Virus record (IMG/VR): IMGVR_UViG_3300028384_000673
Span: 47,560 to 111,559 of that record
DNA: 64,000 nucleotides
From: a virus
Direction: 5' to 3' (one strand)
Shown here: in pieces, positions 1-64,000 of the stretch
How positions within the stretch are numbered: position 1 is the stretch's first letter
Layout: the number at the start of each line of letters is the position of its first letter
Position numbers and translations under genes: made by a program
Notes under the pieces: generated by a model
Database searches by the model: none
Told to the model about the DNA's origin: nothing
The model's input: only the letters and a program-made list of their open reading frames with translations

Positions 1-1
1 T

Positions 2-187
2 ACATGGGGTGGTGATGGTAGGTATACACCTTATGACTATCATGTGATGGAAGCAGAGACTTTCGATTACCTAATCTTTCCATCTTGGTTGATGCATAAG
101 ACACAACCTGCTGTGGGTGACCGTCTTGCTATCAGTATAAATGTAGCAGGATTTCCACATGATATTACTGACGGCGACTTTACATGA
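2..187 (+). CDS. 2OG-Fe(II) oxygenase, C-terminal fragment
   Basis: Only the last 61 codons lie in the window; the start is upstream. The translated fragment ends with a phenylalanine-proline-serine-tryptophan-leucine-met-His stretch (FPSWLMH) followed by RLAISINV. This is the typical C-terminal core of the TIGR02466-like family of putative 2-oxoglutarate/Fe(II) oxygenases: the last iron-ligand His, then the Arg that binds 2-oxoglutarate. The TGA at 185-187 overlaps the ATG of the next gene (ATGA), so the two are probably co-translated. The substrate cannot be inferred. Confidence 0.75.
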   Translation, partial: TWGGDGRYTPYDYHVMEAETFDYLIFPSWLMHKTQPAVGDRLAISINVAGFPHDITDGDFT

Positions 188-1275
188 ACAGATTGCACTT
201 ACCATTCTTAAATCCTAATGAGTTCATGTGTGGTGATAAACCACGGGTGTGGCGTAATTGTTTGGAAGATCCCACACAATATGTCAACTGGGATACAGTT
301 ACTCATTGTTTCAATAATCCATGGTATTATAGAACTCAGATCCTTAATATGGAGGGTCGTCGTTTACTACTACCTGAGAAGTTTGAAGTATGGTATGAGA
401 AAGGTGTACCACATAAAGAAGAACTATTTGCTGCTATCAATGAAGGACACACGTTCATTATTGAACAGTATGGTCATTACAATGCAGCAGTAGATAACCT
501 GCTCGATAACATCGAAGCAGTCTACGATTGTAACTGTGACGCTCACATCTTCGGTGCTGCTAAACCTGGTAGCAAGTCATTTGGTGCTCATTGGGATCTA
601 CCACCAAACTTTATTTGTCAGATTGAAGGTGAAACTCACTGGAATGTATACGAAGAAAGATGTAGTAGTCTGATCAAAATGACAGATGAACCTTATCTAC
701 CTGATAAAGCAGGTCAAGTTCTCACTGTTGCATTGGATGTTACATTAGAACCAGGTGATGTAATGTATATTCCTTCTAGAACTTATCACAAACCATATCC
801 AGGTGGTAAGCGATTGTCTATGTCTATCCCTTGCATGTATCCCCTTGATGTACCCAGCGACCGCAGACAATATGTTATTGAGTTCGACGACTATCAACCT
901 GTTTCACAATACTATGATCTATTTGAATCTGCGTTGAGGTTAATTGCTGATGCTGCTGGTCAAGATTTTTCTGATGTTTATCGGGTCCGTCTTGGTTGCC
1001 TACTACCTGACAAACTAGAACATCACTGTCCACATGTAGATTTTCAGGAGGATCACATCACTGCATTATATTATGTGAATGGTAGTGATGGTGATACTAT
1101 CTTCTTTACTGATGAGATGAGTATATTTCAGCGTCAATGTCAGTTGAGAGTGTCACCTGAGCGTGGCAAGATGGTTGTATTTAAGGGTGATGTATTACAT
1201 GCATCATCATCGCCCACGAAAGGATATAGGATTGCACTTAATGTTAATTTCAAACCCAGAGTTTCTCAATCCTGA
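184..1275 (+). CDS. Two-domain oxygenase: JmjC-like cupin fused to prolyl-4-hydroxylase-like domain
   Basis: This 363-residue protein carries two separate non-heme iron sites. Residues about 1-235 resemble a JmjC/cupin_8-like domain, with ligands His136 and Asp138 (motif AHWD) and His202 (SRTYH). Residues about 258-358 resemble a prolyl-4-hydroxylase-type 2OG-Fe(II) domain, with His284-x-Asp286, His339 and Arg349 followed by IALNV. The N-terminal half aligns by eye with the next gene (1241-1948) and the C-terminal half with the gene at 2133-2630, including the shared SDGDTI. The product is therefore either a fusion or the ancestor of the two separate proteins. The start overlaps the previous stop by 4 nt, and the 3' end overlaps the next gene by 35 nt. 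Known relatives hydroxylate proteins or small molecules; the substrate here is unknown. Confidence 0.8.
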   Translation: MNRLHLPFLNPNEFMCGDKPRVWRNCLEDPTQYVNWDTVTHCFNNPWYYRTQILNMEGRRLLLPEKFEVWYEKGVPHKEELFAAINEGHTFIIEQYGHYNAAVDNLLDNIEAVYDCNCDAHIFGAAKPGSKSFGAHWDLPPNFICQIEGETHWNVYEERCSSLIKMTDEPYLPDKAGQVLTVALDVTLEPGDVMYIPSRTYHKPYPGGKRLSMSIPCMYPLDVPSDRRQYVIEFDDYQPVSQYYDLFESALRLIADAAGQDFSDVYRVRLGCLLPDKLEHHCPHVDFQEDHITALYYVNGSDGDTIFFTDEMSIFQRQCQLRVSPERGKMVVFKGDVLHASSSPTKGYRIALNVNFKPRVSQS

Positions 1276-1948
1276 GGTATATCAGGCAGACGATCGTCCA
1301 CGAGTGTGGCGTAATGCTGTTGAACCATTTGTTACATGGAAGGACGCCGAAGATGCCCTGAATGCTCCATGGAATCACGTTATCACAGTGATTGATGATG
1401 ATGGTAGACGTATGGATCTAGAACAGGTGGAAGAACCATGGTTTTATATGGGTGTACCAAAGAAGCAAGAACTCTTTGAACTTGCTAATATGGGTTATAC
1501 TATTAACATATGTAAATATGGTCATGGTAAACCACAAGTTGATGAACTACTGTCAAAGATTGAAGAGACCTTTGATGGATGCGCTGACTGTCATATTTTT
1601 ATTACTAATGGCGCTGACAATTCGCACCCAAGTTTCAAACCACACTGGGACAAACCAGTCAACTTCATCATACAAATGGATGGAGAAACGAGGTGGCAAG
1701 TATATAACGAACGAGCATCACATCTTATTGAAGGAGAAGATCCTCCCTACACACCAAGTGAGGATGAGTTGACAATAGCAATAGACACTTTACTTACGCC
1801 TGGGGATGTGCTATACTTCCCTTCTAGGGCATACCACAATACCCTGCACACCAAAGGACCGAGACTTTCATTATCTCTTCCGATTTGGACCCCTAAAAGG
1901 TGTTGCTGTTCTGACAGGAAACGCTACAATCTATTGGTCCACCGTTAA
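1241..1948 (+). CDS. JmjC-like cupin oxygenase
   Basis: I chose the ATG at 1241 because the N-terminus (MLISNPEFLNPEVY) then lines up with the first residues of the preceding gene's protein. The open frame itself extends further upstream. The 235-residue product matches the N-terminal half of that neighbour throughout: RVWRN near residue 21, the iron motif PHWD (His135, Asp137), GDVLYFPSRAYH (His199) and a closing SDRKRY segment. It stops where the neighbour continues into its second oxygenase domain. It is most likely an Fe(II)/2-oxoglutarate hydroxylase of the JmjC/cupin fold. It overlaps the upstream gene by 35 nt in a different frame. A tandem duplication with loss or gain of the second domain is the simplest explanation. 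Confidence 0.78.
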   Translation: MLISNPEFLNPEVYQADDRPRVWRNAVEPFVTWKDAEDALNAPWNHVITVIDDDGRRMDLEQVEEPWFYMGVPKKQELFELANMGYTINICKYGHGKPQVDELLSKIEETFDGCADCHIFITNGADNSHPSFKPHWDKPVNFIIQMDGETRWQVYNERASHLIEGEDPPYTPSEDELTIAIDTLLTPGDVLYFPSRAYHNTLHTKGPRLSLSLPIWTPKRCCCSDRKRYNLLVHR

Positions 1949-1969
1949 ATAGTAGTGGTCTCTGCCGCC

Positions 1970-2146
1970 ATGACAATGTTCCTCAAAAGCGCATCACTTA
2001 CCAAAGAACAGAAAGTCCTTCTTCGTCATGCATTATTTTCACTTCAAAAGGATTACTACCGTCAATATGGTGAACTTCCTATTCAAAAGAGGAAACTAAT
2101 TGATGATATTGCGTCCACTCTCCATCTCAGGGATGAATATAATTGA
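1970..2146 (+). CDS. Small hypothetical protein
   Basis: This 58-residue basic helical protein (if started at the ATG at 1970; a GTG at 1955 and an ATG at 1976 are alternatives) begins MTMFLKSASL. I recognise no domain. It sits between two oxygenase genes and overlaps the following one by 14 nt, which supports real, coupled translation. No convincing Shine-Dalgarno sequence precedes it, so the start is uncertain. Confidence 0.5.
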   Translation: MTMFLKSASLTKEQKVLLRHALFSLQKDYYRQYGELPIQKRKLIDDIASTLHLRDEYN

Positions 2147-2630
2147 TAACTTCCTAGATAAGGATTATCATCAACAACTGCTCAGTATACTTAATGGGTG
2201 GGAGTTTCCTTGGTATTATCAAGACACTCTCACTCATGGCAGTCATGCTGTTCAAGCACATGGATTTAATCACTGGTTGACACATGAGGATAGTCCAGTA
2301 TTTGGTGACTTAGTTGCATCGATGCAGCAAGTAATCAATGCATCTGAGTGTTTTCGTGTGCGAGCAGATATGACACTATACAACCCTGAGGGATACAGAC
2401 ATGAGTTTCATGTTGATAGCGAAGATGCACATATGGTGTGCATCTACTATTGTAATGACTCAGATGGAGATACTATTATTCTTGGCGATCCTACCGACAG
2501 TCGCTTTCAACGAGTACAACCAAAAGCAAATAGGTTGTTGATATTCAATGGTCAACACATGCACACTGGTCATTCACCCTCACGTCACAAGAATAGGATC
2601 TTAATTAATGCTAACTTCTCTACCTACTGA
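2133..2630 (+). CDS. Prolyl-4-hydroxylase-like 2OG-Fe(II) oxygenase
   Basis: With the ATG at 2133 the product is 165 residues and begins MNIIDNFLD, a usual opening for this family. The open frame also contains upstream TTG/ATG codons at 2100-2103. Iron ligands are readable as His93-x-Asp95 (FHVD) and His144, with Arg155 in NRILINANF as the 2-oxoglutarate anchor. The core matches the C-terminal domain of the fused protein at 184-1275, sharing FRVR/YRVR, YY.N.SDGDTI and the final NxNF. It overlaps both neighbours (14 nt upstream, 23 nt downstream). The substrate is unknown. Confidence 0.75.
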   Translation: MNIIDNFLDKDYHQQLLSILNGWEFPWYYQDTLTHGSHAVQAHGFNHWLTHEDSPVFGDLVASMQQVINASECFRVRADMTLYNPEGYRHEFHVDSEDAHMVCIYYCNDSDGDTIILGDPTDSRFQRVQPKANRLLIFNGQHMHTGHSPSRHKNRILINANFSTY

Positions 2631-3219
2631 GGTCATACCACTATTTTCGTCACCAATATATGTGACAGTTGATGATGCTATGCCCAACATTATTCCTCAG
2701 GTTGAGGAAATGGTGTATCAGAACTTTGCTGGATATAATCTTGGGGCACAAACTACCGAGATGAATGTGTTAGACACTGTGCCAGACTTCAAGGCATGGT
2801 TACAACAACATGTAGATGAATACATGTATGGTGTTCAGTGTATTGATAGACAATCACACACTGGGGAGTTTACATGTTCTTGGGTTAATATGCATCAGCA
2901 CATGGAACGTGCTCACGATCATTCACATCGTAACAGTTTGTATAGTGGTGTAGTGTATCTTCAAACACATCCAAATTGTGGTGATATAATGTTCATGAAC
3001 CAACACCATCGTCACCTTGATCCTAGACGTGCAGAGGTTAATGTTTACTCTGCTAAATCATGGAGAATCACACCACAAACAGGCATGGTTCTAATCTTCC
3101 CTAGTGAACTTGTTCACTGTGTAGAACCAAACATGGACCACAATCGTAGGTATTCACTAGCATTTAATGTGATGGTGAAGGGTGATTATGGCAACCCTAC
3201 ATCTTATTTGAGTTTATGA
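2608..3219 (+). CDS. Putative 2OG-Fe(II) oxygenase (TIGR02466-like)
   Basis: This 203-residue protein has the TIGR02466-like layout: an N-terminal loop beginning LFSSPIYV, then SWVNMHQHMERAHDHSH with clustered histidines, SGVVYL, MVLIFPSELVHCV (metal His170) and RRYSLAFNVM near the end. It belongs to the same family as the proteins at 4869, 7326 and 11368 and the fragment opening the window. It overlaps the upstream oxygenase by 23 nt and the next gene by 4 nt (ATGA). The biochemical target is unknown; phage members of this family are usually annotated only as oxygenases. Confidence 0.75.
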   Translation: MLTSLPTEVIPLFSSPIYVTVDDAMPNIIPQVEEMVYQNFAGYNLGAQTTEMNVLDTVPDFKAWLQQHVDEYMYGVQCIDRQSHTGEFTCSWVNMHQHMERAHDHSHRNSLYSGVVYLQTHPNCGDIMFMNQHHRHLDPRRAEVNVYSAKSWRITPQTGMVLIFPSELVHCVEPNMDHNRRYSLAFNVMVKGDYGNPTSYLSL

Positions 3220-3548
3220 GCACTCCCCTCTTTATCTCCGAGTCAGTACCATTGGAAATTAGGAACATTCTAAAAGCAGTACAACCTGGGTGTCCTGCTA
3301 GGTATAAAACATTTGAAGGAACTATTGAGTTTGTATCTGATGAATACATTACTCTCTGTGTGTCTAGTAAACCAAATGAAGATCCATATGCTAAAACTAC
3401 ACACAATAAGTGTTGTTTATTGGTATATGAGCATCAATGGGATGAACTAGAATTAGATCCTAAGTATTTCCAACACAAGAGAAATTATAGAGGCAAGACT
3501 AACGATCACCCAGGTAACGAAATGCTCCCCGACATGACAGAACGATGA
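3216..3548 (+). CDS. Conserved-type hypothetical protein
   Basis: This 110-residue protein has no domain I can name. Two segments look structured: a beta-rich centre (GTIEFVSDEYITLCVSS) and CCLLVYEHQWDELE near residues 66-79. Its start codon overlaps the stop of the oxygenase upstream (ATGA), so it is the last gene of that operon. A hairpin terminator follows within about 20 nt. I believe similar small proteins occur in other cyanomyoviruses, but this is from memory and is not a verified match. Confidence 0.65.
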   Translation: MSTPLFISESVPLEIRNILKAVQPGCPARYKTFEGTIEFVSDEYITLCVSSKPNEDPYAKTTHNKCCLLVYEHQWDELELDPKYFQHKRNYRGKTNDHPGNEMLPDMTER

Positions 3549-3569
3549 TTACAGTCAATGAACTGGTAC

Positions 3570-3593
3570 AAGGGGCGCACAGCGTCCCTTTTT
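3570..3593 (+). terminator. Intrinsic terminator
   Basis: A GGGGCGC-ACA-GCGTCCC hairpin (one G-U pair, 3-nt loop) is followed directly by TTTTT. It lies 20 nt after the stop of the 3216-3548 gene and closes the first oxygenase operon. Confidence 0.8.
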
Positions 3594-3597
3594 GCTG

Positions 3598-3603
3598 TAT
3601 AAT
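3598..3603 (+). promoter_or_regulatory. -10 box of helicase promoter
   Basis: A perfect TATAAT, preceded directly by TG, begins 4 nt after the T-run of the preceding terminator and 22 nt before the helicase ATG. No good -35 hexamer is visible, because the terminator hairpin occupies that position. An activator or phage factor may be needed. Confidence 0.5.
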
Positions 3604-3624
3604 TAAGGAAGTTCAGACCACAGC

Positions 3625-4866
3625 ATGACCATCACCCTTCGCCCCCATCAGCAGCGTTCCCTGACTGCTATGCAGAGCGCCCGTAAGGGTCAGGTCATCG
3701 TGCCTACTGGCGGTGGCAAGACCATCATCATGATTCAGCACGCTATGGAACTGCTTGCAGAATCTGCTCGCACCATTGTTGTTGTTGCACCTCGCATCCT
3801 GCTTGCTAACCAACTCTGTGAAGAGTTCATGCAGTTTGTTGATACTAAGAATGTGCATGTTTGTCATGCTCATAGTGGTGAGACTGTGCATTTCAGCAGC
3901 ACCAAACCTGCAATGATTGAACTGTTCGCTAACACTGCACGAGCAGCAGGTGAGTCTTGCATTATCTTCACTACCTACCACAGTCTGCCCAAGGTTGTTG
4001 ATGCTGGCATTGACATCGATTGTGCATACTTTGACGAGGCACATAACAGCGTTGCTAAGCAGTTCTTCATCGGCACTGCTGCTACATCTTATGTGGCAGA
4101 TCGTACCTATTTCTTTACTGCTACTCCTCGCATCTCTCGTCGTCATGATCGTAGCATGAACAACACTGAGGTTTATGGTAGTGTTATCTGCAATGTTCCT
4201 GCTCCTGAGTTGATCGAGCAGGGTCACATTCTGCGTCCTACTATTGTTCCTTTCGAGACTGAGAATACTCGTAACAAGGTCAATGCTCACGATGTTGATG
4301 CTGACACTGTGCGTGATATTGTTGACAATCTCGATGAACAGTCTGCTAGCAAGATCCTTGTCGCTGTGCCATCTTCTCGTGTGCTCGGTAACATGATCTC
4401 CAAGACTACTCTCCTGCATGATCTCAAAGAGCGTGGTTATTCTGTCATGCACGTTACCTCTAAGTTCGGTGCAATCATCGACGGTCAGAAAGTATCTCGT
4501 GAGACTTTCTTCAACACTCTCACTCAATGGGGCATGGAGAAAGGTCGTAAGTTTATTGTCTTCCACTACTCTATTCTGAGCGAAGGTATCAACGTCCCTG
4601 GTTTGACTCATTGTATCCTTCTGCGTAATCTTAACGTGGTTGAGATGGCACAGACCATCGGTCGTGTGATTCGTCTAGATAAGGATGACGCTGCACGTTT
4701 GCAGTCTGGTGATCTCAAACCCCAGCAGTGGGGTTTCTACAACAAACCGACTGGTTTCGTTACTGTTCCTGTCCACAAGACTTATGGTGCTCATGTTATC
4801 AAGCGTCTGCAAAATGTCGTTGAGTGCATCTTTGTCAAGGGCATCCCTCCTCTCTCCCTGGTTTGA
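3625..4866 (+). CDS. SF2 DEAH-box helicase, UvsW-like
   Basis: This 413-residue superfamily-2 helicase shows all core motifs in order: Walker A PTGGGKT (about residues 27-33), motif Ia APRILLANQ, Walker B DEAH (about 136-139), motif III TATP, motif IVa LVAVPSSRV, and motif VI QTIGRVIR (about 348-355). The fold and the motif VI arrangement resemble UvsW and related branch-migration or RNA-DNA unwinding helicases of T4-like phages. However, the protein begins directly at the first RecA-like lobe and lacks UvsW's separate N-terminal domain, so I leave the symbol empty. It would act in the host cytoplasm on DNA or RNA-DNA substrates. It has its own -10 box, and the next gene starts 2 nt after its stop. 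Confidence 0.85.
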   Translation: MTITLRPHQQRSLTAMQSARKGQVIVPTGGGKTIIMIQHAMELLAESARTIVVVAPRILLANQLCEEFMQFVDTKNVHVCHAHSGETVHFSSTKPAMIELFANTARAAGESCIIFTTYHSLPKVVDAGIDIDCAYFDEAHNSVAKQFFIGTAATSYVADRTYFFTATPRISRRHDRSMNNTEVYGSVICNVPAPELIEQGHILRPTIVPFETENTRNKVNAHDVDADTVRDIVDNLDEQSASKILVAVPSSRVLGNMISKTTLLHDLKERGYSVMHVTSKFGAIIDGQKVSRETFFNTLTQWGMEKGRKFIVFHYSILSEGINVPGLTHCILLRNLNVVEMAQTIGRVIRLDKDDAARLQSGDLKPQQWGFYNKPTGFVTVPVHKTYGAHVIKRLQNVVECIFVKGIPPLSLV

Positions 4867-4868
4867 TT

Positions 4869-5462
4869 ATGGGTCAAGTTTGTACTTTATTTCCTAAGTT
4901 CTACTATCATGGTGAGGTAGAGTCTCACGCATATCTCAAACAGTTATTCCTAACTGAATTGTGTGAGGCACGACTATCACAACCATCTGAGTGGAACTGT
5001 ACTCTGCAATCATCTTTTGAAAGTAACACCAATGAGACAGACTTCTCATGGGATGTGTTTAAGAGGGCGATTGAACCCAATTTAATTGAGATGCATGAGC
5101 AACTGGGTGGAAACCCCCAAGCATCGATTAAAATGCTGGAAAGTTGGATAAATGTATACATGAAGGGTGATTCGCAAGAAGTGCATACACATTGTGGTGG
5201 AAGTAATCCCACATTTAGTTGTGCTTACTTCATGCAATATGATCCTGATGTAGATGCTAAGTTCATCTTCTATGATCCGTCACAAGAGAAGCATTTGGGT
5301 GAGTTTAGTGGATACTACAACTGTCTCAATACTTGGTTTCCTGATGTGAAAGAAGGTGATATAATTATTTTCCCATCATACATACAACATCAGGTAGATG
5401 TGCAACGTGAACAGAGTGAGCGCATCACTATTAGTGCAAACTTTAAGGTAATGAGAGAATGA
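4869..5462 (+). CDS. Putative 2OG-Fe(II) oxygenase (TIGR02466-like)
   Basis: The ATG at 4869, 2 nt after the helicase stop, gives 197 residues. The longer open frame from 4824 would run inside the helicase gene. Characteristic segments are SWINVYMKGDSQEVHTH (first metal ligands), AYFMQYD, GDIIIFPSYIQHQV (last metal His) and RITISANF. It closely parallels the 7326-7907 protein: both have LFP-x2-Y-x-H near the N-terminus, a WNC segment near residue 45, and GDIIIFPS. This suggests the two are duplicates. Its end overlaps the next gene by 4 nt. Confidence 0.78.
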   Translation: MGQVCTLFPKFYYHGEVESHAYLKQLFLTELCEARLSQPSEWNCTLQSSFESNTNETDFSWDVFKRAIEPNLIEMHEQLGGNPQASIKMLESWINVYMKGDSQEVHTHCGGSNPTFSCAYFMQYDPDVDAKFIFYDPSQEKHLGEFSGYYNCLNTWFPDVKEGDIIIFPSYIQHQVDVQREQSERITISANFKVMRE

Positions 5463-5992
5463 GTCATCCCTACGGTACAGAAGTAAGAGTTATTGATAAC
5501 TACTTTCCTGATTGGTTAGTAGATAGTTTTGGAACATGGTTGGTAGAGTATTGTCCATTGTTCTACAACAATACACCTTACGGTGACTACAACAAGGCAC
5601 GATTCTTCGGTAACACTGTTATTAGAAACAATGAATTCACTGACACTACGCCGTGGCATTACTTTTATGCTTACCTCAATGAGTGCATTATGCATGATAT
5701 TTGTAAAGATTTGCCTTTGTCTCATATTCACCGTGTACTTGTTAATGCTCAATGTCCTGGTCAAACTTCACAGACTCATACTGACCATGACATCGAGGCA
5801 ACATCTATCATTTACCATGCTTATGGGAAGTCTGGTGCTACAACATTTAAGACTGGCGAGAAAGTTCAATTTAAGAAAGGTAGATTGGTATTATTTGACT
5901 CGTTTTTAGAGCATGATGGTGAACCACCTAACGAAGATATTCGTATCTCATTAGGTATCATTGCACCACACAAGGGTGTCCACTTGTCCTAG
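5459..5992 (+). CDS. Prolyl-4-hydroxylase-like 2OG-Fe(II) oxygenase
   Basis: This 177-residue protein has HTD (His-x-Asp, in SQTHTDHD), LFDSFLEHDGEPP (metal His) and RISLGI (2-oxoglutarate Arg), in the order of the prolyl-4-hydroxylase superfamily. ATSIIYHAYG corresponds to the strand after the first ligands. It starts in an ATGA overlap with the preceding oxygenase and ends inside a hairpin or palindrome (5976-6000). It is therefore the last gene of the helicase-oxygenase operon. The substrate is unknown. Confidence 0.75.
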   Translation: MSHPYGTEVRVIDNYFPDWLVDSFGTWLVEYCPLFYNNTPYGDYNKARFFGNTVIRNNEFTDTTPWHYFYAYLNECIMHDICKDLPLSHIHRVLVNAQCPGQTSQTHTDHDIEATSIIYHAYGKSGATTFKTGEKVQFKKGRLVLFDSFLEHDGEPPNEDIRISLGIIAPHKGVHLS

Positions 5993-6000
5993 TGGCACAC
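5976..6000. promoter_or_regulatory. Palindrome copy 1 (imperfect TGTGCCAC-N8-GTGGCACA)
   Basis: The arms GTGTCCAC and GTGGCACAC pair with one bulged C around an 8-nt loop that contains most of the upstream TAG stop codon. The same element recurs perfectly at 7914-7937 and nearly so at 10524-10547, each time just upstream of a promoter-like element. No T-run follows, so it may be an operator rather than a terminator. An ACTAAATA at 5999-6006 also resembles a cyanophage late promoter. Confidence 0.5.
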
Positions 6001-6006
6001 TAAATA

Positions 6007-6047
6007 GGCACAGGGTCCAATCTCGTGTATTCTATAAGAGTCAAAGG
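6007..6047 (+). promoter_or_regulatory. Repeated promoter-like element, copy 1
   Basis: GGCACA, 15 nt, then TATTCTATAAG within TCGTGTATTCTATAAGAG, followed by TCAAAGGA. The same arrangement is found at 7944, 8614 and 9695, in each case 9-20 nt before a start codon. Recurrence in front of separate small genes is the main support for promoter function. Confidence 0.6.
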
Positions 6048-6055
6048 AACACACC

Positions 6056-6262
6056 ATGCTCTTCAAAGGTCCAAACGGTCGCACTTGCTCCACTCTCAGC
6101 GGTCCTGAAATCCTCGCACTGTCTAACACTGATGACTTCATTGAAAACACCAAAATTGTTGCTGAAAAGACTGGTTCGCTGGACCTCTGGCGTGAAATGT
6201 TCGGTGATGATGATGGGAGAGGACAAGACTCTGCCTTTATGGATGACAACTTCGGAGGGTAA
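6056..6262 (+). CDS. Small hypothetical protein with its own promoter
   Basis: This 68-residue acidic protein (MLFKGPNGRTCSTLSG at the start) has no recognised domain. It is preceded by promoter copy 1 and an AAAGGA ribosome-binding sequence 6 nt upstream. The C-terminus is rich in Asp and Gly (GDDDGRGQDS). It is the first gene of a unit continuing with 6275, 6427 and 6624. Confidence 0.65.
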   Translation: MLFKGPNGRTCSTLSGPEILALSNTDDFIENTKIVAEKTGSLDLWREMFGDDDGRGQDSAFMDDNFGG

Positions 6263-6274
6263 TTTCGACGACTA

Positions 6275-6430
6275 ATGCATAACATTCAACCATCAAAGTA
6301 TACTTACGAGGAACTAATAGAGCAGTCTCGTGCTATTCTTAGAAAGCGAGATGATGTTCCTTCGACTAGATCTTTCCTTTGGTCATCTTCTGATGGTAAG
6401 TGGATCCCTAACCCTGAATTAAATCAATGA
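6275..6430 (+). CDS. Small hypothetical protein (51 aa)
   Basis: This 51-codon frame begins MHNIQPSKYTYEELIEQ, and its TGA overlaps the next start (ATGA at 6427-6430). It sits 12 nt after the previous gene. Close packing and overlap on both sides argue that it is translated. It contains an amphipathic N-terminal helix and a WSSSDGKWIPNPEL tail. No function is recognised. Confidence 0.55.
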   Translation: MHNIQPSKYTYEELIEQSRAILRKRDDVPSTRSFLWSSSDGKWIPNPELNQ

Positions 6431-6627
6431 CTGGTCTGCCACAATTCTTCAAACAAACATGTGATAAACCATACAATCGACATAGATACAAAATATTCTG
6501 TGCCGACAATAGTGTAAAGGTTGTTGATGACTACATGCAAGTCATGGAGGCATGGTGGAACTATCCACAGTATTGTATTACTGTTGATGTTATCGATCAA
6601 AAGACAAAAGGAGGAGGATTCGCATGA
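6427..6627 (+). CDS. Small hypothetical protein (66 aa)
   Basis: This 66-residue protein contains TCDKPYNRHRYKIFCADN and a WWNYPQYCITVDVID segment. No domain is identified. The gene starts in an ATGA overlap with the 6275-6430 frame. It ends in an ATGA overlap with the 6624 gene, whose ribosome-binding site (GGAGGA) lies inside this gene's last codons. Confidence 0.6.
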   Translation: MTGLPQFFKQTCDKPYNRHRYKIFCADNSVKVVDDYMQVMEAWWNYPQYCITVDVIDQKTKGGGFA

Positions 6628-6821
6628 GTATTGATGTTCGTACAAATGAGTGTTACCACATCGAAAAAGCGAAGCGTCATGTTCTAGAATTGAAGAGCAT
6701 GGTATCACAGTTAAAGCATCAATCTTATGTTGATGGATTGATTGATTCCCTATATAATGAACTTGAATACCAACATGATGTGCTCCGATCCCCACACTTG
6801 TCCCAGTTGGATTCAGAGTAA
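6624..6821 (+). CDS. Small helical hypothetical protein (65 aa)
   Basis: This 65-residue, mostly alpha-helical product has a likely coiled-coil stretch (HVLELKSMVSQLKHQS). A strong GGAGGA Shine-Dalgarno precedes the ATG, and the start overlaps the previous stop. The lysozyme-like gene begins 32 nt later. Function unknown. Confidence 0.6.
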   Translation: MSIDVRTNECYHIEKAKRHVLELKSMVSQLKHQSYVDGLIDSLYNELEYQHDVLRSPHLSQLDSE

Positions 6822-6853
6822 CATTGACATCCTGAACCTCGTCGATTTATCCA

Positions 6854-7426
6854 ATGTTTGTTACACAAACCCCACCCCCGATAGTTTGTCTGGACTGCAC
6901 ACCAAAAGAACAAAAGGTGTTGAAGTTCCTCCAAACACGGGGGATTTCTGATAAGAATGCTCTTGCTGTTGTGCTTGGCAACATCAAGCAGGAGAGTAAT
7001 TTTCAACACAATGTATGTGAAGGTGGTGCAATCGTACCATACGATCAATGTCTTCGTGGTGGATATGGTCTCATTCAATGGACCTCACAGAACAGATATG
7101 ACGGTCTTGCTTACTTTGCTCGTAAATATGCGGGAGATGTCAATACATTTGAGACGCAACTTCGCTACATGGTTAATGAACCTCAGTGGACTAAATTTGA
7201 ACTCGCATTGAAAGGTAGAGGACAAACTGTTCAGTATTATATGAATGAAGCATACTACTGGTTAGGGTGGGGAATCCACGGCAATCGTACCAAGTATGCA
7301 TATGACTACACCAAGAAACTTACCTATGACGTTGAACCTGTTCCCAGTAAAGTATCACCACGCAAGAGTACACAATCACCAGCAGGTATTCGGTTCCCTT
7401 TTGGATTCCGCTCGGCATTTGCTTAG
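6854..7426 (+). CDS. Phage tail lysozyme-like protein
   Basis: In this 190-residue protein, residues about 18-155 resemble the phage tail lysozyme family (Phage_lysozyme2/PF18013-type). It has GNIKQESNF with the probable catalytic Glu47, GGYGLIQWT at about 69-77, and TQLRYMVNEP. It would cleave peptidoglycan, either during infection if virion-bound or at lysis. No signal peptide is visible. The C-terminal tail (residues about 157-190, Pro/Ser/Arg-rich) is encoded by DNA that also encodes the start of the next oxygenase in another frame, so this tail may be shaped by the overlap rather than by lysozyme function. Confidence 0.7.
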   Translation: MFVTQTPPPIVCLDCTPKEQKVLKFLQTRGISDKNALAVVLGNIKQESNFQHNVCEGGAIVPYDQCLRGGYGLIQWTSQNRYDGLAYFARKYAGDVNTFETQLRYMVNEPQWTKFELALKGRGQTVQYYMNEAYYWLGWGIHGNRTKYAYDYTKKLTYDVEPVPSKVSPRKSTQSPAGIRFPFGFRSAFA

Positions 7427-7907
7427 CAATGCTGAGGGTAAGTGGAATTGTTCGGTAGAAACTACACACTTCGACGAGAAAGATGTAGTTGATCCAGTTG
7501 AACTGGGTGAGATACTTGGTCCATATTTGTATCAGTATTTTCCAAGAGATTGTGACATTGATATTGTTAATAGTTGGTTGAATCTCTACAACTCTGGTCA
7601 TGCTCAGGAACCACATCATCATGTGAACTTTCCTGATATGGTGAACTTTTCAGGAGTTGTATTCATTCAGTACGATAAAGAGAAGGATGGAAGGTTCTAC
7701 TTTGAGAATATGAATCTGGATCACACTGTTCTCGGTTACACTCACATTTTCAAGCAGTCACCAGTATTAGAACCAGATATTAGTGAGGGAGATATTATCA
7801 TCTTCCCATCATTTGTACGACATGGTGTTAGATTGCAGAAACATGATACTAATCGTCTCACGCTAAGTTTCAACCTAAGTGTTATGCCACATGACCTGAG
7901 TTTCTAA
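7326..7907 (+). CDS. Putative 2OG-Fe(II) oxygenase (TIGR02466-like), overlapping the lysozyme gene
   Basis: The ATG at 7326 lies 101 nt inside the lysozyme gene. I accept it because residues 4-50 then align by eye with the 4869-5462 oxygenase (LFPVKYHH versus LFPKFYYH, and KWNCSV versus EWNCTL). The 193-residue product has SWLNLYNSGHAQEPHHHVNF (metal ligands), SGVVFIQYD, GDIIIFPSFVRHGV (metal His) and RLTLSFNLS. It closes this operon; a perfect palindrome follows its stop at once. The substrate is unknown. Confidence 0.75.
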   Translation: MTLNLFPVKYHHARVHNHQQVFGSLLDSARHLLSNAEGKWNCSVETTHFDEKDVVDPVELGEILGPYLYQYFPRDCDIDIVNSWLNLYNSGHAQEPHHHVNFPDMVNFSGVVFIQYDKEKDGRFYFENMNLDHTVLGYTHIFKQSPVLEPDISEGDIIIFPSFVRHGVRLQKHDTNRLTLSFNLSVMPHDLSF

Positions 7908-7913
7908 CATCGA

Positions 7914-7937
7914 TGTGCCACAAGTATTAGTGGCACA
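7914..7937. promoter_or_regulatory. Palindrome copy 2 (perfect TGTGCCAC-N8-GTGGCACA)
   Basis: Perfect 8-bp arms separated by 8 nt, 6 nt after the stop of the oxygenase and 6 nt before promoter-like copy 2. It could be a transcript 3'-end hairpin or an operator for a dimeric regulator. No T-run follows it. Confidence 0.6.
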
Positions 7938-7943
7938 GTAAAT

Positions 7944-7975
7944 GAGCACAGCATCCCAAATCGTGTATTGTATAC
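7944..7975 (+). promoter_or_regulatory. Repeated promoter-like element, copy 2
   Basis: AGCACA, 16 nt, then TATTGTATAC in the context AAATCGTGTATTGTATAC. It matches copies 1 and 4 closely over AATCGTGTATTNTATA and stands 19 nt before the ATG at 7994. Confidence 0.6.
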
Positions 7976-7993
7976 ACATTGAGACACAAACCG

Positions 7994-8587
7994 ATGTCCT
8001 TCCTCTCCGAGTTTCTGACTACTTCCTTCCAGAATGTTCGCTCTAAGAAGCGTACTGATCGACTGCACAAAGCACTGCTGAATGAGATCCTGAACGCTAA
8101 TCCTGACCTCGCAGAGTATACTTGGAAGTTTGAATACAAACTGAAAAAAGATGCTTTTGGTGGCACGTTTGATATTGACATCGCAGGATTTGATGCTGAT
8201 GGTGATATTCGTGTTGCTATTCTTGCCAAGGCAATCAACAGCAACGTGAACAAAAATATCAAGAACTACGCAAATACTACCATCGGAGAAGCAGCACGAC
8301 TGTATTATGCTCCTGATTGTAACAGCATCGAAAAGATTCTCTTCGTAAGTGTTCTCCCACGTCTTGCGCCACGATTCAACATTCTGGGAAGAGTTAAGGG
8401 TTTTGATGATGTTCTGAGTGCTAAGAGTCGCACAAAGATCGATGATGTTCTGCAACGTCAATATCATGGCGCTGTTGATACCATTGATCTGTTCTTTGAT
8501 ATTGATAACGTGAAGGAGCAAAAGAGCAAAAAAGACTATCAACAAATCGGTGTGAGCAATCTTACTCCCTGCCCTATGATCTGGTGA
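7994..8587 (+). CDS. Hypothetical protein, possibly restriction-endonuclease-like fold
   Basis: This 197-residue product starts at the ATG at 7994 (the open frame begins at a TTG at 7979, which lies too close to the promoter). It is preceded by its own promoter-like element. Residues about 44-90 (TWKFEYKL, then GTFDIDIAGFDADGDIRVAILAKA) loosely resemble the acidic strand and x-K strand of PD-(D/E)XK nucleases, but the usual Glu-x-Lys is not clear. This is a weak inference. No other domain is seen. As an early-type stand-alone gene it may act on host DNA or metabolism. Confidence 0.6.
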   Translation: MSFLSEFLTTSFQNVRSKKRTDRLHKALLNEILNANPDLAEYTWKFEYKLKKDAFGGTFDIDIAGFDADGDIRVAILAKAINSNVNKNIKNYANTTIGEAARLYYAPDCNSIEKILFVSVLPRLAPRFNILGRVKGFDDVLSAKSRTKIDDVLQRQYHGAVDTIDLFFDIDNVKEQKSKKDYQQIGVSNLTPCPMIW

Positions 8588-8597
8588 CAGTTGGCAA

Positions 8598-8625
8598 GGT
8601 GTCCACTATTCACGCACAGGGCACC
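8598..8625. other. Hairpin GGTGTCC-N14-GGGCACC
   Basis: A 7-bp stem with one G-U pair, 10 nt after the stop of the preceding gene. Its right arm overlaps promoter-like copy 3, which begins at 8614. It occupies the same place as the TGTGCCAC palindromes in the other units but is not the same sequence. Confidence 0.4.
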
Positions 8626-8650
8626 TAAAACCTGTATATTAAAAGAGTCA
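8614..8650 (+). promoter_or_regulatory. Repeated promoter-like element, copy 3
   Basis: GCACA, then CCTGTATATTAAAAGAG followed by TCAAAGGGA, 14 nt before the ATG at 8665. The -10 region differs from the other copies (TATATT), but the leader GAGTCAAAG is the same as in copies 1 and 4. Confidence 0.55.
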
Positions 8651-8664
8651 AAGGGATTCACACC

Positions 8665-8931
8665 ATGCAACTCACAAACTCCGCCACCATTGTTGACTTC
8701 TTCCCTGAGGCATTTGTTGCCGAGTCATGTAACATCAAGGGCATGAAAGTTGTCATCAAACGTTTCACCAAGCGTGTTACTTTCCGTGCTAATGGTGCAA
8801 AATCATACAGCACTATTGTTGCAACTGATGCCAAGAATGAGTGGGCACAGCGTATTGCTAAGGGTGCTGAGGTTACTGACTTCAACACCAACAAAATGCC
8901 TTCTTCTGAGTATATGCCACTGTACTGCTGA
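8665..8931 (+). CDS. Small basic hypothetical protein (88 aa)
   Basis: This 88-residue protein begins MQLTNSATIVDFFPEAF. Its central part is rich in Lys/Arg and beta-prone (MKVVIKRFTKRVTFRANG). It could bind nucleic acid, but no family is recognised. An AAAGGGA ribosome-binding site lies 8 nt upstream, and promoter-like copy 3 precedes it. It leads a unit of four genes ending at 9668. Confidence 0.65.
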   Translation: MQLTNSATIVDFFPEAFVAESCNIKGMKVVIKRFTKRVTFRANGAKSYSTIVATDAKNEWAQRIAKGAEVTDFNTNKMPSSEYMPLYC

Positions 8932-8955
8932 TTCGTTCTCTTAATTAACATCAAC

Positions 8956-9129
8956 ATGCTCAATCCTTACGTCGAAAACTTAGTTGCAATGGGTTACGAT
9001 CGTGCTGACTGTGAGACAGTTGCAGTCGCAGGAGTTGATAAGACTTTCCCACTGAACATCCATGGGAGAGTATATCAAACTCAGGAAGAGTACGATGAAG
9101 CACTTTACGATTTTATCAACGGACAATAA
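8956..9129 (+). CDS. Small acidic hypothetical protein (57 aa)
   Basis: A 57-codon frame starting MLNPYVENLVAMGYDRAD, 24 nt after the previous stop. The composition is acidic with regular helices (EEYDEALYDFI). No function is recognised. Support comes from position, absence of any better frame and protein-like composition. Confidence 0.5.
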   Translation: MLNPYVENLVAMGYDRADCETVAVAGVDKTFPLNIHGRVYQTQEEYDEALYDFINGQ

Positions 9130-9165
9130 ACACAACTATCGACATTTCACTCCTTGACTAACACC

Positions 9166-9354
9166 ATGACTGACAAAATCATTGACCGTGATGCACTCCA
9201 AGACAGCATGATTCAGCAAATGCTGGATGACATGGACATCAAAACTATGATGGCGATGTTGTATGATATGATGGATGAGAGTTATGATAAGTATTCGGTT
9301 GATGAATTGATTGCAGAAGTAGAAGAATACTACCCACATTTGTTAGAGGAATAA
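9166..9354 (+). CDS. Small acidic, methionine-rich protein (62 aa)
   Basis: From the ATG at 9166 the product is a 62-residue, strongly acidic helical protein rich in Met and Asp (for example MLDDMDIKTMMAMLYDMMDE). An upstream TTG at 9154 is possible. Its TAA shares a base with the next ATG (TAATG). Very acidic small phage proteins often bind or inhibit host enzymes, but that is only a general inference. Confidence 0.6.
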   Translation: MTDKIIDRDALQDSMIQQMLDDMDIKTMMAMLYDMMDESYDKYSVDELIAEVEEYYPHLLEE

Positions 9355-9668
9355 TGTCACTTATCAAACAGCATTTACATCAACAACAACGCAACATGGA
9401 TCAACTGATTATCACCAAGGCAGAACGTCGAATAGATGCTGTTGGATATATTGAGGACATTTGGGTAACAAATAGCGACCACGATAGTGATCCCGTGTTT
9501 ATTATTGACAGTTGCGGAACAGGACATCAATACTCCGTATTGTCACGCAAAGGTGATAACTATTGCATTACATATACGGCACAGACTGTATGTGAGTGCA
9601 AGGAATTTATCGAACAATGGATAAACAATGAGATCACACAAGAGATCTTAAATCTTTCTCCTGTGTGA
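9354..9668 (+). CDS. Hypothetical protein (104 aa)
   Basis: This 104-residue protein has a beta-rich centre (YIEDIWVTNSDHDSDPVFIID, with three Cys in the second half: CGTGH, CITYT, CECKEF). A short metal- or DNA-binding fold is conceivable but the Cys spacing fits no motif I know. It starts in a TAATG overlap with the upstream gene and is the last of its unit; promoter-like copy 4 follows. Confidence 0.6.
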   Translation: MSLIKQHLHQQQRNMDQLIITKAERRIDAVGYIEDIWVTNSDHDSDPVFIIDSCGTGHQYSVLSRKGDNYCITYTAQTVCECKEFIEQWINNEITQEILNLSPV

Positions 9669-9694
9669 CAGTTAAACTACCTGCACACGGTGAT

Positions 9695-9734
9695 GGCACA
9701 ACTCCCAAAATCGTGTATTCTATAAGAGTCAAAG
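9695..9734 (+). promoter_or_regulatory. Repeated promoter-like element, copy 4
   Basis: GGCACA, 15 nt, then TATTCTATAAG, followed by GAGTCAAAG. It matches copy 1 almost exactly from TCGTGTATTC to TCAAAG. The preceding TGGCACA equals one arm of the palindrome found at 7914 and 10524. The ATG at 9747 lies 12 nt downstream. Confidence 0.6.
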
Positions 9735-9746
9735 CAACGCACCACA

Positions 9747-9953
9747 ATGGTCTCACTTCTCCAAGATTCTAAGTTCATCGATGCCATTCAATCGATGCAA
9801 TCGTTCGCCTTTGAGATGAATCCTGACATTGATATGTGTTACGATTATGTGTGTGAAATGGCAGGCATTTCCACCTTCGTTGCTGATGGTCCTGCATGGG
9901 ATTTGTTCTATGATATGTGGGAACTTGTGAAGGAAGAAAATGGACTTAATTGA
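9747..9953 (+). CDS. Small hypothetical protein (68 aa)
   Basis: This acidic 68-residue protein begins MVSLLQDSKFIDAIQSM, with Trp, Met and Tyr clustered near the C-terminus (WDLFYDMWELVKEE). It has its own promoter-like element. No family is recognised. It leads a short unit with 9996, 10139 and 10311. Confidence 0.6.
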   Translation: MVSLLQDSKFIDAIQSMQSFAFEMNPDIDMCYDYVCEMAGISTFVADGPAWDLFYDMWELVKEENGLN

Positions 9954-9995
9954 TACTAAACACTACCCACTTTTCGCTGAATTAACTAAACTAAC

Positions 9996-10142
9996 ATGTC
10001 TGGAATCAAAGCAATCGATCAATTCAACAACATCTACGAAAGTGCAAACAACGGAGACACAATCATGCTCCGAGAGTATACCTACTGGGAAGCAGATCAA
10101 TACTTGATCGACGAAGATTCTCTCACTGAGGTAGAAGAATGA
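9996..10142 (+). CDS. Small acidic hypothetical protein (48 aa)
   Basis: A 48-codon frame starting MSGIKAIDQFNNIYES. Its TGA overlaps the next ATG (ATGA at 10139-10142). It is short, but its packing and acidic composition match neighbouring small genes. Function unknown. Confidence 0.45.
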   Translation: MSGIKAIDQFNNIYESANNGDTIMLREYTYWEADQYLIDEDSLTEVEE

Positions 10143-10303
10143 GAATCATACTTTTATTCTTCACTGTTATCGTTGGTAGCATTATTGGTGTTAATGGTAT
10201 CAACGCCATCTCAGATCTTCAAGATCAAAGGCAACAACGTTTCTGCAAACAAGTCTCATCGATATATTCATCTTACGATGAAATGTGTAAAGACTTTCGC
10301 TAA
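10139..10303 (+). CDS. Small membrane-anchored protein (54 aa)
   Basis: A 54-codon frame with an N-terminal hydrophobic segment of about 20 residues (MRIILLFFTVIVGSIIGVNG) followed by a polar tail with two Cys. It looks like a signal anchor or an uncleaved membrane segment, with the tail outside or in the periplasm. It begins in an ATGA overlap with the previous frame and ends 7 nt before the next gene. A longer frame in another phase (from 10173) overlaps it, but I consider that frame's first 46 codons non-coding. Confidence 0.5.
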   Translation: MRIILLFFTVIVGSIIGVNGINAISDLQDQRQQRFCKQVSSIYSSYDEMCKDFR

Positions 10304-10310
10304 TCATTCA

Positions 10311-10511
10311 ATGAAATTCCAAGTCACTTCACTAACACTCAATTTTGAAGATGATGATTTTGAGTGTCCTCCCACCATACAATCTGAGATCTATGAGGAC
10401 ATCATCGGATCATTCTGGGATGCTGCTGATAAAGAAGATTTAATTGAAGAGATTACCACAGTCGCAGGATTTACGGTGAAAGATATTGATTATCGCCACA
10501 TTCTCATTTAA
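10311..10511 (+). CDS. Small hypothetical protein (66 aa)
   Basis: The ATG at 10311 is preferred over the GTG start at 10173, because the upstream part would overlap the membrane-protein frame. The 66-residue product has MKFQVTSLTLNFEDDDFECPP and a helical acidic middle (AADKEDLIEEI), closing with KDIDYRH. I recall very similar proteins from other cyanomyoviruses, but could not check. Function unknown. Confidence 0.6.
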   Translation: MKFQVTSLTLNFEDDDFECPPTIQSEIYEDIIGSFWDAADKEDLIEEITTVAGFTVKDIDYRHILI

Positions 10512-10523
10512 GTAAAGAGAAAT

Positions 10524-10547
10524 TGTGCCAGTGAACTAAGTGGCACA
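10524..10547. promoter_or_regulatory. Palindrome copy 3 (TGTGCCA-N10-TGGCACA)
   Basis: The same 24-bp length and arms as the perfect copy at 7914-7937, with one mismatched inner pair. It lies 12 nt after the 10311 gene's stop and 13 nt before the next promoter-like element. Confidence 0.55.
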
Positions 10548-10560
10548 CAACTGGTAGACC

Positions 10561-10585
10561 TGCACCCCATATGGTCTATTATATG
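10561..10585 (+). promoter_or_regulatory. Promoter-like element, divergent copy 5
   Basis: TGCACC, then GGTCTATTATATG as a -10 region, ahead of the long leader (about 45 nt) of the gene at 10632. It is less similar to copies 1-4 but lies in the same position after the palindrome. The leader contains a GGGGGAGGAAAC purine block at 10592-10603 that resembles a very strong ribosome-binding site but is 28 nt from the ATG. Confidence 0.4.
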
Positions 10586-10631
10586 TTCATCGGGGGAGGA
10601 AACGACCCCAACCAACACTAACTCCACTCTC

Positions 10632-10979
10632 ATGCGTAAGATCGAATCCCAAATGTGTGCCGCTGTTCAGAAGAACATCGACTGGCAGTCTGGCAACACT
10701 AGTGTTCACTTTGATCCTGAAACTGGTGTCTCTGTTGTGCGTCTTCATGGCAACAAGATCGCTGAGGTTTCTGATAACGACATGACCATTTTTGATGGTG
10801 GTTGGCAGACTACCACCACAAAATCACGCCTTAATGCACTTTGCACTGAATTCTGCATTGCTGGTGAAGGTGTTTTCCAGAAAGACTTCACCTGGTTTGT
10901 GCGTAAGTTTGTCGGCAAGATCAACGGACAATCTAAGTTTGTCACCGAATCTTTCGACAACGGTTACATCTTCGCCTGA
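10632..10979 (+). CDS. Conserved-type cyanophage hypothetical protein (115 aa)
   Basis: This 115-residue protein begins MRKIESQMCAAVQKNIDW. It contains GVSVVRLHGNKIAEVSD and FDGGWQTTTTKSRLNAL near the middle, followed by an FTWFVRKF stretch. I recognise this pattern as a protein common in T4-like marine phages, of unknown function. The codon choice is rich in CGT, CTG and AAC, as expected for a well-expressed early gene. It follows a palindrome, a promoter-like element and a long leader. Confidence 0.7.
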   Translation: MRKIESQMCAAVQKNIDWQSGNTSVHFDPETGVSVVRLHGNKIAEVSDNDMTIFDGGWQTTTTKSRLNALCTEFCIAGEGVFQKDFTWFVRKFVGKINGQSKFVTESFDNGYIFA

Positions 10980-10988
10980 TTATTACCA

Positions 10989-11150
10989 ATGCTTAAAGTA
11001 AACATCCAAAAGGTGATTCGTGAAACTGTTGGTAACACCCAACTCACGAAAGAACAAAAACATCAAGTCTTCGAGTATGTGTGTCATGGTTTAATGAAAG
11101 AAGGACGAATCTCCTCTATTCAGTATGAACGCTGGACTAACGCATTTTAA
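10989..11150 (+). CDS. Small hypothetical protein (53 aa)
   Basis: A 53-codon frame, MLKVNIQKVIRETVGN at the start, mostly helical and basic, 9 nt after the previous stop. No family is recognised. Tight spacing supports it as the second gene of this unit. Confidence 0.5.
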   Translation: MLKVNIQKVIRETVGNTQLTKEQKHQVFEYVCHGLMKEGRISSIQYERWTNAF

Positions 11151-11164
11151 TCAAACAAACTCAA

Positions 11165-11299
11165 ATGAAATTCGTCCTCCTCGTTGTTATTGGCATCCTA
11201 ATCTACAATTCTAACGACTCACGATTCTTCATCTCCGATCAACTTAATAATGCAGCAGAAATCATCAGACCACAACCACAATTAAAACTCTCTTATTGA
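11165..11299 (+). CDS. Small membrane protein (44 aa)
   Basis: A 44-codon frame with an N-terminal hydrophobic stretch (MKFVLLVVIGILIYN) and a polar tail, probably an inner-membrane or thylakoid-membrane anchor. It starts 14 nt after the previous gene. It is the second small membrane protein in this cluster (the other is at 10139), and both follow short cytoplasmic-type genes. Confidence 0.5.
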   Translation: MKFVLLVVIGILIYNSNDSRFFISDQLNNAAEIIRPQPQLKLSY

Positions 11300-11367
11300 T
11301 GCCTGTAAGCGTCTACAACGCCCTTAAACATCGAAGACCTACATAGTACACCATCCAAACCATTATT

Positions 11368-11991
11368 ATGGAAGAAACTATCAATCTATCAGACAATCTC
11401 CCTCAACCAGATTTTGAAACTTACGGTCTTTTCATGACCCCAGTTACAAAACTCTCCCTGAAAGATCACGTTGATTCTATTCTTAAATGGATGAGAAATG
11501 AAGACTTCGTAGATATTGGCGAACGTAATGCATTATGTCATAATGTTCAACAAGTAGGCGAAACTAATAAGATCCTCGAAGATCTTCCCGCCCTTAAAGC
11601 ATCATTACTCGAAGCAGCAAGAAAACATAATGAATCAGGTTTGTGCTATGCCTCTAATTTCCAAATCTCAGATTGTTATATCGAACTAGCACATAAAGGC
11701 GCAATCTATGCTCCTCATGAACATTCAAACTGTCTATTCTCTGGCACCCTATTCGTAAACTACAATCCACAATCACACTCCTATCTTAAATTCAAACGTA
11801 ATGTAGTTTCTAACATGTATCCCGTTATGATGCTCCCTTATGAACAAATGACTGCATTCAATCTACAAGAAGCAACTATTCCTTACTCTAATGGTGATGT
11901 AGTCATCTATCCTTCAAACCTTACCCATGGTTATGAATCAAACCCATCAGATGAACGTATTACACTAACATTTAATGTTATTCCCGTGTAA
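11368..11991 (+). CDS. Putative 2OG-Fe(II) oxygenase (TIGR02466-like)
   Basis: This 207-residue protein has the family's C-terminal core: CYIELAHKGAIYAPHEH (metal ligands), SGTLFVNYNP, GDVVIYPSNLTHGY (metal His) and RITLTFNV (2-oxoglutarate Arg). Its N-terminal half is longer than in the 4869 and 7326 proteins, and its codons are noticeably richer in A/T-ending types (CTA, CTT, AAA), which may mean a separate origin. It stands alone, immediately before the origin-like non-coding region. Confidence 0.75.
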   Translation: MEETINLSDNLPQPDFETYGLFMTPVTKLSLKDHVDSILKWMRNEDFVDIGERNALCHNVQQVGETNKILEDLPALKASLLEAARKHNESGLCYASNFQISDCYIELAHKGAIYAPHEHSNCLFSGTLFVNYNPQSHSYLKFKRNVVSNMYPVMMLPYEQMTAFNLQEATIPYSNGDVVIYPSNLTHGYESNPSDERITLTFNVIPV

Positions 11992-12028
11992 TACTTAATC
12001 ACTCACAATCCTACACGCCAACACATCT

Positions 12029-12105
12029 TTTTCCACAATCATGCCTCTTAGTTATCCACAACTCTATAAGAGTTTTCCACAATTAAGAGGCATTTCTGTG
12101 GATAA
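12029..12105. other. DnaA-box cluster with nested inverted repeats (candidate origin)
   Basis: This non-coding DNA contains TTTTCCACA at 12029-12037, the consensus box TTATCCACA at 12052-12060, TTTTCCACA at about 12074-12082 and an inverted consensus box TGTGGATAA at 12097-12105. The second and third boxes lie inside an inverted repeat, GCCTCTTA (12043-12050) and TAAGAGGC (12084-12091), around a smaller one, ACTCT-ATA-AGAGT. Two more boxes lie at 12472-12480 (TTTTCCACA) and 12484-12492 (TATTCCACA) in the next gene. TTATCCACA is the classic bacterial DnaA box, and TTTTCCACA is the form I recall for Synechococcus. Origin function is an inference. Confidence 0.55.
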
Positions 12106-12159
12106 TTAAAATACCTCAATAAACATACCTTTGTGTAAGATAAGGGTGTTTGAAAGAGT

Positions 12160-12167
12160 GATAAATA
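12160..12167 (+). promoter_or_regulatory. Possible late promoter GATAAATA
   Basis: One base from the T4 late promoter TATAAATA, in non-coding DNA about 200 nt before the next gene. It may give a late transcript through the origin-like region; support is the motif alone. Confidence 0.3.
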
Positions 12168-12181
12168 CCCTGATTTGTAGT

Positions 12182-12221
12182 CTATTTGGGTCTATTTGTT
12201 GCTATTTGGGTCTATTTGTTG
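12182..12221. repeat. Perfect 20-bp tandem direct repeat
   Basis: The 20-bp unit CTATTTGGGTCTATTTGTTG occurs twice without a gap. Each unit itself contains two CTATTTG half-repeats, giving four evenly placed CTATTTG words. It lies between the DnaA boxes and the sigma70 promoter, a position that would suit origin iterons. Confidence 0.85.
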
Positions 12222-12294
12222 TTGCCTTGGAGTGTAACCTATCATCGCCTAGTTGTCAACACATAGGAGACACTCAGAAACTGTCACAAACCCC

Positions 12295-12323
12295 TTGACA
12301 TTACTTGCACTTTCATACATAAT
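12295..12323 (+). promoter_or_regulatory. Strong sigma70-type promoter
   Basis: TTGACA, a 17-nt spacer, then CATAAT, 41 nt before the ATG at 12364. This is the best match to a housekeeping bacterial promoter in the window, so host RNA polymerase could use it early in infection. Confidence 0.75.
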
Positions 12324-12363
12324 TACATTGTTCAACTCAGTCACTTTCAACTGACAATCTTCC

Positions 12364-12543
12364 ATGGGTCGCACATACAAACGCAACGATCTGCATAACA
12401 GCAGACGCCCTAAGTCCATCCGAGAAAAGAGACAGTTTTCTGATCGTAAATCATCAGACAAATATGATGATTTTTCCACAGATTATTCCACAAGTAAGTA
12501 CACACAAAAGAACCAACGATTTGACTCCCAAGATTATGAATGA
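12364..12543 (+). CDS. Small very basic protein (59 aa)
   Basis: A 59-codon frame beginning MGRTYKRNDLHNSRRPKSI. The first half is packed with Arg and Lys and the second half with Ser, Asp and Tyr. The charge suggests nucleic-acid or ribosome binding, but no family is assigned. It is the first gene behind the TTGACA-N17-CATAAT promoter. I recall comparable proteins in other cyanomyoviruses. Two DnaA-box-like words lie inside the gene. It overlaps the next gene by 8 nt. Confidence 0.65.
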   Translation: MGRTYKRNDLHNSRRPKSIREKRQFSDRKSSDKYDDFSTDYSTSKYTQKNQRFDSQDYE

Positions 12544-12667
12544 AGCGATGATGGATGACTGGATTGATGACATGCTCAACGATGAATCATTCGATGATAT
12601 TGTTGACTTCGATGCACTTATTGTTGAAAGTCTAGATGAACAACCAGAGGGAGATTATAGTGCATAA
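12536..12667 (+). CDS. Small very acidic protein (43 aa)
   Basis: From the ATG at 12536, which overlaps the previous stop (ATGAATGA), the product is 43 residues, almost entirely acidic and helical (MNEAMMDDWIDDMLNDE). The longer frame from 12464 runs through the basic gene and is not needed. A very basic protein followed by a very acidic partner, translationally coupled, is suggestive but unproven. Confidence 0.5.
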   Translation: MNEAMMDDWIDDMLNDESFDDIVDFDALIVESLDEQPEGDYSA

Positions 12668-12830
12668 ACTAATAGAACTTGAAACAACTCCCCCAGTAAG
12701 TGTTAAGATCTGGGAAGACCGTAAAGGACACTTTTGGCGCTATGCTTATGGCACTTGTCCTAAGAATGGTCCATTCCCTAACTATCAACAAGCACTCGCT
12801 GATTGTGTCTCCTATTCTACACAACTATGA
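12660..12830 (+). CDS. Small hypothetical protein (56 aa, GTG start)
   Basis: I prefer the GTG at 12660 because a strong AGAGGGAG ribosome-binding sequence lies about 7 nt upstream; an ATG at 12636 is the alternative. The product begins with HKLIELETTPP after the start and includes WEDRKGHFWRYAYG, with several aromatics. It overlaps the upstream gene by 8 nt and the downstream gene by 4 nt. No domain is known. Confidence 0.55.
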   Translation: MHKLIELETTPPVSVKIWEDRKGHFWRYAYGTCPKNGPFPNYQQALADCVSYSTQL

Positions 12831-13021
12831 ACATCCCAGTTAAGTATGAAAATCTATTAGATCTTTATGATGCTGGTAGTCTCCCACCTGATGAACAGAT
12901 AGAGTTAGCACAATTCCTAATTGACACTGATCTGTATCAACAACTCACACAATATACACAGTGGTGTGATTACCTAATCATGGAAGGTTTGTGCTATGAT
13001 GTAGTCATCGGGGACAGTTAA
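12827..13021 (+). CDS. Small conserved-type hypothetical protein (64 aa)
   Basis: The ATG at 12827 overlaps the previous stop (ATGA). The 64-residue product contains PPDEQIELAQFLIDTDLYQQ and WCDYLIMEGLCY. I recall this helical pattern from several cyanomyoviruses, without a function. Its TAA lies in the loop of a terminator hairpin, so it ends the operon starting at 12364. Confidence 0.6.
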   Translation: MNIPVKYENLLDLYDAGSLPPDEQIELAQFLIDTDLYQQLTQYTQWCDYLIMEGLCYDVVIGDS

Positions 13022-13029
13022 TCTGTCCC
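13011..13029 (+). terminator. Intrinsic terminator with stop codon in the loop
   Basis: GGGACAG-TTAAT-CTGTCCC, a perfect 7-bp stem, followed by TCTATTTG. The TAA of the 12827 gene (13019-13021) is in the 5-nt loop, so a ribosome reaching the stop would cover the hairpin. Confidence 0.65.
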
Positions 13030-13248
13030 TCTATTTGACAGTTATTTGTTGCCCTTGTTTGTTATTAGCGGTAGCGGGTATATTAAAAAGTACCTTCTCT
13101 CTAACCTACAACAGTATCCCAGGGCGGTCGATATATTATTCATGAATTCGATTCCCCCAGTATCAAAAAATTTCCCAGGTAGTAAGATCACTCTCAGGGT
13201 CGAACTACAATATATCTGGATATGTCTGAGAGAAACCATTAAGATAGT
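13030..13248. other. Intergenic stretch before the structural module
   Basis: About 220 nt with no convincing gene. It contains AT-rich words, a GGTAGCGGGT block near 13070 and a GAATTCGATTCCCCC block near 13144 that recall tRNA D- and T-arms, but I cannot fold a full cloverleaf. No consensus late promoter is visible, although the structural genes start here. Confidence 0.4.
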
Positions 13249-13929
13249 ATGTCAACATTAATCTGTAATTTGCCGTCTGAGACAGTCTGGGTACGTAAGG
13301 AGTATCTAACAGACTTTCAGAGTGGGTTTGGAGAGTTTGTGGAGGGCGTTTGGGTAACGGCGAAGTCGATGCCTGGACGTGCTTTTTATTTTGAGACATA
13401 CTTGCCAGAGTATGCAGCAATGTATGACAAGTTACCTATCAGTGCATTTGTTAGTAAACCAGAGACTCCAACACCTGATTTAGATCTAAAAAACTTACAG
13501 TTTTGGAACTGTATGGATTATGGTGTAACTGCTGTGTATAAGCAGTTTATTGGTTCAATGGATATCGAAGTATATACGAGAGACTTTGGACGCCTTACAG
13601 GGGCGTACGTGAGCACTCTGGACAATTATCACGACGACATTGATAGGATAGATTACAGCACTGCTGAGACACCAGCGGAGCATAAGAGTCATAACATCAT
13701 TAAACTTGACAATGGGCAGTATGCATTGTATCCTAATAATAGGATGAGAGTTTATGATAACTCTTTAACACCTACTGAACCAAAGATGCCATTCTTCAAA
13801 GTCAGTACGAATGTATATGATGTAGAGAGGGGACACATGACACGTTATGGGGACACTGATGACTACCACTATGGAATCCAGACCGACGATAGAGGAGATG
13901 AGGGGGATATGGTCTCAGTGGGTGGATAG
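13249..13929 (+). CDS. Hypothetical protein at the head of the structural module (226 aa)
   Basis: This 226-residue protein begins MSTLICNLPSETVWVRKEYL. The central region is rich in aromatics (FWNCMDYGVTAVYKQF, GQYALYPNNRMRVYD), with an acidic C-terminal tail (GDEGDMVSVGG). No family is recognised. Position before an NlpC/P60-like gene and the baseplate genes suggests a virion or baseplate-assembly role. It overlaps the next gene by up to 83 nt, depending on that gene's start. Confidence 0.65.
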   Translation: MSTLICNLPSETVWVRKEYLTDFQSGFGEFVEGVWVTAKSMPGRAFYFETYLPEYAAMYDKLPISAFVSKPETPTPDLDLKNLQFWNCMDYGVTAVYKQFIGSMDIEVYTRDFGRLTGAYVSTLDNYHDDIDRIDYSTAETPAEHKSHNIIKLDNGQYALYPNNRMRVYDNSLTPTEPKMPFFKVSTNVYDVERGHMTRYGDTDDYHYGIQTDDRGDEGDMVSVGG

Positions 13930-14392
13930 ACCGTGGTATCGTGAAAAGATGAAGGTGGGTGATTGTTATGGAATTTGTATGGAGTTCTATGATAAGGTTT
14001 TTGGTATAGAACTAAGAGACTATCCAAAGATTCATCGGAAGGCATTATTTGATCCAGAGTTTATTGAGGATCAAGCAGAGCGATTAGAGGATGGAGTGAT
14101 TCATGTCTATGCAGGTGATTGTAATAGTGATCCACCACCTTTATCGGACTTACAGTATGGTGACATGTTGGTCATGAGACTGCACTTAGAGCGTCTAGAA
14201 GGGGGTTATTCCACCCGTCGTGGTAGATTGTGTAACCACAGCGGTATATACCTAGGACATGGGTATATGTTGCATCATGCATGGTTAGATCCATCGGAGA
14301 TTGTGGACCTTACACAGTCTGTCTGGTTATACCGTTCAGTGGAACTTGTGTTACGATCACCACACACCGCAAATATTGTACCTCCTATATAA
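13847..14392 (+). CDS. NlpC/P60-like cysteine peptidase
   Basis: The 181-residue frame contains the NlpC/P60 signature: GDCYG with the probable catalytic Cys40, then YGDMLVMRL, and NHSGIYLG with the probable His131; His143/His144 follow. Family members cut peptide stems of peptidoglycan, and phage versions sit on tail tips. The start is uncertain: ATGs at 13847, 13859, 13871 and 13898 are all in frame and overlap the upstream gene. None has a well-spaced ribosome-binding site, although AGGAG abuts the 13898 ATG. The domain itself is complete with any of them. Confidence 0.7.
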   Translation: MGTLMTTTMESRPTIEEMRGIWSQWVDRPWYREKMKVGDCYGICMEFYDKVFGIELRDYPKIHRKALFDPEFIEDQAERLEDGVIHVYAGDCNSDPPPLSDLQYGDMLVMRLHLERLEGGYSTRRGRLCNHSGIYLGHGYMLHHAWLDPSEIVDLTQSVWLYRSVELVLRSPHTANIVPPI

Positions 14393-14415
14393 GGTGATGG
14401 TCGATACAGACGATT

Positions 14416-14580
14416 ATGAGTAAAAGATTTACGGTGCCTGTTGAGGAAGATGACTTCGGTGATCTTATTATTACGTTGCCTGCTGAGGTTGTGAATGATC
14501 TTGGGTGGTATGAGGGGATGGATTTGGAGTGGAGTGAGGAGATTGATGGTTCGGTTGTGTTGAAGAAGTGTGAGGGTTGA
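14416..14580 (+). CDS. AbrB/MazE-like small DNA-binding protein
   Basis: A 54-codon frame, MSKRFTVPVEEDDFGDLII at the start, then TLPAEVVNDLGWYEGMDLEW and SVVLKK. This order (a strand, LPxEVxxxLGWxxGDxLxW, a strand) is that of the SpoVT/AbrB swapped-hairpin fold seen in antitoxins and transition regulators. Such proteins bind DNA as dimers. No toxin partner lies next to it, and it sits between structural genes, so it may have been recruited for another purpose or regulate late genes. A weak hairpin (GGGTT/AACCC) follows it. Confidence 0.6.
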   Translation: MSKRFTVPVEEDDFGDLIITLPAEVVNDLGWYEGMDLEWSEEIDGSVVLKKCEG

Positions 14581-14612
14581 AAAAACCCCGAAAAAACCCG
14601 TCGTGAAACTTT

Positions 14613-14852
14613 ATGGAATTTGAAGAGGTTTACAAAGAACACATGGAGATGATTAGTAAGGCGATTGAAAACCTTGCTAGTCGTATCTCTGTTGTTGAAG
14701 GTGCATTAGGTAAGATGCCTCCACCAGGGGCAGAAATGATTAAATACAAACCAGAAGGGTACGAAGACTATTTGAATATTCGTGAACTGTTTGATGATTT
14801 GTATATGCGGATAAATATGATCGAAGACCGCATCAAAGTCCTAGAACCCTAA
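14613..14852 (+). CDS. Small coiled-coil protein (79 aa)
   Basis: This 79-residue acidic helical product has an N-terminal heptad pattern (MISKAIENLASRISVVEGAL), a Pro-rich hinge (GKMPPPGAEM) and a second helix (LYMRINMIEDRIKVLE). It may be a chaperone or trimerisation partner of the following large structural protein. The two genes overlap by one base (TAATG). Confidence 0.6.
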   Translation: MEFEEVYKEHMEMISKAIENLASRISVVEGALGKMPPPGAEMIKYKPEGYEDYLNIRELFDDLYMRINMIEDRIKVLEP

Positions 14853-17800
14853 TGGCAATTTATATTCGTGAAACGGGTCGTGGATTCCCTAATGTAGATT
14901 CTGGTGGCGAGTACCAGAAAGTATGGCAACGACCCGAATATGGTAAGTATAAGTCTCACAAACACCATAGTGGTCCTGGGACAAACTATACTATTACATT
15001 TAATGATGAGGGTCCTGGCACCTCTATTTTTGGTGAGGATAAGGTTTACTACATTGGTGACCAGGAAGTCCAGTGCGTTGGTGAATGTGATACGGAGCGT
15101 GTAGGTATCCATCGCTTCTATCGTCCTGGAATGGATCACAAATATTCTACATATGAAAATCTCAGGGATGATGATGTTCCTGGTGAAAAAGAAAAGAGTA
15201 AAGTAAAGAAAGGATATATCAAAGAACCTCGTAGTGGTGTTCCTGTTTTCTACTTGGCACGTTCGGAGAAAAGTGGTAGAACACAACCTTTATATGCTCA
15301 CTACGAAAATGACAGAAATGATAGTCTGTTATCTACTTCTGATTTTGTAGGTAATGGTTATGTACGAACAGGTCTTCTTGGATATGTGTATACATCCGCA
15401 GCAAATGCAGCAGCAGATGCTTCTATCAATGAAACTGCGGTTCCTTTGTATCATTATTTCAGAAGTACCAGTACAGAAAAGCGTGATAACTTCTATACAA
15501 TCGATCCTGCGGCAGAAGTAAACCTAAATGGTGGACCTATTGCACCAAAAGATCCTCATGACCGTGAATATGAGTACCAAGGTATCATAGGATATGTTTG
15601 GGCAGATGACTTTGGATCAGGAAATGTCAAGCAAATCCGTGAACAAGGTCTACTCGGTCCTGTTGGATATGGATCTCCTGTTGATTATGCAACAAGATCT
15701 GGTTGGTATGACTGGGATTTTGATGGTAGTGGCATTTACACTCATGAAAATTATGAGTATCAGTATGATGCTGATGCTGGACCATTAGAACCAACGCCTA
15801 TTGAGCGTTCTGGAAGAAATTATCGCTATTATGGAGCACCATCCGTACATAAGCATCCTGATTTTGGTTGGGGTAATCCAACTTTATGCCCTAATCTGAA
15901 TACAGATGCGTATTTTGAATGGTTATACGGTAAGAATGGTGCTGTTAAAGCAGCAGTTCCTCGCTTCTTAGAGTTTCATTCCGCTTTTGACTCTCAGTTT
16001 GTATATTATATCTACGATACTTCCTATCCATGGAAGGGTCCTATCTTCTCAATTCAGTATGCATTGAGTGATAGACACTGTTGTCCTAATCAATCCGTTA
16101 CGGTTGATGAAGATGAGACATGTGTATGTAATGAAAGTCTACTTAACAAGACTTATCACTCTCATTTTTACGAAATCCGTGAAGATAGTTGGAGAACCAC
16201 TCGAACTAGACTTGACATTACACAGGGTGGCGGCGCAGTAGGCGTTGAAGACTCATTCAGACCAGTAGATACTGACACCAAACGTATCTTTTTCCGCTAT
16301 TTGAGCAGAGAAGGTACTCCATATCAAGAAGGTGACACTATTAATGGGTGGGAAATTAGTGAAGTTGCCTATTTTGGTAACAAACTTCGTTGTGGTTACA
16401 TGGAATTGACTGGTGATGGTGATAAATTTAGCGCAGGACAGCAGTTCACTACTCCCGTAGACCCCGATAATGAAACTATTCTGCCTTCTAGAACGGCAGA
16501 AGTCCTTGCTGGGTACGGAATTAGAGACCGAGCAGGGTATTTTGGTGTCTATGAGTTCCCAAAACGCATCTCTTATTATAAAGTTGAGATTGATAGGACC
16601 GCATTAGTCAATAAACAGTCTCTTGACCTGGCAGAAATTGAGTGTACTGTTGATAAAAACGGCAGAATCTCTGATGTAAAGATTATCAATGGCGGAAAAG
16701 GGTATATCAATCCTAGAATTGTCATTGAAGAACCCGCACAGTTGACCGAAGGTGGTGCGAATGATCATGCCAGAGAGCAACTTAGACAACTGGGTGAGTG
16801 GGAAGGTGCGCCTTTGCGCTCCCCTACCAATAAATTGGACAATCCTGATGGTAGAAAGTACAACTTTACTCAGAAAAAGTTGCAAAGGAACATTGCTGGT
16901 CAGAATAAGAAGTTTGAAAAAGTATTTGACAAGCGTGAAAACGTAGTACCTTATTCAGAAGTGTCCGATATTCAGATTGATAAGGCGGATAGAGTTGAAG
17001 GTGAAGACGGTGGAGTTAAAAGATCCAGTAGCACTGGCAAAAAAGTGTATGTTGAACGTGAAAGAGTTCGCACAATGAGTGCTGAACACCGTCGTAAGGG
17101 TAAATTTAAGCAAGCAGTTGTTGAAATTGTATCTCTAAACAAGGAAGGTGGCATTGAAGAGATTCTAATTAAGAACCGAGGTCAAGGTTATGACCCAGAT
17201 CCCAATAGAAGACCCAAGGTTTGGGTTGTTCAAGTGGAAGAAGAGCAGTATAAGTTCCGTGGTCCTAACACGAAGAAGATGCGAAAGAAGTGGAAAAAAG
17301 TTGTTGACCCTAATGTCAAGACTGATATTACGGAAACTGCTATCGATGGTATCAAAGGTGAGACTAGAAGAAGGTCTGGTGCCAAAGAAGGTGAGATTTC
17401 TATCATGGATGATGGTGTCATCGGATCATTTAAGTCCATGATGCAAGGTTTCACTCAATCTTATCCCACTGGATACATTAGATTCTCGGGAACTGACGAA
17501 GTTGAGAAGACATCTCTTTGTTCTAATCTCCCTCCTGCCTGTATTGGGGTCGAAATTCCGTCTATTGTAAGTAAAGCACTGTTCAAACCTGAGACTGTTG
17601 AGGGTTTGATATCCGCATCTGGTGCATTTAAGAGTGTTATGGAGAATCAATATCCCGATATGGTCAGGGCTGCTGAGCAAACTGACCAAGCTGCTGACAA
17701 TTTGTCTAGTTTGTATGGTTGGAATGGCAATCAACAGTGCATTTCACTGCCCCAACCTAAGTTTTATAACGTAACTCGCCTTGCAGACCTCCCATGTCCC

Positions 17801-19036
17801 TTTACTGATGCCGAAGATGGTCGTGATTATGGGTGGGTTATCTACAAATATTGCGGATCTGACTCAGATAACGCACATTTTAACGTAAGTTTGTCTGTTG
17901 AGGGCGAAACCAAGGGTTCTCAGGGCGCAGATTTCATGGAATTCCTGCAAAAACTGCCTAGACCCAATTTGACACCGCCTAGACCCGTCATGAATGGTGG
18001 TGATAAGCGTAAAATGTGGAAATGTAGTCGTCAAAACATCAAAGGAAGGTGTTATTGGGATCCATCTGGCGGAAATGACGTGGTTTTTGTCCCTGTTGGT
18101 CTAGATGAAAACACATTTGACTGGTCTAGTTCCGATTTTGATGAAGCAGAGCAGTTATCACTGTGGATGGGTGATAATTTTGATCGTACAACCAAAGAAG
18201 TTGGATATACAATCCCTGGAACACCAGGAACACCAGGAAGCGGAGTTGAGGGAGACCCTGATTATGTACCTCCAACCCCTGGCACCCCTGATGCTGATTA
18301 TGATGTTCAAACATTCAATATTATTAAGACAACACCCCTAACGGGAGGTGTTCCTACCCATGAATGTTGGGATACTTATTTAAGACACTCAGGCAACTCG
18401 AATGGTGTGCTTGATGTGTATAGTGCATATTATGTACAAGGGTCTGGTAGTAACCAAACCCAAGGCAAAACTGCGGGAACAGGGTTCTGGGGTAACACAA
18501 GACTCTATGATGGAGAATCTTGTCCTTTTAGTCCTTGCACATACACTGTTTATAGCAATTATGGTTCTAGTGGATTTACAGGAAGTGCTATTGCACTAGA
18601 ATATGTCAATGATGTATCCATTGCTATTGATCCAAGATTAATATCACAACGTGGTATGAAAATGGGTCCATATACTGGTACGTTAAATATTAAGAACTGG
18701 GCAACTGGTGCCACTATTGCATTTGGACAGGCAGTTCAGAATATGGGCAACCCTTTTTATAATGAATGTAGTGGTGGTGCGTTCGGTAATCTCGTCGAAG
18801 CAGTACAACCAAATCCACCTATCACCAGAAGAAAAGTTCACACGAGCAGTTATGACCCAGGTGATATAGAACTTGTGAAAAAGCAACAAAGATTTAAGAA
18901 TCTTAAAGATCTTGAATTTGAAGGTTCTGACACAGGATGGGAAGAATACTACGATGATGACTTTGATTTTGATGCTGATGTATCAAACACCGCAATTTCG
19001 GACTTTTCTACTAACACTGATCGTCTCTTCGACTAA
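14852..19036 (+). CDS. Large virion structural protein with DUF5648-like repeats (1394 aa)
   Basis: This 1394-residue protein lies upstream of the PAAR, gp25 and gp6 genes. Three N-terminal units resemble DUF5648 repeats: about residues 86-125 (HRFYRPGMDHKYST), 131-180 (ending TGLLGYVY) and 198-250 (LYHYFRSTSTEKRDNFYT, ending GIIGYVW). Around residues 610-650 and 765-800 are single GGKGY/GQGY beta units like those in the giant protein. Around 1124-1152 is a short collagen-like Gly-x-Pro run (GTPGTPGSGV). DUF5648 units occur in secreted surface proteins, so cell-surface contact is plausible. It is probably a baseplate or tail-tip component; no enzyme motif is seen. Confidence 0.7.
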   Translation: MAIYIRETGRGFPNVDSGGEYQKVWQRPEYGKYKSHKHHSGPGTNYTITFNDEGPGTSIFGEDKVYYIGDQEVQCVGECDTERVGIHRFYRPGMDHKYSTYENLRDDDVPGEKEKSKVKKGYIKEPRSGVPVFYLARSEKSGRTQPLYAHYENDRNDSLLSTSDFVGNGYVRTGLLGYVYTSAANAAADASINETAVPLYHYFRSTSTEKRDNFYTIDPAAEVNLNGGPIAPKDPHDREYEYQGIIGYVWADDFGSGNVKQIREQGLLGPVGYGSPVDYATRSGWYDWDFDGSGIYTHENYEYQYDADAGPLEPTPIERSGRNYRYYGAPSVHKHPDFGWGNPTLCPNLNTDAYFEWLYGKNGAVKAAVPRFLEFHSAFDSQFVYYIYDTSYPWKGPIFSIQYALSDRHCCPNQSVTVDEDETCVCNESLLNKTYHSHFYEIREDSWRTTRTRLDITQGGGAVGVEDSFRPVDTDTKRIFFRYLSREGTPYQEGDTINGWEISEVAYFGNKLRCGYMELTGDGDKFSAGQQFTTPVDPDNETILPSRTAEVLAGYGIRDRAGYFGVYEFPKRISYYKVEIDRTALVNKQSLDLAEIECTVDKNGRISDVKIINGGKGYINPRIVIEEPAQLTEGGANDHAREQLRQLGEWEGAPLRSPTNKLDNPDGRKYNFTQKKLQRNIAGQNKKFEKVFDKRENVVPYSEVSDIQIDKADRVEGEDGGVKRSSSTGKKVYVERERVRTMSAEHRRKGKFKQAVVEIVSLNKEGGIEEILIKNRGQGYDPDPNRRPKVWVVQVEEEQYKFRGPNTKKMRKKWKKVVDPNVKTDITETAIDGIKGETRRRSGAKEGEISIMDDGVIGSFKSMMQGFTQSYPTGYIRFSGTDEVEKTSLCSNLPPACIGVEIPSIVSKALFKPETVEGLISASGAFKSVMENQYPDMVRAAEQTDQAADNLSSLYGWNGNQQCISLPQPKFYNVTRLADLPCPFTDAEDGRDYGWVIYKYCGSDSDNAHFNVSLSVEGETKGSQGADFMEFLQKLPRPNLTPPRPVMNGGDKRKMWKCSRQNIKGRCYWDPSGGNDVVFVPVGLDENTFDWSSSDFDEAEQLSLWMGDNFDRTTKEVGYTIPGTPGTPGSGVEGDPDYVPPTPGTPDADYDVQTFNIIKTTPLTGGVPTHECWDTYLRHSGNSNGVLDVYSAYYVQGSGSNQTQGKTAGTGFWGNTRLYDGESCPFSPCTYTVYSNYGSSGFTGSAIALEYVNDVSIAIDPRLISQRGMKMGPYTGTLNIKNWATGATIAFGQAVQNMGNPFYNECSGGAFGNLVEAVQPNPPITRRKVHTSSYDPGDIELVKKQQRFKNLKDLEFEGSDTGWEEYYDDDFDFDADVSNTAISDFSTNTDRLFD

Positions 19037-19569
19037 TGGCATACGGACTTTTACTACCAGTAGCACCAATCACGGGTCTTCCATGCTCAGGACATGGTAT
19101 TTGTATTCCTAGTACGGTTCACTCTGTACAAGCATGTGGAACTCCACCAGTTCCATATCCTATTATTATTAAAGAGTGGACCTGTTGGTGGCCACCTACG
19201 CCATTAGTACCTCTTGGGGCACTTAACCCTATGAAGGCAATGGTTCTGACGAATGGATTGCCAACGATGTCATTTGGCGATCAATTTACACCACACATTT
19301 CACCATGTACTAACATTGTGATCTATATGTGCCCCTGCGGTAAGTCACTGTGTCCTGTTCCTACGGCAATTCCTTGTAGTGCTCTTACAGCAGAGGATAT
19401 GGGTGGGGTAGGACACATGAGATTCTTATTTGCAACTAGTTTGACTGTCTATGTTACCAAGTTGCCTATTGGACGTGTTCTAGACCCTCTGGGGATAGGT
19501 ACAACGGCATTCTCGTACCCATGTAACTCGGTGGTTGCATATGGATCACCAAATGTGCTATCATCATAA
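19036..19569 (+). CDS. PAAR-like baseplate spike-tip protein
   Basis: This 177-residue protein is rich in Pro, Gly and Cys. The second half has the PAAR pattern of conserved short strands with Gly-Asp turns (VLTNGLPTMSFGDQFTPH) and a closing NSVVAYGSPNV. Eight or more Cys and several His could hold a metal ion, as PAAR tips do. In T4-like phages a PAAR protein (gp5.4 type) caps the central spike and meets the host envelope first. Position just before gp25 and gp6 agrees. It overlaps the upstream gene by one base. Confidence 0.7.
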   Translation: MAYGLLLPVAPITGLPCSGHGICIPSTVHSVQACGTPPVPYPIIIKEWTCWWPPTPLVPLGALNPMKAMVLTNGLPTMSFGDQFTPHISPCTNIVIYMCPCGKSLCPVPTAIPCSALTAEDMGGVGHMRFLFATSLTVYVTKLPIGRVLDPLGIGTTAFSYPCNSVVAYGSPNVLSS

Positions 19570-19587
19570 AGTCGTTTCACCGATATT

Positions 19588-19734
19588 ATGGCAACCCGAG
19601 CAAAAACTGGACTGAATAGCAGTCATATCGAATCTCGCCCCAAGAAAACTCGTCAGGGACGAGGACAGCATACAAAATATGCACCAACATCACGTAACAA
19701 AGCAAAGAAGCGTTATCGTGGACAAGGCAGTTAA
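19588..19734 (+). CDS. Small very basic protein (48 aa)
   Basis: A 48-codon frame beginning MATRAKTGLNSSHIESRPKK and ending KKRYRGQGS. About a third of residues are Arg or Lys. I recall near-identical small proteins next to gp25 in other cyanomyoviruses; function unknown. It lies 18 nt after the PAAR gene and overlaps the next gene if that gene uses its GTG start. Confidence 0.6.
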   Translation: MATRAKTGLNSSHIESRPKKTRQGRGQHTKYAPTSRNKAKKRYRGQGS

Positions 19735-19909
19735 AACTACACCCGAACTCGTCAAACAAGCGAACGAGGGACTCTTTCATTCCACTATGAATTTGCCAAA
19801 TGCAGCAAAGCATTGTGGTATGACAGAGCGTGAAATGAAAATGACGTTCAGGGAGTATCTCAAATACAATGTTCCTGTTGACGTGCTAAATAATCCAGAC
19901 AACGATTAA
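19718..19909 (+). CDS. Small helical protein (63 aa, probable GTG start)
   Basis: I place the start at the GTG at 19718, giving DKAVKTTPELVKQANEGLF after the initiator, which matches my memory of the cyanophage family. An ATG at 19679 would add residues overlapping the basic gene. The centre, NAAKHCGMTEREMKMTFREY, resembles a helix-turn-helix, so a small regulator or assembly factor is possible. gp25 starts 9 nt after its stop. Confidence 0.6.
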   Translation: MDKAVKTTPELVKQANEGLFHSTMNLPNAAKHCGMTEREMKMTFREYLKYNVPVDVLNNPDND

Positions 19910-19918
19910 ATCGTTTAC

Positions 19919-20332
19919 ATGTCATCGTACAGATTCCGTTCAGAAAAGTTCTTTTCAAGGGGATTCAAGGATTTGGCAGTGTCTTTTGACGCTAATCCGA
20001 ATACCGAGGATTTCGCTACGGTAAGTAACGAGAATGCTATTAAGCAGTCTGTTCGGAATCTTATGATGACTGCATTTGGTGAAAGACCTTTTCAGCAGGA
20101 TATTGGATCCAGAGTTCGAGGTCTATTGTTTGAACCATTTGATATCTTCTCTGCCGAAGATATTAGAGACGAAATTACTAATACCATTGAAAGACTTGAA
20201 CCTCGTGTTGAGGTACGAGCAGTTGATGTGAATATCTCTGAGGACGAATACTCCTTGGATGTTGCTATTGAATATGCAATCGTGGGACAACCTCAGACCC
20301 AAGTTGTTGAATTCCTCTTAGAGAGAACGTAA
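19919..20332 (+). CDS. 25: Baseplate wedge subunit gp25
   Basis: The 137-residue product is of normal gp25 length. It has the family core: NENAIKQSVRNLMMTAFGERPF, then QDIGSRVRGLLFEPFD, and a C-terminal strand pair (YSLDVAIEYAIV). In T4 gp25 is at the junction of the wedge and the sheath and primes sheath polymerisation; it is the equivalent of TssE in type VI secretion. The gene is directly followed (1 nt) by gp6, its wedge partner, as in T4-like phages. Confidence 0.9.
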   Translation: MSSYRFRSEKFFSRGFKDLAVSFDANPNTEDFATVSNENAIKQSVRNLMMTAFGERPFQQDIGSRVRGLLFEPFDIFSAEDIRDEITNTIERLEPRVEVRAVDVNISEDEYSLDVAIEYAIVGQPQTQVVEFLLERT

Positions 20333-20333
20333 C

Positions 20334-22544
20334 ATGCCAGCTACACCCTCAGAATTAACGTCACTAGACTTTTTTGAGATTAAGGAATCGATCCGTTCCT
20401 ACCTCAGGACTCGCCCTGAGTTTACGGATTATGATTTTGAGGGTTCGACTGCCTCATACTTAATCGATATTCTCGCTTACAACACTTATTACACTGCATT
20501 CAATGCCAATATGGCAATGAATGAGGCATTCTTGGAAAGTGCGACTGTTAGAGACAACATCGTTCGCATTGCCAAACAGATTAACTATACGCCTCGTTCG
20601 ATAAAGGCGTCGAAAGCGTGTGTCAGAATTTCTGCTAGGGCGCAGGCATTGCCTGGTGGTCAGTCATATCCTGATTCTATTACCATTAGTAAGGGTGATG
20701 TTTTTGTCACTCAGATCAATCAGCAGTCATATACTTATTCTATTCCAAAGGATGTCAAGGCGTCCGTTGATCAAAACACAGGACTTGCGGTATTCAGTAA
20801 GTTGGTGATTTATCAGGGTAATTTGATGACCTTCAATTACACTGTTGATGATACTAAGAAGCAAGAGTATATTATTCCCACGGATAGTGTAGATACTGAA
20901 CTTCTTACTGTTTCAGTGAAACCTAATGAACAGTCTTCTGAGACTGATGAATATTCTTTGTCCAGAAATGTTACTGCTCTGGACTCAACTTCTCGTGTTT
21001 ATTTCTTAGAAGAAACCGAAGATCTTAGATATAAAGTTATTTTCGGTGACGGTATTCTAGGTCGTAAACTGATTGATAATGAATTTATCGTTCTTGAATA
21101 TGTTGCAACTGACGGACCCGCAGCAAACGGTGCAACTAAGTTTTCCTTTGTTGGTAGAGCGATAGATTCATCTGGTCGTGCTGTATTGCCCACAGCAATG
21201 TCTCTGGCAACCATTGACAGCAGTCAAGCAGGCGAAGATAAGGAATCTGCCCTGAGTGTTAAATTCCGTGCTCCTAGGGCATTCTCCACGCAAAACAGAG
21301 CGGTTACCGAGAATGACTATGCACACATTGTAAAAGATCTCTACCCTCAGGCAGCAGCAGTTACTGCTTACGGCGGTGAGAAATTATCACCTCCCGAATA
21401 TGGTAAGGTATTCATCGCAGTTCGTTCTAAGTCTGGTGTAAACCTCAACACTACGACTAAGAAGCGTATTCAGAATCAACTTCTTGATTACTCTATGGCA
21501 TCGATCCAACCTATTGTGGTTGATCCTCGTGTCTATTATCTGTCACCTAAGGTGTATCCGTCGTTTAACGGAAACGCTACTCCTAGATCTGCTAATGAAC
21601 TTGGATCTGAGATCCTAAAATCTATTGACCAGTTTAACAATCAAAACCGTGATAATCGATTTGGTGGTCGCCTAGAAATGTCAAAGTTCAACTCTATGGT
21701 TGACTCTTCTGACAATGCTATTGCAGGTACTACATCCCAAATGACTCTGGGTCAAAATCTTGACGAATTCACATTTGGCAATATCTTCACACAGTGTCTC
21801 GACTTTAATAATCCAATCGTCAATCCTAGTGACTATGGTGGCGCAGGTGGTGGTAATGGTGGCGGGGGCGGCGGCAACGGTGGCGGCAACGGCGGCGGTG
21901 ACGATGGCGCAGGCGGCGGTGATGGCGGCGATGGTGATGGTGGTGGTAATGGTGGTAGTGGAGATTGTGATCCTAAGTTCTCCTCTGTCAAATCAGGATC
22001 TTTCTATGCAACTGGTTACACTGAACAAGTAGCAGATCAAATTGCTTCTGGTGAAGCAGCAGGATCTCTTAATACAACTGCTGGTGGTGCTTCTGATTTG
22101 GAAGATGCTATTACTAGTTCCGCCGCAACCGTCACATCTACCCTTGTCCCTGTAAACATTAGAGACGATGGTCTTGGAAATCTCATGATGGTTACAAACC
22201 GAAATGAGAAAGAAGTAATCCTCAATAATTCAATCGGCACAGTCGATTATGACTCAGGTAGGGTTTGCGTTGGACCCCTAAATATCGCAGATACTCCTGA
22301 CAGTACAACTCGTGTGCCAGTGGTAGTTTTGCCCGATGGAAATGGTATTACCATTCCGCCTGGTGTTGATCCTACTATCTTCAATCCTGAGGTTTATCCC
22401 ATCGATTTCATTACGAATCCGTCAAACATTCCTAACTTCGATCCTGGCAATTTTGCTGGATGGAACTATGGCGGTAGTGGGATAAATACGATTGAATACC
22501 CGATTGATGCTTTCGAGTATCCAGAAATCGACTCCTGTTTCTAA
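20334..22544 (+). CDS. 6: Baseplate wedge subunit gp6, with glycine-rich insert
   Basis: The 736-residue product's N-terminal 450 residues match gp6: LDFFEIKESIRSYLRTRPEF, ASYLIDILAYNTYYTAFNAN (very typical), SATVRDNIVRIAKQINY, then APRAFSTQNRAVTENDYAHI. gp6 dimers build the inner ring of the baseplate and trigger sheath contraction. T4 gp6 is about 660 residues. The extra length here comes from a Gly/Asp-only run at residues about 502-544 and a distinct C-terminal domain (about 545-736) ending PIDAFEYPEIDSCF. The giant gene starts 5 nt later. Confidence 0.88.
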   Translation: MPATPSELTSLDFFEIKESIRSYLRTRPEFTDYDFEGSTASYLIDILAYNTYYTAFNANMAMNEAFLESATVRDNIVRIAKQINYTPRSIKASKACVRISARAQALPGGQSYPDSITISKGDVFVTQINQQSYTYSIPKDVKASVDQNTGLAVFSKLVIYQGNLMTFNYTVDDTKKQEYIIPTDSVDTELLTVSVKPNEQSSETDEYSLSRNVTALDSTSRVYFLEETEDLRYKVIFGDGILGRKLIDNEFIVLEYVATDGPAANGATKFSFVGRAIDSSGRAVLPTAMSLATIDSSQAGEDKESALSVKFRAPRAFSTQNRAVTENDYAHIVKDLYPQAAAVTAYGGEKLSPPEYGKVFIAVRSKSGVNLNTTTKKRIQNQLLDYSMASIQPIVVDPRVYYLSPKVYPSFNGNATPRSANELGSEILKSIDQFNNQNRDNRFGGRLEMSKFNSMVDSSDNAIAGTTSQMTLGQNLDEFTFGNIFTQCLDFNNPIVNPSDYGGAGGGNGGGGGGNGGGNGGGDDGAGGGDGGDGDGGGNGGSGDCDPKFSSVKSGSFYATGYTEQVADQIASGEAAGSLNTTAGGASDLEDAITSSAATVTSTLVPVNIRDDGLGNLMMVTNRNEKEVILNNSIGTVDYDSGRVCVGPLNIADTPDSTTRVPVVVLPDGNGITIPPGVDPTIFNPEVYPIDFITNPSNIPNFDPGNFAGWNYGGSGINTIEYPIDAFEYPEIDSCF
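21838..21966 (+). repeat. Glycine-rich low-complexity tract inside gp6
   Basis: About 43 codons of mostly GGT/GGC Gly with Asn, Asp, Ala and Ser (for example GGGNGGGGGGNGGGNGGG). It separates the conserved gp6 body from its C-terminal domain. The near-repetitive DNA is prone to replication slippage, so the length may vary among relatives. Confidence 0.9.
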
Positions 22545-22549
22545 GATAA

Positions 22550-25500
22550 ATGTTCGCAGACAGAATTAACATCTCGGATAGAGTTGAAAATCAACTTCCC
22601 GAGTTCATTAGGGAAGAAGATCAACAACTTGTCAATTTTCTCTTTGAGTATTATTCCTCACAGGAGAAAACTGGACGCCCATTTAATGTTCTGAATAATC
22701 TGCTTACTTATTTGGATCTAGATGCGTATGATCCAAAAGTTCTTAATTCTGAGACTACTCTGATTAAAGATGTTGATCCTAGTATCGATCATATTGAAGT
22801 AGAACAGATTGATGGTTTCTTGCCGAACAATGGTTCGGTGATGATTGATAACGAAGTCATCTATTACAGTGAAACTGTACGTGGTCCTGATGCTATTTTG
22901 ACTCCTGGCATCAGTCTGCAAGAATTTAACAAGAAGAGACAGGCACTAGAATCTCCTTGGGTTGAATTTGACGGTACTCGTACTACTTTTGACCTCAAAT
23001 TCCTCGGAACTCCCGTATCTCCCGTATCAGCAGATCACCTTGCTGTAACTATTTACGGAGATCTGCTAATTCCTGATACGGATTATACGATTAGTGGTTC
23101 TGAAATCACATTTACTACCGCACCTCGTGCTAGGACTGGTAATGATCAGGTAGAACTGACGCAGATCCTGTATTACATCGGTTTTGCTGACGCTACTGTT
23201 AAAGAACTGACCCTTCCTGCTATTTCTGAACTTGCAGGACAGGATTCGATGACTGTTCAATATGATAATCTTCCGTATGCACCTATTGCTGAGATCGGTC
23301 TGATTATTAACCGTAACGGAGTGCTGCAACGTCCGTTTGATGACTATGTTCTGACGGATAATAACAGTAAAATTAAGTTCTTTGTTAATATAACTCCTCA
23401 GGACACTTTCCACATTCGTTCTATTGAGTATGTGTCTCCATCTGTGGGATCTGGCGCAGAGGCAGTCACCAGAGTTGGTATAAATGGCGAAATTGAAGCA
23501 ATCACTATCAAGAATGGTGGTTCTGGGTACAAACTTAACTTTGCACCCAAAGTATCAATTTTCTCTTCTACTGGTATCGGCACTGGTGCTGCTGCAAGGT
23601 CCCTTGTTAATGGTATTAAGGACGTAAGACTCATTAACGGTGGTCAAGGTTACTCTGCAAACAACCCTCCTGTTGTTAGAATTACCGAACCTAGTGATTT
23701 GATCAATGGTTCTCGTGCCGCTGCTAAAATTACAGTTGACGACACTACTGGTCAGGTTTCTGGAATTGAAATCACCAATTCTGGTTCTGGATATGACTTC
23801 ATTCCTGCTATTACGTTTGTAAATCCCAGCGGTGGTGAAGTTTCTGGTTGTCAGATTGACTCTGAGGGTCGTCTTGTCGTTAATTCTATTACTGTAACTA
23901 AGGGTGGTCTTGGTTATAGCAATCCTCCTCAAATCTATGTTGATCCTGCACCCGAAGATGGTATTAATGCAGAAGTAACTGCAAGTGTTGCTCCTGATGG
24001 AACTCTGTCGGGTGTTACGATTACTAATAGAGGTCGTGGATATACTACTGCACCCAAAGTTCGTGTTATCCAACCTGTTGGTGCTCAGGTTCTTGATGTT
24101 AATGTTGCTAACGGTAGTGTTACTAACATCAACCTGTTGACTGGTGGTAAAGGTTACACTGATGCACCGTCTATCTACATTGTGGATGACCGTAAGGACT
24201 CTGCTGGCGAATTTATCGGTGGTACTGGTGCAACTGCTGTTGCAACTATTTTTAATGGTGCAATTACCGATATTAACATCACCAATTTCGGTGAAGGGTA
24301 TTCTACTACTGAACCACCTAAGGTTTACATCGCAGAACCGCTTTCTGCACAAGCATCTTGTGATGTTGGTTTCGGTGAGGTCACTGGTTGTGTGATTAGA
24401 TCTTCTGGTGAAGACTATGAGGCATCGGCACTACGTGGATGTGCTCGTGGTGTCTCGGATGTAGTCCAATTTGACAATTATGGTAACCAAGTCTATGCCA
24501 AAGAAGAACAACTGAGACAAAGTGACCATAATCGGGGCACTATTGTTCATAACTTGGATTCGACGATCATTAGACAGGTTTTTGACAAGTTCCGTCGTCA
24601 ATATATGCCTACGATCGATATTGACTATTCACAGGTCAATCCGATTCAAGTTATTAAGACTATTAAAGATTTCTACATCTCTAAGGGTACGAAAACTGCT
24701 ACTCAGTATCTGTTTAAGATTCTGTTTGGTGAAGAAGTTGATGTTTTCTATCCCAGAGACGAACTGATCACTCCTTCTGCTGCATCCTGGGTTGTTGACA
24801 CTATTCTTCGTGCAGAATTGATTTCTGGTGATCCTGCTAATCTTCCAAATGCAGAATTGCGTCAATTTGCAGATAGCGTTGATCAAAATATCAAAGACGC
24901 TTCGGTTCTGATCGAAAATGTCATCTCGATTATTGAAGGTACTGATACTATCTACGAATTGACAATTTCGGAGGAAACTCTGAGTGGTGTATTCAAAATT
25001 CCTTATAAAACTGTTCTTGTTGAACCTCTTGACACTGTTGAGAACATTATTACTGTTGACTCAACTATTGGATGGCCTGAAAAGAATGGTACTATCATTA
25101 TTGATGACCAAGAAGTCATTCAGTACAAAGATAAGTCTCTGAACCAGTTTATCGAGTGTACTCGTTCCAAAAATGGCGTTGTAGAAGATTGGGATCCTGG
25201 CACTGATATCTTTTCTGATATTTTCGTTTATGTAAACAGGGGTCAAGATAATGAAGTTAAACTGCGTGTTCTCGGTATTGCAGAAGCAGGCACTACCGTT
25301 CTTGAAGACAGTGGTTCATATTACTTGCCAGGTGATAAGCTTAATGTGGCTTCTTTGGGTAGCAGTGACGATGATGAGCGTTTACAATCATGGTTGTACA
25401 ACGTTAAGAAACTCATCAAGGTCACATCGATTACTCCTGGGGGATCCAATAACCAGACTGCGACAGTTACATGTTCCAATCCCCATGGTTTGCTCGTAGA

Positions 25501-28500
25501 AGACAAAGTTACTATCTACGGTGCCAACCCAGCTGTATTTAACGGAACTTATGAGGTAACTTCTCGACTTAATGATTTTACCTTCACTTACGCAATTCCT
25601 GTTCCTACTCAGATTGTTCCTGAGGGTAATATTCTTCTGTCGGTTGACTTGAACAGAGGTAAGTCTCAGGTTAATTCTATTAACGACGTTATCTCTCTGT
25701 TTACGTCAAATATTCAGAACTCTTTCTTTAATAATGATTACGTTTACGTTGCTGCTTCTGGTCTTCCCAACTATAAGGTTGGTCCTTTCGAGGGTTCTGC
25801 TCTAATTCCTGGTAACCAGCGTAAACTGCTCAGATTCCCCAGAGTAGTCAATACTGTCTCAACTAGAACTACGGTCAAACCTAATAACCCGATTGGATCC
25901 TGGGTTAATGGTGTTGCTGCTTGGGGTTATAAGTCTAAGGACTATGTGACTTTTGGTCCTTTGACTGCAATCGCTATTACCAACAATGGTATCGATTATG
26001 ATGCTGGAAGTAAACCTGCACTGCAAATTTCTGGTGGAGGAGGAACTGGCGCATCAGCATCTGTTACTGTTAACGGATCACTGTTCTCTATTGATGTCAC
26101 CAACGAAGGCAGTGGTTATAAGACCCAACCTTTGATCTCTATTGTTGGTGGTGGTGGATCTGGCGCAACCGCACAAGCAGTTGTCACCAACGGAAGAGTG
26201 ACTCGTATTCTGGTTGAAAACGCAGGTACTGGATATACTTCTCAACCCACTATTTCTATTACTGGTGGTGATGGTATTGGAGCAACTGCAACTGCACAAG
26301 TTCGTGGCCCTATCTCTGCGGTCACCTTAACTTCTAAGGGTTCTGGGTATACTTCTACTCCTGAGATCAAACTGAATTCTGGTGAAGGTGCTCTGGCACA
26401 ACCTATTGTAATTAACGGTCGTATTGTTTCGATCGCTATCATTAACTCTGGTGAAAACTATACCACTGCACCTACTGTCTACATCAATGGTGATGGTTTC
26501 GGTGCTCAGGCACAAGCAGTTATTGGAACTCTGGGTGAAGATAAAGGTAAGGTTGTTTCTATCCAAATTACTAATAAAGGTGTTGGATATACCCAAGGTA
26601 ATACCACTATTCGTTTGGAAGCAGTTGGTCAACTTGCTACCTTTGAAGCAAGCGTATTCCAATGGAATAAGAACTTAGAATATGACCTGAACAGCAAGTA
26701 TGACGTTGCTCGTGGTTATGTGTTTACTGGTTTCAATAATCAGTACGGTGGTGAGTATGGTCACATCTCTGACCCCAAAGAACTGCGTTATGTAGTTGGA
26801 GACAACGTTGTTCTCGATCCACAAACTCAAAGATTCCGTGAGATCGGTCAGAACGAAGCACACTCTCCGATTTTGGGTTGGGCATTTGATGGTAACCCGA
26901 TTTACGGTCCTTATGGTTATATTGACCCGACTGATCAGAACAGTGGTCTTAGAAGAATGCGTTCTTCTTACAAACTGAAAGATGAGGTTGTATATGACAT
27001 CGATACTAACCCCACTCCCGCTAGAACAGATGGTCCTGCACTTTCGACCTATCCTGCTGGCACTTTCGTCAATGATTATGAATATTCTTTCCAGAGGGGC
27101 GACCTAGATCTATATAACGGTCGTTTCTGTAAGACTCCTGATTATCCCGATGGAACTTACGCATATTTCATCACTATCGATGAATCTGAGACGGGTCTGC
27201 CTGTATTCCCTTATATCTTGGGTCCTGAGTACAACTCTGTTGTTGATATCTGGAATCTGAGTCAATCTGCTATTCAAGAGAACATTCCTGCCGACGTTTC
27301 TCGTTTCAGAGATCCATATGTGAATGTTGACATCGATATTGACCGTCAACCTAACCAACGCTCTGATGAATTCGTTACTGAGCGAGAAGGTGACGTTCTT
27401 GTCTTTGAAATCGAAGATACTGATAATGATGGTATCATCAGTCCTTCTGAAATCGCAACTCTCAATGCAATCACCGAAGAAGCGGCATTGCAGATCTATG
27501 ATTACTTCCCGAGAGTTTCTGCCGAGTCCAGAGTGGATATTGAGGTCGAAACTACTACTAAATTTGAATCTGCACAGATTGATGGATTTGTGATCGAGAA
27601 TCCTGGTGTTTCTTATCAGGTTAACGACACTCTCTTCTTTGATAACACCGATACTGATGGTTTTGGTGCATCTGCCCAAGTTGAGTCAGTTACTGGTCGT
27701 CCAATCAGTGCTTATCGTAAGGAAATCATCAATGACCAACCTTATGGCAAAATTACCACTGAAAGTGATCATGAACTGATTGCACAAGACGAAATTATCG
27801 TTACTTCCAAAGTTATTACTGATAATACCAATAAGCGTTTCTACATGTCCGTTGTGACAGGTATTGAGAGTATTACCGTCGATCAGATTGGTGTTGGTTA
27901 TAGTGAGGCACTTCCTCCATCTTATGAGATCATTTCTACTCAGGGTCAGGATGTTGAGTTGGATATTAAACTCGATGTCACTACTGGTAAGATTGATAAG
28001 GTAGAGATCATTAATTCTGGTTTTAATTACTCAACTGATAATGTTCCTCAAATTAGAGTATCTCACCCCCAACAATTTAAGAAGACTTATTATTGGGTTA
28101 ATCAATATGTAGATAGTGGTGTAAATGGTGGCACATTTGAAATTTTTGATATTGCAACTACAAAGGATCGTAGTACTTACGTTTGTGGTGAACTTACTCA
28201 ATCTAATGGCGATACTGCCGCTTTCTTGGCAAAATTCTCAGACTTGGGTAGTCTAGTTTGGGATAGAACTCTTCTGCCTTCTTCTAGCAGAAAGGTGGCG
28301 AGATTCCGTCGTATGTATATTGATGAGACCTCCGAAACCAATCATCTGATTTATGTGGTAGGCGAAAGTGAATCTCAAACTGAATCTGGATATAATCCCG
28401 ATATCTTGGTCGCCAAATATGAATCTGGTCTCAATAATGCTAATAATCCCGAAGGTATCGTAAGATTCCAAAAAGAGATTGCTGGTGTCTCTGGTAGTAC

Positions 28501-31500
28501 TCGTCGTGATTATGCTGGTGATATTTACCTGGATGATGAGCAAAGAGTATATCTCTGTGGTTGGACTGATACCAACTCTCCCGATCCTGATGATATTTGG
28601 GTTATTCAACTTAATAACCAAGGTGATCTGATCGAGAAGCGTAAGTTTGCTTCTGACACCGAAGGTGAACAGATGCACCAACTGTATTACATTGGTGATA
28701 ACAAAGTTATCTTTGCTGGTATTGATCTCGATAACAATGATCTCATGTTTGGTGAGATGTCATATGATGGTGCAAATATTGAATTGAATTACGTTAAGAG
28801 ACTTGCTATTAGTGGTGGTCAGGTACAACGACCTCAGTTTGTTCTCGATTCTTATAATGATCTGTTCTTTGTATGTGATATGTGGAATGGCACCAAACAC
28901 TATGGTGTTGCATTCTTCAAGATTGCAATGTCACAGATCAGATTGACTGCTGCAACCCCTGAATATGAGTTTTCTAAGATTCTCGCTCCTAGCGTAACAT
29001 TTGAATCTATTCAACACGCTGGTATCACTCTCGATGAGTTTGATAATGTCAATGTCATCACTCATATCCAGTATGAGGATAACAATCAGCAGGCAGTTAT
29101 TAACTACTTTAAGTATGACGGCACTTCCCTTTACAAGTCTAATGTGATTCGTGGTGAGTGGAATACTACTGATAGTGATACTGACTATGGTCTTGGATTC
29201 ACTGCATTCCAGCATGGTGTAGATAACTCTGGTGACGTTATTCTTCCTATCAACGTACAGAAATCTGTACAGTCTGCTGTATATCGTTTCAACGATGGTG
29301 ATGACTTGTCATTCGATGCAACTAAGCAAAAGAAGGCATACACTACTACTGGAACTGCTACTAGAAGCACTGCTCAGAAGAAGTTTGGTGCATCTTCCCT
29401 CGAACTTGCTTCCAACAGTAGTTTGAATTGGCAAGACTTTAATAATGATGAGTGGTCTGTTGTCTTCTGGGCAAGATTGACTGCTGCTCACGCTTCTACC
29501 AATCCTCAAATGGAAATGGTTACTGCTGTTGATGATTCTGGCAGTAAAGTACGATTCATCATCAATGGTGATTCTACTGATGGTAATGACGGTAAGTGTA
29601 CTCTTATCATTGATGATGGTAATGGCGGTGGAACCACTGTCCATTCTGTTGGTTCTACTTATTTCTCCACCATGGAGAACGAAGGTTGGCACCATATTGC
29701 TGTGGTCAAGGAAGAACCCACTCTTGGTTCTTATGTATATTCTGCATTCTTCGATGGAGTACAGGTTTGTACTGCAACTAGAACCGAAGATATTGCAATG
29801 GACGATCTGACTATTGCTAACAATGTTGGTGCTCCTGCTGCTAATAAGTCATTCAGAGGATTTATTGATGATCTTGTAATTGAAGGTAGAGCAGTTTATA
29901 CTGGTGCTTCCCTGACCGTTCCTACTGAGCGTTATAGAATTACTACTAAGAACTCTGGTATGGATCTGGTTAAGTTTGACCGATTGCATAGTAAGCGTGA
30001 TGACTATCAGATCGAGACCCAAGGTGTGGTATTCAATGAGAATACTAATCTCAATATCAACACACTGAATAACCCAGTCATTACTGTTTGGAATGAAGGT
30101 TCTTCTGGTTTGCAGATTCTTGACTACTCCGATGTAGTATCAACTTTGTCTCCTGGAACTTACACTTTCCAAGAGACTGTCACCACCTTTACTTCTAAGA
30201 CCTCTACTATTCCTTCTCCACTTGGTAAGAGACTTCTCATCAGTCCTAACGTGGTGGCAAAGTATTACGTTAGAGATGCTTCTTATTCTAAGATTGATAA
30301 TGTCAAGCAGTTCACCTTTAACCAAAATATCAAGTTCACCAAAGGAACGACTATTGAACAATTTAACGCCCAGGGTGTAACTCAGGCATATGGCACTATT
30401 GTTGAAACTCCTACTGGAACGGTTGATAATCCTGGTTTGGGTAACACTTATAAGATCGGTAAGATCTTTGGTACTTTTAATAATGATGATAGATTCAGAA
30501 ACTCAACTGGTGAAGAGAACACTATTGACGGTCAAGTGTTTGCGGTCAAGCGTTCGCAAGATGAGTGGGTAACAAACAAAGCATATTCTGTGGGCGATCA
30601 GGTTTATAGTGACGGTAAGATATATGCTGCTACTAATAACGCTACTTCTGGTTCAACTGCTCCTGAGCATAGTATCGGCATTGTAACTGATGGTGCTGTT
30701 CTCTGGAACTACATTAGTGCCTCTGGAACGCTGCAAGTTTCGCTCGCTAATTTCCCGTGGCCGAAACCTGTGGAAAACGAATGGGAAACCAATCGTTCAT
30801 ATGCTATCAACGACTTTGTATACTTTGGTCGTTATAAGTATCAAGCAACCACTGCTGGTCTTTCTGGTTCTACTAGTCCGACGCACACGAGTGGTATTGT
30901 TAGTGATGGAAATGTCAGTTGGCAGTACATTAGTACATATGATCCACTCTCTGATTACGCACGTTTCCGTCCGTATAGAGAAGAAGATTATACTGTTCAG
31001 ATCATGGAGGTCTACTCCGATTCTGACTTCATCGTTGGTGACGTAGTTTCTCTTGGCGGATCGATTACTGCTGCACCTAATTCGGATAATCCTAAGATTG
31101 CTGATCTTACTGGTTTGAGCAGTGTTAAAGAAATTAAACTCACTGTTAATCTTGATAAGGACATTCTTAGAACTGCTGAGGGTAGATCTGATCTCATCTA
31201 TGCAACTGCTGTCACTCCTCACAACTTTGAGGATGGTGATATCCTGTTCGTTGAAGGATTCTCAACTAACGAGTTTAACGGTTCATTCTTCGTTAAAGAA
31301 GTCTTCTCTTCCAGAGATTTCATCTATACACTTAGAGCAACTGCTTCTCAGGATCCACAATTCGCTCAGGGTGCTATTTCTCGGGTGAAGATCTCTTCTA
31401 AGCACCCAACTCTACAACTGGTTAGAAATCACTCTTATATCTTTGATATGAGCGATGCTTCTAACTTCGGTTATTACTTATCTTTCTCTGAGGATAATCA

Positions 31501-34500
31501 GTACAAGTTGGAATACTCTTTCAACGTGATTGAACGTGAAGGTACTCCTGGACTCTCTTCTGCTACTGAAATTCCCATCGTCAAGTTTACTATTGGTGGA
31601 GAAGTTACCAATATTACATATTATTATGATCCGTCTAGAACTGGTGCTACATCTCCTGTGGGAACCAATTCATTCATTGACGTTATCAAGACTCCTTTTG
31701 ATGGTAAGTTTACAATTAGTGAAGTTCTCAGCGATACTGAGTTTAGATTCCCACTGCTACACGAGCCCGAGTTCACTAATGCTGAGATTACTGAGGATGA
31801 TAATGATATACCAAGATCGTCTTATTCTACAACTTCACTGAAAGCGATCGGTCCTATCAATACCATTAAACTGATTTCTCCTGGTGGATTCTATAAGAAA
31901 CTACCTGTTATCTCCGATATTGCTTCTGATCGTAAAATTGAAAAAGTTAGAATCACTAATGGTGGTACTGAGTACCAACCTGGTGTCTATACTCAGGTGC
32001 CTATCTTGGGTGATGGTGAAGGCGGTTTGGTGCAAATCACTGTTGAAAACGATGAAGAGATTGGATCTGGTACTATCACCGATGTTCAACTGACCGATCC
32101 TGGTAAAGGTTATACTACTGCCTCTATCGACGTTGATGGCATCGAAGGTATTCTTGGTTCAACTCTCTCTGGTTCTGGTGCAGAACTTGAAGTTGTGATT
32201 CCTTCCGAGGGTAGTGGTGCTGCTGTATTCCTCACTGGTAGACAGATCGGTAAGATCAAAACCTTGAAGAACAATGAGTTTGGTTATGGTTATTCTCATG
32301 ACTACACTCTGCGTCCTGAGATTGCATTCCCAATTAACCTGCAACTCTTCAATACCTCTATTCTTTCTCAGATCAAGATCACCAATCCTGGTTCTGGTTA
32401 TACTTCTGCTCCTTCTGTCATCATCTCTGGTGGCGGTGGATCTGGTGCTGAGGCAGAAGCAGTTGTTAAGAACAACAGACTGTCTGAGGTTCTGATCAAA
32501 AACCCTGGTGCTGGTTACTCTTCACAACCATCAGTTACTCTGAAATCTGAGTTCACCTATGTTGTAAACCTTGACTTGAACTACTTGCAGTTCAACTTCC
32601 CTCATGGTATTACCACTGGTGCTGAGGTTCAGTTCCGTGCTGATGCTATTGGTTCTACGGTTGGTGTTTTGCCGAAACCCAGTAGCGTTGGTTTGACCGC
32701 TCTGTCTTCTTCTCAGACCTATTATGCTATTGCTGGAAATGCAAATGGTCTGGAAACTGACCAACTTCGTTTCGCACTTACTAGGGTTGACGCAGAATCT
32801 GGTAACTTTATTACCTTCTTGACCCAGGGTGATGGTCGTCAGGTGCTTCTTACCGAAGTGTTTGGTGGTCAAGCAGAAGCAGTGGTTGAGACTTCTCGTT
32901 TCCTGGAAGGCGAAGAAGTTTTCCAAGGTGAAAGTTATGAATTAGCAAGTGCCTTCGGTGTTGTTTCTGAAAACGATGGATGGCAGATTGAACCCAAGAT
33001 CCTAAAAGTTACTAATCCCAATGGTGACTTTGTTGTGGGTGGTAAGGTGCAGGGTGTTATCTCTCGTGCATCTGGTTTGATTGATAATATCAATATTGCT
33101 AAGGGTGTGCTCAACATTGATGCTATTACCAAGACTCCTGGTAGATTTATCGATGACGTGGGTAAACCTTCCGAGATCGTTCAAAAGATTCAAGACTCTT
33201 TCTTCTATCAGAACTTCTCGTATGTGGTTAAGTCCAAGATTCCCATCAACAGATGGAAGACTCAGATCTTGGAGAATAACCATCCTGTTGGTTTCAGCAT
33301 GTTCGGTCAACTCGAACTGACTGGTGGTAAGGACGTTTCTGGTCGTAAAGTTGACGCTGGTTTCACCAAACAGGTGAACATCAATGAGTATACGAACGTT
33401 AACCAGATCACCTCCTTTGGTGCTGCTCAACCGATCTACTCAACCTTCAATAACTCCGAAGTTCTCTTCCGTAAGAAGAGACTGACTAACTCTGAGGAAA
33501 TTCTAACTTCGATTGTTAAGAAGATTGATGATATTTCTATTCTATTCAATGGTGAACGTAAATCGTTCCCAATGACAGTAGAAGGTGAGAATCAAATTGT
33601 TAAAGCAAATCAACTGCTGGTCACCCTCAATGGTATAATTCAATCACCTGGTAGTTCTTATCAAGTTGTTGGTAACAATATTATCTTCGCTGAACCTCCA
33701 AAACCCGACTCTAAGATTACTTATAGAAATGTCGAATTTGACATTCTGCCCATTACTCGCCTGAATCTGAATACCATTGGTGGTATCTTCCCCGAACTAG
33801 GTGATACTGTCAACGGTTTTGAATCTGAGGCAAGAGCAAAGGTTGTAGCAACTGGTGCTACTAGCATCGATATTGTTGAGATCACTGGTGGTCCTTTCCA
33901 ACTGAATGAGCGTATCGATGTTAGTAGAACTGGATTCAGCGCACTGATTGGTTCTATCGATAACAGTATTACAAAACTGTATCTTGAAAATGTTGGTGGC
34001 ACTTTCACTCAGACAGCACTTGGTGGTGTCAGAATCACTGGTCAAACAACTGGTGCTACTGCAACTATCTTCACTGTCAATCCTACTGATGTAACTGTTG
34101 ATGTCATTGATATGGCAAATGGTTATTTTGAAAGAGGTGAGGAAATCACATTCTTTGGTCTCCAATATGGTGCTGAAATTCTGAATGTTGATAGTGTTAA
34201 CTATAAGACTATCTTTGAGTTTGGTGAGACTATCTCTAACTTGGATGGTGATAAGGCAATCATTGAAGAGACTAACCAGGATCTGGATGGCAACATTTCT
34301 GATAAGTTGGTTCTGTCGAAGACTTCTGGTACTGCTGAATATGAAACTGGTGCATATAACGTGCTCCTAAATGATGTTATCTACTCTGCATCCTCTAATA
34401 TTGCTGCTAAGATCACTGCAATTTCTCCTTATAGAGATCCTATTGTCAGCATCAACTTGGTTCGTCCTACTAGTGCTGGCGGTGGTTCTTGGAGCACCCT

Positions 34501-37500
34501 GACTGAGGGAACTAAATTCCAAAACCAGACTGGTCTTGCTACGGGTGAAGTCGTCAGAGTGGATATGGATGCATCTCCACCAGTTCTGTACTACCTGAAA
34601 TCCAGTGAGGCAGACATTGCAGAGGATGATGTAATCCAAGAGTATACTTCTGATCCTGTAAATCCTGAGCAAAGAATTCTTGGCACCAAAACTGAAACCG
34701 TTGCTGGTGAAATTAGATTGGGTGATATTGTTGATACTCTGACTATCAATAAAGGTTCTTCTTTCTTCGGTATAATCTTTGAACGTCTGATTTCGTTGAC
34801 TAATGCCAACGTGATTGTTGATGATATTTCTAAGACTACCATTACTCCTACTGAACTTTCCGACGCTGATCAACGTATCAATGCGGACTTCCTGGATTTT
34901 GAACAGGTTCGTTCTACTGAGATTGAGTATGAAAATCTGACTGGCGGTACTATCGCTGCTGATGATGTTCTGCGCTCTATCACGTTTGAGTATGGCAACA
35001 CTGTTACCAACTCTAAGAACAGATGGAAAGATGCTGGTCGTATGATCGGTCTGAACCGTGATGAGATTGTTGATTTTGCTAACGCAGAAATCGCCGTCGA
35101 GCATCCTGGTTTCTACTATCCTGGTGATAACACCACTGATCAGTGGTCCAGATATGCTGATGCTTATCGTCTGATTCAGAAGAACAGAGAGTATATCATC
35201 GCCAAGGCATATGTCCTGATGACTGCTGAGTATCCTGCTCTTTCTGTTCCTTCGGAAGATAAGTGCAAGCGTGACATTGGTTACTTCATCGATGCTCTTT
35301 CCTTTGATACTTATTCTGGTGGCACTGTTTATACTCGTAAACTGGCACAGAAGTATTTCTCCACTGATGGAACTCAATTCCTCTATGTAAATAACGAAGC
35401 AGAAGCGACTGAGTTTGCTTTTGAGAAAGCAACTGAACTCATGCGTCAGGCACTCAGAAATGATCTGGATGGTTCTGAGGTTGTTGGTGGTGTTACTTAC
35501 ATCTTCTATAACGAGAGAACTACTGGTGGATCTGGTGGTACTGGTATCACTGCTGATCCTTCGCCTGGTAATCCTTATGGCACTGCTGGTTCCAATGAGC
35601 AGAACTATGGAACCAATAACTGCTCTGACGTACAATCTGCGCTGCAAACTCTGTTTGATAACATCTCAGTTATCCTGCTTGCTGGTTCTCTCGCAGACCT
35701 ACTTGATGAAGTTACTCCAACTCAATACAGCGCCAATGAAATCAAGTGTCGTCGTGACATCGGTCTGCTGCTTGACGCAATTCAGGCAGATATTACTGAT
35801 GATGGCAACTACAAGACTGTTGAATTTGTCCGCTCCTACTTCGATGCCTCTGGTTCTCCGATCACCAACGGTCTCGTAGGTGAAACTGCTGAGTCCCTCA
35901 CTGCATTCAGAAAAGCAGGTGAACTCTGCCGTATGGCAATTAACAACCTACTGTATTCTCAGGTCAATACTAGAACAGCAGAAGCAGGTTACATGCTGAA
36001 AGATCCAACTACGTACGCTGGTCCTTACCTGGGTGCAACTGGATCTACTCTGCAAGAGTTTGACGTGTCTAATGCCGTTTACACGCCTGGTACTGGCGTG
36101 ATGGTTCTGACTATCGGTACTCACTCACTGACTACCTCAGATTCTCTGACTATCCGTCCTTACTCTTTGAGATTTACTTGTGCAAGTGATAGTAATGCAT
36201 CGTTCCACGATTATCCTCGTACTGGTGATCCTGCATTCAATACTGCTCTGAGTATTACTGCAACTACTGCAACCACAGTTACTGTGAATGTTGGTGATGC
36301 TGGAACTGCATCTGGTCAGGCACACACCTTTATCAGCGCACTGGATAATGCAGTGTTTGTTGGTGGCGGTACTGAGGCAGCATACTATGATCCAAATTAT
36401 GCTAGCGGTAGAAACGAAAGCATTCAGCATTGTGCTGATGTTCAGGCAGGAATTCATACCTTGGTTGAAATTGCTGCTACTGCAATCGGTGCTGGTAACC
36501 TCAACAACGTCAATGCTCTTTCCACCATCACCGATGGTACTTATAATGAGAATGAGAACATTCGTGCATTGAAGATTGCATACAAAGATCGTGCAGGATC
36601 TGGATTCTTCATTCCTGGCGATACTCTCAGAGGTTATTCTTCGGGTGCCTCTATGACAGTCAAAGGTGTTAACTCTGGTTTGAAGTGGGTCTTCACCAAC
36701 TCAATTACTGGTACTTTCACTGATAGAGAATGGATTACCAACTCTAAACTGACTGCTAATGGCACGATTGGTTTGACCAAGTTAGAGAAGAAGACAGGTA
36801 CTCAGTCTCTACACTTCCAAACTCACACTGGTCTGACCCACGCTCTGTCTGATGTTAACAATTTCGGTACTGCCGACTTTACCATTGAGATGTGGATTCG
36901 TCCTTCTACTAACCCTCAGACTGGAATCAAGTATCTGTATGACAGCAGAACTCAGATTGCAACTCTGACTGGTTCTCCTGTTCTGTACTTAGAAAACAAT
37001 TCGATTAAGTTCTGGTTGAATGGTACTGATCAGATTTCGGGCGCACATAACATGACAGTTGACACTTGGCATCACGTTGCTGTGTCTAGAACTACTGGTA
37101 TCACTAAGGTTTGGGTTGATGGCGCTCAGGTTGGTGGTGATTATTCTGATAGCAACAACTATCTGGAACGTCCGTTCAGAATCGCAGCGGGTTGGGATGG
37201 TACTAATACCTTCCAAGGTCATATAGACAACCTTTTGATTCATAAAGAATCCTTGTATTCTGCTACGTTTACTCCTGGATCTACTTATCCGACGAACACT
37301 GCAAATGTGTCTTTCGGTATGAGCATGGAGACTCCAATTATCGTCAGTACCGAAGAGTCTTACGCTAAGTTCACTGGTCAGACCAACTCTGCTGCCACTG
37401 CTAAGAAGGTCAACTATGATGATCGTGAAATCACGATTGAAGATATTGATCTTGCACGTGATGAGCATCGTAAGTGTGCTGACATGCTGGAACTGAACCT

Positions 37501-40500
37501 CGATTGGATTTCAGAAACTGCTGTTGGTCTTATGGCAGCGAAGTATCCCGACTTCGTAATTCCTGGCGACACTGACACCAGTGAGCAGGGTACTAACAAG
37601 TGTATTCGTGATACCAAAGAGTACATCCTGAAAGCAATCATCGCTGACATTCGTTACGGTGGTAACTACAACAGCGTGATCTCTGGTAGAGGATATCTCA
37701 CCAAGTCTGGTGGTCTGAACTACGTCGGTAATGAACTGCTGCAATCTGTATATGCTTGGGATGAACTTGCTAATGTGATGAACTTCGTGATCACCACTAC
37801 TAGCACGGATCTTGAAAAGTATCCCGCTACCGATGGTACTAAGTATAGCGACATTCTGCGTATTCCAAACAACTTTACTGCTCCTGCATCTCAATCAATT
37901 CAGGACGAGATCAATGGTCTGTCCAATACGATTATTGATATCCTCTGCCCAACTGGCGATAGATTCCGTGATGGCGGCGATGCTATCTGGAAAAACCGTG
38001 ATTACATTGCTGAGGAAGTTGTTGGTTATCTGCAAGATAAGTATCGTGCAACCATCACTGGACCTCTGGGAGAAGAGCGTGAATTTGACTTCTTGGTTAT
38101 GCCTGGTTATGGCGAACCCTATTGTGTGCGAGATATCAAGAAGCACATCTTGCCTGCTGTAATCACTGACTTGCTGACTGGCGGTAACTCTTCTGTTCAG
38201 TACGTCATTGATCAATATCTCAATACTGACGATCAAGTTCTTCACGTTGAAGATGAACTTAGTGCAATGTTGGACGCATTTGAGTTTACTAAGAAACTCT
38301 GCCATCATGCGATCAACCAAACTCTGCTGACTAATGGAACCACTGCTTCTGGTCTTGGTATTCCTGCAAATCTTCAAGACGAATACTATGTTGCCGTCTG
38401 GACTGACGAGGAAGCATACAGAGACACCACTGTCACTATTGACCCAGAGGCACCTAATCAGGCTCGCACTGGTCCTAACCATGATCGCCTCATGGATGCT
38501 GCTGACATGCTGGAACGTAACAAGTATGTGATTGCATGGGAAGCAGTTCACACCATGAACGATATGTCTAAGCATATCGACTTTACGGTCCCTGGCGGTC
38601 GTAAGAACTGCACCGATGATGTGGTCGATCTCATCGAATCCATGGTACATGACCTTCGCATGGGTGGCAATTCCAAGACTTGGGACGCTGCTGAACTTTA
38701 TCTAAATGATGAGGATGATACTCTCCTCCACATCGAAGGTGAAGAAGATCAGTCGGTTTGGGTGTTGAAGTGGGCAATGGATATTGCGATCCTGACCATG
38801 CGTAATGGTTTCGGACGTGAGAATCTCTACATCTATCAGGAAGAGAGTGGTATTGATGGTAGCGTTGGTGGCGGTGGTGCTGAATCCTTTGATGAGGTTG
38901 AAACCAGCAGTTACGAACAAAATGCTGTACGTGACCGCTTCATTGATGCTGCTAATATCATCGAAAGAAACATCCGTTTCATCGCTGAGGAAGCATTCCA
39001 TTTGGGTCAAGTGCAGTATCCTTCGCTGGTTATTCCTGGTGGATCTGGCAACTGGGTTCACGATATTACCGACATCTTGGATGCCCTGCAATGGAACCTC
39101 CGTCATGGTGGTAACAACAAGGTCTTCCATACTGCTGAACTCTATGTGAGTAATAGTGCTCTATCGCACATCTCCTCGCAGGTTGCCGAATCTACCTGGA
39201 TCTTTGACAAAGCGATCGAACTTGCTGTTGATGTGATGCAAAATGATACCATCACTGTTGCTGGATCTCATGGATACACTCAGAAGTTCTACGCTGATCT
39301 GGACTTCGCCCCCTACAACACCAATGATTACTCTATCACTGTTGATGGCGCACCTGACGCAACTCACGGCACTTGTGCTGATGTGAGATCTGCAATGATG
39401 ACTTTGATGGATGTTGTGACTGATACGCTTGCAACTCCCGCTAGCATCACTGACGGTACTATCACTAAGAGTCTGCCGAACATCTGGCCTGTAAAGTATT
39501 CCCCCGACATGGTTCATCGTGACCTGTCTGTCACTTACGACACCAGTGCAACTGGTGGTTGGAATACCACTTGCGAGCAGGTTGCTTCTAGCATCGAAAC
39601 TCTCTTCGATCTGGTTATCGACACCATCGAGAAAGCACGTTCTGCAACTCCTTCACCTAATTATTTGACCACTGTTACTAGAACTGGTCCTTCTACGGGC
39701 AACACCAACTACCAGTTGTATACTTGCTACAACGTTGTTGATGCCTCACACACTCTGTTCGATCTGATGATTGAAACTCTGGGTGGTGGATCATTCTCCG
39801 ATCGTACTGCTGCTCGTTATCTCACCTTTAACAAACACGCTATTGTTGATAAGGCATTCACTGAGACTCAGAGTCAGTATCCTGGCACTGCTGTTACCGA
39901 AGACTTTGGTCACAGCATCATGAAGGCAATGATCTATGATCTCAACACTGGTGGTAACGGTGGAATGATGAAACTGGCGAACACTTGGTTCGACGGTGAA
40001 GGTCAATTTATCGCCTTTGATGGTATTGTCCGTCAGCATCTGTTGTTCTACATGCTGAGACTCTCCGAAGCATCGAAGAGAATCATGTATGATCAGAATA
40101 ATACTGCCGAATGGGGAGTTGATAACAGACATTTCCGTTATCTTGATGACACCCGTATGGATGCCATTGAGTATAGATTCGAGTACGAGCAAGAGTCCAC
40201 TGAGTTCCGTCTGGATGCTTCCTGGAACGTTGCTAACTTTGCACTGACTAGATCTCAGACGCCTGCTAACAATAAGGTTACCTGGATTAATAGCACTGAC
40301 GCAACTAACCTACAAAACCTTTATGACGAGGGTACTGATTGGAACACTGATCCTGATCTGGTTCTCAACACGCCTAGCGTCGAAGTTGGATTTGAAAGAA
40401 GAGAGAATCGAGTTAAGATTACTCGCCCGAACTTCTATTCTCGTGGAGACGTTCTCACTTACGTGCCCGCATCTAGCGATATTGAAAGTGCATTCTCTGG

Positions 40501-43123
40501 TCAATCTTGGTTCTATGTGCTAAATGCAACTCCAACTTACTTCGAGATTGCACGAGAAATTCGTCACGACGCACGTTACAGTGACTTTGATGTTGACACT
40601 ACAACTACTGGTCAACAGCAGTTTAAGGTTGATGTTCGTTCGGGAATTGTTCGTGAGACAACCACATATGGTGAGCGTGATATCGATACACCAATTAGTG
40701 GTGGATTTAATCTCGCAGATGTAATTGTTGGTAGTAACTCAGATTGTAGTGGTGATGTTATCAGAACTACTAACAATGAAGCAGAAGTTATTAAACTTTA
40801 CAAAAAGTTCAACCTTGAAACTGCATCTGCACGATTCACAAATGGTGAACGTGTCAACGTCAGCGGTAATCCCTCTAACTATGGTTTCGTTGTTCAGACT
40901 TCTGTCCTTACGGGCGACAACACTGATGAGGGTTGGGTTTATCTAGAAAATATCACGGGCACTATCTCCGATGGTGATGACCTCGTGGGCGTAGACAGCA
41001 ACTCGACTGCAACTGTTGATGGTGTTTCATATGATCGTATGCTGATCAATGTCAGTAGAGGTGCATTTGCTCAGGATCAAATGATCTTCAATAAGGGCAA
41101 TGGTGCTGAGGCAGACATCAAACTTTATGAAAACTCTGCTGGTGCTCTCGTGGGTAACACGGGTGGTCGTATCACGATCGACATTGAGACTTTACAAGAT
41201 AACTTTGTGGATGGTGACATTATCTATGGTTCTACTACTGACACTATTATTGATATCGCAGATATCAGAGTTGTGGGTCTGGATCAACTAGAACTCAATC
41301 AGTACGTGCATGGAACCCGTACCGTTCAAATGCAAATTGCTTCGGTCACTCGTGACCAAGGATTTGAAGGTGACTTCAATCCTGGCGATCTGGTTTACTT
41401 GCTACAAGGCACCATCCCCAAAGAACCTGGTTGGACTGCTGTGGTTTCGGAATATAACTTCGATTCGGAGAATTCCATTCATAATATTTGGTTGTCTAAC
41501 TTCCACCCCTATGGTCAGGCAGCAGACGGCACTACAACTATTGATCCAAACCTCGCACAGGGTAGTGCAATCGGTAAGTTTGAAAACCTCAACAACTTCC
41601 CGATTATCCTTGCTAACATCAGCACCGTCTCGGTAACTAACTACACTTCTTACGGTAGAGTCGCAGGTAAGACTATCAGTGGCAACACTGGTCGCCTGTG
41701 GTTGGCAGATGTCGTGGGCAACTTCCCGAACGGTATGTCGATTATTTCTGACTACGGTTGGAAGGCAGGTGTTACTAAGTCTAAGGATCTCATCGGACGT
41801 TGTGATCGCTTCTTCCGTGGATTCGATGGAACTGCAACTTCCTTCAAACTCACTGTTAACAACGGCGAAGCATACTTCCCCGATCCCGCTGGACACATGC
41901 TCGTGTTCGTCAATGGTGTACTGCAACCACCTGGTGGTACTGCTGCTTACACAGCGTTCTCTGACCAGATTCAGTTCACTGAACCTCCGACCATTGGTTC
42001 TGAATTCATTGGTTACTACGTGGGTAAACTGAGACAACTTGATGATATTTCGTTCGAGTTTGACTCTCTACGTGCATCCTTCAACCTGAAATATGACGGC
42101 GGTTTCTATTCTCTGACTCTAACGGATGGTGTTTCTTCTAACACTATCTTGCCTGAGAATAACATCATCGTCTCCCTTAATGGTGTGATTCAGGAACCTG
42201 GCGTTGGTTATACCTTGGTTGGTTCTAGAATCATCTTCGCTGAGATTCCTCGTGCAGGGTCTACATTCGTTGCCTTCTCCTACATCGGTTCTGACGCTGA
42301 CGTGATCGCAGCAACTATCGTGCCTCCGATTGAAGCAGGTGATATTCTGCAAATTGAAGGTGAGGCAGACGAACGTGAAGTCGCTCTGATCGAATCCTCG
42401 AACTCTCTGATCACTTTCGAGTACACAGGAACTGTCAAGGGTCGTGGCGCTCAGGCGATTGCGTCTATCAAGTCTGGTGAACTCACCAAGGCAATCATTA
42501 CCGCACCTGGTGATGGTTACACTACTCGCCCGAACGTGGATGTTATTTCTTCCTCTGGTTTTGACGGACGTGTACGTGCTCTGATGGGTATTTCTAGTAT
42601 CGTTGTGAAGAACAGAGGTATTGGATACGAGCAACCTGTGGTTGACGTTGAAACTACTGTTCCTGATGATTATGTTGCTCCTACTGGCGGCGCAATCAAT
42701 GGCGGTTTTGATACCTACGCAGGCGAGGGTACTGATGCTCAGGGTAATCCTATCGTAATCATCCCTGGTTACATCCAGATCACTTCACAACCTGTGAACG
42801 TGACTGTGAACCAAGGTCAGACTGCATCCTTCACTGTCCTTGCTGATTTTATCATCAGTGCGACTAACGAGGAAGGAACAACTGCACTGAACTATCAGTG
42901 GCAGCGCAAGCAGTATGGCGAAACCAACTGGCAGAACGTAACTGGTTCTACATCTGCAACTTACAACTCTAATGCTGCTGAACAGGCAGACGATGGTGAT
43001 GAGTTCAGAGTAGCAATCACTGCCGCAGGCGCTGAACCTGCTTATTCTAACTCCGTGATTCTTTCGGTTCAGACTGGTGCTACGGTTCTGACTGGATTTA
43101 GTCCCACTCAGATCTTCCAATAA
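22550..43123 (+). CDS. Giant mosaic baseplate/tail structural protein (6857 aa)
   Basis: This single uninterrupted frame of 6857 codons starts 5 nt after gp6. By eye it is a chain of modules. Residues 1-310 carry a baseplate-type N-terminus. GGxGY beta-repeats lie at about 320-625, 1140-1357 and 3110-3337. A segment at about 657-750 contains FYISKGTKTATQYLFKILFG. A YHYH-domain-like region lies at 1380-1557, a beta-propeller-like region at 1850-2244 and LamG-like regions at 2241-2464 and 4704-4918. Two tandem carbohydrate-binding-like units lie at 2671-2797 and a degenerate cupredoxin-like unit at about 2955-3047. Repeated NGxxQxP units recur along the chain. Alpha-helical repeats span about 4157-5877, and an Ig-like domain lies at about 6741-6844. 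Gene order suggests a baseplate-attached fibre or arm that contacts the host. No catalytic motif was found. Module borders are estimates. Confidence 0.85.
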   Translation: MFADRINISDRVENQLPEFIREEDQQLVNFLFEYYSSQEKTGRPFNVLNNLLTYLDLDAYDPKVLNSETTLIKDVDPSIDHIEVEQIDGFLPNNGSVMIDNEVIYYSETVRGPDAILTPGISLQEFNKKRQALESPWVEFDGTRTTFDLKFLGTPVSPVSADHLAVTIYGDLLIPDTDYTISGSEITFTTAPRARTGNDQVELTQILYYIGFADATVKELTLPAISELAGQDSMTVQYDNLPYAPIAEIGLIINRNGVLQRPFDDYVLTDNNSKIKFFVNITPQDTFHIRSIEYVSPSVGSGAEAVTRVGINGEIEAITIKNGGSGYKLNFAPKVSIFSSTGIGTGAAARSLVNGIKDVRLINGGQGYSANNPPVVRITEPSDLINGSRAAAKITVDDTTGQVSGIEITNSGSGYDFIPAITFVNPSGGEVSGCQIDSEGRLVVNSITVTKGGLGYSNPPQIYVDPAPEDGINAEVTASVAPDGTLSGVTITNRGRGYTTAPKVRVIQPVGAQVLDVNVANGSVTNINLLTGGKGYTDAPSIYIVDDRKDSAGEFIGGTGATAVATIFNGAITDINITNFGEGYSTTEPPKVYIAEPLSAQASCDVGFGEVTGCVIRSSGEDYEASALRGCARGVSDVVQFDNYGNQVYAKEEQLRQSDHNRGTIVHNLDSTIIRQVFDKFRRQYMPTIDIDYSQVNPIQVIKTIKDFYISKGTKTATQYLFKILFGEEVDVFYPRDELITPSAASWVVDTILRAELISGDPANLPNAELRQFADSVDQNIKDASVLIENVISIIEGTDTIYELTISEETLSGVFKIPYKTVLVEPLDTVENIITVDSTIGWPEKNGTIIIDDQEVIQYKDKSLNQFIECTRSKNGVVEDWDPGTDIFSDIFVYVNRGQDNEVKLRVLGIAEAGTTVLEDSGSYYLPGDKLNVASLGSSDDDERLQSWLYNVKKLIKVTSITPGGSNNQTATVTCSNPHGLLVEDKVTIYGANPAVFNGTYEVTSRLNDFTFTYAIPVPTQIVPEGNILLSVDLNRGKSQVNSINDVISLFTSNIQNSFFNNDYVYVAASGLPNYKVGPFEGSALIPGNQRKLLRFPRVVNTVSTRTTVKPNNPIGSWVNGVAAWGYKSKDYVTFGPLTAIAITNNGIDYDAGSKPALQISGGGGTGASASVTVNGSLFSIDVTNEGSGYKTQPLISIVGGGGSGATAQAVVTNGRVTRILVENAGTGYTSQPTISITGGDGIGATATAQVRGPISAVTLTSKGSGYTSTPEIKLNSGEGALAQPIVINGRIVSIAIINSGENYTTAPTVYINGDGFGAQAQAVIGTLGEDKGKVVSIQITNKGVGYTQGNTTIRLEAVGQLATFEASVFQWNKNLEYDLNSKYDVARGYVFTGFNNQYGGEYGHISDPKELRYVVGDNVVLDPQTQRFREIGQNEAHSPILGWAFDGNPIYGPYGYIDPTDQNSGLRRMRSSYKLKDEVVYDIDTNPTPARTDGPALSTYPAGTFVNDYEYSFQRGDLDLYNGRFCKTPDYPDGTYAYFITIDESETGLPVFPYILGPEYNSVVDIWNLSQSAIQENIPADVSRFRDPYVNVDIDIDRQPNQRSDEFVTEREGDVLVFEIEDTDNDGIISPSEIATLNAITEEAALQIYDYFPRVSAESRVDIEVETTTKFESAQIDGFVIENPGVSYQVNDTLFFDNTDTDGFGASAQVESVTGRPISAYRKEIINDQPYGKITTESDHELIAQDEIIVTSKVITDNTNKRFYMSVVTGIESITVDQIGVGYSEALPPSYEIISTQGQDVELDIKLDVTTGKIDKVEIINSGFNYSTDNVPQIRVSHPQQFKKTYYWVNQYVDSGVNGGTFEIFDIATTKDRSTYVCGELTQSNGDTAAFLAKFSDLGSLVWDRTLLPSSSRKVARFRRMYIDETSETNHLIYVVGESESQTESGYNPDILVAKYESGLNNANNPEGIVRFQKEIAGVSGSTRRDYAGDIYLDDEQRVYLCGWTDTNSPDPDDIWVIQLNNQGDLIEKRKFASDTEGEQMHQLYYIGDNKVIFAGIDLDNNDLMFGEMSYDGANIELNYVKRLAISGGQVQRPQFVLDSYNDLFFVCDMWNGTKHYGVAFFKIAMSQIRLTAATPEYEFSKILAPSVTFESIQHAGITLDEFDNVNVITHIQYEDNNQQAVINYFKYDGTSLYKSNVIRGEWNTTDSDTDYGLGFTAFQHGVDNSGDVILPINVQKSVQSAVYRFNDGDDLSFDATKQKKAYTTTGTATRSTAQKKFGASSLELASNSSLNWQDFNNDEWSVVFWARLTAAHASTNPQMEMVTAVDDSGSKVRFIINGDSTDGNDGKCTLIIDDGNGGGTTVHSVGSTYFSTMENEGWHHIAVVKEEPTLGSYVYSAFFDGVQVCTATRTEDIAMDDLTIANNVGAPAANKSFRGFIDDLVIEGRAVYTGASLTVPTERYRITTKNSGMDLVKFDRLHSKRDDYQIETQGVVFNENTNLNINTLNNPVITVWNEGSSGLQILDYSDVVSTLSPGTYTFQETVTTFTSKTSTIPSPLGKRLLISPNVVAKYYVRDASYSKIDNVKQFTFNQNIKFTKGTTIEQFNAQGVTQAYGTIVETPTGTVDNPGLGNTYKIGKIFGTFNNDDRFRNSTGEENTIDGQVFAVKRSQDEWVTNKAYSVGDQVYSDGKIYAATNNATSGSTAPEHSIGIVTDGAVLWNYISASGTLQVSLANFPWPKPVENEWETNRSYAINDFVYFGRYKYQATTAGLSGSTSPTHTSGIVSDGNVSWQYISTYDPLSDYARFRPYREEDYTVQIMEVYSDSDFIVGDVVSLGGSITAAPNSDNPKIADLTGLSSVKEIKLTVNLDKDILRTAEGRSDLIYATAVTPHNFEDGDILFVEGFSTNEFNGSFFVKEVFSSRDFIYTLRATASQDPQFAQGAISRVKISSKHPTLQLVRNHSYIFDMSDASNFGYYLSFSEDNQYKLEYSFNVIEREGTPGLSSATEIPIVKFTIGGEVTNITYYYDPSRTGATSPVGTNSFIDVIKTPFDGKFTISEVLSDTEFRFPLLHEPEFTNAEITEDDNDIPRSSYSTTSLKAIGPINTIKLISPGGFYKKLPVISDIASDRKIEKVRITNGGTEYQPGVYTQVPILGDGEGGLVQITVENDEEIGSGTITDVQLTDPGKGYTTASIDVDGIEGILGSTLSGSGAELEVVIPSEGSGAAVFLTGRQIGKIKTLKNNEFGYGYSHDYTLRPEIAFPINLQLFNTSILSQIKITNPGSGYTSAPSVIISGGGGSGAEAEAVVKNNRLSEVLIKNPGAGYSSQPSVTLKSEFTYVVNLDLNYLQFNFPHGITTGAEVQFRADAIGSTVGVLPKPSSVGLTALSSSQTYYAIAGNANGLETDQLRFALTRVDAESGNFITFLTQGDGRQVLLTEVFGGQAEAVVETSRFLEGEEVFQGESYELASAFGVVSENDGWQIEPKILKVTNPNGDFVVGGKVQGVISRASGLIDNINIAKGVLNIDAITKTPGRFIDDVGKPSEIVQKIQDSFFYQNFSYVVKSKIPINRWKTQILENNHPVGFSMFGQLELTGGKDVSGRKVDAGFTKQVNINEYTNVNQITSFGAAQPIYSTFNNSEVLFRKKRLTNSEEILTSIVKKIDDISILFNGERKSFPMTVEGENQIVKANQLLVTLNGIIQSPGSSYQVVGNNIIFAEPPKPDSKITYRNVEFDILPITRLNLNTIGGIFPELGDTVNGFESEARAKVVATGATSIDIVEITGGPFQLNERIDVSRTGFSALIGSIDNSITKLYLENVGGTFTQTALGGVRITGQTTGATATIFTVNPTDVTVDVIDMANGYFERGEEITFFGLQYGAEILNVDSVNYKTIFEFGETISNLDGDKAIIEETNQDLDGNISDKLVLSKTSGTAEYETGAYNVLLNDVIYSASSNIAAKITAISPYRDPIVSINLVRPTSAGGGSWSTLTEGTKFQNQTGLATGEVVRVDMDASPPVLYYLKSSEADIAEDDVIQEYTSDPVNPEQRILGTKTETVAGEIRLGDIVDTLTINKGSSFFGIIFERLISLTNANVIVDDISKTTITPTELSDADQRINADFLDFEQVRSTEIEYENLTGGTIAADDVLRSITFEYGNTVTNSKNRWKDAGRMIGLNRDEIVDFANAEIAVEHPGFYYPGDNTTDQWSRYADAYRLIQKNREYIIAKAYVLMTAEYPALSVPSEDKCKRDIGYFIDALSFDTYSGGTVYTRKLAQKYFSTDGTQFLYVNNEAEATEFAFEKATELMRQALRNDLDGSEVVGGVTYIFYNERTTGGSGGTGITADPSPGNPYGTAGSNEQNYGTNNCSDVQSALQTLFDNISVILLAGSLADLLDEVTPTQYSANEIKCRRDIGLLLDAIQADITDDGNYKTVEFVRSYFDASGSPITNGLVGETAESLTAFRKAGELCRMAINNLLYSQVNTRTAEAGYMLKDPTTYAGPYLGATGSTLQEFDVSNAVYTPGTGVMVLTIGTHSLTTSDSLTIRPYSLRFTCASDSNASFHDYPRTGDPAFNTALSITATTATTVTVNVGDAGTASGQAHTFISALDNAVFVGGGTEAAYYDPNYASGRNESIQHCADVQAGIHTLVEIAATAIGAGNLNNVNALSTITDGTYNENENIRALKIAYKDRAGSGFFIPGDTLRGYSSGASMTVKGVNSGLKWVFTNSITGTFTDREWITNSKLTANGTIGLTKLEKKTGTQSLHFQTHTGLTHALSDVNNFGTADFTIEMWIRPSTNPQTGIKYLYDSRTQIATLTGSPVLYLENNSIKFWLNGTDQISGAHNMTVDTWHHVAVSRTTGITKVWVDGAQVGGDYSDSNNYLERPFRIAAGWDGTNTFQGHIDNLLIHKESLYSATFTPGSTYPTNTANVSFGMSMETPIIVSTEESYAKFTGQTNSAATAKKVNYDDREITIEDIDLARDEHRKCADMLELNLDWISETAVGLMAAKYPDFVIPGDTDTSEQGTNKCIRDTKEYILKAIIADIRYGGNYNSVISGRGYLTKSGGLNYVGNELLQSVYAWDELANVMNFVITTTSTDLEKYPATDGTKYSDILRIPNNFTAPASQSIQDEINGLSNTIIDILCPTGDRFRDGGDAIWKNRDYIAEEVVGYLQDKYRATITGPLGEEREFDFLVMPGYGEPYCVRDIKKHILPAVITDLLTGGNSSVQYVIDQYLNTDDQVLHVEDELSAMLDAFEFTKKLCHHAINQTLLTNGTTASGLGIPANLQDEYYVAVWTDEEAYRDTTVTIDPEAPNQARTGPNHDRLMDAADMLERNKYVIAWEAVHTMNDMSKHIDFTVPGGRKNCTDDVVDLIESMVHDLRMGGNSKTWDAAELYLNDEDDTLLHIEGEEDQSVWVLKWAMDIAILTMRNGFGRENLYIYQEESGIDGSVGGGGAESFDEVETSSYEQNAVRDRFIDAANIIERNIRFIAEEAFHLGQVQYPSLVIPGGSGNWVHDITDILDALQWNLRHGGNNKVFHTAELYVSNSALSHISSQVAESTWIFDKAIELAVDVMQNDTITVAGSHGYTQKFYADLDFAPYNTNDYSITVDGAPDATHGTCADVRSAMMTLMDVVTDTLATPASITDGTITKSLPNIWPVKYSPDMVHRDLSVTYDTSATGGWNTTCEQVASSIETLFDLVIDTIEKARSATPSPNYLTTVTRTGPSTGNTNYQLYTCYNVVDASHTLFDLMIETLGGGSFSDRTAARYLTFNKHAIVDKAFTETQSQYPGTAVTEDFGHSIMKAMIYDLNTGGNGGMMKLANTWFDGEGQFIAFDGIVRQHLLFYMLRLSEASKRIMYDQNNTAEWGVDNRHFRYLDDTRMDAIEYRFEYEQESTEFRLDASWNVANFALTRSQTPANNKVTWINSTDATNLQNLYDEGTDWNTDPDLVLNTPSVEVGFERRENRVKITRPNFYSRGDVLTYVPASSDIESAFSGQSWFYVLNATPTYFEIAREIRHDARYSDFDVDTTTTGQQQFKVDVRSGIVRETTTYGERDIDTPISGGFNLADVIVGSNSDCSGDVIRTTNNEAEVIKLYKKFNLETASARFTNGERVNVSGNPSNYGFVVQTSVLTGDNTDEGWVYLENITGTISDGDDLVGVDSNSTATVDGVSYDRMLINVSRGAFAQDQMIFNKGNGAEADIKLYENSAGALVGNTGGRITIDIETLQDNFVDGDIIYGSTTDTIIDIADIRVVGLDQLELNQYVHGTRTVQMQIASVTRDQGFEGDFNPGDLVYLLQGTIPKEPGWTAVVSEYNFDSENSIHNIWLSNFHPYGQAADGTTTIDPNLAQGSAIGKFENLNNFPIILANISTVSVTNYTSYGRVAGKTISGNTGRLWLADVVGNFPNGMSIISDYGWKAGVTKSKDLIGRCDRFFRGFDGTATSFKLTVNNGEAYFPDPAGHMLVFVNGVLQPPGGTAAYTAFSDQIQFTEPPTIGSEFIGYYVGKLRQLDDISFEFDSLRASFNLKYDGGFYSLTLTDGVSSNTILPENNIIVSLNGVIQEPGVGYTLVGSRIIFAEIPRAGSTFVAFSYIGSDADVIAATIVPPIEAGDILQIEGEADEREVALIESSNSLITFEYTGTVKGRGAQAIASIKSGELTKAIITAPGDGYTTRPNVDVISSSGFDGRVRALMGISSIVVKNRGIGYEQPVVDVETTVPDDYVAPTGGAINGGFDTYAGEGTDAQGNPIVIIPGYIQITSQPVNVTVNQGQTASFTVLADFIISATNEEGTTALNYQWQRKQYGETNWQNVTGSTSATYNSNAAEQADDGDEFRVAITAAGAEPAYSNSVILSVQTGATVLTGFSPTQIFQ
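35040..40105 (+). repeat. Array of alpha-helical repeats within the giant protein
   Basis: Seven copies of a 70-120-residue unit have a core like C-x-RDI-x3-L-x-A-x3-D-x3-GGN-x5-A-x2-YL, then an acidic HxE and a helix. They are near 35040, 35680, 37450, 37960, 38476, 38925 and 39810. Most are preceded by a helix of the form DA-x3-I-x2-N-x3-I-x2-EA. A second helical motif, C-x-DV-x6-TL-x-D, occurs at about 35617, 36420, 39360, 39560 and 39720, with a weaker copy near 37885. A LamG-like unit (36660-37300) interrupts the array. Confidence 0.75.
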
Positions 43124-43126
43124 ATA
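43119..43126 (+). promoter_or_regulatory. T4-type late promoter AATAAATA over the giant gene's stop codon
   Basis: One mismatch from TATAAATA; the TAA stop of the giant gene (43121-43123) is part of it. It lies 19 nt before the ATG at 43146, as expected for a late start site 6-7 nt downstream of the box. Confidence 0.65.
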
Positions 43127-43145
43127 GTAAAAAAGTCCGAATCAA

Positions 43146-44747
43146 ATGAGCGGAACTGCTACTTATAATCAGGCAACACGTATCATTGACGTGGCAGCGA
43201 ATGGTCTTCCCACTCCTGTCACCAGTGGTACGTTTCCTAATGCCGACAATACCAATCAGGTAACCGAGCAAGATTTTGATCATGACTTTTATTATAGAGG
43301 TGGTACATTTGGTACTACCAGAACATTTGATGACAATACATTCTCCCAGGCTGGATTCTTAATTCAGATTCCTTTGTCTGTTGCAGATAACACTTTACTT
43401 GGGTCTTCTATCCAAGTTGGTGATCGTATTCTTTTTGTATTTGACTCTGGAACTGCTAACGAAAGAAAACAAGTATTCATTTATAAAGGAACTGAGCAGA
43501 CTGCAACTGCTGGTGAGTTCTGGCGTGCAACTGATCAATACCTAGAATTAGTTGTTGATTATTCACGAGAACATAGTGGAACATATGATTATTTTGATCA
43601 AAGAAATGCTAGAAACGCTACACCACTAGGTGCAGTTGGTATTGCTGCTAACGGTGTAGTCTTCTTTAATCCTTCTGCTGGATCTGGCGGCAACCCTCCT
43701 ACCAGTTTTACTTGGTTGGCACCGTTTGCTGATGCTCACGATCCTGTTGATTTTGGTGAAGATAACTGTGGTGGATATCCAGAGATTACTGGACAGTATC
43801 ATTACCATACCAGTGACTTTTTGGGTTGTTGGACAAATGATGCTGTTATGGCAACTTATAATGATTACTTTGGTTCCTCTCAGTTCAATGGAGACAATCT
43901 AAGGCATCCAGACGGGCACTCAAAGGTGTTGGGGATTGCTTTTGATGGTTTCCCCATCTACGGACCTTATTTGTATAGTGACCCTTGGAGTAATGCCAGT
44001 AATATAGGTCGTGCAACTTCTTCATACAGAATCAAATCTGAGGAGACTGCCAATAGACCAGACTACGGAACTACTGCTCAGAATCCTCCTGCTGGATCTT
44101 TGATGCAGGACTGGGAATATAGTGAATCACTTGGGAATATGGATTCCCATAACGGTAGGTTCTGTGTTACACCAGAATATCCTGATGGCACTTATGCATA
44201 CTTTCTCACCACGACCGTAGATAGTGAGCAGAATCTAGTTCCTGCTTTCCCATATATTATTGGGTTAACTGCCAGAGAAACGTTCGATCAACCTGCTAAT
44301 AATGGTGCCAGAGCACCACAGACTGATAGTGGTGATGGTGGTGGTGGTAATGTTGCACCTGCAACTATTCAGATCACTGCACAACCACAGAATGCTTCTG
44401 TCAACTCTGGAAACAGTGTCACCTTCTCGGTTACTTCTACCATTATTCCAGAAGACGGGGCTAAGTCTTATCAGTGGTATAGATCCACTGACGGTGGTTT
44501 CTCGTTTGCAGTTCTTACTGGTGCAACCAGCGCCAGTTACACCTTTACCGCTCTAAGTTACATGACGGGATATAAGTTCCGTTGTGAAATTAGAGGACCT
44601 ATTGGTGATACTGCTGCAACAAACTCTCCTCTGGAAACTGAGATTGCAACCCTCACCGTAACTGGATTCTCTGGTGGAACCGCAGAGAATTTCGACTCCA
44701 CCAATGTGAAACTTGACAGCACAACTGTCCGTTTTGATGCAACATAA
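43146..44747 (+). CDS. YHYH-domain and Ig-like virion protein (533 aa)
   Basis: This 533-residue protein contains the literal motif YHYH in GQYHYHTSDFLGCW (about residue 218) and the rest of the YHYH family core: GIAFDGFPIYGPY, SSYRIKSE and FCVTPEYPDGTYAYF. After a Gly-rich linker (about 397-403), residues about 407-505 form an Ig-like domain (ITAQPQNASVNSGNSVTFSV, SYQWYRS). The last residues carry two short FDST/LDST repeats. The giant protein has the same YHYH core and an Ig-like C-terminus, so the two genes share modules. It is probably a fibre or adhesin decoration. It has its own late promoter. Confidence 0.75.
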   Translation: MSGTATYNQATRIIDVAANGLPTPVTSGTFPNADNTNQVTEQDFDHDFYYRGGTFGTTRTFDDNTFSQAGFLIQIPLSVADNTLLGSSIQVGDRILFVFDSGTANERKQVFIYKGTEQTATAGEFWRATDQYLELVVDYSREHSGTYDYFDQRNARNATPLGAVGIAANGVVFFNPSAGSGGNPPTSFTWLAPFADAHDPVDFGEDNCGGYPEITGQYHYHTSDFLGCWTNDAVMATYNDYFGSSQFNGDNLRHPDGHSKVLGIAFDGFPIYGPYLYSDPWSNASNIGRATSSYRIKSEETANRPDYGTTAQNPPAGSLMQDWEYSESLGNMDSHNGRFCVTPEYPDGTYAYFLTTTVDSEQNLVPAFPYIIGLTARETFDQPANNGARAPQTDSGDGGGGNVAPATIQITAQPQNASVNSGNSVTFSVTSTIIPEDGAKSYQWYRSTDGGFSFAVLTGATSASYTFTALSYMTGYKFRCEIRGPIGDTAATNSPLETEIATLTVTGFSGGTAENFDSTNVKLDSTTVRFDAT

Positions 44748-44750
44748 ATA
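44743..44750 (+). promoter_or_regulatory. T4-type late promoter CATAAATA over a stop codon
   Basis: One mismatch from TATAAATA; the TAA at 44745-44747 ending the YHYH gene lies inside the box. The next ATG is 22 nt downstream (44773). Confidence 0.7.
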
Positions 44751-44772
44751 ACACTGTACAAACTGTAAGAAC

Positions 44773-46254
44773 ATGGCAAAACAAGGTATTGGTATTGGTT
44801 CTTCGGCGAATGACGGCACTGGCGATACTCTTCGTGATGGTGCTATCAAAGTCAACGCCAACTTTGACGAACTGTACGACAAGCTTGGCGACCAAACTAA
44901 TATCCTGTTTGATGTTGCTTCTGCTACTGAGGGACAGGTTCTCAAATGGAGTGCTTCACCCTCTGGTGCGTTCAGAGCAGGTAACTTCGATCTGCTTACT
45001 GGCAACTTAGACACCAACGGTAACGACATCGTATCTGATGGTACTGATGATATCGTCATCCATCAAACTGGTACTGGTGATATCAAATTGTGGGGTGGTG
45101 GATCTGGTTCTGCATACACCTATATTGATGGTGATGATGGATACCTCAAATGGTATGCACCATATGCTGAACTCGTAGATCTTCCCGATGCAAGCAATCA
45201 TCATGGTATGTTTGCTCATGTCCATGGCACTGGAAAAGGATATGTTGCTCACAATGCTCAGTGGATCCCTCTGGTAGATGAAACCCAAAGCATTTCTGTT
45301 CTTTCTGATGTAGACACCACAGTAAATGGTGGACCTTCTGATGGTCAGGTTCTGAAATGGGTTGCTGCTAATAGCAAATGGGAACCTGCCAACGATGAGC
45401 AAGGAACTGGTGGTGAAGGTGGCACCACACAGAATCTTTTCGAGACTGTTAATGCCGATACTGGTACTACTACTGCTTCTGCTGCTAATGATACCCTCAT
45501 TATTGCAGGCGGCACTAACATCTCCACTACTCTTAGTGGTGATACTCTTACTATTGATATGACAGGCACCTTGGGTGACCTGAACCAGAATGTATTCACT
45601 ACCCTCGGTGCTGACAATGGCACTACTACTGCAACTACGACTACTGACAGTCTGACATTCACTGGTGGAACTGGTATTACTACCAACCTGAATGCTGGTG
45701 CTATTACTATCACTAACGATTCACCAAACGTAGTTCAAAATGTCCTCCAAAGTCTTGCAGGAGACACTGGTTCGTATACTGCTAACGCCGCTGATTCTTC
45801 TGTCACGATTGCTGGTGGCACTGGGATCACTACTGCGGTATCTGGGTCAACGCTTACTATTACTAACACTGTCGCTTTACCCAGTATCAACGAAGGACAG
45901 TCCCTCATTCGGGGAGCATCTGCATATGAAGGAGTAGCATCTCCTACTCTGAGTTATGACTTCACTGCTGCTGACAGCAGTAACTACACAGTTAATGGTC
46001 CTGGTATTAGTAGTGCAACAGATCCTACAATCTATGTGTATCGTGGATTCACATACAGATTCAACAATGAAACTGGCGCATCCCACCCACTAGAAATTAG
46101 AGTTTCTAATGGTGGTGCTCAGATTAGTGGAACCTCAGGTTCTATCACTGGTGTCCAGTATTGGACAGTCCCACAGAGTCTTGCTGCTGGCACAACATAT
46201 GTGTATCAGTGCAACATTCACTCGTCTATGGTCGGCAATATCGTAGTGGTCTAA
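44773..46254 (+). CDS. Tail-fibre-like protein with C-terminal cupredoxin domain (493 aa)
   Basis: This 493-residue protein's first 40 residues (IGSSANDGTGDTLRDGAIKV, then NANFDELYDKL) are a familiar T4-like fibre or baseplate attachment sequence. Residues about 215-390 are Thr/Gly-rich beta repeats with GGTGITT units. Residues about 418-493 look like a cupredoxin: YVYRGFTYRFNN, SHPLEI with His438, then YQCNIHSSMVG with Cys480, His483 and Met486. His, Cys, His and Met are the four type-1 copper ligands of plastocyanin-like proteins. Whether copper is bound is unknown; the fold could also serve as an adhesin. It has its own late promoter and overlaps the next gene by one base. Confidence 0.75.
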   Translation: MAKQGIGIGSSANDGTGDTLRDGAIKVNANFDELYDKLGDQTNILFDVASATEGQVLKWSASPSGAFRAGNFDLLTGNLDTNGNDIVSDGTDDIVIHQTGTGDIKLWGGGSGSAYTYIDGDDGYLKWYAPYAELVDLPDASNHHGMFAHVHGTGKGYVAHNAQWIPLVDETQSISVLSDVDTTVNGGPSDGQVLKWVAANSKWEPANDEQGTGGEGGTTQNLFETVNADTGTTTASAANDTLIIAGGTNISTTLSGDTLTIDMTGTLGDLNQNVFTTLGADNGTTTATTTTDSLTFTGGTGITTNLNAGAITITNDSPNVVQNVLQSLAGDTGSYTANAADSSVTIAGGTGITTAVSGSTLTITNTVALPSINEGQSLIRGASAYEGVASPTLSYDFTAADSSNYTVNGPGISSATDPTIYVYRGFTYRFNNETGASHPLEIRVSNGGAQISGTSGSITGVQYWTVPQSLAAGTTYVYQCNIHSSMVGNIVVV

Positions 46255-48140
46255 TGCCAAGAACAGTTCCTGGAAGTGGTGCAGCAATTCGTCCCGTATT
46301 CAATAGTGTATACGGTGTAAAGGACGTAATCGTAACAAATGGTGGTAGTGGTTATAGTGCTGCTGATCCACCAAGATTGACTATTGGTAATTGTGGCACT
46401 CCTATCCGAGATGCTGTTTTGAGAGCAAACATTGCAGACAATGGAGAGATTTTGTCTGTTGATGTTATTGATCCTGGTGAGGGTTATAACCCATTACGTA
46501 TTGTTATTGAATCAGATGAAAGTAATATTACTGATGCCAAAGCAAACATTATTCTTTGGGAACAAGATCAAGTAGATACTGGCGGTAATATTATTGCTCC
46601 TGCTGGATCTGTTAACTATATTCAGGTTACTCAACCTGGTGATGGTTACTTTACTGCCACTGCACGATTAGAAGGTGGTGGTGGATCTGGTGCTGAACTT
46701 GTTCCAACCACAGGACAAGTTACTGGTCTTTCTGTTGAGAATAACGGTAGAAATTATACAAAAGAAGACGTTACTCTGGTTATTTCAGGTGGCGGTGGAC
46801 AAAACGCTACTGGTGTTTGTGAAGTAAATCAGTTTGGTAGTATTGAGAATATCAATATCAGCAATGCTGGTGAATTCTTTGAGACTCCCCCTTTGATTCA
46901 AATCATTGGTGGTGGTGGATCTGGTGCTCAGGCAGAAGCGACTATTCGTTTAGGTAGAATTGAAGAAATCAATATCCTTAATAAAGGTGGTGGATATACA
47001 TCACCCCCTCAGGTAATCTTCACAAGAGATACCAATTTGATTCGAGCACAGAGAAATAGAACTTCTCTTGTTTCTGATTTATATAATCTAACTGCTCTTG
47101 CTAGGGATTCAACGGCAACCGACACTACTGTGTATGTAGAAACAACAGCAGCGTTTCCTGGTTCTGGTAAGTTTCAAATCGGTAGAGAGATTGTCAGGTA
47201 CACTGGTAAAACTCCTATCTCTTTCACTGGTTGTGATAGAGGTATTAACTTCCGTTACGACCAGAGAGTGATTCTTGATTCTCTTGCCAATGATCCTGGT
47301 ACTGGTGAGTCTAGATATAACTTCACGGTATCTGATCGTATTAGAAGAGTTCAAGAAGATTCTTCTAATAAAGTTGCTATTGTTTATGACTGGCGACCAA
47401 TAACAAGAGAATTGTTCTTGATTTTCCAAGTTGATGAACTTGCATTCATCGATGGTGGTAGATCTAATGAGAGCACCGCTGTTATTCAATTTATTGCTGG
47501 TACATCAGCATCATCTGGAACTGGTGAATCTCCACACGTCTTGGTTGCAGATGAAGATTCTAGTATCGTAACTTTTGAATATCCTCTCAGCACTCTTGAA
47601 GGATTCCGTTTTGAAGATAATGATGAACTAGATGGTGCAGGTGACGGTATTATCGACCTGGTAAATACTGATACCGAATTTGCAAATGAAATTAATTTGG
47701 ATGGTGGTATTGCATCATCTACTTATGGTATTGAAGAGACTATTGGTGGTCAGAACACCACCTTGTTCCAACAGGGTGATGAAATTTATGATTCCAGTCT
47801 TGTTCCTTTGACTGCATCAATTAATACTGCTGGCGCTCTCGATGATGGTGTTGAGCATGTTGCAACTAGTACGATAAAACTAGATAATCATGCTGGTGGC
47901 AATTTCTCCATCGATGAGACCGTTACTGGAAGTGATAGTGGCGTTACTGCAACGGTTGCTGAAATTCAAAGTGCAGCAGATACATTTGGATACAAATACT
48001 TGAAGGTGAAGAACATCACCAACAACGGCACTAATTACAAATTTACAACAGCAGATACCATCACTGGTGGAACGTCTGGTGCTAATGGAGAGTTTGTTTC
48101 GCAAGAATATACTAATCTTGTCAGAACCGAACCTGAATAA
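46254..48140 (+). CDS. Structural protein with GGxGY beta-repeats (628 aa)
   Basis: The ATG at 46254 (TAATG overlap with the previous stop) gives 628 residues beginning MPRTVPGSGAAIRPVF; the longer frame from 46161 runs through the cupredoxin gene. Residues about 20-265 are five or six repeats of the pattern INxGxGYxxxPxVxIxGGGGSGAxAxA. Residues about 305-330 carry a PGSGKFQIGREIVRYTG unit also seen in the giant protein. The rest is beta-rich without a known domain. It is probably part of the same baseplate or fibre assembly. Confidence 0.7.
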   Translation: MPRTVPGSGAAIRPVFNSVYGVKDVIVTNGGSGYSAADPPRLTIGNCGTPIRDAVLRANIADNGEILSVDVIDPGEGYNPLRIVIESDESNITDAKANIILWEQDQVDTGGNIIAPAGSVNYIQVTQPGDGYFTATARLEGGGGSGAELVPTTGQVTGLSVENNGRNYTKEDVTLVISGGGGQNATGVCEVNQFGSIENINISNAGEFFETPPLIQIIGGGGSGAQAEATIRLGRIEEINILNKGGGYTSPPQVIFTRDTNLIRAQRNRTSLVSDLYNLTALARDSTATDTTVYVETTAAFPGSGKFQIGREIVRYTGKTPISFTGCDRGINFRYDQRVILDSLANDPGTGESRYNFTVSDRIRRVQEDSSNKVAIVYDWRPITRELFLIFQVDELAFIDGGRSNESTAVIQFIAGTSASSGTGESPHVLVADEDSSIVTFEYPLSTLEGFRFEDNDELDGAGDGIIDLVNTDTEFANEINLDGGIASSTYGIEETIGGQNTTLFQQGDEIYDSSLVPLTASINTAGALDDGVEHVATSTIKLDNHAGGNFSIDETVTGSDSGVTATVAEIQSAADTFGYKYLKVKNITNNGTNYKFTTADTITGGTSGANGEFVSQEYTNLVRTEPE

Positions 48141-48144
48141 TCAA

Positions 48145-48152
48145 CATAAATA
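48145..48152 (+). promoter_or_regulatory. T4-type late promoter CATAAATA
   Basis: CATAAATA, 4 nt after the stop of the preceding gene and 22 nt before the ATG at 48175. An AAGAAGG ribosome-binding stretch lies in between. Confidence 0.7.
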
Positions 48153-48174
48153 AAAAGAAGGTAATTTCTAAAAG

Positions 48175-49710
48175 ATGGCACTTCTCACCGACCAATTTAG
48201 GATTTTTACTGCGAAGCGATTTATTAAGTCGTTGGAGGGTGCCAACCCTACGCAGTCTGACCTGGATGCAGGAACCAGTAGAGATCGACTGTATGTGTTT
48301 ATCGGTCGTCCCCAAGAATGGGACAACGAGAACGCTGCACCGACCCCCGTGGACTCTTCTCAGGAGTTCAGTGATACCTTTGCTGACATGATCTCTCTGA
48401 AACGTGTTCTTGCAAATGACACGGTTCAGGTAATTCGTCGTATTGACTGGACTCCCCCAGAGCAAACCACTGGTGGTTTGGGTTATGTCTATGACATGTA
48501 TCGTCATGACTATTCTTCTACTAAGACTGCATCTTCTGGTGCTACGAAACTTTACGACGCAGACTTCTACGTTGTAAACTCTCAGTATCAGGTTTATAAG
48601 TGCATCTATAACGGTACTAGTCCTAGTGATCCCAACGGTAAACCTTCGACCGTTGAACCTACTGGTACTTCTACTTCTATTATTACTACTTCTGATGGTT
48701 ATCGTTGGAAGTATCTGTATACGATCCCTGTGGGTCAGGTGTTGAAGTTCTTCTCGAACGATTATATGCCTGTGCTCAGTGATGTTGCAGTGACTGGTGA
48801 TGCTGTCGGTGGTGAGATCGACACTGTGGTTATTCAGTCTTCTGGTACTGGTTATAACAACGGCACATATGAAAACGTACCCATCAAGGGTGACGGTGTT
48901 GGTGGTCGTGTTTCACTAGTGGTTGATGGTGGTAAAGTTGTTTCCGCTACTGTAACTTCTGGTGGTTCTGGTTACAACTTCGGTAAGGTAGTTATTGATG
49001 AAGTCAACGGTATTGGTGCTGGTACAGGTACTGGTGCTGCCATTGACGTTATCATTCCTCCCGACACTGGTCATGGTTCTGACCCACAGAAAGAACTTGG
49101 TGGTTACCGTGTGATGATCAATACGAAGTTCACCTACGACGAAGGTTCAGGTGACTTCCCAACTGATAATGATTATCGTCGTATTGGTCTGGTGATCAAC
49201 CCCAATCAGTATGGCACGACAGAACTGACATCTGCTATTACACTGTCTGCCACAAAAGCAGTTATCTTCTCCCCCACGTTTACTGGTCAGTTCCAAACTG
49301 ATGAGATTATCACTCAGTCTAGAACTGTGGGTGGTCAGCAAGTAACCGCTCGTGGTCGTGTAATCTCTTGGAACTCGACAACCAAAGTCCTGAAATTCTA
49401 TCAAAATAGAATTGATGGTGTGTTCCCTGAGATTACTGGTAACCTCACAGAATTTGAAGGTGGTAACCCAGTTACTGGTTCTACCTCAGGTACTTCTGCC
49501 GACCCTGACATCAACTTCCCTGTTGTGTCTGGTGTTTCTACTCGTGTTATCAACAACACTGAGTATGACCTCGGTATGTCGTTTACTAATGGTTATGCAA
49601 AACCAGAGATCCAACCGAACTCTGGCGAGATCATCTATATAGATAACAGAGGCGCGATTTCTCGTGCTGGTGACCAAATTGAAGACATCAAGATCGTAAT
49701 CGAGTTCTAA
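48175..49710 (+). CDS. 8: Baseplate wedge subunit gp8-like (511 aa)
   Basis: This 511-residue protein has gp8-type segments: MALLTDQFRIFTAKRFIKSL, RLYVFIGRPQEW, DFYVVNSQYQVYKCIYNG, TSDGYRWKYLYTIPVG, and near the C-terminus GGYRVMINTKFTYDEGSGDF and RRIGLVINP. T4 gp8 (334 residues) forms a dimer in each wedge beside gp7 and gp10. This copy is longer, mainly through an inserted pair of GxGY repeats (about residues 220-290) of the same kind as in the neighbouring structural proteins. The next gene begins 3 nt after its stop. Confidence 0.75.
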   Translation: MALLTDQFRIFTAKRFIKSLEGANPTQSDLDAGTSRDRLYVFIGRPQEWDNENAAPTPVDSSQEFSDTFADMISLKRVLANDTVQVIRRIDWTPPEQTTGGLGYVYDMYRHDYSSTKTASSGATKLYDADFYVVNSQYQVYKCIYNGTSPSDPNGKPSTVEPTGTSTSIITTSDGYRWKYLYTIPVGQVLKFFSNDYMPVLSDVAVTGDAVGGEIDTVVIQSSGTGYNNGTYENVPIKGDGVGGRVSLVVDGGKVVSATVTSGGSGYNFGKVVIDEVNGIGAGTGTGAAIDVIIPPDTGHGSDPQKELGGYRVMINTKFTYDEGSGDFPTDNDYRRIGLVINPNQYGTTELTSAITLSATKAVIFSPTFTGQFQTDEIITQSRTVGGQQVTARGRVISWNSTTKVLKFYQNRIDGVFPEITGNLTEFEGGNPVTGSTSGTSADPDINFPVVSGVSTRVINNTEYDLGMSFTNGYAKPEIQPNSGEIIYIDNRGAISRAGDQIEDIKIVIEF

Positions 49711-49713
49711 GAG

Positions 49714-52700
49714 ATGCCCCAGAATACCAATCTAAACATTGCTCCTTATTTCGACGATTTCGATAAGGACAAGAATTTCTACCGAGTTCTCTTCCGTCCT
49801 GGATATCCTATTCAGGCAAGAGAACTTACGACCATGCAGTCGATCTTGCAGAATCAGATCGAAGCAATGGGACAGCACCTCTTCAAAGAGGGTGCGATGG
49901 TCATCCCTGGTCAGGTCGGTTACGATCTTAACGTTGACTGTATTCTTATTCAGCAGTCTTTCTTGGGTGTTGACGTTGAGACATATCGTACTCAACTGAC
50001 TGGTAAGATTGTTGAAGGTCTCACCACAGGTATTAAGGCAAAGGTTCTTTATTCGATCCCTGCTACTACTAGTAGTCGTGGTTATGTCACGTTCTATATC
50101 AAATATGTAGAGTCTGGTGACACTACTTCTGATGTAACGACTAAGAAATTCCAAAACAACGAACAGTTGATTGCCGAAGATGAGATCACGTTCGGCAATA
50201 GTTTGATTGAGATTGGTTCACCTTTTGCTCAACTTCTCCCAGTAAACTCTACTGAGATTGGTTCTACTGCTTATATCAGCGAAGGTGTCTACTTTATCCG
50301 TGGTCACTTTGTTGATATCCAGTCTGCATATATTATCCTTGAACAGTACGACAACAACCCAAGTTACAGAGTTGGATTTGAAGTTAGCGAATCAATTATC
50401 ACACCAGAGGATGATCCGTCACTTACGGACAATGCCATTGGTTCGTCCAACTACTCTGCTCCTGGTGCTCACCGATTCAGAATCAAGACACAACTTGTTA
50501 AGAAGCCAATCGATGACGACACTGACAAAAACTTCATCGAACTGCTTCGCATCAGGAACTCGACTGTTGAGAACTTTGTTGACCGTACGGAATATAACGA
50601 GATCGAAAAGTCGATTGCTCGTAGAACGTTTGAGACACATGGCGACTATGTTGTCGATACCTTCGATGTTCGTGCAAGAGAGCACCTGAACGATCAATTT
50701 AATAACGGTGTATATCTACCTGGTGATACTTCACCTGCTGGACAAGTTGCTTCTGAGAACTATTGCGCTCTTGAAGTTGGTCCTGGTAAGGCATATGTAA
50801 AAGGTTATAGAACTTCTCTGCTTGCATCGACTTATGTCGATTCACCCAAACCACGTACATTCGTTGGACGTAACAACCAGATTATTCCTATTGACCTCTC
50901 TCAAAATGTCGAAGTATATGACATCTGGGGTTGGCCAAGAATCTCTGGTGAGGGTGTTACTCATTGTTATCAGGTAGTTGACCTGAGAGACAACTGGTTG
51001 GGAACTGGTGCTTCTAATACTGCTCAGGGTAACCTGATTGGTAAGGCAAGAGTTGTACAACTAGAAAAGGACGGGAGTAAGTATAATTTGTTCCTGTTTG
51101 ATATGCAGATGTTTACTGCTATCAACTTTGCATCTTCCCAAAGTCTCATTGATGGTGAAGTTATCGTTGGTCGTTCTTCTGGTGCCAGAGGTTATGTCCA
51201 TTCTGCAACTGCCGATTATGCCATGCTGCACCAGGTATCTGGTCGGTTCCAAGTTGGTGAAGTCATTGAGCGTGACGGTCGTGTTCTTGATACTTGTAGT
51301 GCAGTCTATACTTATGAACAGTCTGATGTTCGCCAGGTTGTTGGTTACGACACCCCAACTGGTAGCACTGTAATCTTTACTGCATCTCTTGCCCTTAACG
51401 AGTCTGTTGCACTCTCAGGTAAGACTATTACTGTCGATAAAGCGAATGACATTACTGGTTTCGGTACTGCTTTTGCTGCTGATCTTCGCCCAGGTGATGT
51501 TATCTCCCCTGTTGCAACTGACAACAAAGGTTCTACTTCACTTCGTGTAACCAGAATCGATGCAACTAATATCGGTTACACTACTAGCAATAGAAAGACT
51601 TCTGGCACTACCGCTGTATTTGACTTCGGTTTACAAGAAGCAAAACTGGATAGTAGTTTGGAAAAGAATGGTGCTTCCATTTCTAACTCAGAGTTCCCTG
51701 CTACTCAGTTTGCTCGTCTCCGTCCAGTATTCAATCAGAAGAACACCAGAGATGGTGAACTGGTTATTGATATGCCTAAGAAGGCAATCAAGTCTATTTC
51801 TGATGAATCCTTCGTTTCCATGAGAACGTTTGCTAATAAGCAACTGTCTTCTGGTGACGTTTCTTTCACTCTGCCTGAAAATGAACAGTTCACCACTCTT
51901 GATGGTGAGAACTATATCCTGACTATTGAGACTGGTTCTAATACCAATACTGGTTATGGTTGGAATCCTGGTACTGTTCTAGATATCGAAGCAGAATCTG
52001 AAAAACAAACTCCTACAATTACTGTTACTTTCGGTGCAAACCGTCAGTCCCTTCAAGTCACGGGTATAAATGGTGGCAGCGGCGGCACTGCTAATATCTC
52101 ACGAGTCACTCTTACTGCTGCTGTTTCTGTGAACACAGTATCTAAGAAGATTAAGACTGCCGCCAAAATGCGTACGATGAAAGTGATTCGTACCAGAAAT
52201 CAGAATGACGTTCTGAACTATGGTCTGTCTTATGGTAACCTCTATGGTACTCGTATTGAGGACGAAGAGATTTCTTTTGCTCTGAACGACGTGTATAAAC
52301 TGCACGCTGTGTATGAGTCTGAGGATGAAAACGATGCCCAAGTTCCTTATCTGACTCTGACTGAAAACGTATTCTTTGACAACGGTTCTGTTATTGTCGG
52401 TAGAACTTCCAATGCCAGAGGACGTGTTGTATCTTTCAACTCAAATAACAATAGACTGTTTATTGTCCCACTGTCTGCTGAGTTCTTCCAGACTGGTGAA
52501 ACTATCGACGGTTTTGACGATGACTTGAACAAACTGGTTGGTGTCATTGAAGATGGTGATGGTTCTATCGAGAAAGGTTCTAGGGATATTACTGGTAACT
52601 TTACTCTCGATGCAAACATTACACCTTACTATTATGGTGTATCCAAGGTACTCCGTAAACCTGGTACTTCGGAACCCAAACGTAAGTTGGCGATTGTGTT

Positions 52701-55700
52701 CGATTACTTTATCCATGAAGCGTCTGGTGACTATTTCTCTAACCAATCTTACACTGGTATTGGATTCTCTGAGATTCCTAAGTATCGTACCGAGCGCAAC
52801 ACTCAGTTTCTGACTGACGGTGTTGACTTCCGTCCTGGTGTTGGTGAACTTGCATCTGGTTCTGGTACTGTTGAGCAACCTTACTTTACTAATTGTAAGT
52901 CTCTTGACTTTGATTCTCGTGTCTTTACTTCTACTGGTGGTGCTGGTGGTTCTACTATCTTCAACATCCCCAAGGTAGAAGAAGAGTTCCGTTGTGACTA
53001 TGAATACTATCTGCCACGTCAGGACAAACTGTTCATGACGCATGATGGTGATCTGAAACTGTCTATGGGTGTTCCTAATGAAGATCCCCCAGAAGCAGAC
53101 AACATCGACAACGCTATGTTGCTCGCTAAGATTCAATATGAACCTTACGTTTACGATGTAGAAGAAGATATTCTGATCACCCTGCACCAGCAGCGTCGTT
53201 ACACGATGGAAGACATCGGTAATATGGATCGCCGCTTGCAGTCCCTGGAATACTACACCTCTCTGTCACTGCTTGAAGCAGATGCTAGAAACGTTAGAGC
53301 ATACGATGGTGATGGTTTCGACAGATTGAAGAATGGATTCTTAGTGGATGACTTCACCGACCACTCAACATCAGCAGTCGATGATGATGACTATAAGTGC
53401 TCTCTCGACTTTACTGAGGGTGTGCTGCGTCCTTCTCACTTCACTGAGAACATTTCTTTGGAATTTAACGCTACGGATTCCAGCAATGTTATTGACCATA
53501 ATACTCGTTCTCTGCGTCGTGGTAAGTCTGGTGCAAACATCCTGACTCTTCCATATGAAGAGGAAGCAATTATTAAACAACCATACGCTTCTCGTATGGA
53601 GAACGTTAACCCGTTCAACGTATTTACCTTCATTGGTCGTATCGACCTTCTTCCTGCATCCGATGACTGGACCGACACCCGTCGTGTTCCTGCTCGTGTG
53701 ACTAGTATTGAAGGTAACTTCCAAGCAACTCGTCGTAGATTTAGAACTAACAGAAGAGGTTTTGCTCCTGTTCAGTGGCGTGCTTGGAGAACTGCTTGGA
53801 CTGGTACTAGAAGAACTAACGGTCGTGCTTGGAGAGAAACTTCATTCAGTCGTGGTGTACCGAGACGTGTGTTGGCATCGACCACAACTGTTACTACTCG
53901 TCGTCAGGTTAGATCTGGTACTCGTATTAGAGTGGTTCCAAGAGTGGATAGACGCTCCTTGGGAGATAGCGTGATTGATAGCACGTTTATCCCATGGATC
54001 CGTTCCAGAAACGTCGCCTTCGACGTGGAACGTATCAAGCCGAAGACCAGAATGTATGCATTCTTCGACGGTGATAATGTGATGCAGTACATCACCCCCA
54101 AACTGATTGAACTGGTTAAGAATTCCTCTGAGGATCCCAAGACCAATGAGACACCTTTTGTTATTGGTGAAACTGTAATCGGTCTGAACTCTGGTTGTCG
54201 TCTGAAAGTTGTTGCACCTAACGACGAACTGACCACCAATCCATATGATGCTCAGAACGCTGCTTTGCCTGACTCTTATGCATCGCAGACTTCTATCCTG
54301 AATGTTGATGTCCAAGAAATGGCACGCCAGACTCGTGGTGGTGCTTATGGTAACATCGCTGTTGGTGAAGTTCTGTTGGGTCGCACTTCTGGTGCTCGTG
54401 CAGTTGTTAAGGATCGCCGTTTGATTTCCGACCTGCTGGGTATTGTGAAGGCAACTTTCTGGATCCCCAACCCCAGAAGAAACTCCAACCCACGTTGGGC
54501 AACTGGTACTCGTGTTCTGAGATTGACCTCTTCTGAGGAAGATAGCAGACTGCCAGGTGCAGTTGACTCTGCTGCTGAGGCAGAATACAGCGCAAGAGGT
54601 ACTCTGAATACTGTTCAAGAAAACATCCTTGCTGTTCGTAACGCTCGTATCGTTCGTGATACTGTTAGAGACAGACGAACTGTTCGTTCTGTTCGTACTA
54701 ATACCAGACAGGTTGGTTGGTGGGACCCTCTCGCTCAGTCCTTCCTGCTTGAAGCACAAGGCGGTTCCTTTGTAACTGGTGTTGATATTTTCTTCGCCAC
54801 TAAGGACCAAAAGATCCCCATCTCGATGCAGATCCGTCCGATGGAGAATGGTTATCCTACTAAGGACATCCTTCCTTTCTCCGACTGTACTTTGGTTCCT
54901 AGCCAGGTTGAAATCTCTGAGAACGCATCGATTGCGACGAGATTTGAATTCCCTGCACCTGTGTATATTCCTGAGTCCGAAGAACATTGCTTCGTGCTGT
55001 TCTCCGACTCCAATGAATATAAGGTCTGGATTTCTCGTATGGGTGATATTGATATCACTGGTACAAGAACGATCTCCGAACAACCCTACGCTGGTGTGCT
55101 CTTCAAATCACAGAACGCATCTACGTGGACTGCTGACCAGTATGAAGACTTGAAGTTCAATCTGTATAGAGCGAAGTTCAATACTAGTGTGACTGGTAGT
55201 GCTGTGTTCAACAATGCTGAACTTGGACCTGGTAATGATGGTCTTGCCTCTTTGGTTAATAACCCTCTCACTACTATTCAACCAAAGCAAGAACTAACTC
55301 TTGCGACTGGTCAAACTTATGCGTTCACTGTTGGTGCTCGTATTATTCAGACTCCTTCCAATGCTCAGGCAACGGTTCTGGAATTTGATTCAACTGCTAA
55401 CCCTCAGAAATTAACTATTACAGATATCACTGGTGTTTTCACTCAGGGTATTGTTGACAATAGTAACAATATTACTAACGGTTTGAAGTCTTCTCAGTCT
55501 ACTGTGACTTTGGTTATGTCTGCTGTAAACAACGGTAGTTTTGAAGTTGGAGATGTGATCACTGGTTCTTCTTCTGGTGCAACTGCAACTATTACTGCAT
55601 ACGATAGTGCTACAACTACTATCACTGCCAACTATGTTGACAAGCAGTTTAGTGTTGCTAACGACACCCTTTCCGAACCAGGTGGTGTGTCTGGTACTAT

Positions 55701-57153
55701 TTCTTCTGCTGCTTACTCTGGGGACTCTTATGTTGGATATCCTGCATCTCAACCTACCGTAAGAACGATTGATAAAAAGATCTCTGTATACCATCCTAAT
55801 CATGGTATGCACAACCGTTCTAATAATGTTGAAATTAAGAACGTTGAGTCGGAAGTTCCCGATACTACTCTTACAACTAACCTGTCTACCTCTGCAACTA
55901 CGATTTCGGTTGCTAATGCTGGTTCCTTCCATAAGATAATCAACGGTAGACCTGTGAGTACCACTAACCCTGGTTATATTATGATCGTGGGAGAAGAAGA
56001 AAAAGCAACTGGTCTCAGACCTCCGACTCCTCCTGGTGGTGATGACGATGCTACTGAGGCATGGCGTTGTGTGATGCACGTTATTGAGAGAAAAGAGATC
56101 ATCGCTTATTCTGCTATCTCTGATAATGGTAAGGAAATTACTGTTGCTCCTTCTGGACGTGGTATTGTATCCAATGTTATGAATACTGGTTCCGCCCAAG
56201 TTTGGGCTGCTGAAACTACCGTTAAGTGCTATAATCTTGATGGTATTCCTTTGACTGAGATTAACAAAGTTCACACTGCTATTGGAGATCCAACCTTAGA
56301 TTCCTATACGCTACAAACTCAATCAGTTGCTAGCGTTGGTATTGTGACTGGTGGTCCAAATGTTTCTGCTTCACAGAACGTTCCATTTGAACTAATTACA
56401 CCAACTATTCAGATTCTCCAATTTAAGGAGACTGATATTTCTCCTTCACTGAATACCACATCTGGCACTTCTGTCGGTGATGGTGGACAGATCGTTGATC
56501 AAGCATCGTTTGTTAATAACGGTACTTACGACGAAATTCAGTTAAATGAAGAGAACTACTACGATAACCCCAGAATTATCTGCTCTCAGATTAATGAAGC
56601 AAATAAACTGGAAGGTTCTAAATCGTTGACTCTCAGAATCAACATGAAGACCGAGAAAGAGAATCTCACTCCCGTGATTGATCTTGATCGTGTTTCTGTC
56701 ATTACTACCTCTAACCGAGTGAACAAGTGGCCAGGTGGTCAGCAAGTATTGGGTCTCCAATCCGAGATTGATACTAGTGCTGATGTTTCTCTCTTGCCGA
56801 AGGGTGATCAAAATGAAGCAGTATATCTGACGAAGGTTGCAAAACTTGCTAACACTTCTAGGTCTATTCGCCTCATGATCGCCATGCAGAGATATGGTGA
56901 TTCCAGCATCGACGTTTACTATCGTACTCAGAAACCTGGTTCCGATAAGGCAATGGAAGAAGTTGGATTCATTAAGGTCCCTGTACCTGAGGTTGGATCT
57001 GATAATATTGGTGAGGAAGAATGGGAAGACTTTGAATACACGGTTGAAGGTCAGGAGTTCCAAGCATTCCAGATCAAGATCGTAATGAAGTCTAAGAACC
57101 AAGCAAAAGTTCCTCTCATCAAAGACCTCCGTGCCATTGCATTTGCTTCATGA
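49714..57153 (+). CDS. Large DUF4815-containing baseplate protein (2479 aa)
   Basis: In this 2479-residue protein the N-terminus matches DUF4815: NIAPYFDDFDKDKNFYRVLF, PGYPIQARELTTMQSILQNQ and HLFKEGAMVIPGQVGYD in order. DUF4815 proteins are tail or baseplate components of phages. The middle (about residues 1330-1420) is an Arg/Thr-rich stretch (RRRFRTNRRGF, ARVTSIEG). The C-terminal third has beta-rich segments, repeats of GSSSGATATIT type and a conserved-looking end (DVYYRTQKPGSDKAMEEVGF, EGQEFQAFQIKIVMKS). By position it is likely the wedge protein doing the job of gp7 or gp10. It overlaps the next gene by 4 nt. Confidence 0.72.
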   Translation: MPQNTNLNIAPYFDDFDKDKNFYRVLFRPGYPIQARELTTMQSILQNQIEAMGQHLFKEGAMVIPGQVGYDLNVDCILIQQSFLGVDVETYRTQLTGKIVEGLTTGIKAKVLYSIPATTSSRGYVTFYIKYVESGDTTSDVTTKKFQNNEQLIAEDEITFGNSLIEIGSPFAQLLPVNSTEIGSTAYISEGVYFIRGHFVDIQSAYIILEQYDNNPSYRVGFEVSESIITPEDDPSLTDNAIGSSNYSAPGAHRFRIKTQLVKKPIDDDTDKNFIELLRIRNSTVENFVDRTEYNEIEKSIARRTFETHGDYVVDTFDVRAREHLNDQFNNGVYLPGDTSPAGQVASENYCALEVGPGKAYVKGYRTSLLASTYVDSPKPRTFVGRNNQIIPIDLSQNVEVYDIWGWPRISGEGVTHCYQVVDLRDNWLGTGASNTAQGNLIGKARVVQLEKDGSKYNLFLFDMQMFTAINFASSQSLIDGEVIVGRSSGARGYVHSATADYAMLHQVSGRFQVGEVIERDGRVLDTCSAVYTYEQSDVRQVVGYDTPTGSTVIFTASLALNESVALSGKTITVDKANDITGFGTAFAADLRPGDVISPVATDNKGSTSLRVTRIDATNIGYTTSNRKTSGTTAVFDFGLQEAKLDSSLEKNGASISNSEFPATQFARLRPVFNQKNTRDGELVIDMPKKAIKSISDESFVSMRTFANKQLSSGDVSFTLPENEQFTTLDGENYILTIETGSNTNTGYGWNPGTVLDIEAESEKQTPTITVTFGANRQSLQVTGINGGSGGTANISRVTLTAAVSVNTVSKKIKTAAKMRTMKVIRTRNQNDVLNYGLSYGNLYGTRIEDEEISFALNDVYKLHAVYESEDENDAQVPYLTLTENVFFDNGSVIVGRTSNARGRVVSFNSNNNRLFIVPLSAEFFQTGETIDGFDDDLNKLVGVIEDGDGSIEKGSRDITGNFTLDANITPYYYGVSKVLRKPGTSEPKRKLAIVFDYFIHEASGDYFSNQSYTGIGFSEIPKYRTERNTQFLTDGVDFRPGVGELASGSGTVEQPYFTNCKSLDFDSRVFTSTGGAGGSTIFNIPKVEEEFRCDYEYYLPRQDKLFMTHDGDLKLSMGVPNEDPPEADNIDNAMLLAKIQYEPYVYDVEEDILITLHQQRRYTMEDIGNMDRRLQSLEYYTSLSLLEADARNVRAYDGDGFDRLKNGFLVDDFTDHSTSAVDDDDYKCSLDFTEGVLRPSHFTENISLEFNATDSSNVIDHNTRSLRRGKSGANILTLPYEEEAIIKQPYASRMENVNPFNVFTFIGRIDLLPASDDWTDTRRVPARVTSIEGNFQATRRRFRTNRRGFAPVQWRAWRTAWTGTRRTNGRAWRETSFSRGVPRRVLASTTTVTTRRQVRSGTRIRVVPRVDRRSLGDSVIDSTFIPWIRSRNVAFDVERIKPKTRMYAFFDGDNVMQYITPKLIELVKNSSEDPKTNETPFVIGETVIGLNSGCRLKVVAPNDELTTNPYDAQNAALPDSYASQTSILNVDVQEMARQTRGGAYGNIAVGEVLLGRTSGARAVVKDRRLISDLLGIVKATFWIPNPRRNSNPRWATGTRVLRLTSSEEDSRLPGAVDSAAEAEYSARGTLNTVQENILAVRNARIVRDTVRDRRTVRSVRTNTRQVGWWDPLAQSFLLEAQGGSFVTGVDIFFATKDQKIPISMQIRPMENGYPTKDILPFSDCTLVPSQVEISENASIATRFEFPAPVYIPESEEHCFVLFSDSNEYKVWISRMGDIDITGTRTISEQPYAGVLFKSQNASTWTADQYEDLKFNLYRAKFNTSVTGSAVFNNAELGPGNDGLASLVNNPLTTIQPKQELTLATGQTYAFTVGARIIQTPSNAQATVLEFDSTANPQKLTITDITGVFTQGIVDNSNNITNGLKSSQSTVTLVMSAVNNGSFEVGDVITGSSSGATATITAYDSATTTITANYVDKQFSVANDTLSEPGGVSGTISSAAYSGDSYVGYPASQPTVRTIDKKISVYHPNHGMHNRSNNVEIKNVESEVPDTTLTTNLSTSATTISVANAGSFHKIINGRPVSTTNPGYIMIVGEEEKATGLRPPTPPGGDDDATEAWRCVMHVIERKEIIAYSAISDNGKEITVAPSGRGIVSNVMNTGSAQVWAAETTVKCYNLDGIPLTEINKVHTAIGDPTLDSYTLQTQSVASVGIVTGGPNVSASQNVPFELITPTIQILQFKETDISPSLNTTSGTSVGDGGQIVDQASFVNNGTYDEIQLNEENYYDNPRIICSQINEANKLEGSKSLTLRINMKTEKENLTPVIDLDRVSVITTSNRVNKWPGGQQVLGLQSEIDTSADVSLLPKGDQNEAVYLTKVAKLANTSRSIRLMIAMQRYGDSSIDVYYRTQKPGSDKAMEEVGFIKVPVPEVGSDNIGEEEWEDFEYTVEGQEFQAFQIKIVMKSKNQAKVPLIKDLRAIAFAS

Positions 57154-57407
57154 CATTTGATGGAAAGAAATTCATCCCCGTTGAAGGGGACGAAAACAAA
57201 GGTTATTATCGAGATACCGATTCAAATGCTATCGTGTATCGTGATGATGATGAATACGATAAATATATGCAGTCGTACAACGAACGGCAGCGAAAGAAGC
57301 AGGAGTTTGTCTCTTTACAAGACGAGGTATCTGGACTAAAATCAGAGATCTCAGAAGTAAAGAACCTGCTGAGTGCTCTAACTGACTTTATTAAGGAGAA
57401 AAAATGA
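57150..57407 (+). CDS. Small coiled-coil protein (85 aa)
   Basis: This 85-residue product has a polar, Asp/Tyr-rich N-terminal half (GYYRDTDSNAIVYRDDDEY), then a clear heptad coiled coil (FVSLQDEVSGLKSEISEVKN). The start overlaps the DUF4815 gene stop (ATGA) and the stop overlaps the next start. It is probably a small structural partner or assembly factor. Confidence 0.65.
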   Translation: MTFDGKKFIPVEGDENKGYYRDTDSNAIVYRDDDEYDKYMQSYNERQRKKQEFVSLQDEVSGLKSEISEVKNLLSALTDFIKEKK

Positions 57408-57625
57408 CCGCTGATGTGACTGAACAGCAATCCCCGAGTGAATTGCTGGATGGATTCAAGACTCGTTATCAAAATTTGCTCAATGAGAATAAAGAACTCG
57501 CAGCAAAGATCAAAGAAAACGAAACTACCGCACTGAAACTCTTGGGAGCAATCGAGACTCTCGATTATCTGTATCCTCATACACCCGAAGGTCAAGCAGA
57601 AGCGGAAGAACAAACCGAAGAATGA
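57404..57625 (+). CDS. Small coiled-coil protein (73 aa)
   Basis: This acidic 73-residue product is helical (LLDGFKTRYQNLLNENKELA) and ends in a Glu-rich tail (EAEEQTEE). It is the last gene before the terminator and is translationally coupled (ATGA) to the preceding coiled-coil gene; the two could form a heteromeric bundle. No family is recognised. Confidence 0.65.
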   Translation: MTADVTEQQSPSELLDGFKTRYQNLLNENKELAAKIKENETTALKLLGAIETLDYLYPHTPEGQAEAEEQTEE

Positions 57626-57628
57626 TAC

Positions 57629-57657
57629 AAGAGGACCTTCGGGTCCTCTTTTGTTTT
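57629..57657 (+). terminator. Intrinsic terminator with UUCG tetraloop
   Basis: AAGAGGACC-TTCG-GGTCCTCTT, a perfect stem (7 G/C-rich pairs plus A-U pairs) capped by the extra-stable TTCG loop and followed by TTGTTTT. It separates the baseplate operon from the fibre gene. Confidence 0.92.
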
Positions 57658-57660
57658 ATC

Positions 57661-57668
57661 TATAAATA
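57661..57668 (+). promoter_or_regulatory. Consensus T4-type late promoter TATAAATA
   Basis: A perfect TATAAATA directly after the terminator T-run and 38 nt before the fibre ATG. This is the best late promoter in the window, so fibre expression is probably driven by the phage sigma factor (gp55 type) and sliding-clamp system. Confidence 0.85.
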
Positions 57669-57706
57669 GACAAAGAGACATCTGACCCTGCTAGCGTTCA
57701 TAAGCA

Positions 57707-60700
57707 ATGGCAAATAGAATCCAATTAAGACGTGACGGCGCTCAGCAGTGGGCAAACGTCAACCCCATCCTCGCCCAAGGCGAACTTGGTATTGAACTCG
57801 ATACCTCTCGTCTGAAAATGGGTGATGGTGTTACGCCGTGGAACTCACTTAAATACGAGCGACCACTCGAAACTGAGTCGAACACCGCTGACACTCTGGT
57901 AAAGAGAGATGCTGACGGTAACTTTGAAGCGGGTGCCATTACTGCTTCGCTTATTGGTAATGCTGCAACAGCAACTCGTCTTGCCAACGCTCGTAGTTTC
58001 ACCCTGACGGGTGACATGAGTGGTACTGCTAGTTTTGATGGTTCTGCCAACATCAACATCACGGCAGAACTGAACTATCAACCAGGTCTTCCACACTATG
58101 ATGCTGAGGATCTGACTGCAACTGGTGTATATACGCAGTTGACTATTGACTCTCGTGGTCGTGTTGTTACTGGTGGTAACCCAACAACTCTGGCAGGGTA
58201 TGGGATTACTGACGCTCAGGAGATCAACACAACTCTGACCAATATTGCTTCTCTGAGCACTACTGGCATCATCGTTCGTTCTGGTGCTGCCACTGTTATT
58301 ACTAGAAATATTACTGGACAACCTGGTCAGTTGGTTGTAAGTAATGGCGATGCTGTTAGTGCCAACCCTCTGATCGGTCTTGCTGATACCCCTGTTGTGG
58401 TTGGATCTTACAACCCGACTGGTTCTGTATCTCTGGATCAACCAGAAACTTCTGTTGCTGAATCTGGTTCTATTCACCAGACTGTTAACACCACTGAGTT
58501 TACTGTTGACAGATATGGTCGTTTGACTTATGCCCAGACTGCACCTATCTCTACTGCAAGAGAGGGTACTCTGGCACCCCTTTATAATAATGCTACTGCA
58601 TACGTTCGGTATGACAAAGTTAAAGGTACGAATGATCGCCTGTATGAGGCTATCCTTGATATTAACGCTGGCGGCGGTGAACCGACACACACAGAGCGTG
58701 GTGTTGATAACCTGCAACTGCAAAACAATCGTATTGGTTTCGCTGACGGTAATACCGTTGAGAATTTTGAACTTGATCAAGAGCTTACTGCAACCACTGG
58801 ATACAGAGGATTCAATTATCTTAACTACGTTAAAGTTAATGATGAGAGTGGTAATCTTCTGTTTGGCGCTAATAATACAGGGGACAGTGGCGCTGGTGAG
58901 ATTGATGTCAACGTCCGTTCCTATTTTTCTGATCCTGATATTACTCTTGATGGAACAGTTACTCAGACACTGGATAAAACTGGGATTGGCAACTTAATCT
59001 TCCAAACAACTCAGAATGATGCAAACCCCAGATACCTTAGACTCCGTGCCACAAATGCTGGTGCTGGATCAAGTAACATTACTATTGAGGCAGAAGATTT
59101 AGTCCAAATTGATGCCTCCGATGTAAACGGTAAAGTTAAAGTAGAAGGAGTAAGATTCCAAGATAATTACATCGGTACAGGTAATCTGACGTTGAATCTT
59201 GACCCTGGCGATGACCGTGCTGCAACTGGCACCGTTCGTGTCTGGGGTGACCTGCAAGTTGATGGTACAACTACTACCGTTAACAGTGTCACGACGACTA
59301 TCCAAGATCCCATCATCACACTTGGTGGTGAAGATACGTTAACAGTAGATGATAATAAGGATCGTGGTATCGAGTTCAGATACTATGATAGTCAAGAGAG
59401 ATTTGGTTTCTTTGGTTGGGATGAAGATTACGCAAACAGCAACATATGGTCTGGCACTGGCGGGTATCGCTTCCTGTACAATGCCACCAACACGAATGAA
59501 GTTTATGCTGGCACTGACGCTCCTCTCATTGCTGGTAACCTCAGGCTCACGACAAACACAGGATCCACATCTACCACAACTGGCACCCTGGTAGTCACTG
59601 GTGGTGTCGGTATCTCCGAGAACGTCTACATCGGTGGTACTGTTGACATCGCTAATGACTTCGATATCAACTCTGGTGAGTTCACTGTTACTGCTGCTAA
59701 CGGTAACATCTATACACAAGGCGACCTGCAAGTTGACAGCAATGTCACCTTGGGTAATGCATCATCTGACACTGTACTGGTCAACTCTGACACCACGTTT
59801 GAAGACGACGTAAGAGTTGTTGGACCTAACACTGTCTTCTCCATCACTGACGGCACTACTGAGAAGTTTGTCATTGATACTGACAACGGTAACATCCATT
59901 CGGATGGCACACTTGACGTTGATAGTGGCGTAACATTCAACAGCACGTTGGATGTTGATGGTGCTACAACACTGAACAACACTCTTGATGTTGATCTGGA
60001 TGCTACTTTCCACGATGACATTACTCTTGATACCACTGGTAAGTTCTTCAAGATTACTAATGGTGCCGTCGATAAGTTCGTCGTAACCTCCTCAAATGGT
60101 AACACTGATATTCGTGGAACCCTTGATGTAGGCAACGCTGTCCATTTTGAATCTACGCTGCAAGTTGATGGAAACATTACTCTTGGCAATTCTTCTGGTG
60201 ATGTCCTTACTATCAATTCGGACACTACTTTCACCGACGATATCACTGTCAACGCAACTGTTGACTTTGACTCTACTCTCAATGTTGATGGTGCCGTTGA
60301 TTTCAATAGCACTCTGGTTGTCGATGGTCAGACAACTATCTATGATTCTCTGATTATTGAGAGCGACAATAAAGTCTTTAATATCAACAACGGTTCTTCT
60401 GTAACTCAATTCTCCGTTGACTTTGATAACGGTGCTACAACAATCGGTCGTGTTGGTCAGGGTGGTGTTACTGATGGCAGTCTGACAGTCCACGGTGATG
60501 TCATTTTCAACCGTGATGTTACCTTTAACAGCGATGCTCTGACATTTGGTGTTAACAACGCTGATGTGTTGACTGTCAACGCAGTCTCCACTTTTACCGA
60601 CAGTGTAACAATCAATCAGAATCTGACGGTTGATGGTAACACAGTCGTGGAAGGTAACCTTACCGTCAATGGTTCGACCACTACTATTAATTCAACTACT

Positions 60701-63700
60701 CAGACTCTTGACGATCCTGTCTTCACTCTGGGTGGTGACACTGCACCTATTCAGGCAGATGCCAAAGACCGTGGTATTGAGTTCCGCTATTATAGTGGTT
60801 CTGCAAAACTTGGTTTCTTTGGTTGGGATAACTCTGCTGGTAGATTCGCAGTATATCATAACGCAACAAATAACGCTGAGGCATTTAACGGTACTCGTTC
60901 TGGTATTGATGCAGGTAACATTAAACTGTTTGATACCACCAACAGCACAGCAATCTCTAATGGTACTCTGGTAGTTGGCGGTGGCGCTGGTATTGGTTAT
61001 GATCTGAGAGTTGGACAAGATCTTTTCCTGACTCGTAATGCTGACATTGATGGTTCTGTTGATATTGCTAGCACTCTTGACGTTGGCGATGACTTCGCTG
61101 TATCCAATAAGTTCACAGTTGATTCCCAAACTGGTAACACTTTCGTTGCTGGTACATTTGCTGTTAACGGTAACAGCACTATCGGTAATGCTGCTACTGA
61201 CGCTCACACAGTAACTGGTACTGTCCAGTTCAACCAGGCACTGACTGTTGCTGAGAGAGCAAACATTCGTAACCTGAAAATCGGCACAGACGCTGCTAAC
61301 GAGATTAGCACCCTGTCTGGTAACCTCATCCTTGACTCCGCTGGCGGCACTGTCAATATCACAGATAATGCTGACGTAGATGGTAACCTCAATGTTGATG
61401 GCAATACACAGATTGATGGCACGCTCACAGTCAATGGCAACACGACTATTGGTACTGCTTCGAGCGATGCACACGTCATTACAGGTACTGTCACCACCAA
61501 TCAACGCATTACCGCCAACGACGGAATCCACGTCAACGACCTCCGACTTGGCACTACGAACGGAACCAGAGGAGTCTTCGCAGACGGTGGATCACTAGTT
61601 CTCGACTCTTCTACTAACAACGTAGTCATCAGTGCTAATGCGACTGTTTCTAATGACCTCACAGTTAATGGAAACACTACTATTGGTAATTCCTCAGTTG
61701 ACACTCTGACTGTTACTGCAACTAGCACGTTTAGCAATTCTATCACTTCCCAGCAGATCACTGCTAGAAATCTGAAACTTGCAGTTGATGGGACTACTGA
61801 GGTCAGCACGGTTGCTGGCAACCTTGTCCTTGACTCGTTTACTGGTGAAACTCAGATTACTGATAATCTGACTGTTACTGGAACAGTTGATGTTTCTGGT
61901 GAAACCAAGATTACTGATACTCTGAGAGTAACAGCAGATAATGAGTTCTTCATTATTGAGACTGCAAGTGGAGCAGATAAATTTACAGTTGATACCGATA
62001 GCGGCAATACCCTTATTGAAGGTACATTCAGAGCAAACGGTGCATCTATTATTGATGACACCTTTAACGTAACTGGTGCAACCGATCTTGATAGTACTCT
62101 GAATGTTGATGGTGTAACTACTATCACCGATGCCACCAACGCATCTACTGGCAACAGTTTCTCTTCCTCTGGTGCTCTACAAGTTACTGGTGGTGCATCT
62201 ATCGCCAGAGACGTAGCGATCGGTGGAGATATTCAGGTCTATGGTGACTTTGAGGTTGACGGTAACGTCGTCCAGAAAAAGAACGAGAACCCAAACAACC
62301 TAAATGACGATGCTCCTATCATGGTCAGTAGTGGCGGTATGACCGTCACTGAGGATGTCTACATTGGTACTGGATTGTTTATCGGTGCTAATAATGCATC
62401 AACTTTTACTGTGGCAGGCGCAAGTGGTAATACTTCTATCACTGGCACACTGAACGTCACTGGTGCATCCACCTTGTCGGCAGTGACTCTCAATACTCTG
62501 TCTACAATTAGCACTATTGCTTCTGCTGGAAACCTTACTGTTGGTACTAATAAGTTCAGCGTTTCCTCTGCAACTGGTAACACCTCTACAACTGGTAGTC
62601 TGACGGTTGGTAACAACACGACTCTCAGTGGCACGTTGAATGTTGTCAACGCAGTTGACCTAGATAGCACCCTGAATATCGATGGTGCTACTTCTATGCA
62701 GGGCACTCTGACCCAAAATAGCACTTCTAGATTCAATGATAACATTGTACTGCAAGGTGCTTCTAAGAGCATTCTGCTTAACAATGGTACTGGTACTAAG
62801 AAGATTGAACTTCACTCCACTAGTGGTAATGCTGATATCACTGGCACTGCCACCGTTGGCACTCTGGATGTAACCAATAATTCTACTATCGGTGGAACTC
62901 TGGGTGTCACAGGACAGATCACTGGTAATGTCACTGGTGACCTGACTGGTACTGCTGATGAAGCAGATCTGATTGAAATCACTGACACTACTACTGATAA
63001 CGCAACTTACTATCCAACATTTGTTGCTGCAACTAGTGGATATACCGAAGCACGTACTGACTCTGCCAACCTTACTTACAATCCCAGTCAGAATAGACTG
63101 ACAGTTGCAAACTTCCGTTCTACCACTGACTTTGAGGTTCAGGGTAACTTCAACGTGACTGGTGCTCTTACCTTCCAAACTTCTCAGGTTGGTAGTATTG
63201 CTAACCACGATACTGATGCTTTGTCGGAAGGTACTACTAACCTTTATTTCACGGACACCCGAGTTGACTCTCGTGTGAACGTATTGTTGGTTCCTGGAAA
63301 TGGTTTGTCTAAGACCTTCAACCAGGCAGGTCTGACTCTGAATATTGTCGAATCCGATATCAACACCGATAACGTCACTGAGGGTTCTACTAATCTGTTC
63401 ACTACTGCTGTTCGTACCAGAACTCACTTTACGTATGGGAATGGTATTGAACTGAGTGGCACTGGCGAACTGTCAGTAACTGAGGCAGATATCAACAGTG
63501 ACAATATCACTGAGGGTGTTACTAACCTCTTCACTACTGCTGCTAGAACTCGCACTCACTTCACTTATGGTACTGGTATTGAATTGAGTGTGGGTGGTGC
63601 TTTGTCCGTAACCCAAGCAGACATCAATACTGATAACATCACTGAGGGTGGAACTAACAGATTCTTCACTCAGGCAAGAACCAGAAATGCCTTTACTTAT

Positions 63701-64000
63701 GGTACTGGTATTGAACATAATGGTTCTGGTACTCTGTCTGTTACTCAGTCGGATATCAATACTGATAATATCACCGAAGGAACCACTAACCTCTTCATCA
63801 CAGATGCTCGTGTCCGTGGTGCTGTAAGTGTTACTGGGGACCTCAATTATAGTGCTGCTACTGGTGTCTTCTCCTTCACGGAGCGTACTGATGCTGAGGT
63901 GAACGGTCTTGCTGATGCTCGTATTGCACTGAATGTCGGCACAAACCTTGATCTGAGTAATCAGGACACGGATGATCTGTCAGAAGGTACTACTAACCTT
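57707..64000 (+). CDS. Large repeat-rich tail fibre protein, N-terminal part
   Basis: The frame is open from the ATG at 57707 to the window end (2098 codons), so the C-terminus is missing. The first 50 residues (MANRIQLRRDGAQQWANVNP, then GELGIELDTSRLKMGDG) are the common attachment head of phage fibres and receptor-binding proteins. Then come many units of DVDG/NVDG-TT type around residues 640-1500, including repeated TEKFVIDTDNGN-like strands. Four exact-period 44-residue repeats lie near the right edge. Such repeats form long trimeric beta-fibres. Residues 505-660 and 985-1110 include two copies of a DRGIEFRYY/FGFFGWD domain. Host binding would lie in the unseen end. Confidence 0.82.
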   Translation, partial: MANRIQLRRDGAQQWANVNPILAQGELGIELDTSRLKMGDGVTPWNSLKYERPLETESNTADTLVKRDADGNFEAGAITASLIGNAATATRLANARSFTLTGDMSGTASFDGSANINITAELNYQPGLPHYDAEDLTATGVYTQLTIDSRGRVVTGGNPTTLAGYGITDAQEINTTLTNIASLSTTGIIVRSGAATVITRNITGQPGQLVVSNGDAVSANPLIGLADTPVVVGSYNPTGSVSLDQPETSVAESGSIHQTVNTTEFTVDRYGRLTYAQTAPISTAREGTLAPLYNNATAYVRYDKVKGTNDRLYEAILDINAGGGEPTHTERGVDNLQLQNNRIGFADGNTVENFELDQELTATTGYRGFNYLNYVKVNDESGNLLFGANNTGDSGAGEIDVNVRSYFSDPDITLDGTVTQTLDKTGIGNLIFQTTQNDANPRYLRLRATNAGAGSSNITIEAEDLVQIDASDVNGKVKVEGVRFQDNYIGTGNLTLNLDPGDDRAATGTVRVWGDLQVDGTTTTVNSVTTTIQDPIITLGGEDTLTVDDNKDRGIEFRYYDSQERFGFFGWDEDYANSNIWSGTGGYRFLYNATNTNEVYAGTDAPLIAGNLRLTTNTGSTSTTTGTLVVTGGVGISENVYIGGTVDIANDFDINSGEFTVTAANGNIYTQGDLQVDSNVTLGNASSDTVLVNSDTTFEDDVRVVGPNTVFSITDGTTEKFVIDTDNGNIHSDGTLDVDSGVTFNSTLDVDGATTLNNTLDVDLDATFHDDITLDTTGKFFKITNGAVDKFVVTSSNGNTDIRGTLDVGNAVHFESTLQVDGNITLGNSSGDVLTINSDTTFTDDITVNATVDFDSTLNVDGAVDFNSTLVVDGQTTIYDSLIIESDNKVFNINNGSSVTQFSVDFDNGATTIGRVGQGGVTDGSLTVHGDVIFNRDVTFNSDALTFGVNNADVLTVNAVSTFTDSVTINQNLTVDGNTVVEGNLTVNGSTTTINSTTQTLDDPVFTLGGDTAPIQADAKDRGIEFRYYSGSAKLGFFGWDNSAGRFAVYHNATNNAEAFNGTRSGIDAGNIKLFDTTNSTAISNGTLVVGGGAGIGYDLRVGQDLFLTRNADIDGSVDIASTLDVGDDFAVSNKFTVDSQTGNTFVAGTFAVNGNSTIGNAATDAHTVTGTVQFNQALTVAERANIRNLKIGTDAANEISTLSGNLILDSAGGTVNITDNADVDGNLNVDGNTQIDGTLTVNGNTTIGTASSDAHVITGTVTTNQRITANDGIHVNDLRLGTTNGTRGVFADGGSLVLDSSTNNVVISANATVSNDLTVNGNTTIGNSSVDTLTVTATSTFSNSITSQQITARNLKLAVDGTTEVSTVAGNLVLDSFTGETQITDNLTVTGTVDVSGETKITDTLRVTADNEFFIIETASGADKFTVDTDSGNTLIEGTFRANGASIIDDTFNVTGATDLDSTLNVDGVTTITDATNASTGNSFSSSGALQVTGGASIARDVAIGGDIQVYGDFEVDGNVVQKKNENPNNLNDDAPIMVSSGGMTVTEDVYIGTGLFIGANNASTFTVAGASGNTSITGTLNVTGASTLSAVTLNTLSTISTIASAGNLTVGTNKFSVSSATGNTSTTGSLTVGNNTTLSGTLNVVNAVDLDSTLNIDGATSMQGTLTQNSTSRFNDNIVLQGASKSILLNNGTGTKKIELHSTSGNADITGTATVGTLDVTNNSTIGGTLGVTGQITGNVTGDLTGTADEADLIEITDTTTDNATYYPTFVAATSGYTEARTDSANLTYNPSQNRLTVANFRSTTDFEVQGNFNVTGALTFQTSQVGSIANHDTDALSEGTTNLYFTDTRVDSRVNVLLVPGNGLSKTFNQAGLTLNIVESDINTDNVTEGSTNLFTTAVRTRTHFTYGNGIELSGTGELSVTEADINSDNITEGVTNLFTTAARTRTHFTYGTGIELSVGGALSVTQADINTDNITEGGTNRFFTQARTRNAFTYGTGIEHNGSGTLSVTQSDINTDNITEGTTNLFITDARVRGAVSVTGDLNYSAATGVFSFTERTDAEVNGLADARIALNVGTNLDLSNQDTDDLSEGTTNL
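63349..63880 (+). repeat. Four 132-nt (44-residue) repeats in the tail fibre
   Basis: Units start near 63349, 63481, 63613 and 63745, exactly 132 nt apart, with the core ADINTDNITEGxTNLF followed by FTYGTGIELSG (the fourth unit diverges after ARVRG). A related DLSEGTTNL closes the window, so the array may continue. Confidence 0.85.

Follow-up and report, generated by a model that had tools for sequence, protein, structure and literature searches.

The region around 12 kb of the 64-kb stretch of viral DNA studied here (hereafter, the window) rather likely is an early replication origin of T4-type cyanophages, placed like oriE of phage T4 and activated by transcription, with many lineages using the DnaA protein of the host. 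As judged from the sequence, the element comprises a DnaA-box array, an AT-rich segment, a conserved block with a leftward sigma70-like promoter, and a forward promoter. The first-pass annotation had offered an origin, a DnaA sink, or a DnaA-regulated promoter as explanations of the boxes; an origin fits best among these, being partly supported by the fixed place of the element, its AT-rich DNA, a promoter-like site, and the position and direction of oriE. Added here to that annotation are the AT-rich segment, the leftward promoter, the conservation, and the identity of TTTTCCACA as the cyanobacterial form of the DnaA box.

The source virus record has 111,559 bp, and its best relatives are T4-type cyanophages; T4-type cyanophages make up the Kyanoviridae, and the hosts of the nearest relatives are cyanobacteria.

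Composition of the element

The features of the region and the syntenic landmarks, in window coordinates, are as follows.

11368–11988, plus strand: 2OG-Fe(II) oxygenase gene (PF13759, phrog_81), the upstream neighbor
12029–12105, both strands: left DnaA-box array, order + + + −, start offsets 23, 21, and 24 bp; syntenic arrays in relatives
12029–12037, plus strand: DnaA box TTTTCCACA, exact word, cyanobacterial form (motif from PMC4674748)
12052–12060, plus strand: DnaA box TTATCCACA, exact word
12073–12081, plus strand: DnaA box TTTTCCACA, exact word
12097–12105, minus strand: DnaA box TTATCCACA, exact word, abutting the AT-rich segment
12106–12145, no strand: AT-rich segment, 72.5% AT over 40 bp, candidate DNA unwinding element
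12103–12294, plus strand: conserved intergenic element, iterated profile HMM, E = 5.5e-18 (the window is among the 13 seeds)
12231–12259, minus strand: leftward sigma70-like promoter TTGACA-17-TACACT, consensus match 10/12, facing the AT-rich segment and the boxes
12295–12323, plus strand: forward sigma70-like promoter TTGACA-17-CATAAT, consensus match 11/12
12364–12540, plus strand: conserved small ORF, 59 aa, phrog_3226 (function unassigned)
12472–12480, plus strand: right DnaA box TTTTCCACA, exact word, within the small ORF (FST codons)
12484–12492, plus strand: right DnaA box TATTCCACA, one mismatch to TTTTCCACA, 12 bp from the box at 12472–12480
19919–20329, plus strand: gp25 baseplate wedge gene, syntenic landmark
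20334–22541, plus strand: gp6 baseplate wedge gene, syntenic landmark

The exact word TTWTCCACA occurs six times in the window, with five of the six sites at 12029–12480 and the remaining one at 30769. Four sites are packed into the 77 bp of the left array, so that several 9-mer boxes of the host form lie in a short stretch, above chance expectation: the maximum in 400 Markov-1 simulations of 64 kb was one site per 85 bp, which bears out the earlier claim that four DnaA-box words in 77 nt are not a chance occurrence. A general excess of near-DnaA words in the window was considered and rejected, as TTATNCACA words with at most one mismatch number 68 in the whole window, compared with 87.7 ± 8.7 in shuffled sequences; hence, the cluster alone is unusual.

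Most details of the first-pass annotation stand. The box positions 12029, 12052, and the inverted 12097 are correct, and the third box starts at 12073 instead of 12074; among the two further boxes at 12472–12492, the first is exact and the second is the one-mismatch word. The non-coding setting, claimed for all boxes, holds for the left array and fails for the right pair, which is inside the conserved small ORF. Nested inverted repeats are indeed present, with the arms 12029–12065 and 12069–12105 being 76% complementary. The nested hairpin 12032–12102, spanning the array, has a DNA fold of −15.7 kcal/mol (z = −6.0) and consists partly of arms that are absent from relatives. As a functional feature, the nested inverted repeat was rejected: it is strong in the window, and 20 aligned relatives show only the facing boxes. 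A tandem 20-nt direct repeat CTATTTGGGTCTATTTGTTG at 12182–12221, between the AT-rich segment and the block, also is not found in the aligned relatives. Positions 11000–13500 of the window match no Rfam family at E ≤ 1, and ARAGORN finds no tRNA genes at 8000–20000.

The box matching 12097–12105 is degenerate in some relatives (TGTGGATTAATTAAAT in contig L162, TGTGAATTAATTAAAT in L164), and an exact box pair occupies the place of the right pair in S-SZBM1 and contig L175. In ORFs related to phrog_3226, all 14 FST tripeptides, located in 12 out of 14 ORFs, are spelled TTTTCCACA, as if a constraint at the DNA level acted over the coding sequence, the ORFs being related and thus non-independent.

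As in oriC-type origins, an AT-rich segment lies beside the boxes. The share of 40-mers at least as AT-rich is 0.014 in the window and 0.0002–0.0055 in six relatives, where we took the most AT-rich 40-mer lying no more than 60 bp from the boxes (for S-SM2, from the element start); the segment of the window is the weakest of the seven.

A simple promoter scan of 601 bp yields three sites of the listed kind against 1.9 expected, and therefore single sites carry little proof. Among 140 non-redundant elements, leftward promoter-like sites are present in 111 at a threshold of at least 9/12 (20 shuffles: mean 42.6, maximum 52) and in 64 at a threshold of at least 10/12 (mean 8.4, maximum 15), and plus-strand sites with at least 10/12 are present in 39 (mean 6.1, maximum 12); since the elements are homologous, these counts are not independent. 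By consensus match, a promoter-like site is aimed into the AT-rich segment, as in origins of the T4 type, and this promoter is weak in S-RSM4 (7/12), S-CAM4 (6/12), S-PM2 (9/12, only with other hexamers), and Syn9, where the place of the −35 hexamer, read by eye, is TTGTGT; in S-ShM2, the leftward −10 hexamer is AAGACT. Given the low scores in some members, the block may have another job.

Conservation and genomic position

We searched for exact TTWTCCACA words in 15 named cyanophage records, with a cluster defined as two or more words within 40 bp. Clusters with two to five exact boxes per genome were found at the same genomic place in S-WAM1, S-SZBM1, S-SM2, Syn9, S-PM2, and S-ShM2, and no cluster was found in Bellamy, S-CAM4, ACG-2014j, S-8S56, P-SSM2, P-SSM4, S-SSM7, S-RSM4, and S-CRM01. 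Whole-genome scans of 12 records gave top 120-bp scores of 6–9 for the six clustered phages and 2–4 for the other six, the maximum in 40 simulations being 4. For P-SSM2, S-SSM7, and ACG-2014j, the exact-word search covered the whole record, and the HMM search described below covered stretches of 1 kb, 1 kb, and 6.2 kb, respectively.

The first-pass annotation held that absence of the boxes from close relatives would speak against its proposal, and such an absence is not the general case. Among 18 viral contigs collected via the neighboring 2OG-Fe(II) oxygenase protein, 11 have exact boxes shortly past the oxygenase gene, and seven have no boxes there and keep the AT-rich sequence and the block. 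Hence, the boxes are not universal among relatives, as they would be for an oriC-type origin, and several lineages retain the element without them. For loci fetched by the neighboring protein and not by boxes, an exact box between 200 bp upstream of the element and its end is present in 15 out of 29 non-redundant elements, compared with 25 out of 4937 random windows; here and below, redundant elements and clusters were removed before counting, by k-mer similarity.

A profile HMM covering the AT-rich segment and the block was built from 13 seed sequences in three iterations. The iterated HMM matches 10 out of 12 named cyanomyovirus genomes at E ≤ 1e-8, with one significant match in each, six of the ten genomes being themselves seeds and the HMM and cluster set partly coming from box-retrieved loci. 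The match in P-SSM4 is weak (E = 0.03), and in S-CRM01 the HMM does not find the element. Reversed-sequence decoys produced three matches at E ≤ 10 per HMM, the best having E-values of 1.3 (seed HMM) and 1.8 (iterated HMM). When the seed HMM alone is applied to genomes not used as seeds, the E-values are 2.6e-12 for S-RSM4, 5.8e-5 for Bellamy, 6.5e-5 for S-8S56, 0.044 for S-CAM4, and 0.73 for P-SSM4; as the iterated E-values of the weakest genomes lean on the iteration, position is the stronger argument there.

Exact boxes inside the element or at most 200 bp upstream of it are present in seven out of ten genomes with significant matches; Bellamy, S-RSM4, S-CAM4, and P-SSM4 have none at the element, and S-8S56 has one. 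The order of parts varies; in S-SM2 and some contigs, the boxes separate the AT-rich part from the block.

At 11 out of 11 places, the element is situated 2.8–7.6 kb upstream of the gp25–gp6 genes and has one orientation (in S-SZBM1, the distance to gp25 was measured across the start of its circular record); its coordinates are approximately 52.6 kb in Syn9, 19.3 kb in S-PM2, 52.85 kb in S-ShM2, and, for the box-less phages, 140.2 kb in S-RSM4 and 73.3 kb in Bellamy. The flanking genes mostly differ between genera, and hence the element is not bound to one gene, which led us to reject the possibility that it is special to one gene neighborhood. Some neighbors are common, with a gene for a 2OG-Fe(II) oxygenase directly preceding the element in the window, S-WAM1, S-SZBM1, and S-PM2. 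One sequence, L001:8977-9609, was left out of the phrog_3704 protein alignment, as it is not homologous (22% identity). In S-PM2 (AJ630128.1:17414-19333, L323), annotated tRNA-Asn/Leu genes overlap a CDS and the DnaA boxes. We rejected tRNA genes as the cause of this cluster, since ARAGORN predicts none across the 7 kb examined there; the coordinates of the tRNA annotation look wrong.

A word that may be an alternative initiator site, TTGAGAAT, sometimes forming a palindrome or a repeat, is found in 10 out of 27 box-less elements (L378, L681, L388, L367, L373, L380, L365, L125 from Bellamy, L489 from S-RSM4, and L616) and in two out of 116 box-bearing ones, boxes being counted from −150 to +30 bp. 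This word was chosen by eye from the same data, the comparison being exploratory, and it is not rare genome-wide, with 22 occurrences in Bellamy and 18 in S-RSM4.

Box spacing and the host DnaA box

The word TTTTCCACA is described as a "species-specific" cyanobacterial DnaA box, and in EMSA and footprint experiments with domain IV of the DnaA protein from Cyanothece 51142, pairs of boxes were bound and a single box was not clearly bound (PMC4674748). Scans of viral contigs for direct or facing pairs of TTTTCCACA produced at least 309 box-retrieved loci, 106 of them cyanophage-like by blastn. Among the matches listed, the 106 loci contain 129 clusters with 62 architectures, "+23−" being the architecture of 22 clusters. 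In the same set of listed matches, 95 out of 129 clusters can be projected onto S-SM2, all of them within its 48–60 kb, and 51 onto S-PM2, 43 of these falling in 16–28 kb.

In 109 non-redundant clusters, again among the matches listed, 61 out of 78 direct offsets are 11–12 or 21–22 bp, and 64 out of 73 convergent offsets are 12–14 or 22–25 bp. The Rayleigh test gives p of about 1e-22, which overstates the significance, as the clusters are related, a part of the 12-bp class is codon-borne, and periods of 9.5–11.5 bp fit about equally (12.5 bp fits less well, still with a low p). The true motif yields at least 120 stretches with a box triple in viral contigs, and the reversed motif yields 30. 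In three cyanobacterial genomes, chosen for holding a TTTTCCACA triple, 14 out of 17 direct TTTTCCACA pairs have offsets of 11–12 or 20–22 bp. Thus, the phage box spacings are helically phased, as in these three cyanobacterial genomes, and, like those on host chromosomes, would permit cooperative binding.

Several observations concern other genomes. Two small photosynthetic genomes, judged from their size and psbA/psbD copies to be Prochlorococcus-like (G117) and marine-Synechococcus-like (G142), have exactly one direct TTTTCCACA pair each, with an offset of 11 bp, when pairs with a gap of 2–32 bp are counted. The stretches G142:C1:1657268-1657578 and G117:C1:1359826-1360244 contain this pair and a third box 290–400 bp off, with no 100-aa ORF there, and are candidate chromosomal DnaA sites not beside dnaN. 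A further box in G117 is 111 bp before the contig end; if the contig closes into a circle, this box would precede dnaN. Among the matches listed, 203 box-retrieved loci (L003–L122, L501–L689) show no close blastn match to the 12 cyanomyoviruses and the window; they also contain clusters at direct offsets of 11–12 and 21 bp, and hence other phages, too, may often carry DnaA-box arrays.

A probable origin and its alternatives

The origin reading can be compared with the organization of T4. The T4 record gives oriE the "(-) strand direction" and places it at 79355, and gene 6 is on the plus strand at 81081, so that oriE lies 1.7 kb before this gene. The cyanophage element has the same position and direction relative to gene 6, being located upstream of it, and in T4 the initiating RNA runs away from gene 6. 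According to PMC3016281, T4 oriF and oriG consist of a promoter beside an A+T-rich unwinding element, with a minimal length of about 100 bp, and oriE is apparently driven by an early promoter. Thus, the element resembles oriE in position, direction, and parts list, the likeness being one of layout. Unlike oriE, which lies inside gene 5 with repEA and repEB annotated there, the element of the cyanophages is found between genes or within short ORFs of doubtful status. It often has host DnaA boxes, whereas the 74–86 kb region of T4 is devoid of TTWTNCACA words.

With cyanobacterial oriC and DnaA-box arrays, the element has in common the 9-mer TTTTCCACA, offsets of 11–12 and 20–22 bp, and, in the phages, adjacent AT-rich DNA; it differs in that neither dnaN nor dnaA was recognized alongside and in being carried by phages with a T4-type replisome. 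The oriR origin of P1 is an example of a phage or plasmid origin that has DnaA boxes and uses host DnaA. Unlike origins of this type, the box-bearing elements have no phage Rep iterons recognized in an unsystematic look, and the replisome is the phages' own, the carrier phages having one of the T4 type, according to section 12 of a review (PMC2984593). Citing Weigele 2007, the same review mentions a predicted single theta origin in Syn9, a prediction that, like the present reading, places one origin in a cyanomyovirus; the review gives such a prediction for Syn9 only and treats it as an open question whether others have one (PMC2984593).

GC-skew profiles, proposed in the first-pass annotation as a check of an origin, did not bear it out. 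The cumulative GC skew has a global extremum at the element in none of six genomes, so that the switch seen at oriC-type origins is not observed. The skew rises locally at the element in five out of six genomes, with S-PM2 being the exception, and in S-WAM1, S-SZBM1, and S-ShM2 the steepest rise of the whole genome on a 2-kb scale is 1.0–1.2 kb downstream of the array, its place being elsewhere in Syn9, S-PM2, and S-SM2; in the window, the skew is −0.145 at 10–12 kb, +0.048 at 12–14 kb, and +0.189 at 14–16 kb. The rise near the array could be a trace of an origin or a result of gene content, and since there is only a local rise and no global extremum, we do not count GC skew as support. A skew switch is not necessarily expected of phages whose replication is recombination-dependent.

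The main rival, which we consider unlikely, is a DnaA-responsive regulatory region, where bound DnaA would repress, activate, or road-block the two diverging promoters and so affect early transcription, not replication. The diverging sigma70-like sites at 12231–12259 (minus strand) and 12295–12323 (plus strand), the enrichment of strong plus-strand sites along with the leftward ones, and the location of the boxes, past the 2OG gene and before the small ORF that follows, are consistent with it, whereas the left boxes of the window are outside the promoters (126–202 bp from the leftward −10 hexamer and at least 190 bp from the forward −35 hexamer) and the genes that might be regulated mostly differ between genera. 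Moreover, in seven annotated stretches to the left of the element (approximately 2–7 kb), all listed genes are on the strand opposite to that of the leftward promoter, and hence a leftward transcript would serve no listed gene there.

Still less probable is that the block is a site for an unnamed phage or host factor (e.g., for recombination, packaging, or chromosome handling), with the DnaA boxes a secondary add-on and the promoter resemblance incidental. The block does persist in elements that have lost the boxes and in those with a low-scoring leftward promoter (S-RSM4, S-CAM4), and box-less elements often carry TTGAGAAT; against this, the enrichment of leftward promoter matches and the AT-rich neighbor would be expected of a T4-type origin, and each genome has one significant copy, at the position of T4 oriE.

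In E. coli, datA is a DnaA titration site, a DnaA-box cluster outside oriC that limits host initiation, and the phage element differs from it in having a promoter, an AT-rich segment, and a fixed position. A DnaA sink, in which many phage copies of the array would take up free DnaA and stop host initiation, is weaker than the regulatory reading and improbable: two to five clustered exact boxes per genome, multiplied by the phage copy number, could bind much DnaA, and DnaA needs clustered boxes (PMC4674748), but most clusters are small ("+23−" alone making up the above 22 of the 129 listed), and the AT-rich neighbor, promoter, fixed position, and fixed orientation are not needed for a sink and thus are left unexplained.

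Under the origin reading, host RNA polymerase would start at the leftward promoter 12259–12231 and transcribe through the AT-rich segment, and host DnaA would bind the phased boxes at 12029–12105, perhaps aided by those at 12472–12492. The bound DnaA might then help to open the AT-rich segment or to keep it open, the RNA or the exposed strand would prime synthesis and load the T4-type replisome of the phage, and recombination-dependent replication would take over later. We infer DnaA binding, duplex opening, priming, replisome loading, and origin activity itself from the observed boxes, their phasing, conservation, and position, the AT-richness, and the promoter-like sequence. As several lineages keep the AT-rich and block core without boxes, DnaA would be an accessory in many, not all, of these phages and cannot be essential to the element family-wide.

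The best-supported conclusion is that many cyanophage lineages appear to have added, or retained, host DnaA boxes at an oriE-like origin. A wider reading, plausible and put forward tentatively, is that each T4-type cyanophage has one early origin, the positional counterpart of oriE, where phased host boxes stand in the stead of a phage initiator; the box-less lineages would have switched the initiator site, with TTGAGAAT as a candidate, and initiator specificity would have been exchanged on more than one occasion. Among the listed open-access papers on cyanophages or phages and DnaA or origins, titles and abstract starts do not mention DnaA boxes for any cyanomyovirus, and the word "DnaA" is absent from the text of one cyanomyovirus review; novelty in print is therefore not established.

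If the wider reading is true, the element would be a hybrid origin, part bacterial oriC and part promoter/unwinding origin of T4. With a conserved, precisely placed candidate present in isolates whose Synechococcus hosts can be cultured, the replication start of widespread marine T4-type cyanophages becomes directly testable. DnaA follows the cell cycle and light, and its use, if true, would link phage replication to a protein of the host, which would be unexpected for a T4-type phage.

Follow-up and report, generated by a model that had tools for sequence, protein, structure and literature searches.

The baseplate locus and its giant gene

The window, as we call the whole 64,000-nucleotide stretch of DNA analysed here (G000:C1:47560-111559), is the final 64 kb of a 111,559-bp IMG/VR record. 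Because that record contains both a match to a photosystem-II reaction-centre gene and a gene of the cpeT family, it derives from a cyanophage. The window carries a run of baseplate genes in the order gp25, gp6, a giant gene, a YHYH-domain protein, a gp9/10-like protein, a wedge protein, gp8 and a DUF4815 protein (Table 1), and the order gp25, gp6, giant, virion protein, gp9/10-like and gp8 recurs in P-RSM6 and, over the portion read, in S-WAM1 and S-SZBM1. The YHYH domain of the gene following the giant resembles the giant's own, which suggests a duplication. The gene adjoining gp8 (positions 49714-57153) encodes a very large, structural-looking protein of 2479 aa (DUF4815, E = 4.3e-63; PHROG 358), and positions 57707-64000 encode a protein that overruns the contig end after at least 2097 aa and has an Mtd_N domain (Major tropism determinant N-terminal, E = 6e-12) and PHROG 697 repeats.

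Table 1. Features of the baseplate locus and of the giant gene (positions in the window; residues are those of the giant protein)
Feature	Position	Strand	Remarks
gp25 baseplate wedge (PF04965)	19919..20332	+	
gp6 baseplate wedge	20334..22544	+	
Giant virion gene, gp7 slot, PHROG 701 family	22550..43123	+	6857 aa
GGxGY repeat region, conserved N-terminal part	23462..24349	+	
T4-like gp7 match, residues 704-731	24659..24742	+	on gp7 residues 733-760, E 0.048
YHYH domain PF14240, residues 1398-1545	26741..27184	+	Pfam E 1.5e-29
Weak beta-propeller repeat	28493..28573	+	SBBP E 0.0037, below cut-off
LamG domain 1 (PF13385)	29426..29893	+	E 6.9e-10
CBM5/12 carbohydrate-binding motif	30563..30649	+	E 3.9e-6
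Module 1, residues 4201-4305	35150..35464	+	CKRD (Cys4239)
Module 2, residues 4360-4467	35627..35950	+	CRRD (Cys4400)
108-aa stretch, residues 4495-4602	36032..36355	+	absent from S-WAM1 and S-SZBM1; module gain or loss
LamG domain 2 (PF13385)	36845..37255	+	E 1.6e-17
Module 3, residues 4972-5084	37463..37801	+	CIRD (Cys5018)
Module 4, residues 5138-5258	37961..38323	+	CVRD (Cys5192)
Module 5, residues 5313-5420	38486..38809	+	CTDD (Cys5354, no Arg)
Module 6, residues 5463-5566	38936..39247	+	WVHD; Cys absent here, present in S-WAM1, S-SZBM1
Module 7, residues 5751-5852	39800..40105	+	no Cys; degenerate in relatives too
Conserved C-terminal part, residues ~6040-6857	40667..43120	+	weak Ig-like match at end
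Second YHYH-domain virion protein, 533 aa	43146..44747	+	
gp9/gp10-like baseplate-fibre connector	44773..46254	+	
Baseplate wedge-like protein	46272..48140	+	PHROG 22827/708
gp8 baseplate wedge	48175..49710	+	

The 20.6-kb giant frame runs from ATG to stop with zero internal stops, and the 6857 codons given for it in a preliminary description of this DNA were exact. One co-linear frame is also present in six isolates, standing alone directly after gp6 in S-WAM1 (6737 aa, YP_009325074), S-SZBM1 (6619 aa, YP_010656691), P-TIM40 (7351 aa, YP_009188174), ACG-2014d (6817 aa), S-SSM4 (6932 aa) and P-RSM6 (8573 aa, YP_007675165); in the first five, at 6619-7351 aa, it is uninterrupted, and separate genes or a join at this place were not encountered. 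The same description held the product to be a single mosaic virion protein, exceeding every T4 structural protein by far in size, and both statements are borne out: homologues are annotated as virion structural proteins, the S-SZBM1 orthologue has been detected in virions, and the size is as stated, yet ordinary here, the PHROG 701 profile itself spanning 6136 positions. The giant is almost certainly one intact virion protein.

The giant itself belongs to an already known family, PHROG 701 ('virion structural protein'), annotated "baseplate wedge initiator" and situated in the gp7 slot. Each of the seven 1000-aa segments matches the PHROG 701 profile, and the matches follow one another from profile position 2 to 6134, with weaker patches in segments 5-6; the first 700 residues used as a query matched 399 phage records, nearly all of them cyanophages. 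The Kyanoviridae giants of this family share with it the locus after gp25-gp6, the size class and co-linearity. Against the S-WAM1 giant, identity amounts to 76% for residues 1-4494 and to 66% for residues 4603-6857. Residues 1-1750, 3000-3750 and ~6250-6750 are conserved, and the variable blocks at 1750-2750 and 3750-6000, together with the 108-aa insertion that sets the window's giant apart from those of S-WAM1 and S-SZBM1, emerged from a comparison of relatives for module gain and loss that had been proposed as a check.

Placement in the gp7 slot had been missed in the preliminary description. A profile of residues 1-1100 gave as its sole PDB match at E<=1 a T4-like gp7 (9f4a), faintly and at the corresponding position, and the Pfam family Baseplate_wedge (PF23786) matches residues 699-739 with E = 8.1e-4, below the cut-off. 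Relatives are annotated 'baseplate wedge initiator', and the P-HM2 counterpart is annotated 'gp7'. T4 gp7 (1032 aa) shares with the giant its place beside gp6 and one short corresponding sequence match; however, the giant is six to seven times longer, there is no significant full-length similarity, and T4 lacks the helical modules described below. The gene order, the annotation of relatives and the faint gp7 match together make it probable that the giant is orthologous to T4 gp7.

Most of the domains that had been proposed from the letters alone were recovered by profile searches (Table 1): nine copies of GGxGY/A motifs, mainly at residues 323-557 and 1164-1206, the YHYH domain, two LamG domains, and a carbohydrate-binding motif that lies barely above the Pfam cut-off. 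The propeller is represented by a weak match alone, and its region found zero matches among PDB sequences; the C-terminal Ig-like assignment is likewise weak and unproven (E = 0.14).

Seven phycobiliprotein-like modules

Iterated profiles resolved residues 4201-5852 into seven full copies of a module of ~105 aa. The "helical array" noted beforehand in this region thus stands, as this repeat; its phycobiliprotein-like nature had gone unrecognised. The module consensus comprises an Asn and a Glu in the first helix, followed by K-C-x-R-D-(I/V)-G-x-x-x-D-A-x-x-x-D-L-x-x-G-G-N and then a Tyr. The same module order is found in S-WAM1, S-SZBM1 and three metagenomic relatives, all of which keep the cysteine that module 6 of the window lacks. 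Other giants contain four to nine copies, and more are present in cyanophage 'short tail fiber' proteins (PHROG 4527; S-PM2, Syn1, S-RSM4), which have the same modules and are encoded by a separate gene near the baseplate-hub cluster, outside the gp7 slot. An array of 23 modules at a period of ~108 residues, with CxRD in 23 of 23, lies in a metagenomic phage protein of 4363 aa (L027:545-13636). Half-module repeats of ~36-42 aa, made of first helices alone, precede the full modules at positions 35021-35155 and at similar places in relatives, and up to three consecutive half-module helix repeats occur in fibre proteins.

A profile built from 95 modules was compared with 177,635 distinct PDB sequences, and the 60 best matches listed were phycobiliproteins without exception, led by C-phycocyanin alpha (E = 9.1e-6). 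In these alignments the C-x-R-D of the module falls on the bilin-binding C-x-R-D of the phycobiliprotein chains. Profile-profile comparison with 159 cyanobacterial phycobiliprotein frames gave E = 4.5e-10 (probability 96.7) across the entire module, and the window's seven modules alone reached E = 1.2e-6. An AlphaFold2 model of the module, computed without templates and from sequences of the window and viral contigs only, was confident (pLDDT 90.4, pTM 0.83), and all 50 nearest PDB folds listed were phycobiliproteins, with a Foldseek probability of 1.00 and TM scores to the query reaching 0.77; the Foldseek E-values are only ~0.02 because the module lacks the N-terminal helices of phycobiliproteins. 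A tandem-pair model was weaker (pTM 0.65), and its high-probability fold matches were still phycobiliproteins.

Single modules are less readily recognised. The Pfam family Phycobilisome (PF00502) matches 18 of the 95 (best E = 3.9e-5); the modules of the window score 16.6-18.2 bits against a cut-off of 22.2, one S-RSM4 module exceeds it with 24.1 bits, and the modules of L027, L030, L025 and L026 have no Pfam match at E<=0.01. A Pfam scan of S-RSM4 would reveal one phycobiliprotein-like module. On the profile and fold evidence the modules very likely share common descent with phycobiliproteins. The two resemble one another across the helix-B to helix-G region, in the C-x-R-D, in the GG after the bilin-motif helix and in the predicted fold of the module, as seen with C-phycocyanin alpha and beta and phycoerythrin. 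They differ in that the module is truncated (~105 against ~162 residues, without the N-terminal, dimerisation helices), is repeated within a virion protein, and has an additional conserved Asp and Asn (D-L-x-x-G-G-N). What is new here is that the helical array of the giant consists, by sequence profile and predicted structure, of seven modules homologous to phycobiliproteins; in the open literature searched, no description was found of virion modules that descend from phycobiliproteins and retain the bilin site.

Conservation of the bilin-attachment motif

The conserved C-x-R-D of the modules coincides with Cys84-x-Arg86-Asp87 of phycobiliproteins, which are the chromophore cysteine and two chromophore-binding residues. 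Among the 95 modules the Cys is present in 86, the Arg in 75 and the Asp in 91. The modules contain 103 cysteines altogether, 86 of which occupy the one column aligned to Cys84, and 73 modules have exactly one Cys; since the conserved Cys is alone, a disulphide within the module is impossible. In the window the full Cys-x-Arg-Asp is retained in four of seven modules (1-4); module 5 keeps Cys and Asp, and modules 6 and 7 are without Cys. That three of the window's seven modules lack the full CxRD counts against a pigment.

Distribution of the modules and of CpeT

A two-module query matched 119 of 50,697 phage records, all of them cyanophages bar one marine virus, and found none in the plasmids searched. 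Whole-record scans, with shorter contigs left out, detected the modules together with a CpeT-family gene in 21 of 29 records (the window's record, 18 reference genomes and two near-complete IMG/VR genomes) and neither in the other eight (P-SSM2, S-CRM01, S-SM2, S-SSM7, P-TIM68, HTVC008M, T4 and Ma-LMM01). The CpeT match is weak in ACG-2014d, S-SSM4 and P-SSM7, where it rises above the cut-off only with its pieces summed. On a gp6 tree covering all but one of the 29 records, no more than two changes are required for the joint presence, nearly one clade-level event; the co-occurrence is therefore suggestive and no independent proof, and we rejected it as too weak for a statistical proof. Two other candidate partners were set aside. 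CpeS, the S-type lyase, was found in none of 18 records. Bilin reductases occurred in all five Prochlorococcus-isolated module phages tested and in S-SSM4, and in none of the other Synechococcus phages tested; with only seven of 18 records positive, and one present in P-SSM2, which has neither modules nor CpeT, a bilin reductase is not a strict companion.

The surroundings of cpeT were read in seven genomes, and every time the gene was next to, or not far from, genes for the baseplate hub or tail fibres. In the window's genome the baseplate hub/tail lysozyme gene begins two bases after cpeT and is followed by virion and fibre genes; cpeT likewise precedes the hub gene in S-WAM1 and Syn9, precedes a YadA-domain protein and fibres in P-HM2, and stands upstream of the module-bearing fibre, at a distance of a few genes, in S-PM2, Syn1 and S-RSM4.

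Proposed role of the giant and competing interpretations

As far as architecture and descent are concerned, pigment excluded, we hold with good confidence that the giant is a wedge protein of the gp7 slot with phycobiliprotein-descended modules. It would occupy the place of T4 gp7 in the baseplate wedge of a Kyanoviridae cyanophage, between gp6 and the gp8/gp9-10 block. Its N-terminal ~1000 residues would most likely anchor one copy per wedge, as the position and the faint gp7 match suggest, and the remainder would plausibly project as an arm bearing the YHYH, LamG and carbohydrate-binding domains and the seven truncated phycobiliprotein-fold modules. The LamG and CBM domains may bind the cell surface, and their presence makes it reasonable to suppose that the giant recognises glycans. 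Long tail fibres are reported absent from S-SZBM1, S-WAM1, P-RSM6 and P-TIM40 (PMC9146016), so the giant may assume part of their role.

Beyond architecture, some modules could receive a linear tetrapyrrole on the CxRD cysteine, helped by the phage CpeT-family protein, and the tail would then be a pigmented, perhaps light-responsive organ affecting attachment. That any such module carries bilin in virions is a tentative proposal, which we rate at less than even odds, and we are equally tentative about its wider form, in which many T4-like cyanophages would bear bilin on baseplate-arm and fibre modules that a CpeT-family lyase, expressed along with the tail genes, would load. The link to the lyase is not straightforward, since the T-type lyases of hosts (CpeT/CpcT) act at Cys153/155, the other beta-subunit cysteine, and not at Cys84 (PMC10452541). 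Several cyanomyoviruses, P-HM2 among them, are documented to adsorb in a light-dependent manner (PMC7112961, PMC7238727, PMC2984593). P-HM2 and S-PM2 both carry modules, and so do most cyanomyoviruses examined, so that the link is compatible with these reports and not discriminating; that module bilin causes light-dependent adsorption is, in our judgement, unlikely. S-PM2 was reportedly among the phages studied by Jia et al. in 2010.

If the bilin proposal were true, the virion would be a chromoprotein, a pigmented and potentially light-sensing virus particle of a categorically new kind, whose pigment could underlie the light-dependent adsorption of cyanomyoviruses such as P-HM2. It would address two puzzles: why bilin lyase and synthesis genes (cpeT, pebS, pcyA) occur in cyanophages, even those of Prochlorococcus, which is without standard phycobilisomes, and why light is required for some cyanomyoviruses to adsorb. 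Even without bilin, phages would have recruited a light-harvesting globin as a building block of their tails.

The competing interpretation to which we give an even chance accepts the descent of the modules and regards them only as rigid helical spacers of the tail arm, with no bilin, the C, R and D being structural and the phage cpeT an ordinary auxiliary metabolic gene whose product acts on the phycoerythrin of the host. Long tandem arrays between lectin-like domains, such as the 23 modules of the metagenomic protein, and copies without Cys fit such spacers, and the usual explanation of CpeT is that it boosts the pigment of the host (PMC2984593, PMC10452541). Packing alone, however, hardly accounts for a lone, near-invariant Cys accompanied by R and D at bilin-site positions, with no partner Cys for a disulphide conserved; in addition, cpeT sits among tail genes, and it is also found in phages of Prochlorococcus.

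A convergent likeness, in which a generic helical bundle happens to contain a CxRD motif, is very unlikely. All-helical repeats readily give false profile matches, and most single modules fall below the Pfam cut-off; against this, the best PDB sequence matches and folds listed were exclusively phycobiliproteins, the modules are restricted to cyanophages, and in a control run the profile-profile match (E = 1.5e-9 unmasked) persisted with the CxRD masked (E = 2.6e-5) and vanished on reversal (E = 0.21) and column shuffling (best of 40 shuffles, E = 0.017). On these profile and fold controls we rejected an origin as unrelated, ordinary helical spacers. Slightly less probable still is that, in place of sensing light on the virion, the modules serve to bind or imitate parts of the host phycobilisome or to take up free bilins in the course of infection: the homology to phycobilisome subunits and the confinement to cyanophages would suit this, but the proteins are virion tail parts that stay outside the cell at attachment, and the modules also occur in phages of Prochlorococcus. 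The least probable reading is that the frame is an assembly join, for which nothing speaks and which the single co-linear frames of the isolate genomes rule out, or that its product is cleaved into several functional proteins, for which one can cite the 13.5% coverage of the 6619-aa S-SZBM1 orthologue by 71 peptides whose positions are not given, against its listing in virion proteomics as one 724-kDa protein (PMC9146016).

The preferred reading, a gp7-slot wedge giant with phycobiliprotein-descended modules, is accompanied by two minor observations on the surrounding genes. A 2OG-Fe(II) oxygenase gene overlaps cpeT upstream of the hub gene in the window's genome (L234:3297-4374; G000:C1:27296-28373), and such oxygenases, which in several of these phages are neighbours of fibre genes, may act on tail proteins and modify them. 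The S-PM2 record (NC_006820) lists 16 tRNA genes inside the short-tail-fibre frame (L031:12368-17195); these annotations look misplaced, since ARAGORN finds zero tRNAs within that frame and nine just upstream.

Follow-up and report, generated by a model that had tools for sequence, protein, structure and literature searches.

The window analysed here is a stretch of 64,000 nucleotides taken from a virus record that is 111,559 bases long and whose nearest isolate is Synechococcus phage S-WAM1. An open reading frame at 44773-46254 encodes a protein of 493 amino acids that is covered over its whole length by the profile phrog_677 (baseplate wedge tail fiber protein connector, E=4.5e-144), and that matches Pfam PF07880, T4_gp9_10_N, over residues 3-58 (E=3.4e-10). 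By these two profile matches the product is a gp9-type connector between the baseplate wedge and the tail fibre, and not, as a sequence-only reading of the locus had worded it, a fibre protein. In S-WAM1, the genes follow each other in the order baseplate wedge initiator, structural protein, gp9-type gene, hypothetical protein, gp8 and tail fibre connector. The gene and the parts of its product are:

44773-46254, plus strand: gene for a gp9-type baseplate wedge / tail-fibre connector, a 493 aa ORF (phrog_677 and PF07880 matches)
44779-44946, plus strand: T4 gp9/gp10-like N-terminal segment, residues 3-58 (Pfam PF07880)
45430-45867, plus strand: three Ser/Thr/Gly-rich repeats that start with QNLF, QNVF and QNVL, residues 220-365 (seen in the translation)
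45940-46251, plus strand: C-terminal cupredoxin domain, residues 390-493 (AlphaFold2, VIA-align, profile A2)
46084-46086, plus strand: His438, predicted copper ligand 1 (same residue in 66/66 rows of A2; aligns with a His of amicyanin)
46210-46212, plus strand: Cys480, predicted copper ligand 2, the thiolate (66/66 A2 rows)
46219-46221, plus strand: His483, predicted copper ligand 3 (66/66 A2 rows)
46228-46230, plus strand: Met486, predicted axial copper ligand (66/66 A2 rows)

According to the translation of the ORF, the protein terminates ...GASHPLEIRVSNGG...TYVYQCNIHSSMVGNIVVV. In T4, the N-terminal part of gp9 and gp10 attaches to the baseplate. The repeats at residues 220-365 probably form an intertwined stalk, which would be trimeric by analogy with T4 gp9. 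The model of the full-length protein has a mean pLDDT of 53.6 and is usable for the C-terminal domain only; the stalk repeats have low confidence in this monomer model, which is to be expected if the oligomer is intertwined. The adjoining virion protein, encoded at 43146-44747, bears a Pfam YHYH domain (PF14240, 8.8e-35), to which no function is assigned, and residues 1436-1558 encoded by the giant ORF at 22550-43123 resemble the YHYH gene of relatives.

The sequence-only reading had proposed that a cupredoxin with a complete set of type-1 copper ligands lies at the end of the 44773 gene. His438, Cys480, His483 and Met486 are indeed present there, at these positions by codon count, and the domain was correctly located at the C-terminus, but it comprises about 104 residues (45940-46251) instead of the about 76 proposed. 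The alignment A2, made of 65 of 73 representatives plus the window, has six invariant columns (G36, H49, Y89, C91, H94 and M97 in domain numbering), an invariance limited to these 66 chosen rows, since three of the eight rows omitted, one each of the loci L225, L204 and L214, are without the full quartet. Four of the six columns (H49, C91, H94 and M97) are the ligands, at identities to the window down to 20%. Across 200 distinct domain matches drawn from 247 loci and the window, 190 contain the full His-Cys-His-Met quartet, a census that is partly circular because the models used to retrieve the relatives themselves reward the ligands. Absence of these residues in homologs had been named as an outcome that would speak against the copper site; instead, the great majority retain all four. 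The remaining ten domains are five fragments that lack some columns, four ligand-less domains (two each in L204 and L225, as tandem copies) and one domain in which Tyr replaces the first His (L214). Among the 190 domains with all ligands, 184 are spaced C-x2-H-x2-M, five C-x4-H-x2-M and one C-x2-H-x3-M. The ligand set described as plastocyanin-type is thus complete as a type-1 set, as judged by fold, profile and conservation, but its spacing is the amicyanin-like CX2HX2M.

The motif by itself is not beyond chance: H-x30-60-C-x2-H-x2-4-M is present in one of the 121 ORFs of the window (stop-to-stop, at least 100 codons), and residue shuffles of the same ORFs gave at least one match in 51 of 200 cases. 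What places the domain beyond chance is the conservation of the ligands in combination with a confidently predicted fold and with the type-1 copper proteins that the family profile retrieves. Structure prediction had been suggested as a check, and the predicted fold agrees with the proposal of a cupredoxin. The AlphaFold2 model of the C-terminal domain obtained with A2 has a pLDDT of 96.6 and a pTM of 0.88, and its top VIA-align match is 2dv6, the N-terminal cupredoxin domain of the Hyphomicrobium copper nitrite reductase (Z 10.9, rmsd 2.3, 93 of 104 residues aligned), followed by rusticyanin rows (Z 8.3-9.6, rmsd 2.4, 87-91 residues aligned). A Z below 8 can mean merely a shared arrangement, and the 2dv6 and rusticyanin rows exceed this value; 36 of 999 chains reach a Z of at least 8, and Foldseek returned 13 chains at E<=0.001. 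The Foldseek and VIA-align matches also include laccases, multicopper oxidases and factor VIII, and the absence of a family from these lists does not exclude it. The model is a Greek-key beta-sandwich, the arrangement that defines the cupredoxin fold, in which His49 follows the strand 38-43, Cys91 ends the strand 86-91, and His94 and Met97 are located in the next loop, positions compatible with ligands that would converge on one site.

Searches with the window domain as a single sequence found no relative in the PDB (best E 1.5), and Pfam PF00127, Copper-bind, did not match it at E<=1. An alignment of 26 relatives found amicyanin in the PDB at E=0.011, and the 66-row profile A2 found amicyanin first, at 1.4e-7, with nitrite reductase, plastocyanin and rusticyanin next. 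All of the best 60 of the 109 distinct PDB sequences found with A2 at E<=1 are type-1 copper proteins, and Copper-bind is matched by 39 of the 66 A2 members at E<=0.1 (best 9.8e-5). HMMER aligns the domain such that its His, Cys, His and Met are in register with the corresponding residues of amicyanin, in the canonical order of type-1 ligands, and the amicyanin His aligned with His438 is a copper ligand. As far as the motif is concerned, the shuffled ORFs would allow that an unrelated beta-sandwich in a fibre protein resembles a cupredoxin by accident; profile, fold and conservation refute this for practical purposes, and its probability is negligible. That the C-terminal domain of the 44773-46254 protein has a cupredoxin fold is, in our opinion, nearly certain.

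The exceptions to ligand conservation are relevant to the question of whether the site is occupied. Some of the tandem cupredoxin-like copies at L225 (4321-4989) and L204 (4294-4947) have lost all or most ligands, and lie beside copies that keep them. The PSS2 copy in L270 is also ligand-less, and these three loci imply that some proteins use the fold without a metal. In the distant copies of L285 and L287, Gln is found in place of the axial Met, an arrangement like that of stellacyanin-type sites. It is conceivable that the virion copy is a metal-free adhesin that retains the four residues because they pack or form hydrogen bonds: the ligand-less paralogues of L204 and L225 remain recognisable members of the family, and phages assemble in the cytosol, which contains little copper. 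However, it is precisely Cys, two His and Met that are invariant down to 20% identity, a set that packing rarely needs, and we consider this explanation unlikely. The same cytosol is replete with zinc, which His2Cys sites also bind, so that zinc, or copper only as Cu(I), might act as a structural clamp; the axial Met and the matches to type-1 copper proteins favour copper, and make this a very unlikely alternative. We regard it as likely that the predicted metal binding is kept under selection, and, on balance, we expect that copper would be carried in the virion.

The domain is not confined to the window. At E<=1e-3 it matches 313 of 50,697 phage records, all of which are named Synechococcus, Prochlorococcus, Cyanophage or Marine, and at the relaxed threshold of E<=10 it matches 342; phrog_677 itself ends with the domain (profile positions 303-409 of 412, E=6.1e-39). 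A scan of 18 whole phage records with A2 (E<=0.01) gave matches in 12 of them and none in P-SSP7, S-PM2, Pelagibacter phage HTVC008M, T4, S-CRM01 and Syn5. The results for S-PM2, S-CRM01 and HTVC008M indicate that related phages manage without the domain. The virus record of the window has a single match, the one in 44773-46254. P-SSM2 has five, two of them in the spike and the others in the neighbouring tail fibre protein, in the tail fibre-like PSSM2_028 and in PetE, and P-HM2 has three, one of which is in gp7; further copies are present in the Bellamy tail fibre and the S-SKS1 wedge subunit. In BFVD, too, the best structural matches are cyanophage tail proteins; two are gp9 proteins, and among the others are the proximal subunit of a long tail fibre and a putative proximal fibre, with names such as 'Long tail fiber proximal subunit' (S-SCSM1) and 'Putative T4-like proximal tail fiber' (P-SSM2). 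Giant-virus 'beta-sandwich proteins' (Pithovirus LCPAC304/302, Marseillevirus LCMAC201/202) also resemble the predicted fold in BFVD. A scan of 12 phage records with the gp9 profile A3 found no whole gp9 of the window's type and partial matches in four of the 12, which suggests that in S-PM2 and others the role of gp9 is taken by a more distant protein.

This distribution bears on the view that the site is a redox or light sensor, in which the copper, by cycling between Cu(II) and Cu(I) or by absorbing visible light, would control adsorption or the deployment of the fibres in the vicinity of a photosynthesising host. Such a sensor would explain the light-dependent adsorption of some cyanomyoviruses, and an axial Met with an amicyanin-like loop is typical of electron-transfer copper sites. 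As described in PMC7112961, P-HM2 is unable to adsorb in darkness, while P-SSP7 can infect without light. The domain matches follow this contrast, with three in P-HM2 and none in P-SSP7, but these are two phages only, from different families. Moreover, the adsorption of S-PM2 is reportedly light-dependent (Jia 2010), and the lack of a domain match in this phage weakens the idea. Considering that no redox partner is evident and that light dependence has alternative, host-based explanations, we give the sensor a rather low probability, and we do not adopt light-dependent adsorption as the function of the domain, suggestive as the contrast between P-HM2 and P-SSP7 is. The broader proposal that the blue-copper state on the cyanomyovirus tail follows light, oxygen or host electron flow and gates attachment or fibre deployment, such that the virion would be an environmental sensor, is a long shot.

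The sequence-only reading had also considered derivation from host plastocyanin-like proteins. Descent from the plastocyanin of a host or a phage is contradicted by the spacing of the ligand loop, by the profile scores and by the tree. The loop of PetE is Cys-x2-His-x4-Met and that of the window domain C-x2-H-x2-M; the free PetE proteins of P-SSM2 and S-SCSM2R score 3.7e-4 and 3.3e-4, respectively, against the family profile; and in a tree of 83 rows, built on few columns, the PetE plastocyanins are on a long branch of 3.43 changes per site. As far as can be judged from sequence, the domain is no recent derivative of plastocyanin. In the same tree of few columns, the gp9 copies nest among copies of phage tail proteins, which indicates that the module has probably moved among tail genes. 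One of the relatives, S-SCSM2R_202 (L068, 5800-6306), is annotated as PetE but is actually a tail-located virion cupredoxin copy with a stalk-like N-terminus, and the same phage, S-SCSM2R, has another PetE, SSCSM2R_1; copies of this kind may lead automatic annotation to overcount plastocyanin auxiliary genes.

As to cellular genomes, A2 has matches at E<=1e-6 in seven of 148 sampled genomes of the phylum of a Nonlabens assembly and in five of 97 sampled genomes of the phylum of an archaeal MAG, one match in each phylum being a phage-like contig. From inspection of their sequences, several of the cellular relatives appear to be exported and to carry CHRD-like or fasciclin-like repeats. The close matches on genome contigs, L248, L249, L250 and L251, come from the Nonlabens xiamenensis assembly and from marine MAGs (TMED113, TMED129). 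We rejected a bacterial origin for them because all four loci are syntenic with the cyanophage baseplate genes of the window, which makes them phage contigs within bacterial or archaeal assemblies, probably as contamination or as co-binned virus. A link in cells between the YHYH neighbour and cupredoxins was discarded as well: among the 148 genomes of the single phylum sampled for it, 14 have YHYH at E<=1e-5, and only the Nonlabens assembly has both, on a phage-like contig.

The explanation that we prefer is that a cupredoxin with an intact, amicyanin-spaced set of type-1 ligands caps the C-terminus of a gp9-type stalk on the baseplate wedge. Each subunit would bind one copper ion, loaded either inside the cell or from seawater following lysis, and the metal would lock the loop end of the beta-sandwich, giving the module a rigid surface for docking or adhesion where baseplate and fibre join. 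T4 gp9 is trimeric, with six trimers per baseplate, and the trimer joins the baseplate wedge and the long fibre; a trimeric stalk present six times per baseplate would hold up to 18 coppers per virion. In P-SSM2, the module is located near the N-terminus of a protein whose annotation reads proximal tail fibre or spike, that is, on the opposite side of the junction, which supports a docking or adhesion role. A metal-locked docking surface would explain both the presence of the module on either side of one joint and the conservation of its ligands. The docking or adhesion role as such, which we propose by analogy with T4 gp9 and from annotation names, is tentative, and we give the whole explanation, a copper-locked cupredoxin module for docking or adhesion at this junction, about an even chance.

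The metal could also have a different purpose, with the virion displaying copper to a copper- or metal-uptake protein on the host surface, as a 'Trojan horse', or scavenging copper from seawater as a buffer. Type-1 sites bind copper very tightly, but the ion is buried and exchanges slowly, which makes for poor display, and no host receptor is evident. There is an analogy in the iron hypothesis for tail fibres: iron in the tip of T4 gp37 and HxH motifs in the fibres of marine phages have been described (PMC11705849). We nevertheless assign a low probability to this possibility.

Based on current knowledge, cupredoxins and gp9 are familiar, and what is apparently new is an intact predicted metal site in a phage baseplate protein. 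The sequence-only reading had called a copper protein on a cyanophage virion unexpected. This does not hold for the domain, which is widespread in tail proteins of cyanomyoviruses; it does hold for the literature, as our search of open-access papers found none that describes a cupredoxin in a phage virion protein. The near-universal retention of the four ligands suggests that the virions carry copper at the site of contact with their hosts. Should copper be bound, the virions of many marine cyanophages have a metal centre at the end that contacts the host, a counterpart of the iron sites in T4-type fibres, with a bearing on trace-metal cycling and on the light or redox dependence of adsorption. 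There is also a consequence for annotation, in that cupredoxin domains of virions can be mistaken for plastocyanin auxiliary metabolic genes.

Compared with known systems, the 44773-46254 protein shares with T4 gp9 the T4_gp9_10_N N-terminal segment and the place among the baseplate genes, but differs in its C-terminal domain, which is a cupredoxin on a repeat stalk; the T4 genome has no match to the cupredoxin profile A2. The auxiliary metabolic gene product PetE, a free plastocyanin already known from cyanophages (PMC3037559), belongs to the same superfamily as the window domain and is found in some of the same phages; it differs in being a free protein with a signal-like N-terminus and the loop Cys-x2-His-x4-Met. 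Of the exported bacterial cupredoxins, the closest, a protein from a Bacteroidota sample (E=6.9e-28), shares HP-[FL] ... C-x2-H-x2-M with the window domain; however, these bacterial proteins are cellular, have lipoprotein-like or signal-like N-termini and are not joined to gp9. Amicyanin and the type-1 (blue) copper proteins have in common with the window domain the fold and the order and spacing of His and Cys-x2-His-x2-Met. Unlike amicyanin, the window domain is fused to a phage baseplate protein, has Pro instead of Asn after the first His ligand, and as a single sequence resembles amicyanin below the level of detection; yet both have the closing strand Y-x-Y-x-C-x-x-H-x-x-M-x-G.
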